The position numbers and the translations under genes are program-made. Source: Methylorubrum sp. B1-46 (lineage in GTDB: Bacteria; Pseudomonadota; Alphaproteobacteria; Rhizobiales; Beijerinckiaceae). From it: a DNA stretch of 64,000 bases. Positions 1-64,000 of this stretch are shown here, in pieces. The stretch lies in the NCBI RefSeq assembly GCF_021117295.1, contig NZ_CP088247.1, positions 2,123,001 through 2,187,000 of the forward strand. Reading direction: 5' to 3'. The notes under the pieces were generated by a model that was not told the DNA's origin, did not search any database, and saw only the letters and a list, made by a program, of their open reading frames with translations. Each line of letters starts with the position of its first letter. Positions within the stretch are counted from its first letter, which is position 1.

Positions 1-307
1 CGGCGTAGACGTAGGAGAGGTCGGCAAAGCCGTCGCCGCGGCGCGACGGGGTGCCGACCGCGATGAACACGGCTTGCGCCTGTGACACGGCGGGCTTGAG
101 GTCGGTGGAGAAGGAGAGGCGTTTGGCCCGCACGTTCTCGGCGACGAGGGCGTCGAGGCCGGGCTCGTAGATCGGCATGCGGCCCTGGTTGAGGGCTTCG
201 ATCTTATCGGGATCCTTGTCGATGCAGACGACCTCGTGGCCGAAATCGGCGAGGCAGGCACCCGAGACGAGGCCGACATAGCCCGAGCCAATCATCGCGA
301 TGCGCAT
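1..307 (-). CDS. ugd: UDP-glucose 6-dehydrogenase, N-terminal part (cut by window edge)
   Basis: Only the first 102 residues lie in the window; the gene runs off the left end. The protein opens with a Rossmann NAD-binding fold carrying GSGYVG at residues 7-12, followed by an acidic residue at the end of the second strand (VCIDKD) and a GTPS segment near the cut end. This is the typical start of UDP-glucose/GDP-mannose dehydrogenases, which oxidise UDP-glucose to UDP-glucuronate for surface polysaccharide. ATG at 307 is chosen because the Rossmann motif follows immediately. It lies downstream of a leftward glycosyltransferase gene, which fits a surface-glycan role. The substrate cannot be fixed from the N-terminus alone: the GDP-mannose and UDP-N-acetylmannosamine enzymes start in the same way. 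Confidence 0.88.
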   Translation of the reverse strand, partial: MRIAMIGSGYVGLVSGACLADFGHEVVCIDKDPDKIEALNQGRMPIYEPGLDALVAENVRAKRLSFSTDLKPAVSQAQAVFIAVGTPSRRGDGFADLSYVYA

Positions 308-416
308 CGATGTCTCCGCCGGGGCGGCCGGAATGCATCCGGCGTGTTGCAGTGCGGTGTGTAGCCCGGTTCGGAGCCGGCGCAAACCGTCGCCAACGCA
401 ACGGGTCCGCAGCGGC

Positions 417-2570
417 CTACAGCCGGTAATGCGCCGCCGCGCGGGAGAAATTGGGATTGTAGTAAGGATCGGCCCGCAGCACCGGCTCCCAGCGCTCGCG
501 CATCACCCGTGATTCGGCCTCGAACCGGGCGCGCTTCTCCGGCGTGTCCTCGGCACCCCGGCTCTTCGACTCGTGGTGGACCAGGCGGGCATGCGGCGTC
601 CAGACGATGCGGTAGCCAGCCGCGCGGATCTTGAGGCACAGATCCACGTCGTTGAAGGCGACCGCCAGATGCGCGGCATCGAAGCCGCCGACCTCGGAGA
701 AGACGTGCGCCCGCATCGCGAGGCAGGCGCCGGTCACCGCGGAGACCTCCTGCGACAACCCCATCCGTCCGAAGTAGCCCGGCGCGTTGCCCGGCAGGCC
801 GAGATGGCTGTGGCCGGCGATCCCGCCGATCCCGAGGACGATGCCGCCATGCTGGATCGTGCCGTCGGGGTAGAGGAGCTTCGCGCCGACGGCCCCGATC
901 TCCGGGTCGCTGGCGATCGAGGCGAGTTCGGTGAGCCAGCCCGGCTCCAGCACCTCGATGTCGTTGTTGAGGAACAGTAGGATCGCGCCCCGCGCCGCGA
1001 CGGCCCCCCGGTTCGACAGATCCGAGAAGTTAAACGGGCCCGGCGCCGGCAGCACGCGCAGGCGCGGCTCGGCGGCATAGCGCGCGAACAGATCCCGCGT
1101 CGCCGGCTCGGTACTGCCATTATCGACGACGACGACCTCCAGGGCCGGATAGTCGGTGCGCGCAAACAAGCCGTCGAGGACGACGGCGAGCAGTTCCGCC
1201 CGGTCGCGGGTCGGGATGACGACCGAGACGAGCGGCGCCGGCTCGGGCAGGGGACGAATCAGCCGGTTGAAGCCCTGCGCTCCGCGCTCGGCGCGCGCCC
1301 CGCGGCGCTGCGCGACCTCGGCCAAGGCCCGCAGCCGCGCCTCCTCGGCCCGCGCGAGCGCGCGGTCGGAAAAGGTGCCGGAGCCGGCGGCCGCCCGCCA
1401 GTGATAGAGCACCTTGGGAATGTGGCGCACGCGCTCCGCCGCGAGCCCCTCGGTGAGGCGCAGGAGCAAGTCGTGGTCCTGGCTGCCCTCGAAGCCGGGC
1501 CGCAGGCCGCCGAGCCGGCGTAGTGTCTCCGTCCGAACCACGCTGAGATGGTTCACGTAGTTCTGGGCCCAGAGCAATTCGCGGTCGTAGCCCGACTTGA
1601 AATGCGGCTCGAAGCGGCGGCCGCGGGCATCGACCTTGTCCTCGTCGCTGTAGATCAGCTCCAACTCCGGATCGGCCCGGACGGCGGCGGCCACCTCGAA
1701 CAGGGCGTTTGGCGCCAGGAGGTCGTCGTGGTCGAGGAAGGCGGCGTAGGCGCCGCCCGCAAGGTTCAGGGCATCGTTGGTCGCGCGGGCGATGTGGCCG
1801 TTCTCCGCCCGGCGCAGGGAGCGGATGCGCGGCTCCTCGGCGGCGTGGCGGGCGATCAGCCGCGGAATGCGCGGATCGGTGGAGGCGTCGTCGGCGATGC
1901 AGAGTTCCCAGTCCGGGTAGAGCTGGTCCCGCACCGAGCGGATCGCCGCCTCCAGCACCCGCGGATCGGGATCGTGCACCGGCATCAGCACGGAGATGAG
2001 CGGAGGAGCCTCCCAATCCGCGATCTCGGCGCGGATGCGTGCGCGCTCCGCCGCCGTGATCCGGTCGAAGCGGGCGATCCAGGCGGCGTAGCCGGTTTCG
2101 GCCCGGTGCGCGAGCGCTCGCGCGATCATCCCGCGGGCGCGGACCTTCAAGCCGAGGACGCGCCAGCTGACGGCCTGCGCGGTGAGGCCGGGCTGGCGGA
2201 TGCCGGCCCGCACGACGAGTTCGAGGCGCCCGCGGCGGCGGATCGTGACAGCCTCGATCCGGAAGGGAGCGGTCCGCGACAGGGCCGTCACGCGTAGTGC
2301 CGCAACGTCCGGCGGCAGCCGTCCGGTCCAGGCGAAGGCATCGCCGCCGAGGGGCTCCTCGGCCAGCGCCACGCTCTCGCCGTTGTCCGTGACCGCACTG
2401 AACAGAGCGCGAGCGATGCCGCCGCTGCCGGCATCGCGCCACCGCAGCGTGACCCAGGCGCCGCCGAGCCCCGCGTCGGCGAGGTCGATGCGGATCTCGG
2501 TTCCGTCCGTTCCCGTCACCGGCAGCGTCCGGCGCGCGAGTGTCGCGAGGGACTCGGCCCGCTCCGCCAT
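417..2570 (-). CDS. Two-domain family 2 glycosyltransferase
   Basis: A 717-residue protein. About 190 N-terminal residues carry no obvious signature. They are followed by two consecutive GT-A (family 2) glycosyltransferase domains. The first begins near residue 190 with PLISVLMPVHDP and has an acidic YSDEDK motif. The second begins near residue 440 with PLVSVVIPTRDR and ends with the NDVDLCLK and VWTPHARLVHHES motifs typical of rhamnosyltransferase-like enzymes. No membrane segment is evident, so it probably acts on the cytoplasmic face on a lipid-linked or growing glycan. Only 6 bp separate its ATG from the stop of the upstream gene, so the two are cotranscribed. The sugar and acceptor are unknown. 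Confidence 0.9.
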   Translation of the reverse strand: MAERAESLATLARRTLPVTGTDGTEIRIDLADAGLGGAWVTLRWRDAGSGGIARALFSAVTDNGESVALAEEPLGGDAFAWTGRLPPDVAALRVTALSRTAPFRIEAVTIRRRGRLELVVRAGIRQPGLTAQAVSWRVLGLKVRARGMIARALAHRAETGYAAWIARFDRITAAERARIRAEIADWEAPPLISVLMPVHDPDPRVLEAAIRSVRDQLYPDWELCIADDASTDPRIPRLIARHAAEEPRIRSLRRAENGHIARATNDALNLAGGAYAAFLDHDDLLAPNALFEVAAAVRADPELELIYSDEDKVDARGRRFEPHFKSGYDRELLWAQNYVNHLSVVRTETLRRLGGLRPGFEGSQDHDLLLRLTEGLAAERVRHIPKVLYHWRAAAGSGTFSDRALARAEEARLRALAEVAQRRGARAERGAQGFNRLIRPLPEPAPLVSVVIPTRDRAELLAVVLDGLFARTDYPALEVVVVDNGSTEPATRDLFARYAAEPRLRVLPAPGPFNFSDLSNRGAVAARGAILLFLNNDIEVLEPGWLTELASIASDPEIGAVGAKLLYPDGTIQHGGIVLGIGGIAGHSHLGLPGNAPGYFGRMGLSQEVSAVTGACLAMRAHVFSEVGGFDAAHLAVAFNDVDLCLKIRAAGYRIVWTPHARLVHHESKSRGAEDTPEKRARFEAESRVMRERWEPVLRADPYYNPNFSRAAAHYRL

Positions 2571-2576
2571 CGCGCC

Positions 2577-3623
2577 TTAGACCTCCCAGTTCTTCGAGAC
2601 GGAGGCCCGCACCGCGTCGCTGAGCACGGTGTCGTAGACGACCATGTCGCGGGCGAATCGCATGCCGCGCAGCAATTCGGCGAGTGCCAGCGTCTCGTTG
2701 GGGATCGGCAGGGGCAGCGGCAGCGGCGCCTCGATCCCGATATGGTGGAACACCGAGGCCATGAAGGCCTCGAAGTAGTCGCGGTGGCCGACGACGTCGA
2801 TGCGCGACAGAACCTCGACCGCGATGATGGAACTACCCGGCATCAGCCGATCCTCCGGCACGTGGGTGCTGAGCTGGCGGGTGAGGGGGTTGTAGAGCAG
2901 GTGATAGGCCGGCTCCGGCATCATCCGGAACAGCCGCTTCAGGCTCTTCGCGTCGGTGAAATCGTAATCAAGGGTAAAGGCCGCGGCCTCGACGAGGTTG
3001 CCGAGGCGCCAGTGCTGCTCCGCGTTGGCGGCGATGCTCGCCCGCTCGCGCAGCCAGTACAGGCGGCTGGCCAGTTCCACGAAGGGATCGTGGACGAGCA
3101 GCATGGTGAGCGCGCCGCTCTGGACGAAGTGTCCCTCGTAGCGCGGAAAGATGATCGAGCCGGCCATCAGGCAGGAATCGAGCGTGACGGTGTCGAACAT
3201 CGCCCGCAGGATCTCGTCCGGAAACCGGCCGATCCCGAAATAGGATTGCCGGAAATAGGGATACAGCGCGGTCTGGATCACCGTTTCCGGACGGATATTC
3301 CCGTTGAGCAGGATGACCTTCTTGTCGGTCAGGCCGTGGCGCGGCAGCCGCCGGTAGACCAGCACGTTGGTGTCGACATCGTAGATCTCGAGCCGCTCGA
3401 TGCCTGCGAGCCCCGGTACGTCGGACTCGCGGATCTCGAAATGGCACTGGCCGGTCGCGTGCCAGCCGAACTTGACGAAGTTCTGGTCGGCATGGATCGC
3501 CGAGACCTCCGCCACCCGCTGCCCCTCGATGCAGACGGAGACCCGGCTGATCGCCTGCGGGTTGTCCGGCACCACCCAGCCCCGGATCACGTCGCCCTCG
3601 TCGGACGATAGGAGAAACCGCAT
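2577..3623 (-). CDS. Hypothetical protein, first gene of a glycan cluster
   Basis: A 348-residue protein that I cannot assign to a family. The first 100 residues are rich in alternating hydrophobic strands (VSVCIEGQRVAEVSAI, RLEIYDVDTNVLVYR), suggesting a beta-sandwich. The rest is mostly helical and has no signal peptide or membrane segment. The ATG at 3623 is preceded on the minus strand by AAGGATG-type purine-rich sequence. The stop lies 6 bp before the family 2 glycosyltransferase start, so a role in making or modifying the same surface glycan is inferred from position only. There is no recognisable catalytic motif. Confidence 0.75.
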   Translation of the reverse strand: MRFLLSSDEGDVIRGWVVPDNPQAISRVSVCIEGQRVAEVSAIHADQNFVKFGWHATGQCHFEIRESDVPGLAGIERLEIYDVDTNVLVYRRLPRHGLTDKKVILLNGNIRPETVIQTALYPYFRQSYFGIGRFPDEILRAMFDTVTLDSCLMAGSIIFPRYEGHFVQSGALTMLLVHDPFVELASRLYWLRERASIAANAEQHWRLGNLVEAAAFTLDYDFTDAKSLKRLFRMMPEPAYHLLYNPLTRQLSTHVPEDRLMPGSSIIAVEVLSRIDVVGHRDYFEAFMASVFHHIGIEAPLPLPLPIPNETLALAELLRGMRFARDMVVYDTVLSDAVRASVSKNWEV

Positions 3624-3681
3624 CCTTGCTTGCCGTCCTCGGTCCCGTGCTGGTCCGTGCGCTCGGATTGTGCGCCCTCTT

Positions 3682-3761
3682 AGTGTCTCTCACAAAACTC
3701 CCGCTGCGCCGTCATTGCCAGAATGACGACGGTCAGAGACCGGGAGTTTTGTGAGGCACTC
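3682..3761 (+). repeat. Family I dispersed hairpin repeat, copy A
   Basis: About 80 bp with long imperfect inverted arms: CTCACAAAACTCCCG on the left and CGGGAGTTTTGTGAGG on the right, bounded by AGTGTCT and GGCACTCT. Clear relatives lie at 8308, 19965, 21350 and 36299, and a decayed one near 39812. It fills most of the space between the hypothetical gene and tRNA-Val. Apart from it, the stretch 3624-3930 holds nothing I recognise. Confidence 0.9.
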
Positions 3762-3930
3762 TTAGCCGATTTTTGCCGCCCGCGTGCAATGGGGGCGCGG
3801 TCGCGAGGGCGGCGCCCGCGAGTTTCGACGTATGGCGTCAGATTCCGCCCACGCCCCGCTTGCGGAGCTCGTCGGCACCGGCTATAGCCGCGGCCTCGCA
3901 GGACGTCGGGGCCACCCGGACAGCCTGCCG

Positions 3931-4005
3931 GGGCGCGTAGCTCAGCGGGAGAGCACTACCTTGACATGGTAGGGGTCACAGGTTCGATCCCTGTCGCGCC
4001 CACCA
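3931..4005 (+). tRNA. tRNA-Val(GAC)
   Basis: A complete cloverleaf can be drawn by eye. The acceptor stem GGGCGCG (3931-3937) pairs with CGCGCCC (3995-4001). The D arm is GCTC/GAGC. The anticodon stem CTACC/GGTAG encloses the loop TTGACAT, giving anticodon GAC (valine). The T arm ACAGG/CCTGT encloses TTCGATC. The discriminator is A and CCA is encoded at 4003-4005. A terminator follows about 30 bp downstream. Confidence 0.97.
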
Positions 4006-4036
4006 TCCCACCCCGATGGGATGGACGATAGAGACC

Positions 4037-4061
4037 AAGGCTCCGGAAACGGGGCCTTTTT
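4037..4061 (+). terminator. Rho-independent terminator after tRNA-Val
   Basis: AAGGCTCC, a GGAAAC loop, then GGGGCCTT (stem with one G-U pair), running into five T residues. It lies 32 bp after the CCA end of the tRNA on the same strand. Confidence 0.85.
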
Positions 4062-4135
4062 CTTTGGCCCATCGACATTCCCGAACGTGGCCCGGCGCGC
4101 TCGACCGGCGTGCTGCGGAGATCCAATTCGAAACG

Positions 4136-4163
4136 AAAAAGCCCCGCCGTTTCCGGCAGGGCT
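4136..4163 (-). terminator. Rho-independent terminator of oxlT
   Basis: Read on the minus strand: AGCCCTGCC, a GGAAAC loop, GGCGGGGCT, then a run of T. It begins about 47 bp after the oxlT stop codon. It shares the same loop sequence as the tRNA terminator that faces it. Confidence 0.9.
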
Positions 4164-4209
4164 CTCTCGCATGGTTTCCCTCCGATCCCGAAGGACCAGA
4201 GGGGGTCGA

Positions 4210-5508
4210 TCAGGCGTGGGCCAGGGCCGCGTTCGGCACCGCCGCGTTGTTAGCGGCGTGGTGCTGCTTCAGCATCGGTCGCAGGACCGCGACAGCGAGG
4301 AAGGCGGCGATCAGGTCCATGGTAGCGACGGTGTAGAGCACCGACGACCAGGTGCCCGTGGCCTGCATCAGCAGGTTGCCGACCGGCACGAACAGGGCGG
4401 CGAAGCCCTTGGCGCAGTAGAGGACGCCGTAGATCTTGCCGATGTGCTTCGAGCCGAAGGTGTCGGCAGCCGTGGCGCTGAACAGCGAGTACACTTCGCC
4501 CCAGGCCAGGAACACGATGCCGGACAGGATCACGAAGGCCCAGGGGTTCGAGCCAAAGTAGCCCAACGCGACGATGCCGATGCCCTCCATCGCGAAGGCG
4601 ATGAACATCGTCTTCTCACGGCCGATCCGGTCGGAGATCCAGCCGAAGAGCGGACGCGAGATGCCGTTCATGACGCGGTCGAGCATCAGGGCGAAGGGCA
4701 GGGCCGCCATGGCGAAGAAGTACAGGTTCACCTGGAAGTTCTTCACGCCGAGGTCGGTCGCGATGACGCCGAGCTGGGCCACCGCCATCAGACCGCCGGT
4801 CACCGTGCAGGTGAACATCAGCAGCATGACGTAGAAGACCGGCGTGCGCAGGGCTTCGCCGAGGGTGTAGTCGCGGCGGGTCTGCAGAACCTTGGTCGAG
4901 AACTTGACCTCGTCCTTGGCCGGCGAGCGCATGAAGATGGAGGCCAGGATGATGACCGTGCCCTGGATCAGGCCGAAGACGAAGAAGGCCTGGGCGTAGC
5001 TGCCGGCGTCGATCATCTTGGCGATCGGCAGGATCGTCAGGGCCGAGCCCGCACCGTAGCCGCCCGCGGTGAGACCGACGGCCAAGCCGCGCTTGTCCGG
5101 GAACCACTTCAGGGCGTTGTTGATGCAGGTGGCGTAGACGCAGCCGACGCCGATGCCGCCGAGGACGGAGCCGAGATAGAACCCGCTCAGCGAGGTGGCG
5201 TAGGAGTTCACGACCCAGGCCGCGCCGGTCATCAGGCCGCCGAACATCACGACACGGCTCGGGCCGTACTTGTCGATGAAGTAACCCTCGATCGGGGTCA
5301 GCCAGGTCTGGACGACGACGAAGATGGTGAAGGCGACCTGGATCGCGGCGCGATCCCAGCCGAAGGTCTTCTGGATCTCAGGAACGAACAGGGTCCAGGC
5401 GTACTGAATGTTGGCCGCAGCCACCATGCAGATGACGCCGAAAACGATTTGCAGCCATCGGTTTGACGATGGTGCCGACCGATCTGGGGCGGTGGACGAT
5501 AGTGCCAT
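4210..5508 (-). CDS. oxlT: Oxalate/formate antiporter, major facilitator superfamily
   Basis: A 432-residue inner-membrane carrier with about 12 hydrophobic helices. It is close to the Oxalobacter OxlT pattern: an early QYAWTLFVPEI segment, DKYGPSRVVMFGG after the second helix, and the signature NNALKWFPDKRGLAVGLTAG between the first-half helices. OxlT exchanges oxalate for formate and supports oxalate import or degradation. ATG at 5508 is preferred over upstream starts because GAGGGAG precedes it at good spacing on the minus strand and the hydrophobic core follows soon after. It has its own strong terminator and is divergent from eutBC. The region between holds a palindromic operator-like site. 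Another dicarboxylate or monocarboxylate substrate cannot be excluded. Confidence 0.88.
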   Translation of the reverse strand: MALSSTAPDRSAPSSNRWLQIVFGVICMVAAANIQYAWTLFVPEIQKTFGWDRAAIQVAFTIFVVVQTWLTPIEGYFIDKYGPSRVVMFGGLMTGAAWVVNSYATSLSGFYLGSVLGGIGVGCVYATCINNALKWFPDKRGLAVGLTAGGYGAGSALTILPIAKMIDAGSYAQAFFVFGLIQGTVIILASIFMRSPAKDEVKFSTKVLQTRRDYTLGEALRTPVFYVMLLMFTCTVTGGLMAVAQLGVIATDLGVKNFQVNLYFFAMAALPFALMLDRVMNGISRPLFGWISDRIGREKTMFIAFAMEGIGIVALGYFGSNPWAFVILSGIVFLAWGEVYSLFSATAADTFGSKHIGKIYGVLYCAKGFAALFVPVGNLLMQATGTWSSVLYTVATMDLIAAFLAVAVLRPMLKQHHAANNAAVPNAALAHA

Positions 5509-6147
5509 GAGCGTGCTCCCTCGTGCCTGCACTGACGTGAAGGCTTGTTGTGTAGGTTTGGCGTGTCTTGCCTGAGTGGCGTCGGTGCAGGGTGTTGAAA
5601 TTCCTTCCTCTGCCGGTCGGATCCGAGGGCCCGTCTCCTCCCGAGCAGTGGTATGCATTATTTGGTATGCCAGGCATGCAGGCAAGCGAAATAATGCGCA
5701 ATCTGACACGAAAGTGAAGGCGTGGAAGGATGAAATCCCGGAACCCCACCGAAATCTGAAGCGAAGACAGAAGGTTCGCAGGCTGTGCGCCGCAGAGATT
5801 TGTGCGTTGCCGCAACCTTGACGCCGAAACGTCGTCTACCGCGAGCCAAAGGCCGACGGATCGGAAGATCCCGTCCAAAGCGGCGTCTTCAGAGCGTCTC
5901 GTGATGAGCTTCGCAGCGCGGGACGGCGGCGCTGCTATTACGAATGCGTTCCTGAAAAATAGCCAGGTCCCAACACGATCTGCGCTGGTGCGATCGGACG
6001 TTGTCCCGGCCAGGCGCCGTTCTTGCTTGAGGGCGCCCGCAGCCGGCGCGGACGGCTCGCGCCCCGCGCGAGGCCATCTCGCAGGAAATCACCTCGACAG
6101 GGCGCCTGATCCTTGCATCCTGTCGGGCGAGGCCAAGGAGGCACGCA
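5509..6147. other. Divergent regulatory region between oxlT and eutB
   Basis: 639 bp without a convincing gene. It must carry promoters for both oxlT (leftward) and eutB (rightward). Base composition becomes AT-richer around 5640-5720, where the inverted repeats described separately lie. I see no gene or RNA in the remainder. Confidence 0.6.
5655..5697. promoter_or_regulatory. Nested inverted repeats, candidate GntR-type operator
   Basis: A perfect 9-bp inverted repeat, GCATTATTT (5655-5663) and AAATAATGC (5689-5697), encloses a second perfect palindrome ATGCC-A-GGCAT (5667-5677) in the context TTGGTATGCCAGGCATGCA. FadR/FCD-type GntR regulators often bind TGGTATxCCA-like palindromes, so a GntR regulator of oxlT is a reasonable guess. 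No such regulator is encoded in this window. Confidence 0.55.
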
Positions 6148-7530
6148 ATGCCCTATCGCCACACCGTCGGTCCCCGCACCCACGTCTTCGCCGATCTGGC
6201 GACTCTGATGGCGAAGGCGACTCCGGTACGCTCCGGCGATTGCCTCGCGGGCATCGCCGCCGAATCGGCCGAGGAGACCATGGCCGCCCGCTGGTGCCTG
6301 GCCGAGGTCCCGCTCAAGGAGATCCTGTCGCGCCCTCTGATTCCCTACGAGGAGGACGATGTCACTCGCCTGATTCTCGACGATCACGACGAGGCGGCGT
6401 TTGCCGAGATCGCCGGCCTGACGGTTGGGGATTTCCGCGAGTTCCTGCTCACCGCCCCCTCCGCGACGCTGGCGCGAATCGCGCCGGGCGTGACCCCGGA
6501 GATCGCCGCCGCGGTGAGTAAGATCATGCGCAACCAGGATCTGATCCTGGTCGCCCGGAAGTGCCGCGTGGTCACGCGCTTCCGCAACACGATCGGCCTG
6601 CCCGGCACGCTCGCGGTGCGGCTCCAGCCCAATCATCCGACCGACGATCCGGCGGGCGTCACCGCCTCGATCCTCGACGGTCTTGCCTATGGCTGCGGCG
6701 ATGCGGTGATCGGCATCAATCCGGTCTCGGATTCGATCCAGACCATGGGCGCCCTGCTCACCCTGTTCGACGGCATCATCGAGCGTCTCGAGATCCCGAC
6801 GCAGGCCTGCGTGCTCACCCACGTCACGACCACGCTCGACGCGATGAACCATGGTCTGCCGGTCGATCTCGTGTTCCAGTCGATCGCCGGGACGCAGAGG
6901 GCCAATGCCAGTTTCGGCGTTACCCTGCCGATCCTGCAGGAGGCGCACGAGGCGGCGCTCGCGCTCAAGCGCGGCACGCTCGGCGACAACGTGATGTATT
7001 TCGAGACCGGCCAGGGCTCGGCGCTCTCGGCGGATGCGCATCACGGCATCGACCAGCAGACCTTGGAGGCCCGTGCCTACGCCGTCGCCCGGCGCTACCG
7101 GCCGCTGCTGGTCAACACCGTGGTCGGCTTCATCGGGCCGGAATACCTCTATAACGGCAAGGAGATCATCCGCGCCGGGCTGGAGGACCATTTCTGCGGC
7201 AAGCTGATGGGCGTGCCGCTCGGGGTCGACGTCTGCTACACCAACCATGCCGAGGCCGATCAGGACGACATGGACACCCTGCTGACCCTGCTGGGGGCGG
7301 CCGGCTGCACCTACGTGATGGGCATCCCCGGCGCCGACGACGTGATGCTGAACTACCAGTCCACCTCGTTCCACGATCAGCTCTACATCCGCGAGGTGCT
7401 GGGCCTGAAGCGGGCGCCCGAATTCGAGGAATGGCTCGCCCGCATCGGTCTCACCGACGCGAGCGGCGCCCTTCTGCCCGGCGGAGCCGACGCCCGCCTG
7501 CTCACCGCCGCGCCGGATCTCGCCGCATGA
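6148..7530 (+). CDS. eutB: Ethanolamine ammonia-lyase large subunit
   Basis: A 460-residue protein matching EutB over its full length, including the early PYEEDDVTRLI region and the central GDNVMYFETGQGSALSADA segment of the catalytic barrel. With EutC it forms the adenosylcobalamin-dependent enzyme that converts ethanolamine to acetaldehyde and ammonia. A strong AAGGAGG ribosome site lies just upstream of the ATG. The stop overlaps the eutC start by 4 bp (ATGA). No microcompartment, reactivase (eutA) or aldehyde dehydrogenase genes adjoin it, so this is the stand-alone type of ethanolamine-utilisation locus. Confidence 0.96.
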   Translation: MPYRHTVGPRTHVFADLATLMAKATPVRSGDCLAGIAAESAEETMAARWCLAEVPLKEILSRPLIPYEEDDVTRLILDDHDEAAFAEIAGLTVGDFREFLLTAPSATLARIAPGVTPEIAAAVSKIMRNQDLILVARKCRVVTRFRNTIGLPGTLAVRLQPNHPTDDPAGVTASILDGLAYGCGDAVIGINPVSDSIQTMGALLTLFDGIIERLEIPTQACVLTHVTTTLDAMNHGLPVDLVFQSIAGTQRANASFGVTLPILQEAHEAALALKRGTLGDNVMYFETGQGSALSADAHHGIDQQTLEARAYAVARRYRPLLVNTVVGFIGPEYLYNGKEIIRAGLEDHFCGKLMGVPLGVDVCYTNHAEADQDDMDTLLTLLGAAGCTYVMGIPGADDVMLNYQSTSFHDQLYIREVLGLKRAPEFEEWLARIGLTDASGALLPGGADARLLTAAPDLAA

Positions 7531-8309
7531 GCACCGAAAGCGCCCCCCTCTGGCAGCGGCTCGCCCGCCTCACGCCCGCTCGGATCGGCCTCGGCCGCGC
7601 CGGCGCCGGCCTGCCGACCCGCGAGGTGCTGAAATTCGGCCTCGCCCACGCCCAGGCCCGCGATGCCGTGCACACCCCGATGGAGGCTGCCGAAATCACG
7701 GGTGCCATCGAGGCCTTGGGCTGGCCGACCGTGACCGTGGCCTCCGGCGCGGAGGACCGCGCGACCTATCTGCGCCGGCCCGATTACGGGCGCCACCTCT
7801 CGCCGGAGAGCCTGAAGGCGCTGTCCGATTCCGCGGGCGAGCCCGTCGATCTCGCCCTCGTCGTCGCCGACGGCCTCTCGGCGCGGGCGGTTCACGAGGG
7901 CGCCGCCGCCCTGCTCGCCGCCTTCAAGCCCCATGCCGAGCGGGCCGGCTGGCGCCTCGCCCCGGTCGTGATCGCCACGCAGGCCCGCGTCGCGCTGGGG
8001 GATGCCGTCGGCGCCGCGCTGAAGGCCCGCGCGGTGGTGGTGGTGATCGGCGAGCGCCCCGGCCTGTCCTCGCCCGACAGCCTCGGCCTCTACGTCACCT
8101 TCGATCCGAGGGCGGGGCGCTCGGATGCGGAACGAAACTGCATCTCCAACGTCCGGCCCGCCGGCCTGAGCTTCGAACTCGCCGCATTCAAGCTGAACTG
8201 GCTCCTGACCCAGGCCTTTTCCCGCGGGCTGACGGGCGTGAACCTGAAGGATGAGAGTGACCGACTGATCGAGGCGAGTATCCCCGATCCTGTCATCGGC
8301 CCGCGCTGA
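7527..8309 (+). CDS. eutC: Ethanolamine ammonia-lyase small subunit
   Basis: A 260-residue protein with EutC features: TREVLKFGLAHAQARDAVH near the N-terminus, VVIGERPGLSSPDSLG in the middle, and C-terminal NCISNVRP motifs involved in cobalamin binding. Its ATG overlaps the eutB stop (ATGA), giving coupled translation. The TGA stop lies within the first bases of a family I repeat, so transcription probably runs straight into that hairpin. It works with EutB in ethanolamine breakdown and depends on adenosylcobalamin. BluB, which makes the lower ligand of cobalamin, is encoded near the right end of the window. Confidence 0.95.
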   Translation: MSTESAPLWQRLARLTPARIGLGRAGAGLPTREVLKFGLAHAQARDAVHTPMEAAEITGAIEALGWPTVTVASGAEDRATYLRRPDYGRHLSPESLKALSDSAGEPVDLALVVADGLSARAVHEGAAALLAAFKPHAERAGWRLAPVVIATQARVALGDAVGAALKARAVVVVIGERPGLSSPDSLGLYVTFDPRAGRSDAERNCISNVRPAGLSFELAAFKLNWLLTQAFSRGLTGVNLKDESDRLIEASIPDPVIGPR

Positions 8310-8389
8310 GTGTCTTCCACGAAACGCCCGCCGCGCCGCCGGCGTTGGAGCGAGTACGGCTCGGTGCTCGGGCGTTTCGTGAGGCACTC
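8308..8389 (+). repeat. Family I dispersed hairpin repeat, copy B
   Basis: GAGTGTCTTCCACGAAACGCCCG on the left and CGGGCGTTTCGTGAGGCACTCC on the right, with a GC-rich centre. It starts inside the eutC stop codon, in the same orientation as copies A and D. Confidence 0.9.
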
Positions 8390-8889
8390 CAGGCCTGTTC
8401 GACGGTACTCGACAGCATTGCTGCGGGGAAAGAACCGGCTCTCGTCATTCCGCAAGTCCGGAAACGCCGGGGTGGAAGCGGGTGTCACTGCAGAGACTGA
8501 TCTGCCGCGATACTCATGACCACCGGCCGCTCGTAAGATCTCCCGTTCCCAGGGAGAAGGCAGCCGGAAGTCTGGCTGAAAAATCATCTCCTCGCGGGAG
8601 CGCGGAGGATGGATGCACGTTGATGGTGCGAAGTCTTTCCGAAGCCGGCGCAAGCTCGGCTGTTGCGGCCCTGACACACCGCGAAAGCAACCTGACTTTG
8701 CCTTGAGCTGTGCCTTTGAGCGCCGCAATCCCACCATAAACCGGGACGACTTCCGGGGTCGCGGTAAACGCTGTCGCTCCAACGCCTTACCGCAGAGTTT
8801 CGAGGACGTCGAAGGACGTTTTTCCGCGTGAAGCCGTAGCGGGCGGCGCGGCCTCGGGGGCGTAACCGGACCGGGGCACGAGATCAGCG
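8390..8889. other. Intergenic region upstream of ilvD
   Basis: 500 bp after the family I repeat with no ORF I can support and no recognisable leader peptide or riboswitch. Short reading frames here lack ribosome sites and conserved motifs. It presumably holds the ilvD promoter. Confidence 0.5.
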
Positions 8890-10620
8890 ATGGACGCGCG
8901 TCAGACCGACAAGTCGAAGCTGCCGAGCCGGCACGTGACGGAAGGGCCCGAGCGCGCACCCCACCGCTCGTACCTCTACGCCATGGGTCTGACCACCGAG
9001 CAGATCCACCAGCCGCTGGTCGGCGTCGCCTCGTGCTGGAACGAGGCCGCACCCTGCAACATCTCGCTGATGCGCCAGGCACAGGCCGTGAAGAAGGGCG
9101 TCGCCGCCGCCAAGGGCACCCCGCGCGAGTTCTGCACCATCACCGTCACCGACGGCATCGCCATGGGGCACGGCGGCATGCGCGCCTCGCTGCCCTCGCG
9201 CGAGGTCATCGCCGACTCGGTTGAACTGACGATCCGCGGCCATTCCTACGACGCCCTCGTCGGCCTGGCCGGCTGCGACAAGTCGCTCCCCGGCATGATG
9301 ATGGCCATGGTGCGCCTCAACGTGCCCTCGATCTTCATCTATGGCGGCTCGATCCTGCCCGGCTCGTTCCGCGGCCGGCCGGTCACCGTGCAGGACCTGT
9401 TCGAGGCGGTCGGCAAAGTCGCCGTCGGTGACATGAGCCTCGACGATCTCGACGAGCTGGAGCGGGTCGCCTGCCCCTCCGCCGGCGCCTGCGGCGCGCA
9501 GTTCACCGCCAACACCATGGCCACCGTCTCCGAGGCGATCGGCCTCGCGCTGCCTTACTCGGCCGGCGCGCCGGCTCCTTACGAGATCCGCGACCAATTC
9601 TGCGCGGCGGCCGGCGAGAAGGTGATGGAGCTGATCGCCAAGAACATCCGCCCGCGCGACATCGTCACCCGCAAGGCGCTGGAGAACGCCGCCGCGACGG
9701 TGGCGGCCTCGGGCGGCTCGACCAACGCGGCGCTGCACCTGCCGGCGATCGCGCACGAGTGCGGCATCGAGTTCACCCTGTTCGACGTCGCCGAGATCTT
9801 CAAGCGTACCCCCTACATCGCCGACCTGAAGCCCGGCGGGCGCTACGTGGCCAAGGACATGTTCGAGGTCGGCGGCATCCCGCTGCTGATGAAGACCCTG
9901 CTCGATCACGGCTACCTGCACGGCGACTGCCTCACCGTCACGGGCCGGACGATTGCGGAAAACCTCGCCAAGGTCGCCTGGAATCCGGATCAGGACGTGG
10001 TGCGCCCGGCCGACCAGCCGATCACCGTCACCGGCGGCGTGGTCGGCCTCAAGGGCAACCTCGCCCCCGAGGGTGCGATCGTGAAGGTCGCCGGCATGCC
10101 CGCGGAAAGCCAAGTCTTCACCGGTCCGGCCCGCGTCTTCGACGGTGAGGAAGCCTGTTTCGAGGCGGTGCAGAACCGCACCTACAAGCCCGGCGACGTT
10201 CTGGTCATCCGCTACGAGGGCCCGAAGGGAGGCCCCGGCATGCGCGAGATGCTCTCGACCACCGCCGCCCTCTACGGCCAGGGCATGGGCGACAAGGTGG
10301 CGCTGATCACCGACGGACGCTTTTCCGGCGCGACCCGCGGCTTCTGCGTCGGCCATGTCGGCCCCGAGGCCGCCATCGGCGGGCCGATCGGACTCCTGCG
10401 CGACGGCGACATCATCACGCTGGACGCGATCAAGGGGACACTCGACGTGGCGCTCTCCGACGAGGAACTGGCCCAGCGCCGGGCCGCGTGGACGCCGCGG
10501 GGCAATGCCGCGACCTCCGGTTACCTCTGGAAATATGCGCAGACCGTCGGGCCTGCGGTGAACGGCGCCGTGACCCATCCGGGCGGCGCCAGGGAGACGC
10601 AGAGCTATGCCGACATCTAG
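8890..10620 (+). CDS. ilvD: Dihydroxy-acid dehydratase
   Basis: A 576-residue protein matching IlvD end to end. It performs the third common step of isoleucine and valine synthesis, dehydrating 2,3-dihydroxy acids to 2-oxo acids. Visible iron-sulfur cluster cysteines are in ASCWNEAAPCN (near residue 50), AGCDKSLPGMMM (near 129) and CPSAGACG (near 195). Downstream motifs include SGGSTNAALHLPAIA and TDGRFSGATRG. It is cytoplasmic. The last 14 bases overlap the start of the exoR-like gene, so the two are likely cotranscribed. Confidence 0.97.
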   Translation: MDARQTDKSKLPSRHVTEGPERAPHRSYLYAMGLTTEQIHQPLVGVASCWNEAAPCNISLMRQAQAVKKGVAAAKGTPREFCTITVTDGIAMGHGGMRASLPSREVIADSVELTIRGHSYDALVGLAGCDKSLPGMMMAMVRLNVPSIFIYGGSILPGSFRGRPVTVQDLFEAVGKVAVGDMSLDDLDELERVACPSAGACGAQFTANTMATVSEAIGLALPYSAGAPAPYEIRDQFCAAAGEKVMELIAKNIRPRDIVTRKALENAAATVAASGGSTNAALHLPAIAHECGIEFTLFDVAEIFKRTPYIADLKPGGRYVAKDMFEVGGIPLLMKTLLDHGYLHGDCLTVTGRTIAENLAKVAWNPDQDVVRPADQPITVTGGVVGLKGNLAPEGAIVKVAGMPAESQVFTGPARVFDGEEACFEAVQNRTYKPGDVLVIRYEGPKGGPGMREMLSTTAALYGQGMGDKVALITDGRFSGATRGFCVGHVGPEAAIGGPIGLLRDGDIITLDAIKGTLDVALSDEELAQRRAAWTPRGNAATSGYLWKYAQTVGPAVNGAVTHPGGARETQSYADI

Positions 10621-11494
10621 GACCGTCCCTCTCCGGCCCGCGCGGCCGGCCGGGGTCGATCTAGGTCGGCTCCGCGCGGGTCTGCTCGCTGGATTTTTGG
10701 GGTTCGCGCTGGCGATCGCCGCCGTCGATCCCGGCACGGCGCTCGACGCGACGGCCCGCACGCCGGTCCCCGAGAAGGTGTACCGCTCGGGCCGCGACGC
10801 CCTGCGCTCGGGCGTGCGCGACTACAATGCGGGCGACAAGCAAGGCGCCGTGCGTGCGCTCGAATACGCCGCCGACCAGGGCCAGACCCTGGCGCTGTGG
10901 AAGCTCGGCCGCATGTACGCGGACGGCGACGGCGTGCCCCACGACGATCTCAAGGCGTTCGAGTATTTCTCGCGCATCGCCGACGACAACACCGACGATT
11001 CGCCCGACACCCCGAATTCCGGCGTGGTGGCGAGCGCCTTCAACGCGCTCGGCACCTACTTCCTGGAGGGGATCAAAGGCACCTACGTGCGCCCGAACGC
11101 CGAGCGCGCCTACGACATGTTCAACTACGCGGCGTCGTATTTCGGCGACCCCAACGCACAGTACAACCTCGCCCGGCTCTATCTCGACGGCACTGGCGTC
11201 GAGCAGGATCCGCGCAAGGCCGCGCGCTGGTTCAACCTCGCCGCCGAGAAGGGGCACCGTCCGGCCCAGGCACTGCTCGGCGACATGCTCGTCAACGGCA
11301 CCGGCGTCCAGCGCCAGACCGTGAAGGGCCTGACTTGGCTCGCCATCGCCCGCACCGGCGCGCAGGGCACGGCGGATACCTGGATCGTCAACCTCTACGA
11401 CAAGGCCTGGGCCTCGGCGAGCGAGGCCGACCGGGCCGACGCGATGGCGCAGGCACAGTCGCTGCCGACAGGCTCGACCCGGCGGCGGCGGTGA
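10607..11494 (+). CDS. exoR: Sel1-repeat periplasmic regulator, ExoR-like
   Basis: A 295-residue protein with a hydrophobic segment near residues 22-45 (signal peptide or anchor) and then Sel1/TPR-like repeats between about residues 75 and 250. The repeat units ALWKLGRMYADGDGV, AQYNLARLYLDGTGV and AQALLGDMLVNGTGV are visible. The spacing and the long insert after the first repeat match rhizobial ExoR. ExoR is a periplasmic protein that binds and restrains the ExoS sensor kinase of the ExoS-ChvI system controlling exopolysaccharide and motility. The start overlaps ilvD by 14 bp. No exoS or chvI is in the window. A different Sel1 protein remains possible. Confidence 0.75.
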   Translation: MPTSRTVPLRPARPAGVDLGRLRAGLLAGFLGFALAIAAVDPGTALDATARTPVPEKVYRSGRDALRSGVRDYNAGDKQGAVRALEYAADQGQTLALWKLGRMYADGDGVPHDDLKAFEYFSRIADDNTDDSPDTPNSGVVASAFNALGTYFLEGIKGTYVRPNAERAYDMFNYAASYFGDPNAQYNLARLYLDGTGVEQDPRKAARWFNLAAEKGHRPAQALLGDMLVNGTGVQRQTVKGLTWLAIARTGAQGTADTWIVNLYDKAWASASEADRADAMAQAQSLPTGSTRRRR

Positions 11495-11578
11495 GGCAGC
11501 CGCACCCGGCGCGGGAAATGTCCCGGACGTCTATGGTCGGAGGGCGCGCGCGGGTGTAGATTTACGTCTGGGACCCCG

Positions 11579-11821
11579 ATGAAGAAGCGTGCTCGCTCAA
11601 CAGGCCGTATCCGTGCCCGCCGCCTTGCCTTAGGCGGCGGATCGCGCGAGCGTGTCCGTCCGCGCCCAGAGTCTCGGGCGATCGAACAGTCCGCCCGAGA
11701 CTCTGGTGACGTGACGCTTGTCTCGGAACAGACTTTCGACGTCTTGCTGGCGCTTCTCGACAAGCCGCCCGAGGTCTCGGACGAACTCCGGCACGAGGTT
11801 GCGCAACGGCGCTGGAAATGA
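11579..11821 (+). pseudogene. Decayed TacA-type (DUF1778) antitoxin remnant
   Basis: An 80-residue frame. Its C-terminal part, VTLVSEQTFDVLLALLDKPPEV followed by SDELRHEV, is a clear DUF1778 antitoxin tail, the toxin-neutralising segment. The segment before it (ERVRPRPESRAIEQSARDSG) resembles the first part of the ribbon-helix-helix DNA-binding domain, but about 25-30 residues between the two parts are missing. The first 40 residues are unrelated basic sequence. An internal deletion of the DNA-binding domain is inferred. It faces, rather than precedes, the acetyltransferase gene, which is not the usual operon order. Confidence 0.6.
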
Positions 11822-11839
11822 TCGCCGGACGGTCGATCC

Positions 11840-12367
11840 TCACGGCGTGCGAAGCAAGGCCGCGATCGTCGCCATGGGCACCGCCATCCGAACGGTGTCC
11901 TCACCCGTATTGCTGATCGGGACGAACCCGTAATGGGTGTAGAGTCGTTGCGCCTTCTCGCCGACGGCATCGACGCTGGCGAGGGCTCCACCGCCATGCT
12001 CGTGTGCAACGAGTATGCGACTGAGTGCTGCCAGCATCAAATCGCGTCCAAAGCCGCGTCCTTGAACGCTGCGATCGACGGCAAGGCGCGCGATGAGCCA
12101 AGCGGGGATGGTCGGCGGTGTTCCATGGGGGCGGAGCCTTCGGGGCAGTTCGGCCCGGATAACGACGCTCGGAGCCAAGCCGAAGAACGCCCCCACTTGC
12201 AGCGTCTCTGCCAGAGTAGCAACGAAAACCCGAGTGAGGCCCTGCCGGTCGTTGGCGAACCCGCGCTCGCGCAACCATGAAGCCTGTCCGCGCTGATCGG
12301 CCGGCCCTGCATCGAAGCCCGCTACCAGATGGTGTCCGCTCAGACGTTCAAGCTCGCCGAGTTCCAT
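11840..12367 (-). CDS. GNAT acetyltransferase, TacT-like toxin family
   Basis: A 175-residue single GNAT domain. The N-terminal HHLVAGFDAGPADQRGQASWL resembles the F-x-C/A-G-x-x-x-L-x-x-WL start of TacT toxins. It is followed by TRVFVA, the acetyl-CoA pyrophosphate loop VQGRGFG, and a C-terminal LYTHYGFVPI containing the catalytic-type Tyr. TacT enzymes acetylate the amino group of charged tRNAs and stop translation. They are normally encoded just after a DUF1778 antitoxin; here a decayed antitoxin lies 18 bp away on the opposite strand, tail to tail. Whether this copy is still toxic cannot be judged. ATG at 12367 is used rather than the TTG three bases upstream. Confidence 0.75.
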   Translation of the reverse strand: MELGELERLSGHHLVAGFDAGPADQRGQASWLRERGFANDRQGLTRVFVATLAETLQVGAFFGLAPSVVIRAELPRRLRPHGTPPTIPAWLIARLAVDRSVQGRGFGRDLMLAALSRILVAHEHGGGALASVDAVGEKAQRLYTHYGFVPISNTGEDTVRMAVPMATIAALLRTP

Positions 12368-12410
12368 CAATCGTCTCCGAGAGCAAGCGGCCGCCTATGA
12401 GGGAGCCCGA

Positions 12411-13205
12411 TCACCCGTCGCTCAGCTCCACCGTCACCGGCACGTGGTCGGAGGGCTTCTCCAGCCCACGCAGATGCTTCTGCACGGAGGCCGAGACGAG
12501 GCGATCGGCGGCTTGCGGCGAGAGCAGCAGGTGGTCGATGCGGATGCCCTGATTCCGCGGCCAGCATCCGGCCTGATAATCCCAGAAGGTGTAGAGCCCG
12601 GCGCTCGGCTCGCAGGCCCGCAGGCCGTCCGTGAACCCTTCCGCCAGAAGCGCGCGGAAGGCGCGGCGGGTCTCGGGCAGGAACAGCGCGTCCTGCGTCC
12701 AGGCGGCCGGATCGGCGGCGTCCTCCGGCTCGGGGATGACGTTGAAGTCGCCCGCCAGCACCAGCGCCTCCTCGGTCGCCATCAGGGCGCGGGCATGGGT
12801 CCGCAGGCGGGCCATGAAGGCGAGCTTATAGGCGTATTTCGGCCCCGGCGCGGGGTTGCCGTTCGGCAGGTAGATCGAGGCGATCCGCACCGGCGCCGTG
12901 CCCTCGCCGTGCACCAGCGCCTCGATGTAGCGCGCCTGCTCGTCCTCGGCGTCGCCCGGCAGGCCGCGCAGCAATTGGGTGTATTGCAGCGGCGCGCGCA
13001 CCAGCAGGGCGACGCCGTTATAGGCCTTCTGCCCCAGCGTCTCGACCGCGTAGCCCGCCGCCTCGATCTCGGCCCGCGGGAAGGCCGTGTCCTGGCATTT
13101 CAGCTCCTGCAGGCAGACGACGTCGGGCTTGGCCTCGTCGAGGAAGCCCAGCAGGTGGCCGACCCGCTGCTTGATCGAATTGACGTTCCAGGTGGTGATC
13201 CGCAT
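12411..13205 (-). CDS. xthA: Exodeoxyribonuclease III
   Basis: A 264-residue endonuclease/exonuclease/phosphatase-fold enzyme. It starts MRITTWNVNSIKQR and has the metal-binding LQELKCQD, the catalytic YNGVALL, the GDFNVIPEP loop, and the C-terminal IRIDHLLLS and SDHVPVTVEL motifs. It removes 3' blocking groups and cuts at abasic sites in base-excision repair. ATG at 13205 is chosen because the catalytic fold begins at once; an upstream extension would overlap the neighbouring divergent gene. Transcribed alone, divergent from the ceramidase-like gene about 100 bp away. Confidence 0.96.
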   Translation of the reverse strand: MRITTWNVNSIKQRVGHLLGFLDEAKPDVVCLQELKCQDTAFPRAEIEAAGYAVETLGQKAYNGVALLVRAPLQYTQLLRGLPGDAEDEQARYIEALVHGEGTAPVRIASIYLPNGNPAPGPKYAYKLAFMARLRTHARALMATEEALVLAGDFNVIPEPEDAADPAAWTQDALFLPETRRAFRALLAEGFTDGLRACEPSAGLYTFWDYQAGCWPRNQGIRIDHLLLSPQAADRLVSASVQKHLRGLEKPSDHVPVTVELSDG

Positions 13206-13304
13206 GGGGCTCGGAGGTGGCTCGGCCGGAGGGGCTCCCGTCATCGGGCCTTCGCGCGGCCCTGGCAAGGCACCTGGGCTTGAGCGGGCGCGGAGGAGAT
13301 CATC

Positions 13305-13976
13305 ATGGACGCGTCGTGGTTCGAGCCGGTTCGGGCCTATTGCGAGCGCGGCGATGCCGGCTTCTGGGCCGAGCCGATCAATGCCCTGACGAACGCCGCC
13401 TTCCTCATCGCGGCCGGGCTCGCGGCGCGGCGCGCCCGTGGCGACGGCCCGGTCCTGGCACTCGCCGCCGTGACCTTCGTGGTGGGGATCGGCTCGTTCC
13501 TGTTCCACACGCTGGCGAACCGCTGGTCGATGCTGGCCGACGTGATCCCCATCGCCGTCTTCATCTACGGCTACTTCGCGCTGGCCATGGTCCGCTTCTT
13601 CGGCCTCCGGCCGCCGGCAGCGACTGCCCTCACGCTGGGCTTCGCCACCCTGAGCTTCGGCCTGACGCCGGCCCTCGATGCGCTGACCGGGCGCTCGGTC
13701 TCGGCTCTCACCAACGGCTCGATCGACTACGCTCCGGCGATCCTGGCGCTGCTCGGCGTCGGCCTCGCGCTCCTGAGGCGGTCGCCCGCCGCCGCCCGCT
13801 CCGTGCTCGCCACCGCCGGTCTCTTCCTCGTCTCACTCGCCTTCCGCACGGTGGATGTCGGCGTCTGCGCGCACTTGCCGCTCGGCACGCATTTCCTCTG
13901 GCACGGGCTCAACGCGGTGGTGCTCTACCGCCTGCTCGCCGTGGCAGCCCGGTTCAGGTCCGAGCGCCGGGCCTGA
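13305..13976 (+). CDS. Ceramidase-like integral membrane hydrolase (CREST superfamily)
   Basis: A 223-residue, seven-helix membrane protein. It carries the spaced Ser/His/Asp/His motifs of the alkaline ceramidase (CREST) family: a SFLFHTLAN segment near residue 65, LADVIPI near residue 80, and HFLWHGLNAV near residue 200. In this superfamily those residues bind a catalytic zinc and hydrolyse lipid amides. GGAGGAG lies just before the ATG. The bacterial substrate is uncertain, possibly a sphingolipid-like or ornithine lipid. It is divergent from xthA and has no obvious partner gene. Confidence 0.8.
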   Translation: MDASWFEPVRAYCERGDAGFWAEPINALTNAAFLIAAGLAARRARGDGPVLALAAVTFVVGIGSFLFHTLANRWSMLADVIPIAVFIYGYFALAMVRFFGLRPPAATALTLGFATLSFGLTPALDALTGRSVSALTNGSIDYAPAILALLGVGLALLRRSPAAARSVLATAGLFLVSLAFRTVDVGVCAHLPLGTHFLWHGLNAVVLYRLLAVAARFRSERRA

Positions 13977-14081
13977 AGCGCGCCTCGGTGACAAGCTTGA
14001 CGATTCGTCTCCAGCGCGGACAATTCCCGCTCGAACAAGGGCGGCGGCCGGCGATGGGCCGATGCCGCGGGGGATTGGATC

Positions 14082-14768
14082 GTGATCGGACGCACACGTC
14101 TCCTCCTGGCCGCCCTGTGCCTTGCCGTGTCGGGAGGGCGGGCCGCCTCCGAGACGGTTCAGGACGGACAGCTCTGGATCAACACCACCCTGTTCGGGTC
14201 GGTCGGGGATCTGGCCTTCTTCGCCGAGGTTCAGCCGCGCTTCGGCAACGGCATCTCGCAGCTCGATCAGCTGATCCTGCGCCCGGCGATCGGCTGGAAG
14301 GTCAATGACAGGCTCACGCTCTACCAGGGCTACGCCTATGTCGAGACCCGCGGCGGGACGGGCCCCGTGCGGTTCGAGGATCGCAGCTTCCAGGAGATCA
14401 ACTGGAAGATCGGCGAGATCTCCGGCGTGAAGGTCTCCTCCCGCACCCGCTTCGAGCAGCGCTGGCAGTCCGCCGGGCGGGACGTGGGCTTTCGCCTGCG
14501 CGAGAACCTGCGATTCGCCAAGGCGCTGACGCAAGAGAAGGACAGCGTCTCGGCGGTCGGATGGGTGGAGGCGTTCGTGGCGCTGAACGACACCGATTGG
14601 GGCACCCGCGCCGGCTTCGATCGCGTCCGCACCTTTGTCGGGCTCGAAGTCCCGATCGGCGGGGAATCGACCGTCGAGGTCGGCTACATGAACCAGACCG
14701 CGCGGGCATCGGCCGGCGGCACGGAGGTGGATCACATCCTGTCCCTGAACCTGTCCGTGCGGAACTGA
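14082..14768 (+). CDS. DUF2490 family outer-membrane-like protein
   Basis: A 228-residue protein starting at GTG, with GGGGGA ribosome-site sequence about 12 bp upstream. A signal peptide covers roughly residues 1-24. The rest is a run of amphipathic beta strands (DGQLWINTTLFGSV, FFAEVQPRFG, LTLYQGYAYVETR, TVEVGYMNQT) and ends in an aromatic/polar strand. This fits the DUF2490 family, predicted as a small outer-membrane beta barrel of unknown role. The convergent prpE gene lies about 80 bp downstream, with a family II repeat between them. Confidence 0.85.
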   Translation: MIGRTRLLLAALCLAVSGGRAASETVQDGQLWINTTLFGSVGDLAFFAEVQPRFGNGISQLDQLILRPAIGWKVNDRLTLYQGYAYVETRGGTGPVRFEDRSFQEINWKIGEISGVKVSSRTRFEQRWQSAGRDVGFRLRENLRFAKALTQEKDSVSAVGWVEAFVALNDTDWGTRAGFDRVRTFVGLEVPIGGESTVEVGYMNQTARASAGGTEVDHILSLNLSVRN

Positions 14769-14806
14769 ACCGGGACCTGAAGTCCGCAGGATGCGGCGCG
14801 GGTCTA

Positions 14807-14850
14807 AAGCCTCGTCCCGAAAGCCGGTGGCCACCTTTCGGGGTGAGGCT
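14807..14850. repeat. Family II palindromic repeat, copy 1
   Basis: GCCTCGTCCCGAAAGCCGG, TGGCCA centre, CCTTTCGGGGTGAGGC, forming an imperfect hairpin. It sits between the convergent DUF2490 gene and prpE, touching the prpE stop codon. It may double as a bidirectional terminator. Confidence 0.85.
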
Positions 14851-16776
14851 CTACCCTCCGATCCCGCGCGCCTTCAGGCTGTCGCCGATCTCCTCCAGGG
14901 CGGTCGGGTCCTCGATGGTCGGCGGCATCGAAAATTCCTCGCCGTCGGCGATGCGCTTCATCGTGCCGCGCAGGATCTTTCCGGAGCGCGTCTTCGGCAG
15001 GCGGCCGACAGTCAGTGCCAGCTTGAAGGCGGCCACGGGGCCGATCTCCTCACGGATGCGGGCGACCAACTCGCGCTCGATCGTCTCCGGGTCCTTGGCA
15101 ACACCGGCCTTGAGCACCACGAAGCCGCAGGGCGCCTCGCCCTTCAATGAATCGCGGATGCCGATCACCGCACATTCGGCGACGTCCGGATGCGAGGCCA
15201 GCACCGCCTCCATGCCGCCGGTGGAGAGGCGATGGCCGGCGACGTTGATGATGTCGTCGGTCCGGCCCAGCACCGTGACGTAGCCGTCCGCATCCACCAC
15301 GCCCGCATCCGAGGTGTCGTAGTAGCCGGGGAAGGTCGAGAGATAGCTCTGGCGGAAGCGCGCGTCCGAGCCCCACAGGGTCGGCAGGCAGCCCGGCGGC
15401 AGCGGGAGCTTGAGGGCGATGGTGCCCATCGTACCGGGCGGGACAGGCTTGCCGGATTCGTCGAGCACGTGGAGGTCGTAGCCCGGCATCGGCTTGGCGG
15501 TGGAGCCGTATTTCACCGGCAGCCGCTCGATGCCGATCGGGTTGCCGGCGATCGCCCAGCCGGTCTCGGTCTGCCACCAATGGTCGACCACCGGCCGCTC
15601 CAGCGCCCGCTCGGCCCAGGCCACCGAATCCGGATCGGCCCGCTCGCCGGCCAGGAACAGGGCGCGGAACTTCGACAGATCGTAGCCGCCGATCTGGTCG
15701 GCCCGCGGATCCTCCTTCTTGATCGCGCGGAGCGCCGTCGGCGCGGTGAACAGGGTGCAAACACCGTGCTCGGCCGCGACCCGCCAGAAGGCGCCGGCAT
15801 CCGGCGTACCGACCGGCTTGCCCTCGTAGAGCACCGTCGTGCAGCCGTGCAGCAGCGGCGCGTAGACGATGTAGGAATGGCCCACCACCCAGCCGATGTC
15901 GGAGGCGCAGAAATAGACCTCGCCGGGCGCGACACCGTAGAGGTTAGCCATCGACCATGTCAGCGCGACGCAGTAGCCGCCGCTGTCGCGCACCACGCCC
16001 TTGGGGCGCCCGGTCGTGCCCGAGGTGTAGAGGATGTAGAGCGGGTCGGTCGCTGCGACCGGCACCGGGTCGGCCCGGCGCCCGGCCGCGCGGGCCCGCG
16101 CGACGCTCTGGGCCCAATCGCGGTCGCGCCCCTCGATCAGGCTGGCTTCGGCCTGCGGTCGCTGCAGGATCAGGCAGGCGTCGGGCTTGTGGCTGGAACG
16201 CTCGATCGCCGCATCGAGCAGGGGTTTGTAGGCGACGGTGCGGGCCGGCTCGATGCCGCAGGAGGCGGCCAGGATCACCTTGGGCGCGGCATCCTCGATC
16301 CGGGCGGCGAGTTCGTTGGCGGCGAAGCCCCCGAACACCACCGAGTGGATCGCGCCGATCCGGGCGCAGGCCAGCATCCCGAACAGGGCTTCCGGCACCA
16401 TCGGCATGTAGATCACGACACGGTCGCCGTGACCCACGCCGAGGTCGCTCAGCAGGCCGGCGAGCACCGCCACCTCGTCGCGCAGCGCGCCGTAGGTGAT
16501 CGTGCGCCGGGTACCGGTGACGGGCGAATCATGGATGATTGCGGCCTGGTCGGCACGGCCGCCTTCCGCATGCCGGTCGACGGCGTTGCGGCAGACATTG
16601 AGCCGGGCATCCGGGAACCAGCGGCCGTAGACGCCCTGCTCCGGATCGAAGGCGCGGGTCGGCGCAACATCCCAATCGATCGCCGCGGCGGCCTTCAGCC
16701 AGAAGCCCTCCTTGTCGGCGAGCGAGGCGGCGTGAAGGGCGGCGTAGGCACCGTCAGTAGGCGGGGCGACGGACAT
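14851..16776 (-). CDS. prpE: Propionate--CoA ligase
   Basis: A 641-residue AMP-forming acyl-CoA synthetase. It has the acetyl-CoA-synthetase N-terminal cap, the P-loop-like YTSGTTGRPKGVVRD, SDIGWVVGHSYIVYAPLLHG, the adenylation motif WWQTETGW, and a C-terminal SGKILRGTMK with the acetylatable lysine. The PrpE/ACSS3 subfamily is indicated by GKPVGTPDAGAFWRV and FTAPTALRAIKKEDP. It activates propionate (and less well acetate) for the methylmalonyl-CoA or methylcitrate route. ATG at 16776 has the canonical synthetase start MSVAPPTDGAY close behind; longer frames add proline/arginine-rich sequence without homology. No prpBCD genes adjoin. Confidence 0.9.
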   Translation of the reverse strand: MSVAPPTDGAYAALHAASLADKEGFWLKAAAAIDWDVAPTRAFDPEQGVYGRWFPDARLNVCRNAVDRHAEGGRADQAAIIHDSPVTGTRRTITYGALRDEVAVLAGLLSDLGVGHGDRVVIYMPMVPEALFGMLACARIGAIHSVVFGGFAANELAARIEDAAPKVILAASCGIEPARTVAYKPLLDAAIERSSHKPDACLILQRPQAEASLIEGRDRDWAQSVARARAAGRRADPVPVAATDPLYILYTSGTTGRPKGVVRDSGGYCVALTWSMANLYGVAPGEVYFCASDIGWVVGHSYIVYAPLLHGCTTVLYEGKPVGTPDAGAFWRVAAEHGVCTLFTAPTALRAIKKEDPRADQIGGYDLSKFRALFLAGERADPDSVAWAERALERPVVDHWWQTETGWAIAGNPIGIERLPVKYGSTAKPMPGYDLHVLDESGKPVPPGTMGTIALKLPLPPGCLPTLWGSDARFRQSYLSTFPGYYDTSDAGVVDADGYVTVLGRTDDIINVAGHRLSTGGMEAVLASHPDVAECAVIGIRDSLKGEAPCGFVVLKAGVAKDPETIERELVARIREEIGPVAAFKLALTVGRLPKTRSGKILRGTMKRIADGEEFSMPPTIEDPTALEEIGDSLKARGIGG

Positions 16777-16961
16777 CGGCGTTTCCTCGTGCGGCCGGTT
16801 GGCCCGGCCCGTTCGAGGACGATGATAGCGCGGAATTCTCCGCCGCGCGCCGGCCAGACAGCAGAACCGCCGCGCTGGTGTCCCAGGCGGCGGTGAGGGC
16901 ATGGTCCGAGTTCGGAGAGGAGCCGGCGACGTCTTCCGGGACGCGGCCGGCCGGAGGGCTG

Positions 16962-17138
16962 CTAGTGGAGGGTGTCTCCGCGCAGGCGCTCGATTTCGTC
17001 CTTGAGGTGCAGTTTCTTGCGCTTGAGTTCGGCGATGCGGAGATCGTCACTGGCGAGGGATTGCATCGCGTGGTGAAGCTCGCGCTCCAGGGCTTCGTGC
17101 TTGGCGGCGAGCTGGCTCAAATGCGTCTGCAAGGACAT
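16962..17138 (-). CDS. DUF465 (YdcH-like) small coiled-coil protein
   Basis: A 58-residue, highly charged, all-helical protein: MSLQTHLSQLAAKHEALERE at the start and RIAELKRKKLHLKDEIERL at the end, the standard DUF465 pattern. Function unknown. It is one of two DUF465 genes here; the other starts about 260 bp away on the opposite strand, so they are divergent. Such pairs next to purE-purK are common in this bacterial order. Confidence 0.88.
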   Translation of the reverse strand: MSLQTHLSQLAAKHEALERELHHAMQSLASDDLRIAELKRKKLHLKDEIERLRGDTLH

Positions 17139-17400
17139 GAGGTGTCGCTCCTGTCACTGTTTCGGACGGGGGTAGACTGGCACAGGATGGCGGGCGTGTC
17201 GAAGCCATTCGGCGGCAAAATGGATGAGTCCGTAACAAGGTGATTTCAAATCTTCAGGAGTGGGGGTGAAGTGACGGTCGGGGCTAAACTTGACCGTTGC
17301 CAGCTCCGACGGGGCGGGAGAACCCGGTTCTGCGCCTTGCCCCACGGTCGGGCTTGGCGCATGGTCGCCCCCGGTCAAGGCCGGTGATGTGTTTCGAGCA

Positions 17401-17622
17401 ATGATGGCGGACGAGGTTGCCAACGATGCGGTCGCGGATCCGGCCGGGGAACTCAGTCGGTTGCGGGAAGAGCACCGGGATCTCGACGAAGCCATCGAGG
17501 CGCTGAAGCTCAGCGTCGCCATCGATCAGCTCCAGTTGCAGCGGCTGAAGAAGCGCAAGCTGGTTCTGCGCGACCGGATCACCCATCTCGAAGATCAGAT
17601 CACGCCGGACATCATCGCGTAG
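17401..17622 (+). CDS. DUF465 (YdcH-like) protein, second copy
   Basis: A 73-residue helical protein with the DUF465 core LREEHRDLDEAIEAL and LQLQRLKKRKLVLRDRITHLE. It has an N-terminal extension of about 17 residues compared with the other copy. The start is chosen at the ATG-ATG pair at 17401; an upstream in-frame GTG at 17389 is possible. The gene is divergent from the first DUF465 gene and lies upstream of DUF3606 and purEK. Unknown role. Confidence 0.85.
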   Translation: MMADEVANDAVADPAGELSRLREEHRDLDEAIEALKLSVAIDQLQLQRLKKRKLVLRDRITHLEDQITPDIIA

Positions 17623-17876
17623 GAAATCGCGTAGGAAGAGGCCGGGCGACGATACGGCCTTCTTCTGAAGGCGTGGGCCTGGCCTCTGTCATGGCGAGGC
17701 GGAGCCGTGGCAATCCCGGGCGCGATCTATCCGGAGAAGTCGCGCTCTGGATTGCTTCGTCCCCGCCTCCCGATGACAGGGTTGGCACAGCGCCGGTTCG
17801 ATCAGCCGGAAACCGTCTCATCCTGACCAGCACCGTGCTGGTGCGCTGTCGTCTGCGGCTTGGGCCGCGAGATAAG

Positions 17877-18053
17877 TTACTTGGCGAGATAGGCCGAGAC
17901 GCTGGACACGCGGGTCCCGACCATCCGGACCGCCTTGCGCAGGCGTTCGTCGGAGACCTGGAGCAGATCGGCCCAGTGCTTGCGGGTGGTGCTGTCGTGG
18001 ATGTCGATATGGGTCGTGTTGCGGGCGCGCAGGTTCTGGTCCACGGAGGACAT
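17877..18053 (-). CDS. DUF3606 small protein
   Basis: A 58-residue protein with the DUF3606 pattern: IDIHDSTTRKHWADLLQVSDERLRKA, then VRMVGTRVSSVSAYLAK. The family is short, cytoplasmic and uncharacterised. The start is uncertain: ATG at 18053 gives the family length, while an in-frame TTG at 18074 would add seven residues. It is encoded alone on the minus strand between two rightward genes. The 250 bp on either side contain nothing else I can identify. Confidence 0.8.
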   Translation of the reverse strand: MSSVDQNLRARNTTHIDIHDSTTRKHWADLLQVSDERLRKAVRMVGTRVSSVSAYLAK

Positions 18054-18306
18054 TTGAGGGCTCGCTGAAATCAAGGGGACCGGCCACCGATGGCCGTTTC
18101 CTTCACAACGCGGTCGGTCGATTTCGGCTCCGGGCGATACGGCGGGAATCCGCGAGATTTTTGCAAGGTTCGGGCGATCCTCGGAGTATCGGCGCGTGGC
18201 CGCCCGACACGTCGCTCAACACCTTGCCGAGCCACCTGCCTTGCCGGGGTGCAGCGCGCCCTGTTATTCGGCCTTCTCGCGGGCTGACAGGCCCGCTCCC
18301 TCTGTC

Positions 18307-18819
18307 ATGGGCCAGACGACGATGCTGGGATCGCCCCCGGTCGCGATCATCATGGGAAGCCAGTCGGACTGGGCAACCATGCGCAATGCCGCCGAGACGC
18401 TGGACGCGCTCGGCGTCGCCTACGATGCCCGCATCGTCTCGGCCCATCGCACCCCGGACCGGCTCGTCGCCTTCGCCAAGGGCGCGCGGGAGGCCGGCTT
18501 CAAGGTGGTGATCGCGGGCGCGGGCGGCGCGGCACATCTGCCCGGCATGGCGGCGGCGATGACGCCGCTGCCGGTCTTCGGCGTGCCCGTCGAGTCCAGG
18601 GCGCTCTCGGGCCAGGACAGCCTGCTCTCCATCGTGCAGATGCCCGCCGGCATCCCCGTCGGCACCCTGGCGATCGGCCGGGCCGGCGCCGTCAATGCCG
18701 CCCTGCTCGCCACCGCCGTGCTGGCGCTGACCGATGCCGACTTGGCCGAACGGCTCGACGCATGGCGCGCCCGCCAGACCGAGGCCGTCGCCGAGCGTCC
18801 GGACCCTTTGCAAACCTGA
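18307..18819 (+). CDS. purE: N5-carboxyaminoimidazole ribonucleotide mutase
   Basis: A 170-residue class I Pur[20 protein letters not shown] near the N-terminus, the substrate loop [24 protein letters not shown] and [22 protein letters not shown]. It converts N5-CAIR to CAIR in purine synthesis, working with PurK. The start is placed at ATG 18307; ATG 18322 is an equally good candidate and the ribosome site is weak for both. It is followed 46 bp later by purK on the same strand, so the two form an operon. Confidence 0.96.
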
Positions 18820-18865
18820 TTTTGGCAAGCCTGACCTCACAAGCCTGACAACGACACGAATCACC

Positions 18866-19993
18866 ATGGCTTCTTCCACGTCCACGCCGAACGTCCGGCC
18901 CGGCGGCACCCTCGGCATCGTCGGCGGCGGCCAGCTCGGGCGCATGATCGCGCTCGCCGCGGCCCAGTACGGCCTCAAGGTCCACATCTACGCCCCCGAC
19001 GCCGACAGTCCGGCCTTCGACGTGGCCCATGCCCACACGCTCGCGCCCTATGACGACGCGGCGGCGCTCGCTGCCTTCGCCGATGCCTGCGACGTCGTCA
19101 CCTACGAGTTCGAGAACATCCCCCACGCCACCGCCGCGGTGCTGGCCGAGCACGCGACCCTGCGCCCGAGCGCGACGGCGCTGCTCACCACGCAGGATCG
19201 CCTCTCCGAGAAGGATTTCGTCACGTCGCTTGGCATCCCGACGGCGCCCTACCGGGCGGTCGACACGGTCGAGGATCTGATCCGGGCCCTGGAGGTGCTG
19301 GGCCGTCCCGCCGTGCTGAAGACCCGGCGCTTCGGCTATGACGGCAAGGGCCAGCGGATGATCCGCGAGGGCGACGACCCGGCCGCCCTTTTGGCCGAGT
19401 TCAAGGGCGTGCCCTGCATCCTCGAAGGCTTCGTGCCGTTCGAGCGCGAGATCTCGGTGGTCGCCGCCCGCGGACCCGATGGCGCGTTCGCGGCCTACGA
19501 CCCCTGCGCCAACGAGCACCGCGACCATATCCTCGCCCTCACGCGCGTGCCCGCGCCGGGGCTGACGCGCGCGACCGGTGAGGCGGCCATCGCCATCGCT
19601 CGCTCCATCGCCGAGGCGCTGGACTATGTCGGCGTGCTTGCGGTCGAGATGTTCGAGATCGCCGGGGCTGACGGCGCCGCCCGCCTCGTCGTCAACGAGA
19701 TCGCGCCGCGCGTGCACAATTCCGGGCACTGGACGATCGAGGGCGCGCTGACCTCCCAATTCGCGCAGACCGTGCGCGCCGTCTGCGGCTGGCCGCTGGG
19801 CGACACCGCCCGCACCGGCGGCATGGCGGTGGAGATGGAGAACCTCATCGGCGATCAGGCCGAGGCCTGGGCCGGACTGCTGGCGGAGCCGGGTGCCCAC
19901 CTTCACCTCTACGGCAAGGCCGAGGCCCGCCCCGGCCGCAAGATGGGCCACGTCACCCGGCTCGGAGTGCCTCAAAAAACGCCCGCTCACTGA
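18866..19993 (+). CDS. purK: N5-carboxyaminoimidazole ribonucleotide synthase, C-terminus supplied by a repeat
   Basis: A 375-residue ATP-grasp enzyme. It opens with GTLGIVGGGQLGRM (the nucleotide/AIR-binding loop), followed by TYEFENIP, the central LKTRRFGYDGKGQ and the metal-binding VNEIAPRVHNSGHWTIEGA. It makes N5-CAIR from AIR, bicarbonate and ATP. The conserved body ends around KMGHVTRLG; the last residues (VPQKTPAH) and the TGA are encoded by the left arm of a family I repeat that begins at 19965. The repeat therefore inserted at, or replaced, the natural end of the gene. All catalytic parts are intact. Confidence 0.95.
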   Translation: MASSTSTPNVRPGGTLGIVGGGQLGRMIALAAAQYGLKVHIYAPDADSPAFDVAHAHTLAPYDDAAALAAFADACDVVTYEFENIPHATAAVLAEHATLRPSATALLTTQDRLSEKDFVTSLGIPTAPYRAVDTVEDLIRALEVLGRPAVLKTRRFGYDGKGQRMIREGDDPAALLAEFKGVPCILEGFVPFEREISVVAARGPDGAFAAYDPCANEHRDHILALTRVPAPGLTRATGEAAIAIARSIAEALDYVGVLAVEMFEIAGADGAARLVVNEIAPRVHNSGHWTIEGALTSQFAQTVRAVCGWPLGDTARTGGMAVEMENLIGDQAEAWAGLLAEPGAHLHLYGKAEARPGRKMGHVTRLGVPQKTPAH

Positions 19994-20040
19994 CCGTTCT
20001 CGCTCTGGCGCGGGCAGCGGGCGTGCTGTGAGAGACACTC
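19965..20040 (-). repeat. Family I dispersed hairpin repeat, copy C (inside the purK 3' end)
   Basis: GAGTGCCTCAAAAAACGCCCG on the left and GCGGGCGTGCTGTGAGAGACACTC on the right, inverted relative to copies A, B and D. Bases 19965-19993 are the end of the purK coding sequence, including its stop. Confidence 0.9.
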
Positions 20041-20489
20041 AAGCTGCCCGGCTGAGGTGCTCCCCGGCGAAATCGCCGCCGGTTCGGCGCGAGGGCGCGC
20101 ATCGAGCGACTCCGACGCTGAGCCGTTCGATCTGTCGCCTCTTCGCAACAGCAAACCTCCGTCGAACCCCGTTCGGTGCCTCGGCCGAAGCGTTGAAGAC
20201 GCGAGCCACACCTTCGCCACATCCCGAGGTTTCAGCGGAGAGGACAGGGCGTTCGCGGAAAGCACGGTGCGCGTTCTACCGGTCTTCGCCGGACGAACGA
20301 GCCCGCTCTTGACCGGTTTCGGCTCAAAAACCTCCGCTTCACGGCCCGCGCCGGCCATGCGGATGTTTTGCGAGACCGTTTAAGCGCCCATTCACCGTGT
20401 TGCGGCAGCGTGCGCGCGACGGGATGATCCGGGCCCTTGAGGGGCCGCCGCGGAGATCCGGACGAGCGGGCGCGGGGGAGAACGTGAAG
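20041..20489. other. Intergenic region between purK and the TPR lipoprotein gene
   Basis: About 450 bp after the family I repeat. Reading frames on both strands lack conserved motifs and ribosome sites. I see no RNA gene. A purine-rich GGGGGAG near 20475 is the ribosome site for the next gene. Confidence 0.5.
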
Positions 20490-21350
20490 ATGATCGGGAT
20501 GACGCTGGACGGACGCAAGGCGGGGCTGATCGGGGCCCTCGCGCTGACGGCCGCGGCGCTGGCCGGCTGCGAGACCTATGGCAGCGCGACCGCCCCGCGC
20601 CAGTTCGCGGTGCTGGAGACCGACACCACGGGCGCCACCAACGTCAACATCGCCTCGCTCAGCGACGTGATCTCGCGCAACCCCTCGGATGCCGGCGCCT
20701 ACGTCACCCGCGGGGCCGCCTATGCCCGCTCGGGCCAGTTCGGCGAGGCGATCACCGATTTCTCGAAGGCGATCCAGCTCGATCCGAACTCGGCCTCGGC
20801 CTACAACAACCGGGCGCTCGCCTACCGCCAGACCGGCCGCAACGACGCCGCGATGCAGGATTTCTCGAAGGCGATCGCCACCGATCCGAACTTCTCCGCC
20901 GCCTATATCGGCCGGGCCAACCTCGAGCGCGCGCAGGGCGACCTCAACGGCGCGCTCAACGACCTCAACGTCGCGATCCGTCTCGCCCCCGAATCGGCCG
21001 AGGCCTACCACGCCCGCGGTCTCGTGCGGCAGAAGCAGGGCCAGAACCCGGAGGCGATCGGCGACTTCGCGGCCGCGATCGACCGCAATCCCTTCGTCGC
21101 CGCGCCCTACGCCGCCCGCGGCCAGAGCCTGATCTCGCTGGGCCAGTACGACAAGGCGATCGAGGACTTCAACGCGGCGCTCAATGTCAACGCGAAGGAT
21201 GCCGGGTCCTGGGCCTATCGCGGCCTCGCCTACGAGAAGACGAACCGCCGCAAGGAGGCGAGCGAGAGCTACCAGCAGGCGGCTCGCCTCGACCCCAACA
21301 ACGCCGTGGCCAAGCAGGGCGTCGGCCGCATGCAGGGCGGCCTGTTCTAA
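20490..21350 (+). CDS. TPR-repeat lipoprotein
   Basis: A 286-residue protein. A type II signal peptide ends in the lipobox LAGC, so the mature protein is a lipid-anchored envelope protein. It is followed by about seven 34-residue tetratricopeptide repeats (AYVTRGAAYARSGQFGEAI, AYNNRALAYRQTGRNDAAM, WAYRGLAYEKTNRRKEAS). The NlpI-like layout suggests a scaffold for envelope enzymes, but the partner is unknown. ATG at 20490 has GGGGGAG 9 bp upstream. The last base of the TAA stop is the first base of a family I repeat. Confidence 0.9.
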   Translation: MIGMTLDGRKAGLIGALALTAAALAGCETYGSATAPRQFAVLETDTTGATNVNIASLSDVISRNPSDAGAYVTRGAAYARSGQFGEAITDFSKAIQLDPNSASAYNNRALAYRQTGRNDAAMQDFSKAIATDPNFSAAYIGRANLERAQGDLNGALNDLNVAIRLAPESAEAYHARGLVRQKQGQNPEAIGDFAAAIDRNPFVAAPYAARGQSLISLGQYDKAIEDFNAALNVNAKDAGSWAYRGLAYEKTNRRKEASESYQQAARLDPNNAVAKQGVGRMQGGLF

Positions 21351-21430
21351 GTGTCTCTCACAAAACGCCCGTCGCGCTGTCCTCGCCAGGGCGAGAACGG
21401 TCGGTGACTGGGAGTTTTGTGAGGCACTCT
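21350..21430 (+). repeat. Family I dispersed hairpin repeat, copy D
   Basis: AGTGTCTCTCACAAAACGCCCG on the left and GGGAGTTTTGTGAGGCACTCT on the right. The left arm carries the CGCCC variant and the right arm the CTCCC-type variant, so it is not a perfect palindrome. It begins exactly at the stop codon of the TPR lipoprotein gene. Confidence 0.9.
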
Positions 21431-21436
21431 AAGACG

Positions 21437-21480
21437 TCGCCCGTTTCGAAAGTCCGGCGGACCGCCTTTCGGGGCGATGC
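21437..21480. repeat. Family II palindromic repeat, copy 2 (diverged)
   Basis: GTCGCCCGTTTCGAAAGTCCGG, then CGGACCGCCTTTCGGGGCGATGC. It has the same CGAAAG / CTTTCGGG core as the other family II copies but more mismatches. It lies directly after a family I copy. The rest of the interval up to 21773 shows nothing else. Confidence 0.6.
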
Positions 21481-21773
21481 GCGAGCGCCGTCGCCGATCT
21501 GATGGCATCAGGTCGGCGGCCGCGATCCTGGCGTCAACGCGTCTCCTTTCGAGAGGCCGGCGCACCTCCCCGTCGAAAGGCGCAGCGCAACACCATCGCT
21601 GAGAGCCGGCCGCCGAATCTCGAGGAGGCGTCCGGCCGCTCCACTGGCGAGCCCGGCTTCCGGTTGCGGGCAACGTGAAACCTGTGAGCGAGGCTCCGCG
21701 AAAAGCATTTCCCGGTCTATACTCCCATCCCGACGCGATCCCGAACGGATCGGGGCGAGTGGAGGGTAGGCCG

Positions 21774-22154
21774 ATGTCGGATGGATCCGAGCTGCTCAAC
21801 GGACGGCGTGTCCTCGTGGTCGAGGACGAGTACTTCATCGCCGATGATATGCGGCGTGTGTTCGAGGAGAACGGGGCGCAGGTGATCGGTCCCGTCGGGA
21901 ACATCGACGACGCCCTGGCGATGATTGCGGAAACCCCCCGCATCGACGGCGCGGTCCTCGACATCAACCTGCGCGAGGTCATGGTCTTCCCGGTCGCCGA
22001 CGCGCTCAGGGCCCGCGGCGTGCCGTTCGTCTTCGCCACCGGCTACGAGGAGAACGCCGTTCCGAACCGCCTGCGGGACGCGATCCACTGCGAGAAGCCG
22101 ATCGAGCCGGCGCGCCTTGCCGAGGCGCTGTTCGGCCAGGCCGTCGCCTGCTGA
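21774..22154 (+). CDS. Single-domain response regulator
   Basis: A 126-residue receiver domain with no output domain. The acidic pair is in VLVVEDEYF (near residue 17), the phosphoacceptor Asp in DGAVLDINLR (near residue 62), a Thr in FVFATGYE, and the conserved Lys in HCEKPIEP. GGAGGG lies just before the ATG. It is probably a phosphotransfer or sink component for a histidine kinase of the HWE type, which in this order often pairs with such short receivers. No kinase is adjacent. Confidence 0.9.
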   Translation: MSDGSELLNGRRVLVVEDEYFIADDMRRVFEENGAQVIGPVGNIDDALAMIAETPRIDGAVLDINLREVMVFPVADALRARGVPFVFATGYEENAVPNRLRDAIHCEKPIEPARLAEALFGQAVAC

Positions 22155-22218
22155 GCGCGGGCATCGTCCCTCGAATCGACCGCGGGCCCGACGATCGCGT
22201 TGCCGCCGCCGGGCGCGT

Positions 22219-23214
22219 TCAGCCCGGCGCGTTCTCCGGCCTCCGGTGCTCGCAGGCGATGCGGCGGACCGTGCCGGTGTTCGAGCGGTAGACCACCGTC
22301 TCCGTCTCGATCAGGCCGGGGCTGAAACGCACGCCCGAGAGCAGGGCCCCGGTGGTCACGCCGGTGGCCGCGACGATGACGTCGCCCCGGGCCATGTCGT
22401 GCATGTCGTATTTCCGGTTCGGCTCGGTGATGCCCATCTTCGCCGCCCGCGCCCGCTTGTCGGCGGAATCGAGGATCAGCCGGCCCTGCATCTGCCCGCC
22501 GATGCAGCGCAGCGCGCTCGCGGCGATCACGCCCTCCGGCGCGGCGCCGGTGCCCATGTAGATGTCGACGCCGGTCTCGTCGGGCTTGGTGCAGTGGATG
22601 ATCGCGGCGATGTCGCCATCCGAGATCAGGCGGATGCTGGCGCCGGTGTCGCGCACGGCGGCGATCAGGTCCATGTGCCGGGGCCGGTCGAGGATGATCG
22701 CGGTGACGCCTGCGGGCTCGACGCCCTTGGCGCGGGCGAGCGAGGCGATGTTCTGGGCCGGGCTCCAGTCGAGATCGACCGTGCCGGGCGGGTAGCCGGG
22801 GCCGATGGCGATCTTCTGCATGTACACGTCGGGCGCGGCGAGCAGCGAGCCGCGCTCGGCCAGCGCCATCACAGCGATGGCGCCCGGCATGTCCTTGGCG
22901 CAGAGCGTGGTGCCTTCCAGCGGATCGACCGCGATATCCACGGACGGACCGTTGCCGGTGCCGACGGGCTCGCCGATGAACAGCATCGGGGCCTCGTCGC
23001 GCTCGCCCTCGCCGATCACCACGCGGCCCTCGATCGGCAGCACCATCAGTTCGGCGCGCATGGCATCGACGGCGGCCTGATCCGCCTCCTTCTCGCGGCC
23101 GTGGCCGCGCAGGCGGGCTGCGGCGATGGCGGCGGCCTCCGTCACCCGCACCAGTTCGAGCGTCAGGCCCCGCGCCGTGGGATCGCTGAAGATCCCGGTA
23201 TTGGCCACCGACAT
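22219..23214 (-). CDS. glpX: Fructose-1,6-bisphosphatase, class II
   Basis: A 331-residue GlpX-type phosphatase. Visible motifs are EAAAIAAARLRGHG, the metal-binding VVIGEGERDEAPML, VDIAVDPLEGT, and the C-terminal GDVIVAATGVTTGALL. It dephosphorylates fructose-1,6-bisphosphate in gluconeogenesis; some relatives also accept sedoheptulose bisphosphate. It lies downstream of hom on the same strand with a 176-bp gap, an order common in this bacterial order. Confidence 0.96.
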   Translation of the reverse strand: MSVANTGIFSDPTARGLTLELVRVTEAAAIAAARLRGHGREKEADQAAVDAMRAELMVLPIEGRVVIGEGERDEAPMLFIGEPVGTGNGPSVDIAVDPLEGTTLCAKDMPGAIAVMALAERGSLLAAPDVYMQKIAIGPGYPPGTVDLDWSPAQNIASLARAKGVEPAGVTAIILDRPRHMDLIAAVRDTGASIRLISDGDIAAIIHCTKPDETGVDIYMGTGAAPEGVIAASALRCIGGQMQGRLILDSADKRARAAKMGITEPNRKYDMHDMARGDVIVAATGVTTGALLSGVRFSPGLIETETVVYRSNTGTVRRIACEHRRPENAPG

Positions 23215-23390
23215 CGCGCTTCGTTCCTTATCCCCTGGGTCCGGCCTGTTTTCGGCCGGTGCCGATTGCCGGCCATCGCCCCGGCTGCGCCCGAGCGCGT
23301 GCGGGACGAGACGCGATGTGATGCTGTTTCGTTCCTGAACCGGATGTTACCTCCGGCAGCATCTTGCCGGAAGCGCGGCCGGCCTCCGGC

Positions 23391-24713
23391 CTATTCGCGC
23401 TCGATCCGGATCAATTGCGGCGCCTCGGCGAGCAGGCCGTCGCGGTCGATGGCGGCCAGCGCCTTGCGGACATTGCCCTCGGTGGCGGCGTAGGTGATCA
23501 GCACCAGCGGCACCGGCTGGCCGGACAGGCCCTGCGGGTCGCTGGAGGCGGCCTTGGCCGAGCGGCGCTGAACGATGCTCTCGATCGAGATGTTGGCCTC
23601 CGCCATCCGGGTGGCGACGCCGGCCGCGACGCCGGTCCGATCGTGAACCGTGAGGCGGATGTAGTAGCCGCCCTCGTGGCGCTGCATCTCGACCCGCCGG
23701 GGGCTTGCGAGGTTCGCCACCGGCTGCCCAAAGGTCGGGCGCACGACACCGGACGCCACATCGGTGATGTCGGCGACGACCGCGGAGGCCGTGGCCGCCC
23801 CGCCGGCGCCGGGGCCGATCAGGGTCAGCTCGCCGACCGCGTCGGCATCGACTGTGACGGCGTTGGTCACGCCCATCACCTGGGCGATGGCCGAGGCCTT
23901 CGCCACCATGGTCGGGTGCACCCGCTGCTCGATGCCCTCGGCGGTCGCCTGTGCGACGCCCAGCAGCTTGATACGGTAGCCGAGTTCGTCGGCCATGGTG
24001 AGGTCGAGGGGCTGGATCGCCGAGATGCCCTCGACGGAAACACCCTCGGCGTCGATCTCCACGCCGAAGGCGAGGCTCGTGAGAATGGCGAGCTTGTGGG
24101 CGGTGTCGAAGCCCTCGACGTCGAAGGTCGGGTCGGCCTCGGCGTAGCCCAGCGCCTGCGCGTCCTTGAGGCAGGCTTCGAAGGTCAGTCCCTCCGCCTC
24201 CATGCGGCTGAGGATGTAGTTGCAGGTGCCGTTGAGGATTCCGTAGACGCGGCTGATCGTGTTGCCGGTCAGCCCCTCGCGGATCGCCTTGATCACCGGG
24301 ATGCCGCCGGCCACCGACGCCTCGTAGGCGAGCGCCACGCCGCGCTCCTCGGCCAGGCGGGCGAGCGCCGCGCCGTGATGGGCGAGCAGCGCCTTGTTGG
24401 CGGTCACGACATGCTTGCCGGCGCCGAGCGCCGCCTCGACCGCTGCCTTGGCCGCCCCTTCCGAGCCGCCGACGAGTTCGACGAACACGTCGATCTCGCC
24501 CGAGCGCGCCAGCTCCACCGGATCGTCGAACCAGTGCAGGCCCGAGAGGTCCACGCCGCGGTCGCGGCTCCGGTCGCGGGCGGAGACGGCGGTGACGGTG
24601 ATGGTGCGGCCGGTCGTGGCGGTGAGCGCCTCGGCGCGGCGGGCGACCATGCCCAGGACGGAGGCACCGACCGTGCCGAGCCCCGCGATACCGAGGCGAA
24701 GGGTCTGCGTCAT
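23391..24713 (-). CDS. hom: Homoserine dehydrogenase
   Basis: A 440-residue protein. An N-terminal Rossmann domain (LGIAGLGTVGASVL) is followed by the catalytic region with ANKALLAHHG, GGIPVIKAIREGL and LNGTCNYIL, and DAQALGYAEADP. A C-terminal ACT domain (YYIRLTVHDRTGVAAGVATRMAE) indicates threonine feedback control. It reduces aspartate semialdehyde to homoserine for threonine and methionine synthesis. ATG at 24713 gives the standard start MTQTLRLGIAG. Confidence 0.97.
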   Translation of the reverse strand: MTQTLRLGIAGLGTVGASVLGMVARRAEALTATTGRTITVTAVSARDRSRDRGVDLSGLHWFDDPVELARSGEIDVFVELVGGSEGAAKAAVEAALGAGKHVVTANKALLAHHGAALARLAEERGVALAYEASVAGGIPVIKAIREGLTGNTISRVYGILNGTCNYILSRMEAEGLTFEACLKDAQALGYAEADPTFDVEGFDTAHKLAILTSLAFGVEIDAEGVSVEGISAIQPLDLTMADELGYRIKLLGVAQATAEGIEQRVHPTMVAKASAIAQVMGVTNAVTVDADAVGELTLIGPGAGGAATASAVVADITDVASGVVRPTFGQPVANLASPRRVEMQRHEGGYYIRLTVHDRTGVAAGVATRMAEANISIESIVQRRSAKAASSDPQGLSGQPVPLVLITYAATEGNVRKALAAIDRDGLLAEAPQLIRIERE

Positions 24714-25153
24714 GGGAGTTCGCACCGTGATCGACGTTGGCACCGGATCCGTTCCGGATCGCCGCCCGCTATCCACGGCCGCTCGAGAACCCGCTTCGGA
24801 AGCGGTGGGGCGAGGGGCGTCGGGACACATCCGGAACGGCGCGCACTTCTGCAACGATTTGGGGGCGGTGCGCAAGGAAACGGGGCGGCAAGGAAACGGC
24901 ACGGCAAGGGAAACGGGGCAGCCCGCATGTGCCGCCCGGTCCTCCGGCTCAGGGATCCGGTCACAGGTGTTTCACCGCACGCCCGACTCGCGCGGGACCC
25001 ACGTGGCGGCCGGCAGAGAAACGGCATGCCGAAGATTGGCCTCAAACCACGCGTTCTTCTCCCCGATGGCACTGCCACGCTTGAGCCGCGGGCTCGGCGG
25101 TGGTGCCGACGGTGATGCGACCGCGCTCGGCGCGATTCTGAGGAGTTTCGACG
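24714..25153. other. Divergent intergenic region upstream of hom
   Basis: 440 bp between hom (leftward) and a secreted-protein gene (rightward). No gene, repeat family member or known riboswitch is visible. The last 15 bp contain GAGGAG, the ribosome site of the next gene. Promoters for both genes must lie here. Confidence 0.5.
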
Positions 25154-25453
25154 ATGAGGAACATCCTTCTCGGCGGTGTTGTGGCCGGCGCCCTGGCGCT
25201 CGGCGCCGCGCCCGCCGCTCAGGCACGCGACGGCATCGGGCCGGGCGGGGCGGCGGCGCTCGGCCTGCTCGGCGGCCTCGCCGTCGGCGGCGCCATCGCG
25301 GCGGCCAACGATCCCTACTATCCGGGCAAGCCGGTCTACCGGGCACCCCCGCCGCCGGTCTATGTCGAGGGGCCGATCTGCCACTTCGAGCGCCGCGAGA
25401 CCATCGACCCCTACGGCGACATCTATGTCCGGCGCGTGCGCGTCTGCGAGTGA
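25154..25453 (+). CDS. Small secreted hypothetical protein
   Basis: A 99-residue protein with a clear Sec signal peptide (basic MRN start, hydrophobic core, cleavage near AQA-RD at residue 24), then a glycine/alanine-rich hydrophobic stretch, a proline-rich segment, and a C-terminal part with two cysteines (PICHFERRE and VRVCE) that could form a disulfide. GAGGAG precedes the ATG. This architecture is common among small envelope proteins of methylobacteria. Function unknown. Confidence 0.8.
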   Translation: MRNILLGGVVAGALALGAAPAAQARDGIGPGGAAALGLLGGLAVGGAIAAANDPYYPGKPVYRAPPPPVYVEGPICHFERRETIDPYGDIYVRRVRVCE

Positions 25454-25463
25454 GGCCGCTTCT

Positions 25464-25483
25464 CTCCTCCCTTCGGGGAGGAG
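25464..25483. terminator. Bidirectional hairpin with UUCG loop
   Basis: A perfect 8-bp stem CTCCTCCC / GGGAGGAG closed by the extra-stable TTCG tetraloop, located between two convergent genes (stops at 25453 and 25490). There is no long T tract, so it is a probable rather than certain terminator. Confidence 0.65.
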
Positions 25484-25489
25484 TCGGTT

Positions 25490-26473
25490 TCAGCGCAGTT
25501 GCAGGCTGTCCACCACTTGGCGGAACAGCGGTAGCATCTGCTCCCGCTGGTCGGCGCGGGTGACGCCGACCGCGCGGATATAGCCGTCCGGGTTGAAGCG
25601 GATCGTCTGCGAGACCACCACCGGCTGGCCCGAGGGGATGTCGGTGGCGCGGGCCACGATCTCGTGCCAGTCGACGCCGTTCTGCCGGTAGCTCTGTGAG
25701 CGCTCGACCACGAAATCCTTCATCGTTTGGTTGGCGTAGAGCGAGGCGCGGGCGAAGCCGTCGCGCTGCTCCTGGGGCGTGGCCTGCTGCACCGCCTGGG
25801 CGATCACCAGAATCGGCTGTTCCAGGTTCGAGACCTGATCGCGCGGGCCGAGGGTCAGCAGCACGGAATTGCCCGCCAGCGCCCGGACCGGGCGGAAGCC
25901 CGCGAGATCGCCGATGCGGAAGGGCAGGGCGGCGACCTGATCGTCGAGGCTCAACGCCCCGCGGATGCGCACGCCCGTGAGCAGGCCGCGCATGGTCTCG
26001 TCGGTTTCGGCCTCGACGGCGGCCTGGGCGATGATGATGCCGGTCACTTCCTTGGCGCCGACGATCAGAAGCCACTTGCGTGCCGCCGGCATGCCCTTCC
26101 CGTCGGCCGGCGTCGGCTCGCCGGTGAACAGAACGCCCTCGGCCCCGCCATCGAGCGTCACCGGCTTGCGGCTCTGGACGACGAGGCCCTGCGTCTTGAG
26201 GTTCTCGTCGGTGAAGCTCTGCTTGAGTTCCGGATAGGCGCCGGCCGGCAGTTCGACGACGGAGAGCATCGCGCCGCCGCCGGTCCGCTCGAAGCCGGTG
26301 AAGCGCTTCGAGAGCACCATGCTCGAGGGAGGCTTGAAGCCGAAGCGGGAGCTCGGCGGGAAAACCGCATCCTCGGCGCGCGCCGAGGAGGGGAGGGACA
26401 CGGCCCCCGCCAGCAAAGCCGCCGCGAGGAGGGCGGCCGCAAGCCCGCGGGAGAACAGACGCAACGGCATCAC
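25490..26473 (-). CDS. Secreted hypothetical protein
   Basis: A 327-residue protein with a Sec signal peptide (long alanine/leucine core, cleavage near SARA-ED around residue 33). The mature part has alternating strands without membrane segments: RFTGFERTGGGAMLSVVELP in the first half and FRQVVDSLQL at the end. It looks like a soluble periplasmic protein of about 31 kDa. I do not recognise the family. It is downstream of a small membrane-protein gene on the same strand and convergent with the small secreted-protein gene. Confidence 0.8.
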   Translation of the reverse strand: MMPLRLFSRGLAAALLAAALLAGAVSLPSSARAEDAVFPPSSRFGFKPPSSMVLSKRFTGFERTGGGAMLSVVELPAGAYPELKQSFTDENLKTQGLVVQSRKPVTLDGGAEGVLFTGEPTPADGKGMPAARKWLLIVGAKEVTGIIIAQAAVEAETDETMRGLLTGVRIRGALSLDDQVAALPFRIGDLAGFRPVRALAGNSVLLTLGPRDQVSNLEQPILVIAQAVQQATPQEQRDGFARASLYANQTMKDFVVERSQSYRQNGVDWHEIVARATDIPSGQPVVVSQTIRFNPDGYIRAVGVTRADQREQMLPLFRQVVDSLQLR

Positions 26474-26587
26474 AGGTTGTCTCCGAAGAGCCCTTCTCGG
26501 GTGAGGCTCATTCGCGATGGGTCGTCTGCCGCGAATATCCTGTCAAGCGCGGCAGAACGCCGAAGCGCCCCGGGCGCCGGGCCGGGA

Positions 26588-26956
26588 TTACCGCCCGCGC
26601 CAGCGCCGCCATTGCCGCTCGATCCAACGGGCGGACTTCTCCATCGGCACTTTGAGGCCGGGGACATCCTGAGCGAGTAGCGCGAGGCCGAGCGGCAGCA
26701 TCCACAGGCCCAGAACCGGCAGGATCGAGAAGATGCCGCCGAGCATCAGCAGGATCGCGGCCACGAGCCGCACGGGAAAGCGCGCCGGCTCGCGCAGCCA
26801 CCGGACCATGCGCTGCGCCCGCTCCGGAAGCTTCGCGGTGGCGCGGTCGACCCGCTCGTCCCAGTCGCGCGCCGTGACCGGCGCCGTGGGCTGCGGCTGG
26901 GTCGACCGTTCGGTCTGCGTGGCTCGGGCCTGTTCCATGAGGGGCGCGTTCTCCAT
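26588..26956 (-). CDS. Small membrane protein
   Basis: A 122-residue protein. The N-terminal 55 residues are polar and charged. One hydrophobic hairpin (FPVRLVAAILLMLGGIFSIL and LGLWMLPLGLALLAQ) is followed by a strongly basic tail (WIERQWRRWRGR). It resembles small PGPGW-like transmembrane proteins in layout only. The start is uncertain: ATG 26956 overlaps its own GAGAGG, and ATG 26938 is an alternative. Likely inner membrane; function unknown. Confidence 0.7.
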   Translation of the reverse strand: MENAPLMEQARATQTERSTQPQPTAPVTARDWDERVDRATAKLPERAQRMVRWLREPARFPVRLVAAILLMLGGIFSILPVLGLWMLPLGLALLAQDVPGLKVPMEKSARWIERQWRRWRGR

Positions 26957-27001
26957 CCTCTCAGAATGACGAAACCGGCCGAAAGGTTCGCGTGCGGCCG
27001 C

Positions 27002-28252
27002 TCACCCGGCGATGAACAGGCCGGCGATGGCCGCGCTGGTGAGGTTCGACAGCGTGCCGGCCAGGATCGCCCGCAGGCCGAACCGGGCGATCTCGGGGCG
27101 GCGCTCGGGGGCGAGGCTGGTGAAGCTCGCGAGCTGGATCGCCACCGAGGTGAGATTGGCGAAGCCGCACAGCGCGAAGCACAAGATCGCGCTCGTGCGC
27201 GGATCGAGGGTGCCCGCCTTCAGGGTCGAAGACAGGCCGGCATAGGCCAAGAATTCGTTGAAGGCGATCTTCTGGCCGATGGCGCCGCCCACGAGCGTCG
27301 CCTGCTCCCACGGCACGCCGAGCAGCCAGGCGAGCGGCGCCAGCGCGACGCCGAGGATGCCCTCGATCGAGAGGCCGGACAAGCCGAACAGGCCTCCGGT
27401 CCAGCCGATGGCGGCATTCACCAGCGCGATCAGCCCGACGAAGGCGATCAGCATCGCGCCGACCGCCACGGCGACGCCGAGACCCTTCTGGGTGCCGTCG
27501 GCGGCGGCCTCGATCAGGTTGGCCGCGCGCGCCTCGCCGAACTCCACCCGCGTCGTGACGATGCGCGTCGGCTCGGTCGAGGGCACGAGGATCTTGGCGT
27601 AGAGCAGCCCGCCGGGGATCGCCATGAAGGACGCGGCCAGCAGATACGGCATCGGCACGCCGAGCGCGGCGTAGCCGGCGAGGATCGAGCCGGCGGTGGA
27701 GGCGGCTCCGCTCGTCATCACGGCGAACAGCTCGGCCGCGGTGAGCGTCGCGAGGAAGGGGCGCAGGGCCACGGCGATCTCGCTCTGCCCGATGAAGATG
27801 GTGATGACCGCCGAGAACGATTCGATCGGCGAGGTGCCGAGCACCTTTCGCAAGCCCGCCCCGAGCACGCGCGCCAGCGCCTGCATCACGCCCAGATGGT
27901 AGAGCACGCCGATCAGGGCCGAGACGTAGAGGATCTGAGGCAGCACCCGCAGGGCGAGGATGAAGCCGGAGCCGCCGAACAGCTCGAACATCCGCGGCTC
28001 GACGAGGCCGCCGAACAGGAAGGCGGTGCCCCGGTCGCCGAAGGAGAGCACGGTGGTGACGACATCCGCGACCGCGCCGAGCGCCCGCTGCCCGAGGGGC
28101 ACGAACAGCATCAGCGCGCCGATCCCGACCTGAAGCGCCAGGGCGGCCAGCACCACTCGCGGCCGGATCGCCCGTCGGTTCACGGAGAAGAGCCACGCCA
28201 CCGCGAGCAGCAGGGCGAGGCTCGCGCCGGCATGGAACAACCTGTCGAGCAT
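27002..28252 (-). CDS. Concentrative nucleoside transporter (CNT/NupC family)
   Basis: A 416-residue inner-membrane protein. It has the CNT hallmarks: FVFG-like FLFGGLVEP region, GQSEIAVALRPFL (nucleoside/cation site, equivalent to the G-Q/E-x-E motif), VMTSGAASTAGSILAGYAALG, and the C-terminal KIAFNEFLAYAGL and CGFANLTSVAIQL motifs. Such carriers bring nucleosides in with protons or sodium. ATG at 28252 gives a standard short N-terminus. It is transcribed alone; no nucleoside-catabolic gene adjoins it. Confidence 0.92.
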   Translation of the reverse strand: MLDRLFHAGASLALLLAVAWLFSVNRRAIRPRVVLAALALQVGIGALMLFVPLGQRALGAVADVVTTVLSFGDRGTAFLFGGLVEPRMFELFGGSGFILALRVLPQILYVSALIGVLYHLGVMQALARVLGAGLRKVLGTSPIESFSAVITIFIGQSEIAVALRPFLATLTAAELFAVMTSGAASTAGSILAGYAALGVPMPYLLAASFMAIPGGLLYAKILVPSTEPTRIVTTRVEFGEARAANLIEAAADGTQKGLGVAVAVGAMLIAFVGLIALVNAAIGWTGGLFGLSGLSIEGILGVALAPLAWLLGVPWEQATLVGGAIGQKIAFNEFLAYAGLSSTLKAGTLDPRTSAILCFALCGFANLTSVAIQLASFTSLAPERRPEIARFGLRAILAGTLSNLTSAAIAGLFIAG

Positions 28253-28337
28253 TCTTTTCGCACCAGGCGGGGAGGATGGAGCTTCCCGCCGGATGCGCGA
28301 TCCGGGCCAGGGCGGCAAGGCCGGCCGCGGCGCCGGA

Positions 28338-28988
28338 TCAGGCGAAGCGCCAGACCGAGGAGCGTTTGATCTCGGCATCCTCCAGCGCCCGCGTCACGGG
28401 CACCTCGTAGGTCGCGACCGGGACGAGCCGCTCGCGGGGCAGGTAGGAGCGGCCGGGATCACCGATCAGGACGGTGCGTCCGCGTCCGTGCAGATCGCCG
28501 AGCCAGCCGCCGACCGCGGCGGCGAGGTCGCGCTCGTAGAAGATGTCGGCGGCGAGCACGCAATCGGCATCGGTGCCGATCAGGTCGTGGCCCTCCGCGG
28601 TGATGCGGTCCGCCACACCGTTGGCCGCGGCGTTGAGCGGGATCGCGTGCAGCGCGAAGGGATCGAGGTCGCTCGCGATGACGTGGGCCGCGCCGGCCTT
28701 CGCCGCGGCGATGGCGACGAGGCCCGAGCCCGAGGCGAAATCGATCACCCGCCGCCCGGCCACCGTGGCGGGGTTGTCGAGGATGAAGCGGGCGAGCGCC
28801 TGCCCGCCGGCCCAGGCGAAGGCCCAGAATGGCGGCGGCAGGCCGATCGCCTCCAGCTCCTCCTCGGTCTTCTGCCACAGCGCGGTCGCCTCGTCGGCGA
28901 CGTGCAGCACGATCTCGGGGGCGTGCGGAACGGTCCGCAGGGCCGTGTGCTCGCGGATGAAGCGGACGGGATCGCGAACCGGTGTCAC
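28338..28988 (-). CDS. Class I SAM methyltransferase, ETF-beta lysine methyltransferase type
   Basis: A 216-residue methyltransferase. The conserved substrate-side motif PPPFWAFAWAGGQALARF precedes the SAM-binding loop VIDFASGSGLVAIAAAKAG, and an acidic residue in ASDLDPFAL holds the ribose. This set matches the METTL20-like family, whose bacterial members trimethylate lysines of the electron-transfer flavoprotein beta subunit. GTG at 28988 is the start because it overlaps the upstream glycosyltransferase stop as GTGA, a coupled-translation signal. The target here is inferred from family only. Confidence 0.82.
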   Translation of the reverse strand: MTPVRDPVRFIREHTALRTVPHAPEIVLHVADEATALWQKTEEELEAIGLPPPFWAFAWAGGQALARFILDNPATVAGRRVIDFASGSGLVAIAAAKAGAAHVIASDLDPFALHAIPLNAAANGVADRITAEGHDLIGTDADCVLAADIFYERDLAAAVGGWLGDLHGRGRTVLIGDPGRSYLPRERLVPVATYEVPVTRALEDAEIKRSSVWRFA

Positions 28989-30136
28989 GGGGCGAGAAGC
29001 TCCGCGTAGAGCCCCGCCACCGTCTCGGCCACGGCCGCTTCGGTGTAGCCGCCCTCGAGGATGCGCGCCCGCGCCGCCGTCCCCATCCGCGCGACGAGCG
29101 CCGGATCGGCCGCGAGCCGGCTCAGCGCGGCGGCGAGCGCCGCGGCGTCGCCCGGCGGCACGAGCAGCCCTTCGCGGCCGTCGCGCACGAGGTCGCGGCA
29201 GCCCGGTACGTCGCTGGTGAGGATGGCACGGCCGCAAGCCGCCGCCTCCAGCAGCATGCGCGGCAGACCCTCGCCGCCGCGGGAGGGCAGGGCGCCGACA
29301 TGGTGGGCGGCGAAGACGCTGGCGACGTCCGCCGTCGGGCCGTGCCATGCGATGCCGTCGCGCGACCACTCCCGCAGGGTCGCCTCGGGGATCGCCCGGC
29401 GGTTCGAGGGATCGGGCGCGCCGTAGAGCGACAGCTCCACCGCCACGCCCTCGGCACGCGCCTGCCGCACCGCCTCGACCGCGACGTCGATGCCCTTCGA
29501 CCACAGCATCCGCGCGACGATGGCGACCTTGAGCGGAGAGGGCGGCGGCAGGGGGCGCGGCGCGAAGGCGTCGGGATCGACGCCTGCACCGCCGACCAGG
29601 GTGACGGCGGTGTCGGACGGGTCGAGGCCGAGCGCGCGGGCGTCGTCCGGGTTCTCGAACAGGAAGCGGGTCTGCCGGCTCGCGAGCGGCCCGCGGATCA
29701 AGCCCTTCAGCGCCAGCCGGGACAGCCGCCCGGTCGCGTCCGCGCGGGCGCCGAGCAGGCCGAGACCGGTCAACGCGAAGACCCGGCGCGGGATGCCCGC
29801 CATCGCCGCCGCCGTGCCACCGACGAGGATGCCGCGCAGCGCGATGCAATGGACGATGTCGGCCTTGAGCGCCTTCAGGATGCCCGAGAGCTGCCCCGCG
29901 GCGTAGCCGGCCTCCATCGGGTTCAGGCTGGAGCGCTCCGCTTCGAGCGGCACCACCCGGATGCCGGCCGCTTCGATCACGGCGCGGTGCGCGCGCACCC
30001 GCGTCACCACCGCGACCGAGAGTCCCATCTCGAGGGCGGCGTGGGCCATCGGCAGGAAATGCGAGGCGAAGAACCAGTCCTCCGTGACGACGAAGACGAG
30101 GTTTTTGCCGGCGTAGGGGGAGGCTAAGGCAGTCAT
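28985..30136 (-). CDS. Family 4 glycosyltransferase
   Basis: A 383-residue GT-B enzyme. The N-terminal domain has VTEDWFFASHFLPMAHAAL and the C-terminal domain has LKVAIVARMLWSKGIDVAVEA, PSRGGEGLPRMLLEAAACG and VPGCRDLV, the usual family 4 donor-binding pattern. It probably transfers a sugar onto a lipid-linked acceptor at the inner membrane. ATG at 30136 starts just before the first domain. The stop overlaps the methyltransferase start by 4 bp. It is divergent from the topoisomerase gene by 83 bp. Sugar and acceptor unknown. Confidence 0.88.
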   Translation of the reverse strand: MTALASPYAGKNLVFVVTEDWFFASHFLPMAHAALEMGLSVAVVTRVRAHRAVIEAAGIRVVPLEAERSSLNPMEAGYAAGQLSGILKALKADIVHCIALRGILVGGTAAAMAGIPRRVFALTGLGLLGARADATGRLSRLALKGLIRGPLASRQTRFLFENPDDARALGLDPSDTAVTLVGGAGVDPDAFAPRPLPPPSPLKVAIVARMLWSKGIDVAVEAVRQARAEGVAVELSLYGAPDPSNRRAIPEATLREWSRDGIAWHGPTADVASVFAAHHVGALPSRGGEGLPRMLLEAAACGRAILTSDVPGCRDLVRDGREGLLVPPGDAAALAAALSRLAADPALVARMGTAARARILEGGYTEAAVAETVAGLYAELLAP

Positions 30137-30219
30137 CGTGCCTGGCCATAGCACGGGGGATGCTCCGGAACAGCGCAGGCTTCCGCCCGGTTGTCGCCCC
30201 ACGGATACGGGAGGGCGTG

Positions 30220-31416
30220 ATGCTGTCGGAGGAGGCCGGAGCCGGCGTGGTCGATCCCCGCGAGGCCGCGCGGGATGCGGGCCTGCGCTACGTGGACGAT
30301 TCGAAGCCCGGCCTGCGGCGCAAGCGCAACGGCAAGGGCTTCCGCTACATCGACCCGAAAGGCGCGGCGGTGAGCGATCCGAAAGAAGTCGCCCGGCTGA
30401 AAAGCCTCGCGATCCCGCCGGCCTACACGGATGTGTGGATCTGCCCGCACCCCAACGGCCATATCCAGGCGACCGGGCGCGACGAGAAGGGGCGCAAGCA
30501 GTACCGCTACCATCCCCGCTTCCGCGAGGCGCGGGAGGCCTCGAAGTTCCACCGCATCATGGCCTTCGCCGAGGCGCTGCCGGGCATCCGCGCGCGGATC
30601 GACGCCGATATGGGCAAGCGCGGCCTGCCGCGGGAAAAGGTGCTCGCCACCGTGGTCCACCTGCTGGAGACCACGCTGATCCGCGTCGGCAACGACGATT
30701 ACGCCCGCTCCAACAAGAGCTACGGCCTCACCACCCTGCGCGATCCGCACGTGAAGATCGCCGGCTCCGAGATGCGCTTCCGCTTCAAGGGCAAGAGCGG
30801 CAAGGAATGGTCGGTCTCGGTGCGCGACCGGCGCGTCGCCAAGATCGTCAAGGCCTGCCAGGACTTGCCTGGCCAGGAGCTGTTTCAGTATCTCGACGAC
30901 GAGGGCGAGCGGCGCGACGTCACCTCCTCCGACGTGAACGCGTATCTCCGCGAGATCACGGGCGAGGATTTCACGGCAAAGGATTTCCGCACCTGGGCCG
31001 GCACCGTGCTCGCCGCCCTGGCGCTGCGGGAGTTTGAGGCGTTCGACAACGCGGCCAAGGCCAAGAAGAACCTTCGCGCGGCGATCGAGTCGGTCGCCGG
31101 GCGGCTCGGCAACACGCCGACCATCTGCCGCAAGTGCTACATCCACCCGCAGATCCTCGACTGCTACCTCGAAGGCGGAATGCTGCTGCAGGTGAAGGAG
31201 GCGGTCGAGGGTGAACTCAAGAACGGCCTCGATGCCCTGCGCCCGGAGGAGGCGGCGGTGCTGAGCCTGCTGCGGGGGCGGCTGGAGCGGGCGACGAAGG
31301 CCGCTGGGGCCGATCCCGGCGGCACGGCGAAGATCGCGCCGCCGCGCCAGACCGGAGGCCGCAAGGCGAAGCCGACCGGCACGAAGCGCACCTCCGGCGG
31401 TCGCCGGGCGGCATGA
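30220..31416 (+). CDS. DNA topoisomerase IB
   Basis: A 398-residue poxvirus-like type IB topoisomerase. It has an N-terminal domain with GFRYIDPKG and IPPAYTDVWICP, then the catalytic domain with IRVGNDDYARSNKSYGLTTL (active-site Arg and Lys), DFRTWAGTVLAALAL, and CRKCYIHPQIL with the nucleophilic Tyr. It relaxes supercoils through a 3'-phosphotyrosyl intermediate. The C-terminal 40 residues are a basic Lys/Arg/Thr-rich tail. ATG at 30220 is favoured over 30160 because GGGAGGG lies 5 bp upstream. Confidence 0.93.
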   Translation: MLSEEAGAGVVDPREAARDAGLRYVDDSKPGLRRKRNGKGFRYIDPKGAAVSDPKEVARLKSLAIPPAYTDVWICPHPNGHIQATGRDEKGRKQYRYHPRFREAREASKFHRIMAFAEALPGIRARIDADMGKRGLPREKVLATVVHLLETTLIRVGNDDYARSNKSYGLTTLRDPHVKIAGSEMRFRFKGKSGKEWSVSVRDRRVAKIVKACQDLPGQELFQYLDDEGERRDVTSSDVNAYLREITGEDFTAKDFRTWAGTVLAALALREFEAFDNAAKAKKNLRAAIESVAGRLGNTPTICRKCYIHPQILDCYLEGGMLLQVKEAVEGELKNGLDALRPEEAAVLSLLRGRLERATKAAGADPGGTAKIAPPRQTGGRKAKPTGTKRTSGGRRAA

Positions 31417-31562
31417 GCCGCCCTCACGTCCGTCGGCGATGATGACGAGCCGCCGCGTCGATTGCCTGAGCTGCGGCGGCGTCGGCGCAACGCACGGAAC
31501 GCGACCCGCGGGCGGGCTTCCTCCAGCCTGACGGCGTGCAGCTCGGTGGACTGCGCGTCCGA

Positions 31563-32648
31563 TCACGCCCCGCTTTGGACGATGGCGCCGTACCAGCCGA
31601 GCCCACGATAGCTCTCGTAGCCCGGCGTCCGATGGAACGCCGTCACGGCGCCGGTTCGGGGATCGCGGACGAGACCGCTGTCCCGCCCGTTCAGGTCCGC
31701 GGCGAGCGTTTCGGTGAGGATGCCCTTGCCGTCGGAGGCAGCCAGGATGCGGCGTTGCGCGTCCACCAGAAGCACGCGGGTGCGCCCCCGATCCTCCCGC
31801 GCGATCCGCACGCCCTCGACGATGGCCTTCGCCTGGGATTCCCAATCGAAGTGGATGGCCAGGACGCCACAGGCCGGTCCGCCGCCCGTCCCGTAGATGC
31901 CGGCGGCGTAGGTCGCGACCTGCGCGCCGCCGAGCTGTGCCTCGCAGCGGACGTTGCCGGGAACGTAGTCGTCGCCGCTCGCAAGGCGGATCGCGTCCCG
32001 GAACCACATCTCTCCCGCGACGCTGCGCCCGCGAATGCCGGGGTAGCGGTCGGGCCGGCCGTTGGCGAGCACGGTCCCGTCGCGGCCGCACAGCCAGAGA
32101 TCGAGGTAGACGGTATAAGCCGAGAGGATCACCCCGAGCCGCTGCGTCGCATGGTCGGCCACCCCGTTCTCGATCGGCCGGGCGGCGCAGGCGACCACGG
32201 CCGCGTCGGTGGCCCACCAGCGCACGTCGCAGGTCCGTTCGTAGAGGTTCCGGTCGATCAGTTCGATGGCGTTGAGGGAGAGATCGATCAAGCGCTCGCC
32301 CTGCGCCCTGGCCGTCATCGCATCGACGCCCTGCTGCAATTCGGCGATCCGCGTCGTCAGTCCGGTCTCGAGTTCCTGCGCCAGCGCCTCGATCTCGGCA
32401 CCGATGCCGCGCACCTCCTGCGCCACCACCGAGAAACCGCGCCCGTGCTCCCCGGCACGGGCCGCCTCGATCAGGGCGTTGAGAGCCAGCATCTTCGCCT
32501 GGGCGGTGATCTGCCGGATGCGTCCGACCCGATCCCCGGCGATTCGTCCGACTTCGCGGGTCATGTCCGCGATGGTCGTCGGCCCCCTCGCCGGCTGCTG
32601 CGTCATCGCTTCCGGGAACGGGGAGAGAACTGATGCTGGTGCCGCCAT
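31563..32648 (-). CDS. Soluble MCP-like protein with C-terminal Cache domain
   Basis: A 361-residue protein without membrane segments. Residues about 45-85 contain the tip of a chemoreceptor signalling hairpin (MLALNALIEAARAGEHGRGF, then SVVAQEVRGIG), the part that contacts CheA and CheW. Only a short stretch of coiled coil flanks it on each side, so the hairpin is much shorter than in normal receptors. From about residue 130 onward there is a Cache-like sensor (LDLWLCGRDGTVLANGRPDRYP, WFRDAI, GVLAIHFDW, RVLLVDAQRRILA). The order is reversed relative to ordinary receptors. The ligand is unknown; binding in the cytoplasm is implied. Confidence 0.85.
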   Translation of the reverse strand: MAAPASVLSPFPEAMTQQPARGPTTIADMTREVGRIAGDRVGRIRQITAQAKMLALNALIEAARAGEHGRGFSVVAQEVRGIGAEIEALAQELETGLTTRIAELQQGVDAMTARAQGERLIDLSLNAIELIDRNLYERTCDVRWWATDAAVVACAARPIENGVADHATQRLGVILSAYTVYLDLWLCGRDGTVLANGRPDRYPGIRGRSVAGEMWFRDAIRLASGDDYVPGNVRCEAQLGGAQVATYAAGIYGTGGGPACGVLAIHFDWESQAKAIVEGVRIAREDRGRTRVLLVDAQRRILAASDGKGILTETLAADLNGRDSGLVRDPRTGAVTAFHRTPGYESYRGLGWYGAIVQSGA

Positions 32649-32960
32649 GGCGATGACCCGGTCTGCGTGTGGGTCATTCTTCCAATTTTTGAGATTAACA
32701 TAGATCTAAGATGAGATAGTGCCGATGGCGAAAGCGTAACATCGGGAAGAAGGCAAATCCGAAAGTCGGGTCGATCCGGATCCCGCGACGCCGCCGAGGG
32801 CCCGTCGCCCAGTGCCGCCGCGACGCCCCGCAATCGCCGGCCGCCGCGAACCACCGTTCAAAAATCCGGTTGAGCAAGAGATCGCCGTGGCTCACCGTGC
32901 CGCACGATCCCCGCCGCTGCGTTCGGATCGCGGCCGCTCGACGGTCAGGAAGGTGAAGCG
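32649..32960. other. Divergent promoter region of cydA
   Basis: 312 bp between the MCP-like gene and cydA. The part 32690-32740 is AT-rich (ATTAACATAGATCTAAGATGAG) and is the likeliest promoter zone. AGGAAGG at about 32948 is the cydA ribosome site. No gene is seen. Confidence 0.5.
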
Positions 32961-34376
32961 ATGGAACTCGACGCCCTGATGCTCTCGCGCATCCAGTTCG
33001 GCTTCACGATGGCCTTCCACATCATCTTTCCGGCCTTCACCATCGGCCTCGCCGCCTTCCTCGTGCGGCTGGAGGCGCAGTGGCTGTGGACGCGCAACCC
33101 GATGTATCGGGTGCTCTATCGCTTCTGGGTGAAGGCCTTCGCGGTCTCCTTCGGCCTCGGCGTCGTCTCAGGGATCGTGATGAGCTACCAGCTCGGCACG
33201 AACTGGTCCGTCTACTCCGATTTCACCGGCAACGTACTGGGACCGCTGATCCAGTACGAGGTCATCACCGCCTTCTTCCTTGAGGCGGGTTTCCTCGGGA
33301 TCATGCTGTTCGGCTGGGACCGGGTCGGCGACCGGCTGCACTTCCTGTCGACCTGCATGGTCTCGCTCGGCACGCTGATCTCGGCCTTCTGGATCCTCTC
33401 GGCCAATTCCTGGATGCAGACGCCGGCCGGCTTCACCATCGAGAACGGCCGGGCGGTCGCCACCGACTGGTGGCAGGTGATCTTCAATCCGAGCTTCCCG
33501 ATCCGCTACGCGCACATGGTGCTCGGCTGCTTCCTCACGACCGCCTTCGCGGTGGCCGGCATGGCCGCCTGGATGATCCTGCGGGCCCGCAAGGAGCCGC
33601 CGGAGAAGGTGCAGGGAGCCCGGGTCTCGCTGTCGATGGCGATGTGGTTCGCGGTGATCTTCACGCCGATCCAGATCTTCGTCGGCGATTCGCATGGTCT
33701 GGCGGTACTGAAGCATCAGCCGACCAAGCTCGCGGCGATCGAGGCGAACTGGGACCGGCAGGCCAACATGCCGCTGCTGCTGTTCGCCATCCCGAACATG
33801 GAGGCCGAGCGCAACGACTTCGAGATCGGCATCCCGAAGCTCGGCTCCTTCATCCTCACCCACGACTTCTCCGGCGTGGTGCCGGGCCTCAAGGATGTCA
33901 CGCCCGACAAGCGCCCGCCGGTCTGGCCCGTCTTCTATTCCTTCCGCATCATGGTCGCGATCGGCATGGCGATGCTGCTTTTGAGCCTGTGGAGCCTGTG
34001 GCTGCGACGGAAGGGGACGCTGTTCACGAACCGCGCCTTCCTCACCTGCGCCATGCTGATGACGCCGTCGGGGTTCGGTGCGGTGATCTTCGGCTGGTTC
34101 ACCGCCGAGATCGGGCGGCAGCCCTACATCGTCTACGGTCTGCTCAAGACGGCGGACGCCCATTCCCCGCTCACCGCCCAGGCCGTGACGACCTCGCTCA
34201 TCGCCTTCATCGTCGCCTACGCGATCATCTTCGGCTTCGGCAGCTACTACCTCGCCAAGCTTCTGCGCAAAGGTCCCGAGCCGTTCGAGCCCTCGGTGCC
34301 GGGTGATCATGTCGGTCGCAAGCCCAAGCGGCCGCTCTCGGCGCTGGACGAGCAACTGGAGGCCCGCGCGACCTGA
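32961..34376 (+). CDS. cydA: Cytochrome bd-type (cyanide-insensitive) quinol oxidase subunit I, no subunit II alongside
   Basis: A 471-residue, nine-helix inner-membrane protein. Visible landmarks are the heme b595 ligand His20 (AFHIIF), the EVITAFFLEAGFLGIMLFGW helix with acidic proton-path residues, a short Q-loop with GDSHGLAVLKHQPTKLAAIEA, the heme b558 His in RYAHMVLG, and the Met ligand in IMVAIGMAMLL. The short Q-loop places it in the CIO subgroup. It normally works with CydB, but only 36 bp separate its stop from the stop of a convergent regulator gene, so no cydB follows. It may pair with a CydB encoded elsewhere. Confidence 0.93.
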   Translation: MELDALMLSRIQFGFTMAFHIIFPAFTIGLAAFLVRLEAQWLWTRNPMYRVLYRFWVKAFAVSFGLGVVSGIVMSYQLGTNWSVYSDFTGNVLGPLIQYEVITAFFLEAGFLGIMLFGWDRVGDRLHFLSTCMVSLGTLISAFWILSANSWMQTPAGFTIENGRAVATDWWQVIFNPSFPIRYAHMVLGCFLTTAFAVAGMAAWMILRARKEPPEKVQGARVSLSMAMWFAVIFTPIQIFVGDSHGLAVLKHQPTKLAAIEANWDRQANMPLLLFAIPNMEAERNDFEIGIPKLGSFILTHDFSGVVPGLKDVTPDKRPPVWPVFYSFRIMVAIGMAMLLLSLWSLWLRRKGTLFTNRAFLTCAMLMTPSGFGAVIFGWFTAEIGRQPYIVYGLLKTADAHSPLTAQAVTTSLIAFIVAYAIIFGFGSYYLAKLLRKGPEPFEPSVPGDHVGRKPKRPLSALDEQLEARAT

Positions 34377-34395
34377 CGCCTTTAGGGAGGCGCGC

Positions 34396-34412
34396 GGCTC
34401 GGCGCGCGAGCC
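34396..34412. terminator. Hairpin between convergent cydA and LuxR-type gene
   Basis: GGCTCG (34396-34401), GCGCG loop, CGAGCC (34407-34412). It fills the short gap between the two stop codons. No T tract follows, so function as a terminator is only probable. Confidence 0.4.
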
Positions 34413-35108
34413 TCAGACTCGGGCGGAGAGCGGTGTATGGCGGGCCGGGCTGCGCGGCGTCTCGGCGTCGAGGACCGGGGCGAGGCCGAGCTGGCGGGCG
34501 AGCTTGACGAGATCCTTCAGGCGGCCGGTCTGCGTCTTGCGGCGCAGGTTCAGCCGGTGGGTCTCGACCGTCCGCACGCTCAGGGAGAGCCGGCGGGCGA
34601 CCTCCTTGTTGCTGAAGCCGGCGCTGAGGAAGCGCAGAACCTCCGCCTCGCGGGGCGTGAGGCCGATGCCCAGGTCGTCGTCCGCGGAACGGGCGGCCGA
34701 CGGCGCGGGCGAAACCCCGTTCGCGAGGGCGAGCACGCTGGCGCAGACCTCCTCGGCCGGTGTGCCCGCGCCGATGAAGGCGTCGGCTCCCGCCGCGATC
34801 AGCCGGTTCATCGCCGGGGCGTCGAGGGTTCGGAACACCGCCAGCACCCGCAGCCAGGGCCGGCCTTCGCGCAAGGTCGCGATCCGGAGGCAGCCCGCTC
34901 CCGCGCCGGCGCCGTCCACCGGGACCAGCGCCACGACCGGCACCGGACCGCCCCGGACGAGTTCGTCCTCCCCGATCGTGCGCAGGGCCGGCGCGTGCTC
35001 CAGCCCGGCCCGCAGCCGGTCGTCCAGTCCGGCCGCCTCATCGACGATCAACAACGCGACGGCCCTGCTGGCGGTGTGGCCGGCGGTATGACTGACGGCT
35101 TGACTCAT
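34413..35108 (-). CDS. NarL/FixJ-like LuxR regulator with a degenerate receiver
   Basis: A 231-residue protein. The C-terminal LuxR helix-turn-helix is textbook (LTPREAEVLRFLSAGFSNKEVARRL, SVRTVETHRLNLRRKT, residues about 150-205). The first 130 residues have the length and alternating strand/helix pattern of a receiver, with a final RLIAAGADAFIGAGTPAEEVC. However, the acidic pair, the phosphoacceptor Asp and the Lys are not recognisable. It therefore probably acts without phosphorylation. It is convergent with cydA, which makes control of respiration conceivable but unproven. Confidence 0.82.
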   Translation of the reverse strand: MSQAVSHTAGHTASRAVALLIVDEAAGLDDRLRAGLEHAPALRTIGEDELVRGGPVPVVALVPVDGAGAGAGCLRIATLREGRPWLRVLAVFRTLDAPAMNRLIAAGADAFIGAGTPAEEVCASVLALANGVSPAPSAARSADDDLGIGLTPREAEVLRFLSAGFSNKEVARRLSLSVRTVETHRLNLRRKTQTGRLKDLVKLARQLGLAPVLDAETPRSPARHTPLSARV

Positions 35109-35355
35109 GCCGCTCCCCTCTCGTCCCGCCGCAGAACGGTGCGGCTCGTGCGGAGAAGAAAGAACAAGAGTCGTTCCAGCGGCTTAGGGGTGATTCAGGC
35201 GCCAAAATGACCCCGCGCGGAGCCGTCCGGCAGCCGCTGTCCCGCTTCGAGACGAGCGGGGGCGGAAAGCGGAGGCGGGAGATGACCGAAAACAGGCCGC
35301 TTCCCGCTTCGGCGCGGTGGCGGACCCACTTGCGGCGCGCGTGACCGTCGCCGGG

Positions 35356-36252
35356 TCAGGCCGTCCGGGAGAGGATGAGGTCGGTCATCGCCGAGACCAC
35401 GCGATTGCGACCCGTGGTCTTGGCCTCGTACAGGGCGATATCCGCCCGTTTCAGAAGGCCGTCGATGGTCTCGCCCTCGGACCACGCGCTGACGCCGAAG
35501 CTGCAGGTGAGGCGCACGGGGCCCTTGGGCGAACGGATGCGCAGGTCGGACGCCTTCAGGCGCAGGCGCGATGCGACGGCCTCGGCCTCGGTGAGGCGCA
35601 GCCCGGGAAGCACCACCGCGAACTCCTCGCCGCCCAGACGCCCGGAAATGCCTTCCGCCTCGAGCAGCCCGGCCACCGCCTTGATCGCCGCGTCGCCGAC
35701 ATCGTGCCCGTGCTCGTCGTTGATGCGCTTGAAGTGGTCGATGTCGAGGAGGACGGCGCAGAGATGTCCGAACGCGCCGGTCTTGTTGGCGGCCTCCCGC
35801 GTGTGGAGCAGGAACGCGCGGCGGTTGAGCAGGCCGGTGAGCGGATCGGTCTCGGCGAGCCGGATCAGGTCGCCCTGAAGCGTGGTGAGGCGCTCGGCGG
35901 CCCGCAGGCGCGCCTGCAATTCCTCGGCGCCCGGCGGCTTGTCGATGAAGTCGTCGGCGCCGCTGTCCAGCGCCTCGGCGAGGTTGCGGGCGTTGCGGGC
36001 CGAGGACATGGCGATGATCGAGAGCGGGCGGCTCGACTCGGCCAGCAGGCGGGCCGACCAGCACAGTTCCAACCCGCTCAGCGGCCGGACCTCCAGGCTG
36101 GTGATCAGGGCGCGGACCGCGGGATTTTCGGTGACGTAGGCAAGCGCCTCGGCGGAATCGATGAATTGCGACACGACATGTCCGCGCGGTTCGAGCATGC
36201 CCGCCACGATTCGCAGGACGACGCGGCTCGAATCCACGATGACGATGTGCAC
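35356..36252 (-). CDS. Diguanylate cyclase with a receiver-like domain
   Basis: A 298-residue protein. Residues 1-125 form a receiver-like fold (VHIVIVDSSRVVLRIVAGML) in which the phosphoacceptor position reads LITSLEV, Ser replacing Asp; the switch Lys is kept (DFIDKPPG). The GGDEF domain follows, with TDPLTGLLNRRAFL, LDIDHFKRINDEHGHDVGD and the catalytic GGEEF. The RxxD inhibitory site is missing upstream of GGEEF. It should make cyclic di-GMP. GTG at 36252 is chosen because AAGGGGG lies 8 bp upstream; an in-frame TTG at 36294 is less likely. Confidence 0.88.
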   Translation of the reverse strand: MHIVIVDSSRVVLRIVAGMLEPRGHVVSQFIDSAEALAYVTENPAVRALITSLEVRPLSGLELCWSARLLAESSRPLSIIAMSSARNARNLAEALDSGADDFIDKPPGAEELQARLRAAERLTTLQGDLIRLAETDPLTGLLNRRAFLLHTREAANKTGAFGHLCAVLLDIDHFKRINDEHGHDVGDAAIKAVAGLLEAEGISGRLGGEEFAVVLPGLRLTEAEAVASRLRLKASDLRIRSPKGPVRLTCSFGVSAWSEGETIDGLLKRADIALYEAKTTGRNRVVSAMTDLILSRTA

Positions 36253-36298
36253 GGCGCTGGCCCCCTTGAACGAGGGAGATTGTGCACAAGACAAGTTA

Positions 36299-36378
36299 AG
36301 AGTGCCTCACACAACTCCCGGCCACCGACCGTTCTCGCTCCGGCGAGGACAGCGCAGCGGGCGTTTCGTGAGAGACAC
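36299..36378 (-). repeat. Family I dispersed hairpin repeat, copy E
   Basis: AGAGTGCCTCACACAACTCCCGG on the left and GCGGGCGTTTCGTGAGAGACAC on the right, inverted relative to copies A, B and D. It lies just upstream of the diguanylate cyclase gene, between its start and the convergent end region of the next leftward gene. Confidence 0.9.
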
Positions 36379-36446
36379 GAAGGGTCGTCGAAGGCAGCGC
36401 TGCCGCGCGCGTGGCGCCGGCAGGGCCCCACTATCCCCCATCGGGA

Positions 36447-36908
36447 TTACCGCGTGCGGGCCGGCACCCGGACCGAAACCACCTGCGCGCCGCCCACTGC
36501 GCCCTCGGATCGCGGGCCCGGATCGGTCCAGATCCCCTTGGAGTCTTTCGTGAGGACGCGGGCACTCGGCCGACGGATCGCGGGACGGCTCCTGACCGAG
36601 CCTTGTCGCTCGATCACGGTGAGCGTCGGGCGCGCGACCGGCGCGTCCCGGATGCCCGCCACCGTGGGGACGCCGTAGGTGCCGTAGCCCCAGGCCGGCG
36701 GTACGATCCGGCTCGTGCTGGGAAGCCGGGTGAACGGCGCGCCGAGATAGGCACCCTCGACCACCGGGCCGGCAAAGCGGTACCCGCCATCGCTATATCC
36801 GTAGGCATAGCCATACGGGTCGGCGGAAGCCCCCGAAGCGGTGCCGAGCACGAGCAGGGTGGCAAGGCCGGCGGCGCGGACGAGGGCGGGACGTAGGGTG
36901 CGGCGCAT
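36447..36908 (-). CDS. Secreted glycine/tyrosine-rich hypothetical protein
   Basis: A 153-residue protein with a Sec signal peptide (MRRTLRPALVRAAGLATLLV, cleavage near ASA-DP at residue 30). The mature N-terminus is glycine/tyrosine-rich (PYGYAYGYSDGGYRF) and the remainder is basic and proline-rich, without cysteines. ATG at 36908 is chosen so that the signal peptide starts directly; an upstream start at 36965 would put 19 charged residues ahead of it. It is likely periplasmic or surface-associated. Unknown family. Confidence 0.75.
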   Translation of the reverse strand: MRRTLRPALVRAAGLATLLVLGTASGASADPYGYAYGYSDGGYRFAGPVVEGAYLGAPFTRLPSTSRIVPPAWGYGTYGVPTVAGIRDAPVARPTLTVIERQGSVRSRPAIRRPSARVLTKDSKGIWTDPGPRSEGAVGGAQVVSVRVPARTR

Positions 36909-37030
36909 GGATCGAGACTTCTCCGGTGGCGCAGGCCGAGGCGCGCGATTCACGACGCGAGTCACGGTATGAAAGCGGCCGCACCCATGCTCGTTCCCCC
37001 GACCCCCGTCCCGCCAGCCGATGCAGAGTA

Positions 37031-37152
37031 CTGATACGGTCTCCGCTTGGTCAGAGCGGGGAGCGGATCAGCCAGCCCGCGCGGCGCCCGAGGAGGGATC
37101 CCGCCACGGCCACATCCGGCATCCTGAAGGAGGCATCCGGATTTGGTATGAG
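37031..37152 (+). repeat. Family III dispersed repeat, copy 1
   Basis: About 120 bp starting CTGATACGGTCTCCGCTTG and ending ATCCGGATTTGGTATGAGG. It shares most bases with the copy at 47969. Two hairpins can be drawn; the second is more degenerate here (CACATCCGG against CCGGATTTGG) than in copy 2. It lies between two leftward small secreted-protein genes. Confidence 0.85.
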
Positions 37153-37182
37153 GCGGGTGGCGGTTCTGCCGCGCGAGTGCGC

Positions 37183-37431
37183 TCAGCGACAGATCGTGAC
37201 GCGACGAACGATCCAGCCTTCCCCCTCGATCCACAGGCGACGGCGCTGCTTGTTGCAATTGGCGCTGTCCTCCTCGCTGTCCGCGGCCACGGACGTCTGG
37301 GAGACCTGCGTGGCCTCCGCGATTTGCGTGGTGCTGCGGCTGGCGGCCGGGGCGGCGAGGGCCGGGGGCGCGGACAAGCCGATCAGAACGAGGCCGGCGA
37401 AGGCGGCCGCGGCGGAGGAATGCGCGATCAT
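37183..37431 (-). CDS. Small secreted protein with two cysteines
   Basis: An 82-residue protein with a Sec signal peptide (MIAHSSAAAAFAGLVLIGL, cleavage near ALA-AP at residue 26). A serine/threonine/glutamine-rich linker is followed by a basic C-terminus with Cys in SANCNKQRR and VTICR, which could form one disulfide. No known domain. A family III repeat lies just downstream of its stop. Confidence 0.65.
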   Translation of the reverse strand: MIAHSSAAAAFAGLVLIGLSAPPALAAPAASRSTTQIAEATQVSQTSVAADSEEDSANCNKQRRRLWIEGEGWIVRRVTICR

Positions 37432-37872
37432 GATATCCTGCCCGCGCGCCGTGGCGGGCGCGCTTCAACGGTTCAGTTGGTGCGGCCGGTGGTCCGCCTT
37501 GCAGGCGCCACGGCATCTTGCATCAACAATCCCCAACGTGGCCGTTGGGTTTCGCGCCAATTTCGAGAAAGCGGCGAAAATTTGTCTACCATCCGCGGTC
37601 AGACCGCGGCGCGGCGGCGCGATTTTGCCGTCTCAAGCCCGATGCTTGCGAAGACGGGGCAAAGAGTTGTACTGGCACGCGAGGCGAAGAACGCCGTTTG
37701 GTCGTCGGAAAATGATCTGATCTTCTTGTTAGGAACGTTTCTAAGCTGAGATTTGCATCAGAATATTACGATGGCGTGACAAGTATTGGCGGCGCTGTGT
37801 GGAGTGGCGCTGCGGTTGAGGAAGACAATCCGCCGGGACGTGCGTCAAGCGGATCGAAACGGGAGCAATCGG
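37432..37872. other. Divergent intergenic region upstream of the iron permease
   Basis: 441 bp between a small secreted-protein gene and the FTR1 permease gene. It contains an AT-rich part (37700-37780) with a near-perfect 16-bp palindrome listed separately. GGGAG at about 37861 is the permease ribosome site. No gene is seen. Confidence 0.5.
37729..37744. promoter_or_regulatory. Candidate iron-control palindrome upstream of FTR1 gene
   Basis: TTAGGAACGTTTCTAA, palindromic apart from one symmetric mismatched pair. It resembles the iron control element bound by Irr in alphaproteobacteria (TTAGAA half-sites facing TTCTAA). Its place about 130 bp before an iron permease gene supports the idea, but this is pattern matching by eye. 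Confidence 0.4.
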
Positions 37873-38700
37873 ATGGCGGACGGATCGACGTTCGTGCAGG
37901 CTTTCATCATCCTGTTCCGCGAGGGACTGGAAGCTCTGCTGGTGATCGCGGCGCTCGCCGCCTTCCTTCGCCGCGCGAATGCGGCGGAGCGGATCGCACC
38001 GGTCTATATGGGCGCGCTCGCCGCCGTCGCCGCCAGCGCGGTCATGGCTTGGGTGTTCGCGACCTTCTACGACGGCAACCACAGCGACCTGTTCGAGGCC
38101 GGCGTGATGCTCGCGGCGGCGGTGCTGCTGTTCTACATGAGCGGCTGGATGTTCGTTCGCCAGGACCCGAAGGCGTGGCAGGCCGATCTCAACCGGCTCG
38201 CCGAGCGGGCGCTGGGCGCGGGCACCGTGCTGTCGCTGGCCGGCATCGCCTTCCTCGCGGTGTTCCGCGAGGGTGCTGAGACGATCCTGTTCGTCCACGC
38301 CCTGGCCAAGACAGCCAACGGCTTCGACGCCTCGCTCCTGAGCGGGCTGGCCGCGGCGGCGGTGGCGTTGGTGGCGATGTTCGTGGCGATGCAGTGGCTG
38401 GCCCTGCGCCTGCCGCTGCGCCCGATGTTCATCGTGACCTCGGCCTTCCTGTTCTTCATGGGCCTGCGGATGGTCGGCGAGGCGTTCCAGGAGCTTCAGG
38501 AGCAGGCGCTGATCCCCTTCACCACCGAGGGCGTGCCCGCCTTCGTTTCCGATTGGGGCCTGAGCAACGGAAGCTGGGAGGCGCTCGGCACCCAGCTCGT
38601 GATCCTGACCGTGGCCGTGGCGGCTGCTCTCGTCAGCCTCCTGCGCAAGGGAAACGATAAGACGGCCAGCGAGGGCCGGCCGGTCTCGGCGGCCTCCTGA
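37873..38700 (+). CDS. FTR1-family iron permease
   Basis: A 275-residue, seven-helix inner-membrane protein. Two iron-binding REGLE-type motifs are visible: FREGLEALLVI near residue 16 and FREGAETILFV near residue 135, in the two pseudo-repeats typical of FTR1/EfeU. Such permeases move oxidised iron across the membrane. ATG at 37873 has GGGAG 8 bp upstream. No EfeO or EfeB partner, copper oxidase or cytochrome partner is adjacent, so the source of oxidised iron is unclear. A possible Irr site lies upstream. Confidence 0.92.
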   Translation: MADGSTFVQAFIILFREGLEALLVIAALAAFLRRANAAERIAPVYMGALAAVAASAVMAWVFATFYDGNHSDLFEAGVMLAAAVLLFYMSGWMFVRQDPKAWQADLNRLAERALGAGTVLSLAGIAFLAVFREGAETILFVHALAKTANGFDASLLSGLAAAAVALVAMFVAMQWLALRLPLRPMFIVTSAFLFFMGLRMVGEAFQELQEQALIPFTTEGVPAFVSDWGLSNGSWEALGTQLVILTVAVAAALVSLLRKGNDKTASEGRPVSAAS

Positions 38701-38779
38701 TCCGCGAGCCGGCGCCCCTGTCCGAGGTGGGCGCCGGCCGCCGCCGCCGATCGACGCGACGCGTCGGGGACTGGTCGCG

Positions 38780-39266
38780 TCAGGACTCGGGCCGTATCCC
38801 GTCGAACAGGTAGACCACGGGCTCGAAGGCCCGTGCCTCCGCCTCGATGATCTGCGAAAGGATCGTCCACGATCCCGCCCGCGAGCCCGGCGCCGATGAG
38901 CGGGAAAGCGACCGCCTCGAATCCGTCCCTGCGGGCGCGCGCATCGATGGCGCGCAGGACCGTCCGCACCGCCTCGTCATCGACGGAGACGCGTCCCTTC
39001 GCCCGCCCATCGTCGCGCTGCGTCACCGCGTTGACGATGAGGCGCCCGTCGGCGGCGCGGACCCAGGTCGCGCTGCCGAGCGGCAGGCCCGCTTCCGGAT
39101 CGTTCGAGCTCTCGAAGGCCGCGCGGTAGGCGCAAAAAGCCTCCGGGCAGCGCCGCTTGACCTGCCGCGCGAGGCCGGCACCCATCTTGCCGAAGGCGTC
39201 GCAGTCGTGGACGAGGACGCGTTCCGGCCCGGCAAAGATGTCACCCTCGCGGTCACGGATCTTCAC
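38780..39266 (-). pseudogene. Macrodomain (ADP-ribose-binding) protein with a 1-bp frameshift
   Basis: The first 130 residues form a macrodomain: KIRDREGDIFAGPERVLVHD, CDAFGKMGAGLARQVKRRCP, VNAVTQRD and FPLIGAGLAGG. At about 38873-38876 the frame changes: the expected C-terminus (SWTILSQIIEAEARAFEPVV, then YLFDGIRPES and a TGA at 38780) is encoded in another frame, and one base must be removed to join them. Left as it is, translation would run on into sequence antisense to the iron permease end. Either a recent inactivating insertion or a sequencing error explains this. It would bind or hydrolyse ADP-ribose derivatives. Confidence 0.75.
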
Positions 39267-39275
39267 GCAACGCCC

Positions 39276-39749
39276 TCACCCCTTCAGTCGGGACTTGATC
39301 CGGTAGGTCAGGCCGTCACGCACGTCGCGGTAGCCGTCGAGGCGCTGCTCGCGGGTGCCGTCCTGCACCAGGGTCGGGTCCGGCGTCGGCCAGTACTCGA
39401 CATCCGCCGCCAGGGTGTGCGTCAGTTCGAGCGCCCGGTGGTGGGCCTCCGGCGACAGGGTGATGATCAGGTCGAAGTTCAGCCCTTCCCAATCCTCGAG
39501 CTGCTCGATGGTCCGCGGCTTGTGGCGGGCAGCGTCGATGCCGATCTCGTCGAGCGCCGCGATCATGAACGGGTCGCTCGGCTCACCCGAGCGCACGCCG
39601 GCCGACTGCACGTAGGTGGACTTGCCAAAATAGTGGCGCGCGATCGCCTCCGCCGCCAGCGAGCGCACCGCGTTGAAATTGCACATAAACAGGACCGACT
39701 GGACCCGCTGCTTCTTCGGCCCGGTCCCCGGGATGGCGTCGTCCGTCAT
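39276..39749 (-). CDS. Low-molecular-weight protein tyrosine phosphatase family protein
   Basis: A 157-residue protein with the active-site loop C23-N-F-N-A-V-R29-S (CX5R) after the first strand, SAGVRSGEPSDPF, and the Asp-containing TPDPTLVQ late loop. This fits the LMW phosphatase/arsenate reductase fold, with the CNFNAxRS variant that is common in alphaproteobacteria. Substrate unknown. ATG at 39749 is chosen for length. The gene belongs to the leftward DUF2948-hisD-UPF0262-phosphatase block. Confidence 0.88.
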   Translation of the reverse strand: MTDDAIPGTGPKKQRVQSVLFMCNFNAVRSLAAEAIARHYFGKSTYVQSAGVRSGEPSDPFMIAALDEIGIDAARHKPRTIEQLEDWEGLNFDLIITLSPEAHHRALELTHTLAADVEYWPTPDPTLVQDGTREQRLDGYRDVRDGLTYRIKSRLKG

Positions 39750-39811
39750 GCCCTGCCTGAGAGCAGGGTTCCGAGGGAAGGGCGCCGGCCGGTCGGAAAA
39801 GTCGATGCAGA

Positions 39812-39890
39812 CACCGTGCCCTCTCGCGAAGCGCCCCCGTCCTCTCGCGCCGATGCACCACGGATCGGGCGTTTCGTGACGTGCTCGTGC
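39812..39890 (-). repeat. Family I repeat, decayed copy F
   Basis: GTGCCCTCTCGCGAAGCGCCCCCG on the left and ATCGGGCGTTTCGTGACGTGC on the right. It is similar in layout and arm sequence to the other family I copies but has many changes, so membership is probable only. Confidence 0.5.
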
Positions 39891-40037
39891 ACACGCTGAT
39901 ATAGGACCGCCCCGGACTTCCCGAAAGCGCATCGTTTTGCCGGGCGCATCCCTGTCTCGGCAGGATTCTGCCATGCCGTTCGCGGCGTCCCGGGCCTTAT
40001 TCCACTCACCGCCGCCGGGAGCCGGGCCGGGCTCGCC

Positions 40038-40550
40038 TCAGCCCTTCCAGTGCAGGGCGAAGATCAGGGTGAACAGGCGTCGCGCGGTGTCGTGGTCGAG
40101 ATCGACCTTGCCCTCCAGGCGCTGCCGCAGGAGTTCGGACGCCTCGTTGTGCAGGCCGCGCCGGCCCATGTCGATCGCCTCGATCTGCGTCGGCGAGGCG
40201 GTGCGGATCGCGCTGTAATAGCTCTCGCAGATCATCTCGTAGTCGCGGATGACCCGGCGGAACGGGGTGAGCGAGAGCAGGTGGGTCATCACCGGCTCGC
40301 CGGCCTCCGTCGCGATGGCGAAGGACAGCTTGTTCTCGACGAGGCCGAGGACCAGGGCGTAGGGGCCGTCGTCGCGGTCGGGCAGGGTGAAGGCGTTGTC
40401 CTCCAGGATGTCGTAGATCGCGATGGCGCGCTCGTGCTCCTGGTCGGGATTGCCCCGGCCGATCGACGCCTCGTCGAAGCGCACCGACGCAAGCCGGTTC
40501 CTCGGCTTCTCCGGCGCCCCGTCTTCCCCCTGCTTCGGTTCGGCCTTCAT
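40038..40550 (-). CDS. UPF0262 family protein
   Basis: A 170-residue cytoplasmic protein matching UPF0262: [20 protein letters not shown] near residue 20, [31 protein letters not shown] and a C-terminal [16 protein letters not shown]. The family is restricted mainly to alphaproteobacteria and its function is unknown. It stands between hisD and the LMW phosphatase gene, its usual position, all on the minus strand. ATG at 40550 is the likely start. Confidence 0.93.
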
Positions 40551-40686
40551 CGCCGCCGCCTTCTCACGTCGGGGCCCGAATCCGGGCGCCCTCTTGCCGT
40601 CACATGAGCCGCAAGCCCGCCCCGCAGGCAAGCGTTCCGGCGGGCGCGGCCCGAAAAGTGATCGTCCGCGCCCCGACCGGCTGATG

Positions 40687-41982
40687 TCAGAGATTGAGCC
40701 GGATCGCCACCGAGCGGGCGTGACCGTCGAGCCCCTCCGATTCGCCCAGAGCGATCGCGGCGGGGCCGAGCGCCCGCAGGGCCGCCGGATCGCAGCGCAG
40801 GATCGACGTGCGCTTCATGAAGTCGAGCACGCCGAGACCCGAGGAGAACCGTGCCGAGCGGGCGGTCGGCAGCACGTGGTTGGGGCCGCCGACATAATCG
40901 CCGATCGCCTCGGGCGTGTGCGACCCGAGGAAGATCGCCCCCGCGTTCCGGATTTTCAGCGCGAGTGCGTCGGCGTCCTGCGTCTCGATCTCGAGGTGCT
41001 CGGGCGCGATGGCGTCGACCAGCGGCACCGCCTCGTCGAAGTCTCTCACGCGGATGATCGCGCCGTAATCGCGCCAGCTGGCACGGGCGATCTTTTCACG
41101 CGGCAGCGTCGTCAGGGCGCGTTCCACCGCCGCCTCCGCCGCCTCGGCCAACGCATCCGAATCGGTGATGAGCACGGACTGCGCCGCCTCGTCGTGCTCG
41201 GCCTGGGCCAAGAGGTCGGCGGCGATCCAGTCGGGGTTGGCGTGGCCATCGGCCAGGATCAGCACCTCGGAGGGGCCGGCGATCATGTCGATGCCGACCT
41301 GCCCGAACACCCGGCGCTTGGCCGCCGCCACCCAGGCATTGCCGGGGCCGACGATCTTGGCCACCGGCGAAATGCTCTCGGTGCCATAGGCCAGCGCTGC
41401 GACGGCCTGGGCGCCGCCGACGCGGTAGATCTCGGTGATCCCGGAGAGCTGCGCGGCGGCCAGCACCAGCGGGTTGAGCTGCCCTTCCGGGGTCGGCACC
41501 ACCATGACGATGCGCGGCACGCCGGCCACGCGCGCCGGCACCGCGTTCATCAGCACCGAGGAGGGGTAGCTCGCCGTGCCGCCGGGCACGTAGAGCCCGA
41601 CCGATTCGATCGCGGTCCAGCGCCAGCCGGCGGTGACGCCGAGGTCGTCGGTGGAGAGGTGGTCCTCGGGGATCTGGCGGCGGTGATAGGCTTCGATCCG
41701 CTCGGCGGCGAGCGCCAGGGCGGCGCGGGCCTCGGGCGGACAGGCGGCCACCGCCGCCTCCACCTCCTCGGGGGTGATGCGGAGGGCGGCGGCCGAGAAA
41801 TCCTGGCCGAGCCGGTCGAAGCGGCGGGTGTAATCGACGAGCGCCGCGTCGCCCCCGGAGACGACCCCGGCGATGATGCCGCGCACGGTCTCGTCCACAT
41901 CCTCCGAGATTTCGCGCTTGAGGCCGAGCAGGCGCTTGAAGGACGCCCCGAAGTCAGGGGAGCGGCTGTCGAGGCGGATCAT
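40687..41982 (-). CDS. hisD: Histidinol dehydrogenase
   Basis: A 431-residue protein matching HisD throughout: [50 protein letters not shown], the zinc/active-site region [19 protein letters not shown] with [12 protein letters not shown], and the C-terminal [10 protein letters not shown] and [14 protein letters not shown]. It oxidises histidinol to histidine in two NAD-dependent steps. ATG at 41982 gives the standard start [11 protein letters not shown]. It lies 31 bp after the DUF2948 gene, as in other members of this order. Confidence 0.97.
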
Positions 41983-42013
41983 CGGATCATATCGGCGGTT
42001 CGGGGGAGGGGGG

Positions 42014-42472
42014 TCACGGGCGGTTCTCGACGAGGCTGCGCGCCGCCTCGTGGTCGGGGCGGCCATCGGCCTGCCAGACCGGGCCGAGATCCTTCAGGCG
42101 CACCTCGATGCATTCGAGTTCGAGGCGGATCGCAGCGCCGCCGGAAAAGACCAGGGTGGCGAATCCGGAGGGGGCCTCGGTCTCCTCGAAGGTGATGGCC
42201 AGCAGGCTCAGGGTCTCGCCCGAGGCCGCCCCCGGCGTGATGCCCCTGGCCTTCACCGACAGCACCCGCTCGAAATGCAGGCCCGAGAGCCGGCGCCGGG
42301 GCGGTTCGCCCGGAGGCACCGACCAGTCGAAGCGGCGCGCCGCCAGGGCGAAGCGGTGCTCGCCCGGCAGCCACGCGAGATCCTCAGCCCGCAGGATCGC
42401 GTCCTGCAGGTGGGCCGAGATGACGGCGAGATCCTCGACGTCGAGGGCGGCGAGCTTGAGAAGCTCCATCAT
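42014..42472 (-). CDS. DUF2948 family protein
   Basis: A 152-residue protein matching DUF2948: LLKLAALDVEDLAVISAHLQ at the start, DAILRAEDLAWLP, then RRRLSGLHFERVLSVK and AIRLELECIEVRLKDLGP. Cytoplasmic, function unknown, and usually encoded just before hisD as here. Two adjacent ATG codons (42472 and 42469) make the start certain only to within one residue. Confidence 0.92.
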   Translation of the reverse strand: MMELLKLAALDVEDLAVISAHLQDAILRAEDLAWLPGEHRFALAARRFDWSVPPGEPPRRRLSGLHFERVLSVKARGITPGAASGETLSLLAITFEETEAPSGFATLVFSGGAAIRLELECIEVRLKDLGPVWQADGRPDHEAARSLVENRP

Positions 42473-42682
42473 TGACGCTCCGGGCTCCCCGACCGGACGC
42501 GCGGGAAGCGGATTTCGAGGCGTAGGTAGCGACGGGACCCGCCTGCGGCAACCGGCAGCCGGCTCGCGAGGGAGGATCCGATTCACCAAGCCCGGGTACG
42601 GCTGCGCGAGGCCGAGGCTCTTTCGGGCTCATCGCGCGTTCATGAGCGCGGGGCTAAGGCCGAGCATGATCCAAGCATGACC

Positions 42683-42752
42683 TTGGTGAGATGGCTTGGG
42701 TAGGACGGGTTGGGTGAGACGGCCTGGGTGAGACGGCCCGGGTGAGACAGCC
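42683..42752 (+). repeat. 14-bp tandem repeat, five units
   Basis: Five consecutive 14-bp units close to TGGGTGAGACGGCC. Units 3 and 4 are identical, unit 5 differs at two positions, and units 1 and 2 are more diverged. It lies just upstream of a secreted-protein gene, whose ribosome site GGAGGGGACGAGG follows at once. Variable copy number between strains is likely. Confidence 0.9.
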
Positions 42753-42768
42753 GGAGGGGACGAGGACG

Positions 42769-43149
42769 ATGAAGAGCGGAGTTCTGGCCATGGGGCGCAC
42801 CTTGGGGGTCGTCCTGGCCCTCGGGTTCGTGGCGAGCCCGGCAAGCGCCCAGTATTATCGCGACGGCTACGACGGCCCGCGCCGCGACGACGGCTACGGC
42901 CGCCGCTCCCGCGACGACGACGACGGGTACGGCCGGCGCCGCTACGGCGAGGATTACGGCCGCCGCCGCCGCTACGAGGATGAGGACGACGGTCCGCGCT
43001 TCCGGGGTCCGCCGCGCGGCGGCCGTGGCGGTGGCAGCATCTGCGTGACCGCCCGCGGCAGTTGCCCGACGGGCTTCGCGCCGCCGAACGCGCCCTGCGC
43101 CTGCGACATCCCCGGTTTCGGCATCAAGCGCGGTGCCGTCGGCCGCTGA
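42769..43149 (+). CDS. Secreted Arg/Asp/Gly-rich low-complexity protein
   Basis: A 126-residue protein with a Sec signal peptide (cleavage near ASA-QY at residue 27), a long low-complexity region of DGYGRR / DDD repeats with alternating acidic and basic residues, and a C-terminal cysteine-containing motif (ICVTARGSC, then FAPPNAPCACDIPGFG) that could form two disulfides. Envelope location is likely, function unknown. It sits on the opposite strand inside a block (murA to DUF2948) that is usually contiguous. The 14-bp tandem repeat precedes it. Confidence 0.82.
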   Translation: MKSGVLAMGRTLGVVLALGFVASPASAQYYRDGYDGPRRDDGYGRRSRDDDDGYGRRRYGEDYGRRRRYEDEDDGPRFRGPPRGGRGGGSICVTARGSCPTGFAPPNAPCACDIPGFGIKRGAVGR

Positions 43150-43173
43150 TTTCTCGGGATTGCCGAACGGGCG

Positions 43174-43199
43174 CGGCCTGCACGATGCGGTGCAGGCCG
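43174..43199 (+). terminator. Terminator of the secreted Arg/Asp-rich protein gene
   Basis: A perfect 10-bp stem CGGCCTGCAC / GTGCAGGCCG with loop GATGCG, followed by TCTT. It begins 24 bp after the stop codon. Confidence 0.7.
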
Positions 43200-43212
43200 T
43201 CTTCCATGCGAG

Positions 43213-43237
43213 GGCGGAGCCGACGGCCGGCTCCGCC
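43213..43237 (-). terminator. Terminator-like hairpin after murA
   Basis: A perfect 10-bp stem GGCGGAGCCG / CGGCTCCGCC with loop ACGGC, 9 bp past the murA stop on the minus strand. No strong T tract. Confidence 0.6.
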
Positions 43238-43245
43238 GGATGCCC

Positions 43246-44535
43246 TCAGGCGCGGACGCGTTCGATTTGCGCGCCGCAGCGACCGAGCTTGGCCTCCAGG
43301 GCCTCGAAGCCGCGGTCGAGATGGTAGACGCGGTTGATCTGCGTCTCGCCTTCCGCCGCGAGCGCGCCGATCACCAGTGAAACGGAGGCGCGCAGGTCGG
43401 TGGCCATCACCGGCGCGCCCTTCAGCCGCTCCACGCCCTCGACCACGGCGAGGTCACCGTCGAGCCGGATCCGGGCGCCCAGCCGCGCCAGCTCCTGCAC
43501 GTGCATGAACCGGTTCTCGAAGATCGTCTCGCGGATGCGCGACTGGCCCTTGGCCAGCGTCATCAGCGCCATGAACTGCGCCTGGAGGTCGGTCGGGAAG
43601 CCGGGGAACGGATCGGTGGTGACGTCCGCTGGGTTGATGCCGCCGCCATTGCGACGCACGCGGATGCCGTCGGGCAGGCTCGTGACCTCGGCGCCGGTTG
43701 AGGCCAGGGTGTCGAGGGCCGACGAGAGCAGGTCGGCCCGGGTGTTGACGAGGGAGACGTCGCCGCCGGTCATCGCCACCGCCATGGCGTAGGTGCCGGT
43801 CTCGATCCGGTCGGGTAGCACCTCGTGGCGGGCGCCGCCGAGGCGCGCGACGCCCTCGACGACGATGCGGGAGGTGCCCGCGCCCTCGATCCGCGCGCCC
43901 ATCTTGGCCAGGCACTCGGCGAGATCGACCACTTCCGGCTCGCGGGCGGCGTTGTCGATCACCGTGGTGCCATAGGCGAGCGCCGCGGCCATCAGGGCGA
44001 CGTGGGTGCCGCCGACCGTGACCTTGGGGAAATCGATCTCGGCGCCGCGCAGGCCGTTCTTGGTCTTGGCGACGACGTAGCCGCCGTCGATCTCGATCTC
44101 GGCGCCGAGTTTTTCCAGCGCCATGAGCAGCAGGTCGACCGGACGCGTGCCGATCGCGCAGCCGCCGGGCAGGGACACCTTGGCCTCGCCGAAGCGGGCG
44201 AGCAGGGGCGCGATGACCCAGAAGCTCGCCCGCATGGTCGAGACGAGATCGTAGGGGGCGGTGGTGTCGATGACGTTCGAGGCGGTGAGCCGGACGGTCT
44301 GGCCGGTCTCGGTGGTTTGGCCGGGCCGCTTGCCGACGACCATGTGGTCGACGCCGTGATTGCCGAGGATGCGCGTCAGCGCCGCGATGTCGGCGAGCCG
44401 CGGCACGTTGATGAGTTCCAGCGTCTCCCCGGTCAGAAGGCTCGCGATCATCAGCGGCAGGGCCGCGTTCTTGGCGCCCGAGATCGGGATCGTGCCGTTG
44501 AGCGGCGTGCCGCCGGTGATGTGGATGCGGTCCAT
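43246..44535 (-). CDS. murA: UDP-N-acetylglucosamine 1-carboxyvinyltransferase
   Basis: A 429-residue enzyme of the enolpyruvyl-transferase fold: [20 protein letters not shown] at the start, the catalytic loop [12 protein letters not shown] with the fosfomycin-reactive Cys, [18 protein letters not shown], and [17 protein letters not shown]. It transfers enolpyruvate from PEP to UDP-GlcNAc, the first committed step of peptidoglycan synthesis. The Cys means fosfomycin sensitivity is expected. ATG at 44535 gives the family start MDRIHITGG. Confidence 0.97.
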
Positions 44536-44728
44536 AGGGTCCTCGGAGCCCCTCCGTTCCGGTCGCGGAGGTCGCCTTGCGTGCCGGGCGCAGGGGCGCC
44601 CCTCGTTCAGGGTGGAGGTATAGGCGGTATCCGGCAAAAAGAAGAAGCGTGGCCGTTCGGTTCCATCCTGCGTGCTGGGCATCGCCTCCGCGATGTGAGC
44701 AGCGATGCTGCGGAAGCAGGAATGGCCG

Positions 44729-44896
44729 CTAATCCTTCCCGGCCGAACGCTCGTTCGTTGCAGGTTCGGCGCCGGGTGCGGGGGCGGCATCGGGCGCGTC
44801 GTCGACCCGGCCTCGGGCCTGTGCCTTGCGGCGGCGCAGGTTGTCGCGCAGGGCCGCCTTCAGCCGTGCCGCGCGCTCCTCGTCCTTGGTGGCCAT
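44729..44896 (-). CDS. Small basic hypothetical protein upstream of murA
   Basis: A 55-residue protein: [19 protein letters not shown], then [10 protein letters not shown] and an alanine/proline-rich acidic tail. The core LKxALRxNLxRRKAQAR recurs in small proteins beside murA in many alphaproteobacteria (from memory). Cytoplasmic and probably helical, function unknown. ATG at 44896 is preferred; a longer in-frame extension upstream lacks conservation signals. It lies 193 bp before murA on the same strand. Confidence 0.7.
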
Positions 44897-45514
44897 CTCG
44901 CGTTCCGAAACGATGCCGCCGCTGAAACCGGCTGTCGCACTGAGGCCGTATCGCGGTTTCACGACCTTCGCCAGCGCCGGTTCAGAGCCCATGGCTGCGC
45001 CAGCCTGCCAAGCCGAGCCGTGATCTGCCGAGCCGTGATTCGCGCCGCGACCCATCGTCACCGGCGGTCCCGCTTCGAGGGTGCGACCCGTCGTCCGCGA
45101 GGCTCCCGCGCGATGCCCGACGACGGTCCCCGCGGCGTAGCCCTCAGGACGTTCCCTGGTCGAGCGCCATGGTCGCACGCCGATACGGACAAGATCGCGA
45201 GGGTGTTCAAGCCGGTGTAAAGCCGGTGCAAAGCAGGAATGTCTCGAACTCGCCTTGAACCAGTTCGAAAATACCTCCTATCTTGCGACCACAGCGGCGC
45301 CGGCGAGGGACTCGTCCCGGAACCAAGCGGGCGCCGCCGGTTGGACGATGAGGCGCGGCCAGCCCGCGTTGCTCCTTTGGGGCTGAACCCTGGGAGGTCA
45401 CCGCCCGGCTGCGAACGGTTCGGCAACGCTCTCTCAGGGCGGCGCCCGAGCCCGAATTCTTTACCCGAGGCGTCCCGAGAAGAACGCCCGGCCAGCCGAA
45501 AGCGTCGAGGACGG
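44897..45514. other. Divergent intergenic region before hemA
   Basis: About 620 bp. It contains short direct repeats AGCCGGTG(T/C)AAAG at 45211-45233 and the promoter/inverted-repeat arrangement at 45244-45284 listed separately. Frames in 45285-45514 show no recognisable protein, so this part is read as a long hemA leader. Confidence 0.5.
45244..45284 (+). promoter_or_regulatory. Candidate hemA promoter overlapped by an inverted repeat
   Basis: TTGAAC (45255-45260) and TATCTT (45279-45284), separated by 18 bp, look like a housekeeping sigma-70 promoter. A perfect inverted repeat TCGAACT (45244-45250) / AGTTCGA (45262-45268) straddles the -35 box. The same bases also contain GAAC-N7-GAAC, the form of an alphaproteobacterial LexA box. 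Which regulator binds, if any, is open. Transcripts would have a leader of about 220 bases. Confidence 0.45.
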
Positions 45515-46903
45515 ATGCCCGTGAACCTGATGCCCGTGAACGCTGCCGACAGCGCCACCCTGTCCGACGAGTCGATCGTGGGCGGTGATGGCGGCGTGGA
45601 CGAGACCGGTGCAAGCAACGGCCGGCCCAGATTCGAGCGGCCGCCGGTCCGCCCCGCCGGTCCGCGCACGGATTACGACGGTCATTTCCGCGCGGCCCTC
45701 GACCGCCTGCACAGCGAGCGCCGCTACCGCGTCTTCGCCGATATCGAGCGCATCTCGGGCCGCTTTCCGCAGGCCACGTGGCGGCGCCCGGAGGGCGGCA
45801 ACCGCGAGATCACCGTATGGTGCTCGAACGATTACCTCGGCATGGGCCAACACCCCGAGGTGGTCGGCGCCCTGACCCAAACCGCCGCCCGCTGCGGCGT
45901 CGGCGCCGGCGGCACCCGCAACATCGCCGGCAACAACTCGCCGCTGGTCGATCTGGAGCGTGAGCTCGCCGACCTGCACGGCAAGGAGGCCGGCCTCGTC
46001 TTCACCTCCGGCTACGTCTCGAACCAGGCCGGCATCTCGACGATCGCCAAGCTGATCCCGAACTGTCTGATCCTGTCGGACGCCTTCAACCACAACTCGA
46101 TGATCGAGGGCGTGCGCCATTCCGGCTGCGAGAAGCGCGTCTTCCGGCACAACGATCTCGAACATCTCGAGCAATTGCTCGCCGAGGCCGGCGACCGGCC
46201 CAAGCTGATCGCCTTCGAGTCGGTCTATTCGATGGACGGCGACGTGGCGCCGATCGCGGCGATCTGCGACCTCGCCGATGCCTACGGCGCGATGACCTAT
46301 CTCGACGAGGTCCACGCGGTCGGCCTCTATGGCGAGCGCGGCGCCGGCATCGCCGAGCGCGACGGCGTGATGCACCGGGTTGACGTGATCGAGGGCACGC
46401 TGGCCAAGGGCTTCGGCTGCGTCGGCGGCTACATCACCGGTTCGGCGACGCTGTGCGACGCGGTCCGCAGCCACGCGGCCGGCTTCATCTTCACCACTGC
46501 CCTGCCGCCGGCCGTGGCTGCGGCGGCGCGGGCCTCGGTGCGCTATCTCAAGCGCTCGAAGCTGGAGCGCGAGGCGCATCAGCGCCAGGCCGCCCGCACC
46601 AAGGCGGCGCTGGAGACGGCCGGCCTGCCGGTGCTGCGCACCGAGACCCACATCGTGCCGCTGATGGTGGGCGACGCCGAGCTGTGCAAGGCGGCGGCCG
46701 ACCACTTGCTGGAGCGTCACGGCATCTACATCCAGCCGATCAACTACCCCACCGTCCCGCGCGGCACCGAACGGCTGCGCATCACGCCCTCGCCCTTCCA
46801 CGACGACGAGCGCATCGGCGCGCTGACCGCGGCGCTGGTCGAGACCTGGGACACGCTGGACCTGCCGCGGGCCGGGACGGTGTTCGCCGCGGCCGCGGAA
46901 TAG
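45515..46903 (+). CDS. hemA: 5-aminolevulinate synthase
   Basis: A 462-residue PLP enzyme. The ALAS body begins near residue 50 with [19 protein letters not shown] and contains [59 protein letters not shown] and the lysine-bearing [14 protein letters not shown]. It joins glycine and succinyl-CoA to make 5-aminolevulinate, the entry to heme and, here, bacteriochlorophyll or cobalamin. About 50 extra N-terminal residues precede the usual start. ATG at 45515 has GAGG 5 bp upstream. A candidate regulated promoter lies upstream. Confidence 0.96.
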
Positions 46904-46941
46904 GCTTTTCGCGGGGGACGCGGCGGCCCTACATTGACCGT

Positions 46942-47508
46942 ATGGCTCTGGCCTTCGACCGCACCCGTCTCCTCCAGGCTCTCGAACGTCTCGGCGCGGA
47001 CCTGTCCGCGCGGGGGCTTTTCGTGGAACTCGCCGTCTACGGTGGCGGGGCCCTGATGCTGCAATTCGCGTGGCGACGCGGCACCGACGACGTCGATGCC
47101 GTGGTGCGCGAAGGCTTCGACGAGGCGGCACTGGCCCCCTCCGTCGCCCGCGTGGCGGAGGAACTCGGGCTCCAGCCCGACTGGCTCAACAACGCGGTGG
47201 GGATGTTTACGCCGCTGGACGAAGACGACGCGTTGTTCACGGCGGCCGGCCTCTATCCGGCGGACGGAACGCCCGGCCTCCGGACCTTCCTCGCGACGCC
47301 GCGCTACCTCCTCGCCATGAAGCTGCACGCCCTGCAGAATCTCGATCGTGGCGACCGCGACCTGCGGGATGCGCAGGCCTTGGCCGCGCATCTCGGCATC
47401 GATGATGAGGCGGCGTTGCAGGCGCTGTACGCTGCCGTCTACGACGAGGCGCCACCGGACGCGGCGAGCCTGCGCTTCCGGTCGGTCGTTCAGGACGCTC
47501 CGCGGTGA
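46942..47508 (+). CDS. Nucleotidyltransferase-fold protein (AbiEii/DUF6036-like)
   Basis: A 188-residue protein. VELAVYGGGALML (residues about 28-40) followed by RRGTDDVDAVV (residues 46-56) is the GG-x-hydrophobic ... D-x-D nucleotidyltransferase signature. FLATPRYLLAMKLHALQNLDRGDRDL in the C-terminal half matches the K-x-x-A...R...D region of AbiEii and DUF6036 proteins. Relatives include toxins of abortive-infection systems that modify tRNA or other targets. The start is at ATG 46942. Its TGA overlaps the GTG of the next gene (GTGA), so the two are translated together. Function unproven. Confidence 0.72.
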   Translation: MALAFDRTRLLQALERLGADLSARGLFVELAVYGGGALMLQFAWRRGTDDVDAVVREGFDEAALAPSVARVAEELGLQPDWLNNAVGMFTPLDEDDALFTAAGLYPADGTPGLRTFLATPRYLLAMKLHALQNLDRGDRDLRDAQALAAHLGIDDEAALQALYAAVYDEAPPDAASLRFRSVVQDAPR

Positions 47509-47972
47509 GACCCGCATCCCTGCGCGAGGTGGTCGAGCGGTCGCGCGAGGACGGCGACTGGGACCACCACCTCCAGAACTTCCTCGACGCCTTCTACGCG
47601 CGCGACGGCGACACCGCGGCGCAGGGTGCGATGCTCGCCGAGGATCCGGGATTTCTCGGGCAGGCCCGGCCCGACGCCTTCCTCGGTGGGGTCGGCGAGC
47701 ACCTCGCCCGACGCTGGCGGCTGCCGTTCATCCCGAACTGGGTGCGGCACGAGGCACGCTATCTCGATACGGCGATGTTCGTGCCCGACGAGCGCAATCT
47801 GCGCACTTACCTGCTCTGCGTCAGCCCGGTCTCGTTCCGCCCGCGCCTGATCTTCACGGGCCCGGACCCGCTTCAGCGCGCCCGCTTCCCCTATCACCGC
47901 GGCGTGGTCCGGATGCCCCTGACGTTTCCGCAGGGGCCCGAAGCCGCGGCCCTGTTCGAGCGAGAGCGCTGA
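47505..47972 (+). CDS. Hypothetical partner of the nucleotidyltransferase gene
   Basis: A 155-residue soluble protein that I do not recognise. It begins at GTG within the GTGA overlap. Visible features are an N-terminal helix (LREVVERSREDGDWDHHLQN), an LDAFYARDG segment, a tryptophan/arginine patch WRLPFIPNWVRHEARYL, then strands (LRTYLLCVSPVSFRPRLIFTG) and a final acidic helix. No signal peptide. The tight overlap suggests it acts with the nucleotidyltransferase, possibly as its antidote or target-recognition partner, but that is inference. Its stop codon lies in the first bases of a family III repeat. Confidence 0.7.
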   Translation: MRPASLREVVERSREDGDWDHHLQNFLDAFYARDGDTAAQGAMLAEDPGFLGQARPDAFLGGVGEHLARRWRLPFIPNWVRHEARYLDTAMFVPDERNLRTYLLCVSPVSFRPRLIFTGPDPLQRARFPYHRGVVRMPLTFPQGPEAAALFERER

Positions 47973-48081
47973 TACGGTCTCCGCTTGATCAGAGCGGGGA
48001 GCGAATCAGCCAGCCCGCGCGGCGCTTGAGCGATGACCAAATCCGCCATCCCGAAGGATCAATCGGATTTGGTTTGCGAGG
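47969..48081 (+). repeat. Family III dispersed repeat, copy 2
   Basis: Starts CTGATACGGTCTCCGCTTG and ends CGGATTTGGTTTGCGAGG. A first hairpin pairs CTGAT...CTCCGCT with AGCGGGGAG...ATCAG. A second pairs ACCAAATCCG (48036-48045) with CGGATTTGGT (48064-48073) perfectly. It fills the gap between two convergent genes, starting in one stop codon and ending 3 bp before the other. Confidence 0.88.
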
Positions 48082-48083
48082 TC

Positions 48084-48638
48084 TCAGCGCCGCTTGACCT
48101 CGTTCGACCAGCCATGCGCCGCGGCGGCCTTTTCGACCTTCTCCTTGAGCTGCGGCATCAGCGTGCCCATCCATTGCTGCATCCCCGTCAGCATGGCCTG
48201 GCTCAACTGCGGCTGCGCCTTGACGAGGTTCTTGCCCGCCGGCGTGGCGTAGAAGGCGGCGACCGCCTTCAGATCCTCCTTCGAGAGGACCGCGGCGAAG
48301 CTGAGGGCCTGGACCGCGAGCAGGTCGTCGTAATGTTCGGAGAGCGTGGGCAGGACGACCTCGTCCACCATCACCTGTGCCTTCTTCGGATCCGTCAGGC
48401 CCATCTGCTGCATGACGCCGGCCATCGGGGCCTTCATCGCCGCGAGCACCGCGGCACGGTCGCCCTGCGCCGCGGCCACGACCTCGCGGGCTGCAGCCAG
48501 TCGCTCCGGATCGGCGGTGACCGTCGGTGCCGCCGGTTTAGCCGGCGTCTGCGCCAGGGCGGGAACCGCGCCCGTGACGAGGATTGGCGCGCAGAGCAGG
48601 CCGAGGCCGAGAAGTCCGGAGAGCATCTCCTGTCGCAT
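48084..48638 (-). CDS. DUF2059 family secreted protein
   Basis: A 184-residue protein with a Sec signal peptide (hydrophobic core LLGLGLLCAPILVTG, cleavage near ALA-QT at residue 30). It has the DUF2059 core: a long helix, then LPTLSEHYDDLLAVQALSFA, LSKEDLKAVAAFYATPAGK and a Gln/Met-rich final helix. The family is periplasmic and uncharacterised. ATG at 48638 gives the signal peptide directly; GGAGAAAC lies about 12 bp upstream. Confidence 0.88.
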   Translation of the reverse strand: MRQEMLSGLLGLGLLCAPILVTGAVPALAQTPAKPAAPTVTADPERLAAAREVVAAAQGDRAAVLAAMKAPMAGVMQQMGLTDPKKAQVMVDEVVLPTLSEHYDDLLAVQALSFAAVLSKEDLKAVAAFYATPAGKNLVKAQPQLSQAMLTGMQQWMGTLMPQLKEKVEKAAAAHGWSNEVKRR

Positions 48639-48854
48639 GGTCGGTGTTTCTCCGGTCGAGAGCATGGGTCGGGCGGCTTTACCCGAGTGGGATGACGCGC
48701 GGGCAACGGTGGGTCTTGGGTGACTCCTGGAGCAGCCGGCGCCGGCTCCCGGAACGGTAGTCGGTTCGGAGCCATGCACGCAACGCGCTTGTCGGCCGGC
48801 TCGAGGCATCGCTATGGCCGCGGAGACGGCGGCATGTCCGCCAGGAGCCAGACG

Positions 48855-49160
48855 ATGCCGGATACCGACGACACGTATATCTACGACGAAGCGCTCGGCG
48901 AATGGCGCCCCGCCGGCGCGCCGGCGGCCGAGACGCCGGCGGCCAGGCCCCCTGTCCGCGACGCCGCGGGCAACATCCTGGCCGACGGCGATGCGGTCAC
49001 CCTGATCAAGGACCTCAAGGTCAAGGGCGCGAACCAGACCCTGAAGCAGGGCACCGTCATCCGCTCGATCCGCCTCACGGATGACCCGGAGGAGATCGAT
49101 TGCCGCCACGACAGCATCAAGGGCCTCGTCCTGCGCACGGAATTCGTGCGCAAGCGCTGA
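48855..49160 (+). CDS. PhnA (YjdM)-like protein lacking the zinc ribbon
   Basis: A 101-residue protein whose C-terminal 67 residues match the PhnA domain: VRDAAGNILADGDAVTLIKD, LKVKGANQTLKQGTVIRSIR, IDCRHDSIKGLVLRTEFVRK. The family's N-terminal cysteine-pair zinc ribbon is replaced by a short tyrosine/aspartate segment (DTDDTYIYDEALGEWRPAG). Despite the name, PhnA is not shown to act on phosphonates. AGGAG lies 8 bp before the ATG. Confidence 0.85.
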   Translation: MPDTDDTYIYDEALGEWRPAGAPAAETPAARPPVRDAAGNILADGDAVTLIKDLKVKGANQTLKQGTVIRSIRLTDDPEEIDCRHDSIKGLVLRTEFVRKR

Positions 49161-49188
49161 CCGCGAGCCGCGGGAGGGGGGAGTGGGG

Positions 49189-49932
49189 TCAAAGCGTGAC
49201 GACGAGCCCGTCCTCCGCCGCGATGTACCCGTCGGGCGGGTGAGCAATCATTTCCGAGCTCATGTGGGTCAGCATCAGCCGCTTCGGACCGATTTCGGGC
49301 AGGCGCCGCTTCAGCGTCGCCCAGTCGAGGTGGAACTTCACCGGCCGCTCCACAGTGTAGCCCTCGGCGATCATCAGGTCGGCCCCGCGGCCCACAGCGA
49401 CGATCTCGTCCACCCACTCGGTGTCGCCGGTATAGCTGACGATCTTGCCCGCCGCCTCGATCCGCAGGGCGTGCGCGGGGGCGCCGGAGGGGTGGCGCAT
49501 CGTGAAGGCCGTGGCCCGCACGCCTCCGGTCTCGACCGGGCGCCCGGCCTCCATCTCGACGACGTCGACGGAGAACCGGCGCTCGGCCGTGCTGGAGCCG
49601 GGAAACAGCACCTCCATCGCCGCCGGCAGGCGCTCGGCCGTGCCCGGCGGTCCGACCACGGTCAACGGATCGGTGCGCCCGCTGACGAGCTGCCCGTCGA
49701 GGATCAGCCAGGGCAGACCGCCGAAATGGTCGCCGTGGAGATGCGTCAGGAACACCGTGCGGATGCGGTTCGGCTCGACGCCGAAACGCCGGATCGCGAT
49801 CAGCGCGGAGGCGCCGCAATCGATGAGGAAGGCGCCGGTCTGCGCTGCGTCCGATGCATCGACGTGGAAGCAGGTATTGAAGCGCCCGCCCGAGCCGAAC
49901 GCGTCCCCGCAGCCGAGAACCTGGAGTCGCAT
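49189..49932 (-). CDS. MBL-fold metallo-hydrolase, RNase Z-like
   Basis: A 247-residue metallo-beta-lactamase-fold protein: LQVLGCGDAFGSGGRFNTC, the metal motif THLHGDHFGGLP near residue 65, SYTGDTEW near residue 165, and LTHMSSEM near residue 223. The N-terminal GCGDAFGSGGR and overall layout resemble the RNase Z / arylsulfatase-AtsA-like group, but the long exosite of true RNase Z is missing. It is a likely cytoplasmic hydrolase of unknown substrate. ATG at 49932 fits. Confidence 0.85.
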   Translation of the reverse strand: MRLQVLGCGDAFGSGGRFNTCFHVDASDAAQTGAFLIDCGASALIAIRRFGVEPNRIRTVFLTHLHGDHFGGLPWLILDGQLVSGRTDPLTVVGPPGTAERLPAAMEVLFPGSSTAERRFSVDVVEMEAGRPVETGGVRATAFTMRHPSGAPAHALRIEAAGKIVSYTGDTEWVDEIVAVGRGADLMIAEGYTVERPVKFHLDWATLKRRLPEIGPKRLMLTHMSSEMIAHPPDGYIAAEDGLVVTL

Positions 49933-50287
49933 GAATCTCTCCTCTGACCGACAGGGAGATTTCGGTCGTGGAGAAGCGTGCGGCAATCGTCTCGCCCCGG
50001 TATTTTCCCGTCAGGTCCACGGGAGCCCTGATGAGGCCGTCACGCAGGATTCGGCATCGCACAAGCGTGGCATCCCGAAACTTGAATTTTCTCACGCGTG
50101 AGAGGCTGCGGTTAAAGCCGAAATGCCCGGTGCGGTTTTCGTGGCTCGCGTTTCGAGGCGGCTGCTGATTTTCGGGTGTGGGCGAGCGCGTTCCGATTCT
50201 CTAAGGTGGAGAAGCGCGACGAAATCACTGTATTATCGAGCCGCATACGATATTCGTTGACTAACAAGAGCGCCGACGTCGCGGCCC
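49933..50287. other. Divergent intergenic region
   Basis: 355 bp between the metallo-hydrolase and the LuxR-type regulator. The part 50215-50270 is AT-rich (CACTGTATTATCGAGCCGCATACG, TTGACTAACAAG) and could hold promoters. No gene or repeat is seen. Confidence 0.45.
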
Positions 50288-51472
50288 ATGGCTGCGGACG
50301 TCCCATTTATTTATCGATTCATGACGATCCATTCTCGCCCCCTTCCCTCCGCAATCCGCTCAGCCTCGATCGAGCCGTCCCTCACGCTCTCGGACGAGGG
50401 TGCAGCCCTGATCGACCGGATCTACGAGGCGGCGGCCCTGCCCGAGTTGTGGCGCGAGGTTCTGACCGAGCTTGCCCGTTTCGCCGGAGCGCCCGAGGCG
50501 GTGATGATCGTCTCGACCGGCACGCATTACCGCGACTTCGTGACGACCTCGGCCGCGTTCGACGCCCTGGTGGCCGAACATCTGCATTTTCCCGGCAATG
50601 TCCGCACGGAGCGGCTTCTGGCGTTGCGCCATCCCGGTTTCCTCAACGACCTCGACGTCGTGACGGAGGAGGAGATCGCGACGCTACCGCTCTATCAGGA
50701 CTTCCTGATCCCGCGGGGGTACGGTGCGGGCACCGCGACGACCGTGATGGTGCCGAGCGGCGACAGCGTGATCGTGCATTGCGAGCGCGCCCGCGCCGAG
50801 GGCGATTTCGGCCCGCAGGTGCTGTCCGCCCTCAACGGCCTACGCCCTCATCTGGCGCGGGCCGCCCTGCTCTCCGCACGCCTGGAAATGGAACGGGTGA
50901 CCACCACGACCCGAACGCTCGAAGCGCTCGGCTTGCCCGCCGCCGTGCTCGGAAGTGGCGGCCGGGTCATCGGTGCCAATCCAACCCTGGTGGCGATGAT
51001 GCCCCACACCCTCAGCGATCAGCCCTCGCGGCTTGCCGTGGTCGATCCGGCCGCCGACCGGCTGCTGCGCGACGCGGTGGCGCGTTCGGGACAGGCGGGC
51101 GACATGCCGGTGCGATCGATTCCGATCGCCGCCAGCGGCGAGCGCCCGCCGGTGATCCTTCACCTCGTGCCGATCCGCGGCGCGGCGCACGACGTGTTCG
51201 TCCGGGCGCACTTCGTGCTGATCGCCACGCCCGTCGTGGCCCAGGATGTGCCGAGCGCAGATGTCGTCCAGGGCCTGTTCGACCTGACGCCGGGGGAGGC
51301 GCGGCTCGCGACCCTGATCGCGGCGGGCGATCCGCCGGTGCCCGCCGCCGCCAAGCTCGGGATCACCCCCAACACCGCGCGCTCGGTGCTGAAGCGCATC
51401 TTCCAGAAGACCGGCGTGACGCGTCAGGCCGAACTCGTCGGCCTGCTCGCGGGCCGGGGATTGAAGGAATAA
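50288..51472 (+). CDS. LuxR-type transcriptional regulator with a PAS-like sensor region
   Basis: A 394-residue protein. The C-terminal 65 residues form a LuxR-like helix-turn-helix (FDLTPGEARLATLIAAGDP, AAAKLGITPNTARSVLKRIFQK). The middle (about residues 205-320) contains GLPAAVLGSGGRVIGANPTL, typical of a PAS fold. The N-terminal third is helical and unrecognised. It belongs to a class of alphaproteobacterial single-component regulators with unknown ligands. The start is either ATG 50288 or ATG 50321. Confidence 0.8.
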   Translation: MAADVPFIYRFMTIHSRPLPSAIRSASIEPSLTLSDEGAALIDRIYEAAALPELWREVLTELARFAGAPEAVMIVSTGTHYRDFVTTSAAFDALVAEHLHFPGNVRTERLLALRHPGFLNDLDVVTEEEIATLPLYQDFLIPRGYGAGTATTVMVPSGDSVIVHCERARAEGDFGPQVLSALNGLRPHLARAALLSARLEMERVTTTTRTLEALGLPAAVLGSGGRVIGANPTLVAMMPHTLSDQPSRLAVVDPAADRLLRDAVARSGQAGDMPVRSIPIAASGERPPVILHLVPIRGAAHDVFVRAHFVLIATPVVAQDVPSADVVQGLFDLTPGEARLATLIAAGDPPVPAAAKLGITPNTARSVLKRIFQKTGVTRQAELVGLLAGRGLKE

Positions 51473-51473
51473 A

Positions 51474-51519
51474 GCATCGTCCCGAAAGGTGGCCTCCGGC
51501 TTTCGAAAAAAGACGATGC
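51474..51519. repeat. Family II palindromic repeat, copy 3
   Basis: GCATCGTCCCGAAAGG, short centre, CCGGCTTTCGAAAAAAGACGATGC. The ends are perfect inverted repeats (GCATCGT / ACGATGC). It starts right after the LuxR-type regulator stop codon. Confidence 0.92.
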
Positions 51520-51536
51520 GAAAGCAGGAGGAGAGA

Positions 51537-51582
51537 GCATCGTCCCGAAAGGTGGGCCCGGCTTTCGGATAAAAGACGATGC
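51537..51582. repeat. Family II palindromic repeat, copy 4
   Basis: A near-copy of the preceding element, 17 bp further on: GCATCGTCCCGAAAGG ... CCGGCTTTCGGATAAAAGACGATGC. Together the two make a tandem pair between the LuxR-type regulator and the DAHP synthase gene. Confidence 0.92.
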
Positions 51583-51732
51583 GAAAACAAGGGCCGAGAG
51601 GATGCGCGGGCCGATACTCAGCTATCGCGTCGGCAAACTCGCAACTTCGAGAAAATCGCTCTATAAGCCCGGCTTCGCGCGAGGCGGGAGGGCCCGCGCG
51701 CATCACCCGATCGGGTGAGCGGAGAGAAGATC

Positions 51733-53115
51733 ATGGCCGAGCGGTGGACCCCGAAAACCTGGCGCAACCTGCCGATCCAGCAGGTCCCGTCCTATCCGGA
51801 CGCGGGCGCTCTTCAGGCCGTCGAGGCGCAGCTCGCGAGCTTTCCGCCGCTGGTCTTTGCCGGTGAGGCGCGCAAGCTGAAGGCGGCTCTGGCGCGCGTC
51901 GGGGCGGGTGAAGCCTTCCTGCTCCAGGGCGGCGATTGCGCCGAGAGCTTCGACGAGCACTCGGCCGACAACATCCGCGATTTCTTCCGCGTCTTCCTGC
52001 AGATGGCGATGGTGCTCACCTTCGCGGGCGGCTCGCCCGTGGTGAAGGTCGGCCGCATCGCCGGCCAGTTCGCCAAGCCGCGCTCCTCGCCAACCGAGAC
52101 GCTCGACGGCGTGTCGCTGCCGAGCTACCGCGGCGACATCATCAACGGCCTGACCTTCAACGAGGACGCGCGGATCCCCGATCCGAAGCGCCAGCTCGAG
52201 GCCTACCGGCAGTCGGCGGCGACGCTGAACCTGCTGCGCGCCTTCGCCACCGGCGGCTACGCCAACCTCGAGAACGCGCATCGCTGGATGCTCGGCTTCG
52301 TGAAGGACAGCCCGCAATCTTCGCGCTACCGCGATGTGGCCGAGCGGATGTCGGACGCGCTCGACTTCATGCGTGCCATCGGCATCAACCCGGAGACGCA
52401 CCAGGAAGTCCGCACTACGGACTTCTACACCAGCCACGAGGCGCTACTGCTCGGCTACGAGGAGTCGCTGACCCGCGTCGATTCGACGAGCGGCGACTGG
52501 TACGCCACCTCCGGCCACATGCTCTGGATCGGCGACCGCACCCGCCAGCCGGACCACGCCCACGTGGAATATGCCCGCGGCATCAAGAATCCGATCGGCC
52601 TCAAATGCGGGCCCTCGACCACGGCCGAGGGGCTGATCCGGCTGATCGATCTCCTCAACCCGGAGAACGAGGCCGGGCGCCTCAGCCTGATCTGCCGCTT
52701 CGGCGCGGACAAGGTCGGAGACCACCTGCCGGGGCTGATCCGCACGGTGCAGCGCGAGGGCCGCAACGTCGTGTGGGTCTGCGATCCGATGCACGGCAAC
52801 ACCGTCGCGGCGGGCCGCTACAAGACCCGGCCGTTCGAGCGGGTGATGCAGGAGATCGAGGGCTTCTTCGGCGTGCACCGCGCGGAAGGCACGATCGCCG
52901 GCGGCATCCATCTGGAGATGACCGGCAAGGACGTCACCGAATGCACCGGCGGCGCCCGCGCGCTGACGGCCGACGATCTGCAGGACCGCTACCACACCTA
53001 CTGCGACCCGCGTCTCAACGCGGAGCAGGCGCTGGAGGTGGCCTTCCTCACCGCCGAACTGGTGAAGCGCGAGCGCGCCGAGATCGAGCGTCCGCGCCTC
53101 GATGCGGCGGAGTAG
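51733..53115 (+). CDS. aroG: 3-deoxy-7-phosphoheptulonate synthase, class II
   Basis: A 460-residue plant-like (class II) DAHP synthase. Motifs are [76 protein letters not shown] and [10 protein letters not shown]. It joins PEP and erythrose 4-phosphate, the first step of the shikimate pathway. ATG at 51733 has GGAGAG 7 bp upstream and gives the standard start. It is transcribed alone, after a tandem pair of family II repeats. Confidence 0.95.
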
Positions 53116-53335
53116 CCTCAGGGCGTTCGATCCGGAACGGGATGGGGCGGGCGTGATCGTGCAGGATCGCGCCCGCCCTTTTCGTTGGCGCGCATTCTTC
53201 TGCAGCGAACCCTGCTCCACCGCGACGCGGAGCCGACAAAAGAATCGGCGAAGCACCACATCGGCGCGCGTCAAGAATGTTTCTCGCGCCCAGGCTTGGT
53301 TATCATCCTCTTAAGCGATCGGCTTCGGAGGCGGC

Positions 53336-53548
53336 ATGGCGGTATCGGCAACCAGGAAGCGTTCTCGCATTCGCAGTCTCTGGCCGGGCTGGAATCCGGG
53401 CGCGCCCTCCGCGGTCCCGTCCCCGCTGGAACGGCGTTCGGTCGAGCTGCATCCGATCGAAGCCGAGACGCGCCCGCAGCGCAGCTTCACCGCCAACGAA
53501 CTCATCGCCATGGCCCGCGCCGCCCGCGCTCGCCGTCTCGATCCGTAA
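53336..53548 (+). CDS. Small basic hypothetical protein
   Basis: A 70-residue protein: MAVSATRKRSRIRSLWPGW at the start, then a proline/arginine-rich linker and a short helix (FTANELIAMARAARARRL). It is strongly basic, without a signal peptide. GGAGGCGGC precedes the ATG. The coding status is moderately supported by the ribosome site and by its convergent placement with the next gene; there is no family match. Confidence 0.5.
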   Translation: MAVSATRKRSRIRSLWPGWNPGAPSAVPSPLERRSVELHPIEAETRPQRSFTANELIAMARAARARRLDP

Positions 53549-53558
53549 GGGAGGGGCG

Positions 53559-53897
53559 TCAGTTCCGGCGCGGTTCGGTGACGGTGAAGAGGGCCGTGAA
53601 ATCCGGGTTCTCGACGACCCGGTCCTGATCCGCGAGTTGATAGAGACCCGGCTCCCCCACCTCGATTGCGTCGAGCAGGGGGGCAACCGTGAAGGGCTCC
53701 CCCTCGTCATCGGTCCGGATGACGATGCCGGTTCGGGCATCCACGGTCTCGACGATCCCGAAGACCTGACGCCGGCCGAGCAGGGCGCCCTCGGGATCGA
53801 CATAGGTCAGGCCGACGAGAAGGCTTGATCCGATCAGATCGTCGGCGAGATCCTGATCCCAGTCCTCGTCGCACTCCCCGCCATCGATGGCGTCCAT
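53559..53897 (-). CDS. Acidic hypothetical protein
   Basis: A 112-residue acidic protein. The N-terminus is rich in Asp/Glu (DGGECDEDWDQDLADD). It is followed by a predicted small beta-barrel (LLVGLTYVDPEGALLGRRQV, VETVDARTGIVIRTDDEG), reminiscent of SH3-like folds, and a DPEGALLGRRQ turn. No known family. It ends a few bases from the stop of the convergent small basic gene. ATG 53897 is the likely start. Confidence 0.65.
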   Translation of the reverse strand: MDAIDGGECDEDWDQDLADDLIGSSLLVGLTYVDPEGALLGRRQVFGIVETVDARTGIVIRTDDEGEPFTVAPLLDAIEVGEPGLYQLADQDRVVENPDFTALFTVTEPRRN

Positions 53898-53967
53898 CGC
53901 TCTCAGCCGCGCTCGAATCCTCGCCTCATCCGCGGATGATTGCGCGCTCCTCGGCTATCGGCAAGGA

Positions 53968-54513
53968 TTATTGAACCAGCGCCAGGCGACCGCGCGCCTC
54001 GGAGGCTCCGGTGCGGATCGGCGGCTCGCTGTGGCCGGCGAAGAAGTCCTCGACCATCTCGCGCAGAATCTCCGCGAGATCGCCGCCGCGATCCGCCTCG
54101 ACATGCACGTCGTTGCCGACCGAGCGACCCAGCATCGGCGCGGCGTTGCTGGCCAGGGTGAGGAGCCGCTCGTTGTACTCCGCCCCGAGGCCGGTCACCG
54201 CGATGAAGTTGCGTCCGCCCAGCACGGGACCGTATTTCACGGTGATCCGGTGCTCCTGATCGGCGCCGTTGTGCAGCGTGGCCGTGAAGCCGACGAAGTC
54301 GTCGCGGTCCACTTCGGGCACGGGACAATCGATGCGGCCGTGCTCGATCCCGTCCTCCTCCAGCACCTCGGCCATCAGATGCAGCGCCTCGGTGATCGGA
54401 GCCAGCGCCCGGGTGCCGTCCTGCAGGAGCTTGGCGCGGATGCGATGCTTCTGCGCGTCGGCCGCACGCAAGCGTGCCCGGAAACGGTTCTTGATGTCGA
54501 AGGGGTTTGTCAT
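53968..54513 (-). CDS. Hypothetical cytoplasmic protein
   Basis: A 181-residue soluble protein. The N-terminal 50 residues form a basic helix (NPFDIKNRFRARLRAADAQK, KLLQDGTRALAP). Then there are strands with VDRDDFVGFTATLHNGADQE, TVKYGPVLGGRNFIAVTG and a C-terminal LAEILREMVEDFFAG. No signal peptide or membrane segment and no family that I recognise. ATG 54513 has GGGGAC upstream. It lies 70 bp from the acidic hypothetical gene on the same strand, so cotranscription is possible. Confidence 0.72.
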   Translation of the reverse strand: MTNPFDIKNRFRARLRAADAQKHRIRAKLLQDGTRALAPITEALHLMAEVLEEDGIEHGRIDCPVPEVDRDDFVGFTATLHNGADQEHRITVKYGPVLGGRNFIAVTGLGAEYNERLLTLASNAAPMLGRSVGNDVHVEADRGGDLAEILREMVEDFFAGHSEPPIRTGASEARGRLALVQ

Positions 54514-54852
54514 GGGTGGGTCCCCGCTCGAATGTTCGGTGCCCGTTTGCTCGACTCAGAAGTTAGGAAGACAACCAGTAAGCGTCAAGCTGATGCACAG
54601 TATTCGTGCCTGCTTCGGCACTAAGCGTCTGCACCATTAAGCGCCGTGTATATTTTTTTGGCAAACTAGAGTTGCGCGATACTTGTTGCGCCGCACCCTT
54701 CCGCAGGGGGACGGCACCGGTCGTCGCGTTCGCAGACCACCGCATTGCACTCGCCCGCGGAAAGCGCGTATCGGACAAACCGACTGTCTCCGCAGTCGTT
54801 CCCCGCTTCGGGCGGCCGAGCGCCGGAGAGGACGAGCGGGGAGCGACCGACC
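54514..54852. other. Divergent intergenic region upstream of yicC-gmk
   Basis: 339 bp. 54560-54690 is unusually AT-rich for this window and has a run of seven T after GTGTATA (about 54646-54658). Promoters for the yicC-gmk operon and the leftward hypothetical gene should lie here. No gene is seen. Confidence 0.5.
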
Positions 54853-55737
54853 GTGGCCAAAGCCATCGCGAGCATGACGGGCTTCGCCCGTTCCGCCGGC
54901 ACGACCGGCGCGGTGCAGTGGCTGTGGGAGATCCGCACCGTGAACGGGCGCGGGCTCGATATCCGCGTGCGCGTGCCGAACGGCTTCGACGCGGCGGGGG
55001 AGGCGGCCCGCGCGGCCCTGTCCAAGGCGCTCGCCCGCGGCCAGTGCCAGCTCAATCTGACGCTGACGCGGCCCGAGGCGGCGGCACGGGTGCGCATCGA
55101 CGAGAGCCTGCTGGCGAGTCTCGCCGCCGCGGTCGCCCGCGTGCCGCGCCCCGCCGGCGTCGGTCCGGCGACGCTCGACGGGCTGCTTTCCGTGCGCGGC
55201 GTCGTCGAGGCGGAGAGCGAGGCCGGGGCAGACCCGGAGGCGCTGAACCGGGAACTCGCCGCCGGCATCGACAGACTCGTCGCCGACCTCGTCACCGCCC
55301 GCCGGGCGGAAGGGGCGCGGCTGCACGCGATCGTCAGCGGACAGATCGCCGACATCGCCCGCCTGACCCAGGCCGCGCAGGATTGCCCCGCCCGCCGGCC
55401 CGAGGCGGTGCGCGCCCGGCTCGCGGAGTCGGTGGCCGCGCTCGTCGGCGCCGGGGGGCTCGATCCCGACCGCCTGCATCAGGAGGCGGTGCTGCTCGCC
55501 GCCAAGGCGGATGTGCGCGAGGAACTCGACCGCCTGCGGGCCCATCTCGACGCGGTGGGCGAGTTGCTGGCTGAGGGTGGCGCGATCGGGCGGCGGCTCG
55601 ATTTCCTGGCCCAGGAACTCGGCCGCGAGGCGAATACGCTGTGCGCCAAGGCCGGCGACATCACCCTTTCGCGGATCGGACTCGACTTGAAGGCCGTGGT
55701 GGAGCAATTCCGCGAGCAGGTGCAGAACGTCGAGTGA
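54853..55737 (+). CDS. yicC: YicC family protein (endoribonuclease)
   Basis: A 294-residue protein with the YicC N-terminal domain (ASMTGFARSAGTTGAVQWLW, EIRTVNGRGLDIRVRVP) and the DUF1732 C-terminal domain (HQEAVLLAAKADVREELDRL, LDFLAQELGREANTLCAKAG). YicC proteins act as endoribonucleases in Escherichia coli. GTG at 54853 is taken as the start because GGGGAG lies 9 bp upstream; ATG at 54874 is an alternative. It is followed 34 bp later by gmk, its usual neighbour. Confidence 0.93.
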   Translation: MAKAIASMTGFARSAGTTGAVQWLWEIRTVNGRGLDIRVRVPNGFDAAGEAARAALSKALARGQCQLNLTLTRPEAAARVRIDESLLASLAAAVARVPRPAGVGPATLDGLLSVRGVVEAESEAGADPEALNRELAAGIDRLVADLVTARRAEGARLHAIVSGQIADIARLTQAAQDCPARRPEAVRARLAESVAALVGAGGLDPDRLHQEAVLLAAKADVREELDRLRAHLDAVGELLAEGGAIGRRLDFLAQELGREANTLCAKAGDITLSRIGLDLKAVVEQFREQVQNVE

Positions 55738-55771
55738 GGACGCCGAACGTGGGCAGCGGAGTGAACGGCCG

Positions 55772-56443
55772 ATGACGCAGGACGCCACGCAAGGCAGGCC
55801 GGACATCGCCCGGCGCGGGCTGATCCTGATCCTGTCCTCGCCCTCGGGTGCGGGCAAGACGACGCTGACGCGCGCCATCGCCCAGGACGGCGGCTGGGGC
55901 CTCGACCTGTCGATCTCGGTCACGACCCGGGCGCGCCGCCCCTCGGAGATCGACGGGCGCCACTACCGCTTCATCGACCGCGAGGCGTTCGAGGATCTGC
56001 GCACCCGCGACGACCTGCTGGAATGGGCCGAGGTCCACGGCAATTTCTACGGCACGCCGCGCCGCCCGGTGGAGAGGACGCTGGCCCAAGGCCGGGACAT
56101 GATCTTCGACATCGACTACCAGGGCACCCGCCAGGTGCGGCAGCGCCTGCAGGACGACGTGGTGACGGTGTTCATCCTGCCGCCGAGTTTCTCGGAGCTG
56201 CGCAACCGGCTGGAGCGCCGGGCGGAGGATTCGCCCGAGACCATCGAGCGGCGTCTGGCCAATGCCCGCAACGAGATGCAGCGCTGGAGCGAGTACGACT
56301 ACGTCATCGTCAACGACGACCTCGACGAGTCGTTTCGCGCGCTCCAGGCGATCCTGACCGCCGAGCGCCTCAAGCGCACCCGCCGCACCGGGCTGCCGGG
56401 CTTCGTCGACGGGCTGCTGGCCGAGGCCGAGCGGGGCGCCTGA
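55772..56443 (+). CDS. gmk: Guanylate kinase
   Basis: A 223-residue P-loop kinase. ILSSPSGAGKTTLTRAI (residues about 21-37) binds ATP, SVTTRARRPSEIDGRHYRF binds GMP, and DIDYQGTRQVRQRL is the conserved lid-side motif. It phosphorylates GMP to GDP. It is cotranscribed with yicC. The stop is followed by a strong hairpin. Confidence 0.97.
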   Translation: MTQDATQGRPDIARRGLILILSSPSGAGKTTLTRAIAQDGGWGLDLSISVTTRARRPSEIDGRHYRFIDREAFEDLRTRDDLLEWAEVHGNFYGTPRRPVERTLAQGRDMIFDIDYQGTRQVRQRLQDDVVTVFILPPSFSELRNRLERRAEDSPETIERRLANARNEMQRWSEYDYVIVNDDLDESFRALQAILTAERLKRTRRTGLPGFVDGLLAEAERGA

Positions 56444-56445
56444 CC

Positions 56446-56483
56446 GTGAGCCCCTCTCCCTGCGCGGGGGAAGCGGGGCTCAC
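56446..56483. terminator. Convergent hairpin after gmk
   Basis: A perfect 9-bp inverted repeat GTGAGCCCC (56446-56454) / GGGGCTCAC (56475-56483) with further pairing of CTCCC to GGGGG inside. It spans the gap between gmk and the convergent ABC exporter, overlapping the exporter stop codon. A bidirectional terminator is likely. Confidence 0.7.
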
Positions 56484-58228
56484 TCCGCCGCCGTGCGCGG
56501 CCGGTCCGAAAGAGAATCCTCCACCTGCGCGGCGTGCAGGCGCCGGTAGTAGCCGTCGCTCGCCAGCAGCGCATCGTGGCGGCCCTGCTCGGCGATGCCG
56601 TTCTCGGCCACCACCACGATGCGGTCGGCGTGGCGGATCGTGGCCAGGCGATGGGCGATCACCAGGGTCGTGCGCCCCTCCGCCAGCTCGGACAGCGAGG
56701 CCTGGATCTCGCGCTCGGTCTGCGTGTCGAGCGCCGAGGTCGCTTCGTCGAGGATCAGGATCGGCGGGTTCTTGAGGAAGGCGCGGGCAATCGCCAGCCG
56801 CTGCTTCTGCCCGCCCGAGAGCTTCACCCCGCGCTCGCCGATCACCGTATCGAGCCCCTCGGGGAGCGACGCGATCAGCCCGTCGAGCCGGGCGCGGGCG
56901 GCGGCGTCGCGGATCTCGGCCTCGCTCGCATCGAGGCGGCCGTAGGCGATGTTCTCGCGGATCGTGCCGGCGAACAGGAACACGTCCTGCTGCACGATGC
57001 CGATCTGGCTGCGCAGCGAGGCCAGCGTCAGGTCGCGGATGTCGTGGCCGTCGATGGTGATGCGGCCGGCTTCCGCCTCGTAGAAGCGCGGGATCAGCGA
57101 CAGCAGCGTCGTCTTGCCGGCGCCTGAAGGGCCGACGAAGGCCACCGTCTCGCCCGCGCGGATCGTGAGATCGACGCCGTCGAGCACCGGCCGGTCCGGG
57201 CTGTAGCCGAAGCGCACCCCCTCGAACCGGATCTCGCCCCTGAGCGGCGGGGCCGGGATCGCGCCCGGCCGGTCGGCGATATCGGGCTCGGTGGCGAGCA
57301 GTTCCTGATAGCGGCGAAAGCCGGCGATGCCCTTCGGATAGGTCTCGATCACCGCGCCGATCTTTTCCAGCGGCCGGTAGAACACGCCCACCAGCAGCAG
57401 GAAGCCGACGAAGCCGCCGGCGCTCAGGTCGCCGCGCACCACGAAGGCGGCGCCGCCCAGGAGCACCACGATCTGCACGAGGCGCAGGCCCAGATAGTTG
57501 ATCGACAGGGCACCCGCCATCAGGCGGTAGGCTTCGAGCTTGGTGGTGCGGTATTTCAGGTTGTCGGAGGCGAACAGCGCCCGCTCGTGCGCCTCGTTGG
57601 CGAAGGCCTTCACCACGCGGATGCCGCCGACATTCTCCTCGATGCGGGCGTTGAAGGCGCCGACGCGGCCGTACTGCGCCTGCCAGTTGCGCGTCATGCG
57701 CCCGCCGTAGCGAATGACGACGAAGGCGATCAGAGGCAGGATCGCGAGCGTCATCAGCGCCAGCGGCGGGTGGACGAGGAACATCAGCACGAAGGCGCCC
57801 ACCAGGGTCATGACGGCGATGAACACGTCCTCGGGGCCGTGATGAGCGACCTCGCCGATCTCCTCCAGATCCTTGGTGACGCGGGCCACGAGGTGGCCGG
57901 TCTTCTGTCCGTCGAAGAAGCGGAACGAGAGCTTCTGCAGGTGCTCGAAGGCGCGCGCCCGCATCTCGGTCTCGATGTTGATTCCGAGTAGGTGCCCCCA
58001 ATAGGTCACCACCACCATCAGGCCGGCATTGGCGACGTAGAGCAGCGTCAGCCCGGCCGCCGCGAGCAGGATCAGGCTCCAATCCTGCTGCGGCAGCAGC
58101 CGGTCGACGAAGGCTTTGACCGCGAGTGGAAAGCCGAGTTCGAGCAGGCCCGAGAGCACGGCGCAGCCGAAATCCACCAGGAACAGCGTCCGGTGCGGCC
58201 GGTAATAGGCGAGGAAGGCCTTCAGCAT
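56480..58228 (-). CDS. ABC exporter, fused permease and ATPase
   Basis: A 582-residue half-transporter. Six hydrophobic segments cover residues about 1-310, including TEMRARAFEHLQKLSFRFFD in the first cytoplasmic loop. The ATPase domain has Walker A (FVGPSGAGKTTLLS), Q-loop (IGIVQQDVFLF), signature LSGGQKQRLAIARAFL and Walker B (ILILDEATSALD), with the His of the switch in VIAHRL. It resembles MsbA-like lipid or multidrug exporters that act as homodimers. Substrate unknown. ATG 58228 is the start. Confidence 0.92.
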   Translation of the reverse strand: MLKAFLAYYRPHRTLFLVDFGCAVLSGLLELGFPLAVKAFVDRLLPQQDWSLILLAAAGLTLLYVANAGLMVVVTYWGHLLGINIETEMRARAFEHLQKLSFRFFDGQKTGHLVARVTKDLEEIGEVAHHGPEDVFIAVMTLVGAFVLMFLVHPPLALMTLAILPLIAFVVIRYGGRMTRNWQAQYGRVGAFNARIEENVGGIRVVKAFANEAHERALFASDNLKYRTTKLEAYRLMAGALSINYLGLRLVQIVVLLGGAAFVVRGDLSAGGFVGFLLLVGVFYRPLEKIGAVIETYPKGIAGFRRYQELLATEPDIADRPGAIPAPPLRGEIRFEGVRFGYSPDRPVLDGVDLTIRAGETVAFVGPSGAGKTTLLSLIPRFYEAEAGRITIDGHDIRDLTLASLRSQIGIVQQDVFLFAGTIRENIAYGRLDASEAEIRDAAARARLDGLIASLPEGLDTVIGERGVKLSGGQKQRLAIARAFLKNPPILILDEATSALDTQTEREIQASLSELAEGRTTLVIAHRLATIRHADRIVVVAENGIAEQGRHDALLASDGYYRRLHAAQVEDSLSDRPRTAAE

Positions 58229-58326
58229 GGCGCGGCTGTGACGGGTGTTTCGGCCCGGAAGAGGGCAACTCCGGCGCATAGGCGAGGGTGCGGCGAAGCG
58301 CCAGCACCCGCGACGCGGGGCGGCCC

Positions 58327-59634
58327 TCACGACGGCGCGCGGTCGGCCTCCAGCGTCCGCGCGATCGCGCCGCGCAGGAGCAGCACGGCGAGGGCGTAGA
58401 GCGGCACCGCGAGGGCGAAGTAGACGGGCCAGCCGACCGCCCCGGCGAGCGCCGGCGCCGCGACCCGCAGCGGCATGGCGGCGAAGAAGGCGGCGCCGAA
58501 TAGGAGCGCATAGTCGGTGGCGGGCTGCGGGCCCTGGGCCCAGCGGTAGATCATGTTGAACACCGGCACGCCGAGGCCGCCGCCGCACAGGATGCCGAGG
58601 ATCGCCGCCGCGAGGCCGAGATTCGGCGCGGCGGTCGCGCTCGCCCACAGCATGAGCCCGCCCGAGGCCGCGACACCGAGGGCGGACACGGTGATGAGCG
58701 GCAGCGTGCCGAAGCGGCGCACGAGGTAGCCGGAGACCAGTGCCATGACGAGGTTGATGCCCGAGGCGAGCCCGCCGGTGACGAGCCCGACCTCGCCGAG
58801 GGGTACGCCGAGATCGAGCAGGGCGAGGTTGTTCGAGCCGGACAGCGCGAACATCGCCGCGAAGTAGAGGCCGAGCACCAGCACGCGCCCGCCGAGCAGG
58901 CGCAGGCGGCCGAGCTCTCCGTTCTGGCCTCGTCTTTTTCCGAAAGCCGGCAGCCACCTTTCGGGACGATGCTCCGGGGCACCGCGCGGCGACTCGGCTG
59001 AGGGGCGGCGCAGGGCCCGCTCGGGATAGCGCAGCATCGGTAGCAGGCAGAGCCCGTTCAAGATCGCCACCGCGAGCACGGCATTCTGCCAACCGAGCCG
59101 GTCGTACGCGGCGATCAGCACACCAGCCCCGAACAGGCCACCGAGCGAGGCGCCGCAGAGCTTCGCCGAGGCGACGTAGGGCCGCCGCTCCGGGCCAACG
59201 GTCTCGACCACGAGGGCTTCGAGCGCGATGTCCATGGTGGCGACGCAGAAGCAGGTCGCGAGCGCGAGACCGAACAGAGCCGGCAGCGGCCACGCCTCGC
59301 CCCGGCTCAGCACGATGAGGAGGGCGATGGCCGTTCCCTGCATCAGCACGATCCAGCCGAGACGGTGCGGCAGGCCCGGCAGGCGGAAGCGGTCCACGAG
59401 CATCGCCCAGAGAAAGGTGAGCCCGACCGGCAGGTTGATGAGCTGGAGAACGCCGACCTCGGCGAGATCGATGCCGCGGGCCCGCAGGATCAGCGGCGCG
59501 CCGCTGACGAGGAAGCCCAGCGTGGTGCCGAAGGTGACGTAGAGGCAGAAGAACGGCGCGAGCTGCGCCGCCCAGCCAGGCTCGCTCCGATCGGATACGG
59601 GCGCCGCATGGGGTGTGGGCTCGTAGCCGTTCAC
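58327..59634 (-). CDS. Major facilitator superfamily transporter with an in-frame repeat insertion
   Basis: A 435-residue carrier with about 12 membrane helices, resembling the AmpG/muropeptide-permease-like group in its first half (PLILRARGIDLAEVGVLQLI, MDIALEALVVETVGPERRPY). Between helices 6 and 7, residues about 220-235, the coding DNA is a family II repeat, giving the charged loop HRPERWLPAFGKRRGQ. The loop position explains why this is tolerated. GTG at 59634 has GGAGG 9 bp upstream; ATG at 59736 lacks a ribosome site. The substrate is not defined. Confidence 0.82.
   Translation of the reverse strand: MNGYEPTPHAAPVSDRSEPGWAAQLAPFFCLYVTFGTTLGFLVSGAPLILRARGIDLAEVGVLQLINLPVGLTFLWAMLVDRFRLPGLPHRLGWIVLMQGTAIALLIVLSRGEAWPLPALFGLALATCFCVATMDIALEALVVETVGPERRPYVASAKLCGASLGGLFGAGVLIAAYDRLGWQNAVLAVAILNGLCLLPMLRYPERALRRPSAESPRGAPEHRPERWLPAFGKRRGQNGELGRLRLLGGRVLVLGLYFAAMFALSGSNNLALLDLGVPLGEVGLVTGGLASGINLVMALVSGYLVRRFGTLPLITVSALGVAASGGLMLWASATAAPNLGLAAAILGILCGGGLGVPVFNMIYRWAQGPQPATDYALLFGAAFFAAMPLRVAAPALAGAVGWPVYFALAVPLYALAVLLLRGAIARTLEADRAPS
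58929..58972. repeat. Family II palindromic repeat, copy 5 (inside the MFS gene)
   Basis: CGTCTTTTTCCGAAAGCCGGCAG ... CCACCTTTCGGGACGATGC, the same palindrome as copies 3 and 4, read in frame as part of the MFS transporter coding sequence. Confidence 0.92.
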
Positions 59635-59789
59635 GCGTCCGAACCTCCTCGGCCACGCCGAGGGCTGCAGCGATCCGACCGCGATCCGTTCCTCATCCCA
59701 GGTCCTTCTCGCTGCGATGTCGTCTCGCCGTTCCATAGGGCGCCCGGCGCATCATCGCCGCTTTTTCCGCTCGAGGCTTTTATTTCGGG

Positions 59790-59832
59790 AGCGCTCTCTT
59801 CCGAAAGCCGGTGGCCTCTTTTCGGGACGATG
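59790..59832. repeat. Family II palindromic repeat, copy 6
   Basis: CTCTTCCGAAAGCCGGTGG, then CCTCTTTTCGGGACGATGC. The outer arm on the left is shorter than in copies 3 and 4. It lies 14 bp beyond the DUF2336 gene stop. Confidence 0.85.
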
Positions 59833-59845
59833 CTCTACAGGCCGC

Positions 59846-61036
59846 CTACGGCCCGGCTCCGTCCGAGGCTCCGTCATCCGCCTCGGCCTCGTCGAGGAAG
59901 GCCGCGCAGCCCATCGGCATCGCTGCGCAGCGGATCAGGCGGCGCGCCGTGCCGAGCCGCAGGCGCCGGTGCAGTGTCCAGGTCTCGTCGGCCATGGCGG
60001 GCGAAAGCGTCTCGCCGAAGCGTCGGACGAGCAGCGCCTTCAGCACCGGCCAGGGATGACCGAGCCCGCGCAGGATCGCGGCGAGTGTTGCCGGTGCGGG
60101 CGCGTCGAAGGCGGCCACTGTCATGGGGAGCGGGAGGCCGGTGGCATGGGCGATGGCGGCGAGCCCGTCCTCGATCCGGTTCAGGTCGATCCAGCGTTCG
60201 AGGTGGGACGCGTTCGGGCCGCGGTGCGGGCCGGTGAACCGGGAGCCGATGACGTCGAGCGAGGCGCGAAACCGCGCGACGCGGTCCTCCGCGACCGGAC
60301 GGGCCAGGGTTTCCGTCGCCAGGTCCAGCAGGCGGGTGGCCCCGTCGCCGCCGAGATCGGCTTCCAGCGCGTCGGTCGCCCGTTGCCGCGTCAGCTTGAG
60401 AAGCGTCGGCCGGTGTGGGGATGGAAGGTCCGGCCGAAGCGCGAGGCGAAGCGTCACCGCCTCCGCTTGCTCGCAATGGGCGATCAGGCCGATGAAACCG
60501 GCCTCGGAGAAGCGGGCGCCCGGATTGTCGAGCAGCCGCACGGCGACGCGGCCGTCGCCGTGATGCACCAGCCGATCCGTCAGGGGCGGGGGCAGGCTCG
60601 GGCGCGCGGCGATGGCGCGGCGATGCCCGTCGCCGCCCGAGGCCGCGACTTCGGACAGGAGGTCGTCGCCGAGGCTGGAGCAGCCCGCGAGGAGCGGTGC
60701 TGCGACGGCGGCGGAGGCATCACGCGCGAGCGCCTGGGCGGTCCGCGGCGGCCCGAGCCGCAACGGGGCGAGCCGCTCGGCGAAGGCCCGGCGCGCCGCC
60801 GTATCGATCTGGCCGCATAGGGTCACGAGCAGCGCGTCGAAGGCCGGCTTGTCCGGCGGCGGGAGACGCGACCAGCGCTTGGTCAGCAATTCCGCCGATT
60901 GCAGGACGAGCTTCGACTGGAGCGCCGTGTCCCCGCTGCGCAAGGCCTCCTCGATGTGCCGGACGAGGTCATTGAGGCGCGCGCGCGAATAGGGGTGCTG
61001 TGGACCGGGGCGGTCGCCCGGCGTCTGGTCCTGCAT
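59846..61036 (-). CDS. DUF2336 family protein
   Basis: A 396-residue, alanine/arginine/leucine-rich helical protein with HEAT-like helical pairs: RRAFAERLAPLRLGPPRTA, SSLGDDLLSEVAA and TDRLVHHGDGRVAVRLLDNP. This fits DUF2336, an alphaproteobacterial family of unknown function. It is cytoplasmic. ATG at 61036 is preferred over an in-frame TTG at 61063. It lies downstream of the dual-receiver protein gene on the same strand (78 bp gap), so the two could work together in signalling. Confidence 0.83.
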   Translation of the reverse strand: MQDQTPGDRPGPQHPYSRARLNDLVRHIEEALRSGDTALQSKLVLQSAELLTKRWSRLPPPDKPAFDALLVTLCGQIDTAARRAFAERLAPLRLGPPRTAQALARDASAAVAAPLLAGCSSLGDDLLSEVAASGGDGHRRAIAARPSLPPPLTDRLVHHGDGRVAVRLLDNPGARFSEAGFIGLIAHCEQAEAVTLRLALRPDLPSPHRPTLLKLTRQRATDALEADLGGDGATRLLDLATETLARPVAEDRVARFRASLDVIGSRFTGPHRGPNASHLERWIDLNRIEDGLAAIAHATGLPLPMTVAAFDAPAPATLAAILRGLGHPWPVLKALLVRRFGETLSPAMADETWTLHRRLRLGTARRLIRCAAMPMGCAAFLDEAEADDGASDGAGP

Positions 61037-61114
61037 CGCTCTCGGCTGGGAAACGGGGTTCAAGGCTTGCGGGTCGGCGCTTTCGGGCAGGCCGATGCCG
61101 GCTCCGAGGGCGCG

Positions 61115-61963
61115 CTAGACAGCCTGCCCCACCGCTGGCTCGGCGTCGAGCCGGTGTTCGCGCCGGAGCGCGTTGATGAGGTAGGGGTGCCACAGGCCGA
61201 AGCTCTCGTGCACCGCCTTGTCGATGTCGAAGAACTGGAACGGTTTAGGCAGGAAGCCGGAGGCGCCGAAGGTGGAGAGCTGGCGCTGCATGCCCTCCTC
61301 GATCCGCGGCCCCGTCATCAGGATGCGGGCCTCGGGATGGCGGTCGTTGATGCGGCAGGCAACTTCGAGGGCAGGATAATCGGGCAGGCTCATCTCGATG
61401 ATGGCGAGATCGATCGGCCCCGCTTCCCCGAGCCGGACCGCCTCCCGCCCGCCGGCGGCCTCCCGGATGCGGAACGAGAAATGGCTCTGCCCGAGGAGCT
61501 TGCGCACCAGCGTGCGCGTCGCTTGGCCCGGATCGACGACGAGGCAGTCGAGGGAGCGCGACAGAATCCGGTGGGCGGCGAGCAGGCGGCCGATATGGAG
61601 ATCCCCCAGCGGCTTGAGGATCACGTCGTAGGCGCCGACGCGGCGGGCCGTGGCGGGCCAGCGGGGGGCGAGCATGTCGGTGACGAGGACGACGAGGCCG
61701 CGCGGGTTGCTCGCCTCGCGCCAGCGTCGGATGTCGGCGCCGTTGGTCTGCGGCAGCAGCACATCGACGAACAGGAGGTCGATGTGGGAAGTGGCGAGCG
61801 CATGGTTCAGCGCGCTTCCATCGGCCGCCTCGACGATCCTCGCACCCGGATCGAGCCGGCCCACTGCCTCGGCAAGGGCAAGCCGGGTCTCCTCGTCCGG
61901 ATCGGCAATCAGGAGGGTGGGCGATGCGGTCACCGGCGGATCCCAGGGTCGGCCTGCGGGCAC
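61115..61963 (-). CDS. Protein with two receiver domains, the second with Glu for Asp
   Basis: A 282-residue protein. The first receiver (residues about 15-130) has LLIADPDEETR, the phosphoacceptor in DLLFVDVLLP and the Lys in VILKPLGD. The second (about 138-255) has LVVDPGQATR, IIEMSLPDYPALE with Glu where Asp is expected, and FLPKPFQF with the Lys. No output domain follows. The Glu could mimic permanent phosphorylation. GTG at 61963 has GAGAAG 6 bp upstream; GTG at 61933 is the alternative. No kinase is nearby. Confidence 0.83.
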   Translation of the reverse strand: MPAGRPWDPPVTASPTLLIADPDEETRLALAEAVGRLDPGARIVEAADGSALNHALATSHIDLLFVDVLLPQTNGADIRRWREASNPRGLVVLVTDMLAPRWPATARRVGAYDVILKPLGDLHIGRLLAAHRILSRSLDCLVVDPGQATRTLVRKLLGQSHFSFRIREAAGGREAVRLGEAGPIDLAIIEMSLPDYPALEVACRINDRHPEARILMTGPRIEEGMQRQLSTFGASGFLPKPFQFFDIDKAVHESFGLWHPYLINALRREHRLDAEPAVGQAV

Positions 61964-62015
61964 CCGCCGCTTCTCGGTGGCGCGGCGGATGGCTGCGGCG
62001 CGAACCGCCGAGCGT

Positions 62016-62531
62016 TCAGCGCATCACATACACCTGCGTGCCGACGGAGACACGCCCGAACAGGTCGGCGATGTCCTGATTGTACATGCGAATACAGCCG
62101 TAGGAGGCGAAGGTGCCGATTGAGTGCGGCCGGTTGGTGCCGTGGATCGCATACTCGCCGCCGCGCAGGGTCATTGCGGCCACGCCCATCGGGTTGCTCG
62201 GTGAGCCGCCGCGGATGAGGTTGGGCAGGCGCGGGTTGTCGCGCTTCACCTCGGCTGGGGGCGACCAGTCGGGCTGGTAGTACTTGCCGTCGATCTGGGT
62301 CGCGCCGCTCCACTGCTTGCCCGGCTTGCCGACCGCGACGGGGTAGCGGATCGCCGTGCCGTCGCCGTTGACGAGATAGAGCCGGCGCTCGTTGGTGCGC
62401 ACCACGATCGTGCCCGGCCCGATCCCGTCGGCGAACGGGACGACCTCGCGGGCCTGTGCGGCGCCCGCCGCGCACAACACCGCCACGAGCGCGCCCGCGA
62501 GACGCACCCTGTACTTGCCTGTTCCGAACAT
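62016..62531 (-). CDS. L,D-transpeptidase (YkuD domain)
   Basis: A 171-residue protein with a Sec signal peptide (cleavage near AQA-RE at residue 28). The YkuD domain follows, with IVVRTNERRLYLVNGDG, GGSPSNPMGVAAMTL, and the catalytic region YAIHGTNRPHSIGTFASYGC then IRMYN, with the nucleophilic Cys. It acts in the periplasm to cross-link peptidoglycan by 3-3 bonds or to attach proteins to it. ATG at 62531 begins the signal peptide. Confidence 0.93.
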   Translation of the reverse strand: MFGTGKYRVRLAGALVAVLCAAGAAQAREVVPFADGIGPGTIVVRTNERRLYLVNGDGTAIRYPVAVGKPGKQWSGATQIDGKYYQPDWSPPAEVKRDNPRLPNLIRGGSPSNPMGVAAMTLRGGEYAIHGTNRPHSIGTFASYGCIRMYNQDIADLFGRVSVGTQVYVMR

Positions 62532-62713
62532 CGAAGATCGCCTTTCCGAGCTGGAGCGTAACTGGCGAAGACGATCCAACGTTCCAGCTTGCCGCTTTGC
62601 TTTACGCGTGGCGGAATGCGGGCCTCATGCACGATCTTTTGGCGAGAGAGCGAATCGCAGCCTCAGAACTTCCGACAAATTTTAAGTAACGAAGTCGGCG
62701 TCCGGTGAGGGCC

Positions 62714-63379
62714 TCAGCGCTCGTGAAGGCGGACCGTCTCCGGGCGCCGCTCCTGCCAGCCGTGGCGGACGAGTTCCGGGTCAGCATGCTCCTCGACCGG
62801 GTGCCCGACGCAGAGATAGGCGATTAGATCCCAGGCGTCCGGAACGTCGAGGGTCCGCGTCACGGCGCTGGGTTCGAGGATCGAGACCCAGCCGACGCCG
62901 AGGCCGTGGGCGCGGGCGGCGAGCCAGAAGGCGTGGATGCAGGCCGCCACCGAGTAGCGCAGCATCTCCGGCATGGTCGCCCGGCCGAGCCCGTGGCCGG
63001 CCTCGGTCGCGGAATCGCAGAACACCGCGAGATGGACCGGCGCCTCGCGCAGGCCCGCGAGCTTCAGGCGGGCGTAGAGCGCGCCCCGCTCGTCGGCGTA
63101 GCCCGCGCGGGCGGCGGCGTTGCAGCGCTCGAAGCTCGCGGCGACCGCCGCGCGCCGCCCGGCATCGGAGACCCGCACGAAGCGCCAGGGTTGGCTGTTG
63201 CCGACGGAGGGCGCCAGCGCCGCGAGATCCAGGCAGGTCCGCAGCACGGTCTCATCGACCGGATCGGAGCGGAAGCGCCGAACGTCCCGTCGCCACGCGA
63301 AGAGATCCGCGAGGCGGGCCCGGAAGGCGGCGTCGAAGGCGGGCGGATCGACCGACGGGGGGGAAGGAGGTTCGGACAT
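62714..63379 (-). CDS. bluB: 5,6-dimethylbenzimidazole synthase
   Basis: A 221-residue nitroreductase-fold flavin enzyme with the BluB signature: FAWRRDVRRFRSDPVDETVL, the substrate-cavity LAALAPSVGNSQPWRFV, EMLRYSVAACIHAFWLAARA and GLGVGWVSILEP. BluB uses oxygen and reduced FMN to make 5,6-dimethylbenzimidazole, the lower ligand of vitamin B12. No other cob gene is next to it. It supplies cofactor chemistry needed by enzymes such as EutBC, encoded elsewhere in this window. Confidence 0.95.
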   Translation of the reverse strand: MSEPPSPPSVDPPAFDAAFRARLADLFAWRRDVRRFRSDPVDETVLRTCLDLAALAPSVGNSQPWRFVRVSDAGRRAAVAASFERCNAAARAGYADERGALYARLKLAGLREAPVHLAVFCDSATEAGHGLGRATMPEMLRYSVAACIHAFWLAARAHGLGVGWVSILEPSAVTRTLDVPDAWDLIAYLCVGHPVEEHADPELVRHGWQERRPETVRLHER

Positions 63380-63852
63380 CGCCGCCGCTTCTCGCGCCGG
63401 CGGGCGCGGATGCCAAGATGATCAACCAAGATGGTCGTCGCCGCGGCCTTGGCCGGCGTCCGGCATCGCCACGAAAAAAGGGCGGCGCTCCGAGGAGGCC
63501 GCCTGAAGTCCTTGGGTCTCGAAACCTCTGGGTGTCGGCTCGCCGAAGATCCGCGGCATTGCCCGAGGGCTGGGGAGCTCGGGTTCAGGCGCAGCCGCGG
63601 TGGACAGGCCGACGAGGTTTCAAGCCACAGTGAAAGCGTTTGCGGCGGCGATGGCAAGGCGAGATCGCGGCGAGACGGTGATGTTTGCCACCTTACCGTG
63701 CGGCGACGCACATGAGTCTTTCGTTCCGCCCCGGAATCGTATCGTGAACGACGGGGATAACCGATGGCCGGCGAAGCACCTTGCGGGCGCCGCCGACGAG
63801 TCCCATCATCTGACCCTCGCCGCAGAACGGCGGCACCGCTACGGGAGCGACG
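63380..63852. other. Divergent intergenic region between bluB and DUF2794 gene
   Basis: 473 bp. I see no gene with conserved motifs, no family I-III repeat and no cobalamin riboswitch by eye. GGGAGCGACG just before 63853 is the ribosome site of the next gene. Confidence 0.5.
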
Positions 63853-64000
63853 ATGAGTGAGGGACAGAGCGTCGATCACCGCTCGAACGACCGAGACAGT
63901 CAGGTCATCCCGTTTCCGTCCTCGACGAGCCCGCAAGTCGCCTTCCAGCGCGACGAATTGCGAACCATCTTCAATCTCTACGGACGGCGCGTCGCCGAGG
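63853..64000 (+). CDS. DUF2794 family protein, N-terminal part (cut by window edge)
   Basis: The first 49 residues only; the gene continues past the right end. After a variable serine/asparagine-rich start, VAFQRDELRTIFNLYGRRVA matches the DUF2794 start, where the family continues with a conserved aromatic core. Unknown function, cytoplasmic. GGGAG lies 8 bp before the ATG. Confidence 0.85.
   Translation, partial: MSEGQSVDHRSNDRDSQVIPFPSSTSPQVAFQRDELRTIFNLYGRRVAE

Follow-up and report, generated by a model that had tools for sequence, protein, structure and literature searches.

Family I, a dispersed repeat in the genome of Methylorubrum sp. B1-46, is very probably a MITE: a 79-bp palindrome lacking a transposase of its own, whose ends would be recognised in trans by a DDE transposase of the IS5 type. 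We give this reading a probability of about 0.88. In the stretch of 64,000 nucleotides analysed here (the window), a first-pass annotation had described five clear copies in both orientations and had taken them for a non-autonomous mobile or terminator-like element. All five proved to be real (78-104 bits with a covariance model), and mobility is borne out by duplication of the target, a site found empty in relatives, the number of copies and the inverted ends.

Family I appears to be a previously undescribed repeat family of the Methylobacterium group, the main model group for methylotrophy. Among the matches listed from the open-access literature, subscription journals lying mostly outside this scope, the sole MITE named for the genus was MiniMdi3 (PMC2680597). 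In the parts of that paper concerning it, MiniMdi3 is the only MITE described from M. extorquens AM1 and DM4, and Table 1 gives 4 and 8 MITEs for these strains, respectively. It is thus a MITE of the same genus, albeit set apart from Family I by its description, being about 400 bp long and related to ISMdi3.

Copies in the window and in the genome

The covariance model, R1, was built from 31 Family I copies of the genome, including the five from the window; L009, with a gapped right arm, was omitted from this alignment and its duplication count. At E <= 0.01, R1 produced 114 matches genome-wide, of which 26 lay on the opposite strand at the same place and three were weak, leaving 85 distinct places, far above the ten or so copies that the first-pass annotation had set as its lower limit. 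Both orientations occur, with 41 of the 85 on the + strand. A 16-base end pattern with at most two mismatches matched the genome 63 + 63 times against once for the reversed pattern, which together with the 114 model matches excludes chance. The window contains the following features.

3680..3682, no strand: TTA target duplication, left of copy A (sequence)
3683..3761, + strand: copy A, putative 79-bp MITE (model R1, 104.2 bits)
3762..3764, no strand: TTA target duplication, right of copy A (sequence)
8307..8309, + strand: TGA left of copy B, the stop codon of eutC (gene 7431-8309)
8310..8389, + strand: copy B, 80 bp (80.6 bits)
19965..20038, - strand: copy C, 74 bp (internal deletion of 5 bp), in the last codons of purK (77.5 bits)
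20039..20041, no strand: TCA, surviving target copy of copy C
21348..21350, + strand: TAA target duplication left of copy D, the stop codon of a TPR-protein gene (20397-21350)
21351..21429, + strand: copy D, putative 79-bp MITE (96.5 bits)
21430..21432, no strand: TAA target duplication, right of copy D
36300..36378, - strand: copy E, putative 79-bp MITE, flanked by TAA and GAA (93.5 bits)
39816..39886, + strand: copy F, doubtful and decayed (20.5 bits, E 0.013)

As had been noticed, copies B and D begin at a stop codon and copy C holds one. Copies B, C and E have no intact duplication: the right flank of copy B is CAG, and copy C lies between TCG and TCA. The site of copy B is also occupied in M. 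aminovorans (L053). The score of copy F falls within the range that true copies give on their reverse strand (17.9-37.8 bits); it is flanked by ACC and GTG and is absent from the genome-wide matches at E <= 0.01.

All 85 copies measure 72-84 bp, and 57 are exactly 79 bp long. The elements are short, have no coding capacity and carry terminal inverted repeats, with the consensus GTGTCTCTCACAAAAC[T/G]CCCG ... CGGG[A/C]GTTTTGTGAGGCACTC, starting with G and finishing with C; the two ends read GAGTGCCTCACAAAACTCCCG and GTGTCTCTCACAAAACTCCCG. In the 57 copies of 79 bp, 729 of 855 arm positions are paired. The reported swap between CTCCC and CGCCC arms was confirmed in these copies (T:A 33, G:C 9, G:A 8, T:C 2, other 5). 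Two subtypes or gene conversion had been proposed as its cause; the arm positions do covary, T:A against G:C (Fisher p 0.00025), whereas mixed copies are common, and subtypes with point changes explain the arms as well as gene conversion does.

The annotation had also expected the structure to be conserved, which held for the palindrome and failed for an RNA fold. Changes on both sides of a pair were found in only 2 of 23 pairs (RNAalifold, 31 copies), and for this reason the conservation looks like that of transposon ends. A conserved RNA gene or riboswitch, which the hairpin fold might bring to mind, is hardly credible, as the copies vary in location and orientation, have arms conserved as sequence and gave no Rfam match at gathering thresholds. 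Rfam found a single match in the window, a tRNA at 3931-4002.

R1 matched 74 of 99 genomes of the genus. Among species, Family I sites are partly shared and partly unshared, and in the plasmid collection matches occurred in three records, with best identities of 81-82%. Most copies look old and seem nowadays to be passed on with the chromosome.

Target site and insertion

Family I has a target-site duplication of fixed length, the 3-bp TNA (T-any-A). Among the 85 copies, the left flank is TNA in 54 and the right flank in 60, compared with 0-8 at offsets shifted by 1-11 bases; 29 copies have identical TNA pairs, whereas the shifted offsets give 0-6 identical pairs even when every triplet is counted, and 13 copies have TNA on neither side. 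The 31-copy model set retains the duplication in 18. The preferred context is C before and G after (CTNAG). At 30 loci from the search of the genus genomes, one of them in G000 itself, the flank is TNA on the left in 22 and on the right in 19, and the two are identical in 11. Excerpts of PMC6382973 describe a similar case in Acinetobacter: MITEAba12 is 111-114 bp long, is tied by its ends and its duplication to a co-resident IS, and shows duplications in 40% of 90 copies; it differs from Family I by a 9-bp duplication, AT-rich targets and putative outward promoters.

An empty site, which the first-pass annotation had suggested looking for in relatives, was found for copy C, the one that closes purK. 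When its flanks were joined without the element, keeping one target copy, they aligned without gaps to two relatives (G009 and G005, 82 columns each). For copies B, D and E the comparisons were suggestive, and no base-exact empty site was established, the intergenic flanks being too diverged.

These observations fit an insertion in which the transposase would bind the inverted ends, the element would be cut out or copied and joined to a staggered cut at TNA, and repair would duplicate the TNA. Because Family I starts with G and finishes with C, insertion into CTNAG would restore CTNAG on both sides, open to the next element. The single nearly touching pair of MITEs is spaced by TGG, which is not TNA.

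A linked REP-associated (RAYT-type) transposase had been suggested as the mobiliser, so that Family I would be a REP-like palindrome spread by a Y1 HUH enzyme. Family I does resemble REP/BIME elements in being short, palindromic, present in many copies and found in both orientations. However, Pfam Y1_Tnp matched nowhere in the genome, although it did so in 5 of 14 control genomes searched likewise, and Family I carries 3-bp TNA duplications and two inverted ends. Y1 transposition is not known to yield either of these, nor are TNA duplications known from REPs. This very improbable explanation is refuted for this genome, barring a lost RAYT or one unlike Pfam Y1_Tnp.

A candidate transposase partner

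The transposase that moves the MITE is, by a comparison of ends and targets, somewhat more probably than not of the ISMch2 kind. ISMch2 is an IS5-family element of 861 bp with a transposase gene, found on plasmid pCMU01 of Methylorubrum extorquens CM4; none of the papers listed from the open-access literature names it. It belongs to the same genus and likewise has a 3-bp TNA duplication (TTA/TTA in L237). In 31 loci tested, 21 pairs of ends delimited ISMch2-type elements, 15 of them exactly 861 bp long, with TNA in 40 of 42 flanks (one flank was cut by a contig end) and identical flanks in 15 of 21. Family I and an IS5 element of its host group thus share the same target duplication.

One ISMch2 end, GAGTGCCTAACAGAAC (L237), shares 14 of 16 letters with GAGTGCCTCACAAAAC, an end of the MITE, and so does GAGCGCCTCACAGAAC, which terminates an ISMch2-type remnant (L358); the commonest ISMch2-type end agrees with the right MITE end at 13 of 16. 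The left MITE end, GTGTCTCTCACAAAAC, agrees with the IS ends at 10-11 of 16 (11 of 16 in the case of ISMch2 itself), and inside the ends the two show no resemblance: with 17 IS loci, R1 found no match beyond the separate MITE copy in L197. Two loci also have an element of this type bordering the MITE, with TTA at the junction. In G000 (L049), TTA is the sole spacer between IS and MITE, the transposase there being called from a DDE_Tnp_1 match alone, and two frames of this locus gave no match with Pfam. In G040 (L197), the order is IS-TTA-MITE-TTA-IS. At L035, a transposase remnant beside a Family I copy matches IS5-family models, its fragments falling below the NCBIfam cut-off.

A quite conceivable alternative, to which we give less than even odds, is that the true partner is an IS5 of another group, lost from the genus or with longer ends than the patterns covered, and that ISMch2 is a mere cousin with the same target. 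The end matches, which reach 14 of 16 at one end of the MITE and 11 of 16 at the other, speak for it, as does the independence of MITE copy number from ISMch2-type genes: these occur in 9 of 23 genomes with at least 20 matches and in 26 of the 76 others (Fisher p 0.80; genes counted at E <= 1e-40, hand tally). Against it, the intermediate end of L358 sits on an ISMch2-type remnant. No complete IS with exact MITE ends, that is, no autonomous partner, was found in the own genome within 1.5 kb on either side of its 22 DDE_Tnp_1 loci, or with three end patterns in 111 genus genomes, although these patterns may overlook an IS whose ends continue like those of the MITE. The pattern search yielded MITE copies, singletons and one ISMch2-type remnant, L358.

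Two other candidates were discarded. L359, matching as an IS end at 15 of 16, has no ISMch2-type piece, and its nine listed frames are by eye unlike a transposase. The own-genome transposase frames gave two matches to the 30 end-pattern loci, of 25 and 30 residues, which coincide with the MITE copies at L224 and L231; we took these as MITE against MITE since the L035 query frame runs into its neighbouring MITE. The relation between a small element and its IS recalls RUP of Streptococcus pneumoniae, which, according to the relevant part of a review on small MITEs of bacteria (PMC2229807), is 107 bp long, has 108 copies and ends resembling an IS of its genome, but has IS630-Spn1 as partner and a target with TA.

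Stop codons and the ends of genes

In 35 of the 85 copies, a gene-like frame has its stop codon in the adjoining triplet (TAA or TGA in 33, TAG in 2), compared with 3 and 5 in off-frame controls (70 sides tested). Among non-interior copies the share is 35 of 78, whereas it is 19% for the non-interior TNA sites (p 2e-7); without the two TAG cases it is 33 of 76 (p 1e-6). Weighting by insertion preference raised the expected share to 32% (p 0.01; 0.02 without the TAG cases), in a test that is rough, its weights being derived from these very copies and its background from stretches picked around copies. Most of the stop-codon excess is due to target choice. The genome has a GC content of 69%, and TNA is scarce. 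TAA and TGA would be among the safest TNA sites for insertion because the duplication restores the stop, which would also leave many surviving copies on stop codons; insertion at a gene end often leaves the protein unchanged. Family I thus exemplifies a parasite directed by its choice of target to stop codons, where the damage is small, and we obtained rough figures for the shares of target and possible selection in this placement.

It is unlikely that the copies were instead kept as 3'-end hairpins that end transcription or protect the mRNA past the stop codon, with mobility serving only their spread. The excess over the controls and the unweighted TNA sites would agree with such selection, and so would the folding energies of the hairpins in the five copies, with z from -1.6 to -7.1 for DNA and from -2.9 to -6.8 for RNA. 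However, the weighted expectation leaves only p 0.01-0.02, the gene is faced by either end (21 left, 14 right, p 0.31) and compensatory change is nearly absent. The T tract of an intrinsic terminator is also lacking: of 170 sides, 8 have a T-rich stretch after the hairpin, compared with 5 of 170 further out, and the terminator-like part of the first-pass description was therefore not upheld.

A broader idea is rather improbable: stop codons might be a genomic safe harbour where a CTNAG-targeted element regenerates the stop through its own duplication and has brought one hairpin to the ends of dozens of genes, so that throughout the genus it now acts as a common 3' signal governing mRNA ends or stability. 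The gene ends bearing the same hairpin form a set for testing effects on mRNA ends. Of the 30 loci from the genus-genome search, 12 likewise lie at a stop codon.

A 79-bp palindromic family in the genome and the genus

The five clear hairpin repeats pointed out in the first-pass annotation (copies A to E) are real and constitute one family with fixed ends, Family I. The alignment of 31 genome copies in one orientation gave a consensus unit of 79 bp that starts with GTGTCTCTCACAAAAC[T/G]CCCG and ends with CGGG[A/C]GTTTTGTGAGGCACTC. In the AGTGTCT-type start described earlier, one base belongs to the target. R1, the covariance model built from these 31 copies including the five in the window, placed the window copies as follows.

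Copy A, 3683-3761
Copy B, 8310-8389
Copy C, 19965-20038
Copy D, 21351-21429
Copy E, 36300-36378

The sequence near 39816, also taken for a decayed copy, is not proven to be one. A tRNA gene (3931-4002) lies close to copy A.

By its nearest named relatives the genome is Methylobacterium/Methylorubrum. The R1 search located Family I at 85 distinct places in the 5.50-Mb genome of four contigs (114 model matches minus 29 dropped rows). Every one is on contig 1, the three other contigs together comprising only ~0.1 Mb, and 41 of the 85 copies are on the + strand. Among the copies measuring exactly 79 bp, 57 in all, the median identity is 78% and the best 96%; Family I is therefore old, and few of its pairs are recent. 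R1 also had matches in 74 of 99 genus genomes (E <= 0.001), where up to 47 candidates were scored per genome, so that counts near 47 are lower bounds. More distant copies (among loci L173, L175, L176, L169, L170 and L197) start with GAGCCTCTCACAGAAC or GAGCCTCTCACAAAAC and others end with GTGCACCTCAC read inwards, and thus Family I has several end types across the genus. The ends of the L176 copy form a nearly perfect palindrome.

Target duplication and movement

TNA (T-any-A), the 3-bp target duplicated on insertion, directly adjoins the element on 54 of 85 left sides and 60 of 85 right sides. Identical TNA triplets flank 29 copies (TGA 12, TTA 12, TAA 4, TCA 1), and 13 copies have TNA on neither side. 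When the frame was shifted outwards by 1-11 bases as a control, TNA was counted 0-8 times and identical triplets 0-6 times. At the 29 clean sites, C precedes TNA in 23 and G follows it in 18, indicating CTNAG as the preferred target. Insertion into CTNAG would leave a fresh CTNAG at either end, so that elements could stack. Among 30 loci from the genus-wide R1 matches, one of which is from the genome holding the window, TNA was present on 22 left and 19 right sides, with 11 identical pairs.

Family I moved as a unit. Stripped of the element and one target copy, the flanks of copy C align gap-free to the relatives G009 and G005. The host gene is purK, whose last codons are replaced by the element, and a new stop is supplied from inside the element. 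Copy B has a counterpart at the corresponding site of M. aminovorans, and another site is common to six genomes (L300-L303, L306, L311). Together with the empty sites of copy C, these shared sites reveal both lineage-specific insertion and long inheritance.

Stop codons as insertion sites

That copies B and D sit on stop codons, as observed at first, is no coincidence. A gene-frame stop, called where the triplet beside the element closes a high-GC3 open frame 60 codons or longer, adjoins 35 of 85 copies (33 TAA or TGA, 2 TAG). In the off-frame control on 70 sides, shifting the reading by one or two bases yielded 3 and 5 stops. Two stop codons, TAA and TGA, fit TNA, and target duplication regenerates the stop. 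Four eutC orthologues without copy B (L054, L056, L057, L073) also end in TGA. Stops are occupied by 12 of the 29 clean-duplication copies as well as at 12 of the 30 genus loci. Overlap of IS5-family targets with stop codons is known from IS870 of Agrobacterium.

As background we used ~254 kb of the same genome, namely the window and 14 stretches around copies, excluding elements and the outer 1 kb, with gene-like frames defined by GC3 without annotation. It contains 383 TNA sites at gene-like stops, 1605 in the gaps separating gene-like frames and 3468 in their interior, compared with 35, 43 and 7 copies of Family I, respectively; a looser test found a gene-like frame spanning the site for 13 of 85 copies. 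Stops thus account for 35 of the 78 non-interior copies versus 19% of sites (p = 2e-7; 1e-6 without the two TAG cases). Weighting sites by the preference around TNA, with weights derived from the very copies tested, raised the expectation to 32% (p = 0.01; 0.02 without the TAG cases). Target choice and the loss of harmful insertions can therefore explain most of the effect, and the small excess left over could be selection for the hairpin.

A role of the hairpin behind stop codons is possible. Like any palindrome, copies A to E fold well at both the DNA and the RNA level, C and E the least so. Changes on both sides occur in 2 of 23 pairs among 31 copies; among 57 copies, one arm position shows covariation between T:A and G:C (p = 0.00025), and 10 copies are mixed (T:C or G:A). 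The hairpin lacks a T tract (8/170 sides versus 5/170 in the control).

Candidate transposase source and neighboring repeats

No Y1 (RAYT) transposase, the type tied to REP repeats, was found in the genome. Two IS5-type transposase remnants adjoin Family I copies (L035, L049). The L035 frames match IS5-family models, under the NCBIfam cut-off and over that of Pfam for DDE_Tnp_1_2, and two L049 frames had no match in Pfam. The candidate source is the ISMch2-type elements, IS5-family insertion sequences of the genus, for which 31 loci provided 21 pairs with both ends, 15 of exactly 861 bp. Their commonest end is GAGCGCCTAACAGAAC; 15 of 21 duplications are identical, and TNA occurs on 40 of 42 sides. 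The named element ISMch2, from plasmid pCMU01 of M. extorquens CM4, has TTA on both sides and one end reading GAGTGCCTAACAGAAC. Compared over 16 positions, the right end of the Family I MITE, GAGTGCCTCACAAAAC, has two mismatches to this ISMch2 end and three to the common IS end, and the left end GTGTCTCTCACAAAAC deviates from IS ends at five or six. An ISMch2-type remnant of another genome (L358) ends in GAGCGCCTCACAGAAC, likewise 2 of 16 off the MITE right end. At locus L197 of the genus genome G040, two ISMch2-type IS and one MITE are lined up, each separated from the next by TTA (IS-TTA-MITE-TTA-IS), and one IS end and one MITE have a TTA in common in the genome holding the window. The IS427 group of the IS5 family is described with lengths of 832-865 bp and 2- or 4-bp duplications, some members having two overlapping frames (PMC3281130).

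Several results speak against an ISMch2-type partner. A search for a complete element carrying the ends of the MITE itself found none at the 22 DDE_Tnp_1 loci of its own genome or, using three end patterns, in 111 genus genomes. The MITE interior is unlike the 17 IS loci tested, and ISMch2-type genes are no commoner in MITE-rich genomes (9/23 versus 26/76 by hand tally, p = 0.80). Moreover, the only MITE pair lying 3 bp apart (1983382 and 1983463) is separated by TGG. Perhaps the proper partner of Family I has been lost, or cousins are used instead.

Among the matches listed in the literature searched, the MITE named for the genus is MiniMdi3 of ~400 bp (PMC2680597). Family I appears to be a new addition to the MITEs, a known kind of element, and its target habit is instructive.

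A second dispersed repeat family occurs in the window at 14817-14854, 51473-51598 (a 63-bp tandem pair at 51473/51536), 58927-58977 and 59801-59838, with the layout AGCATCGTCCCGAAAGGTGG ... CCGGCTTTCGG ... GACGATGC; a similar sequence is located at the copy-D site in G005. A 68-bp pair (37025-37092 and 47963-48030) is 91% identical. The stretch at ~21794-21899 matches places in several genus genomes and is probably another repeat.
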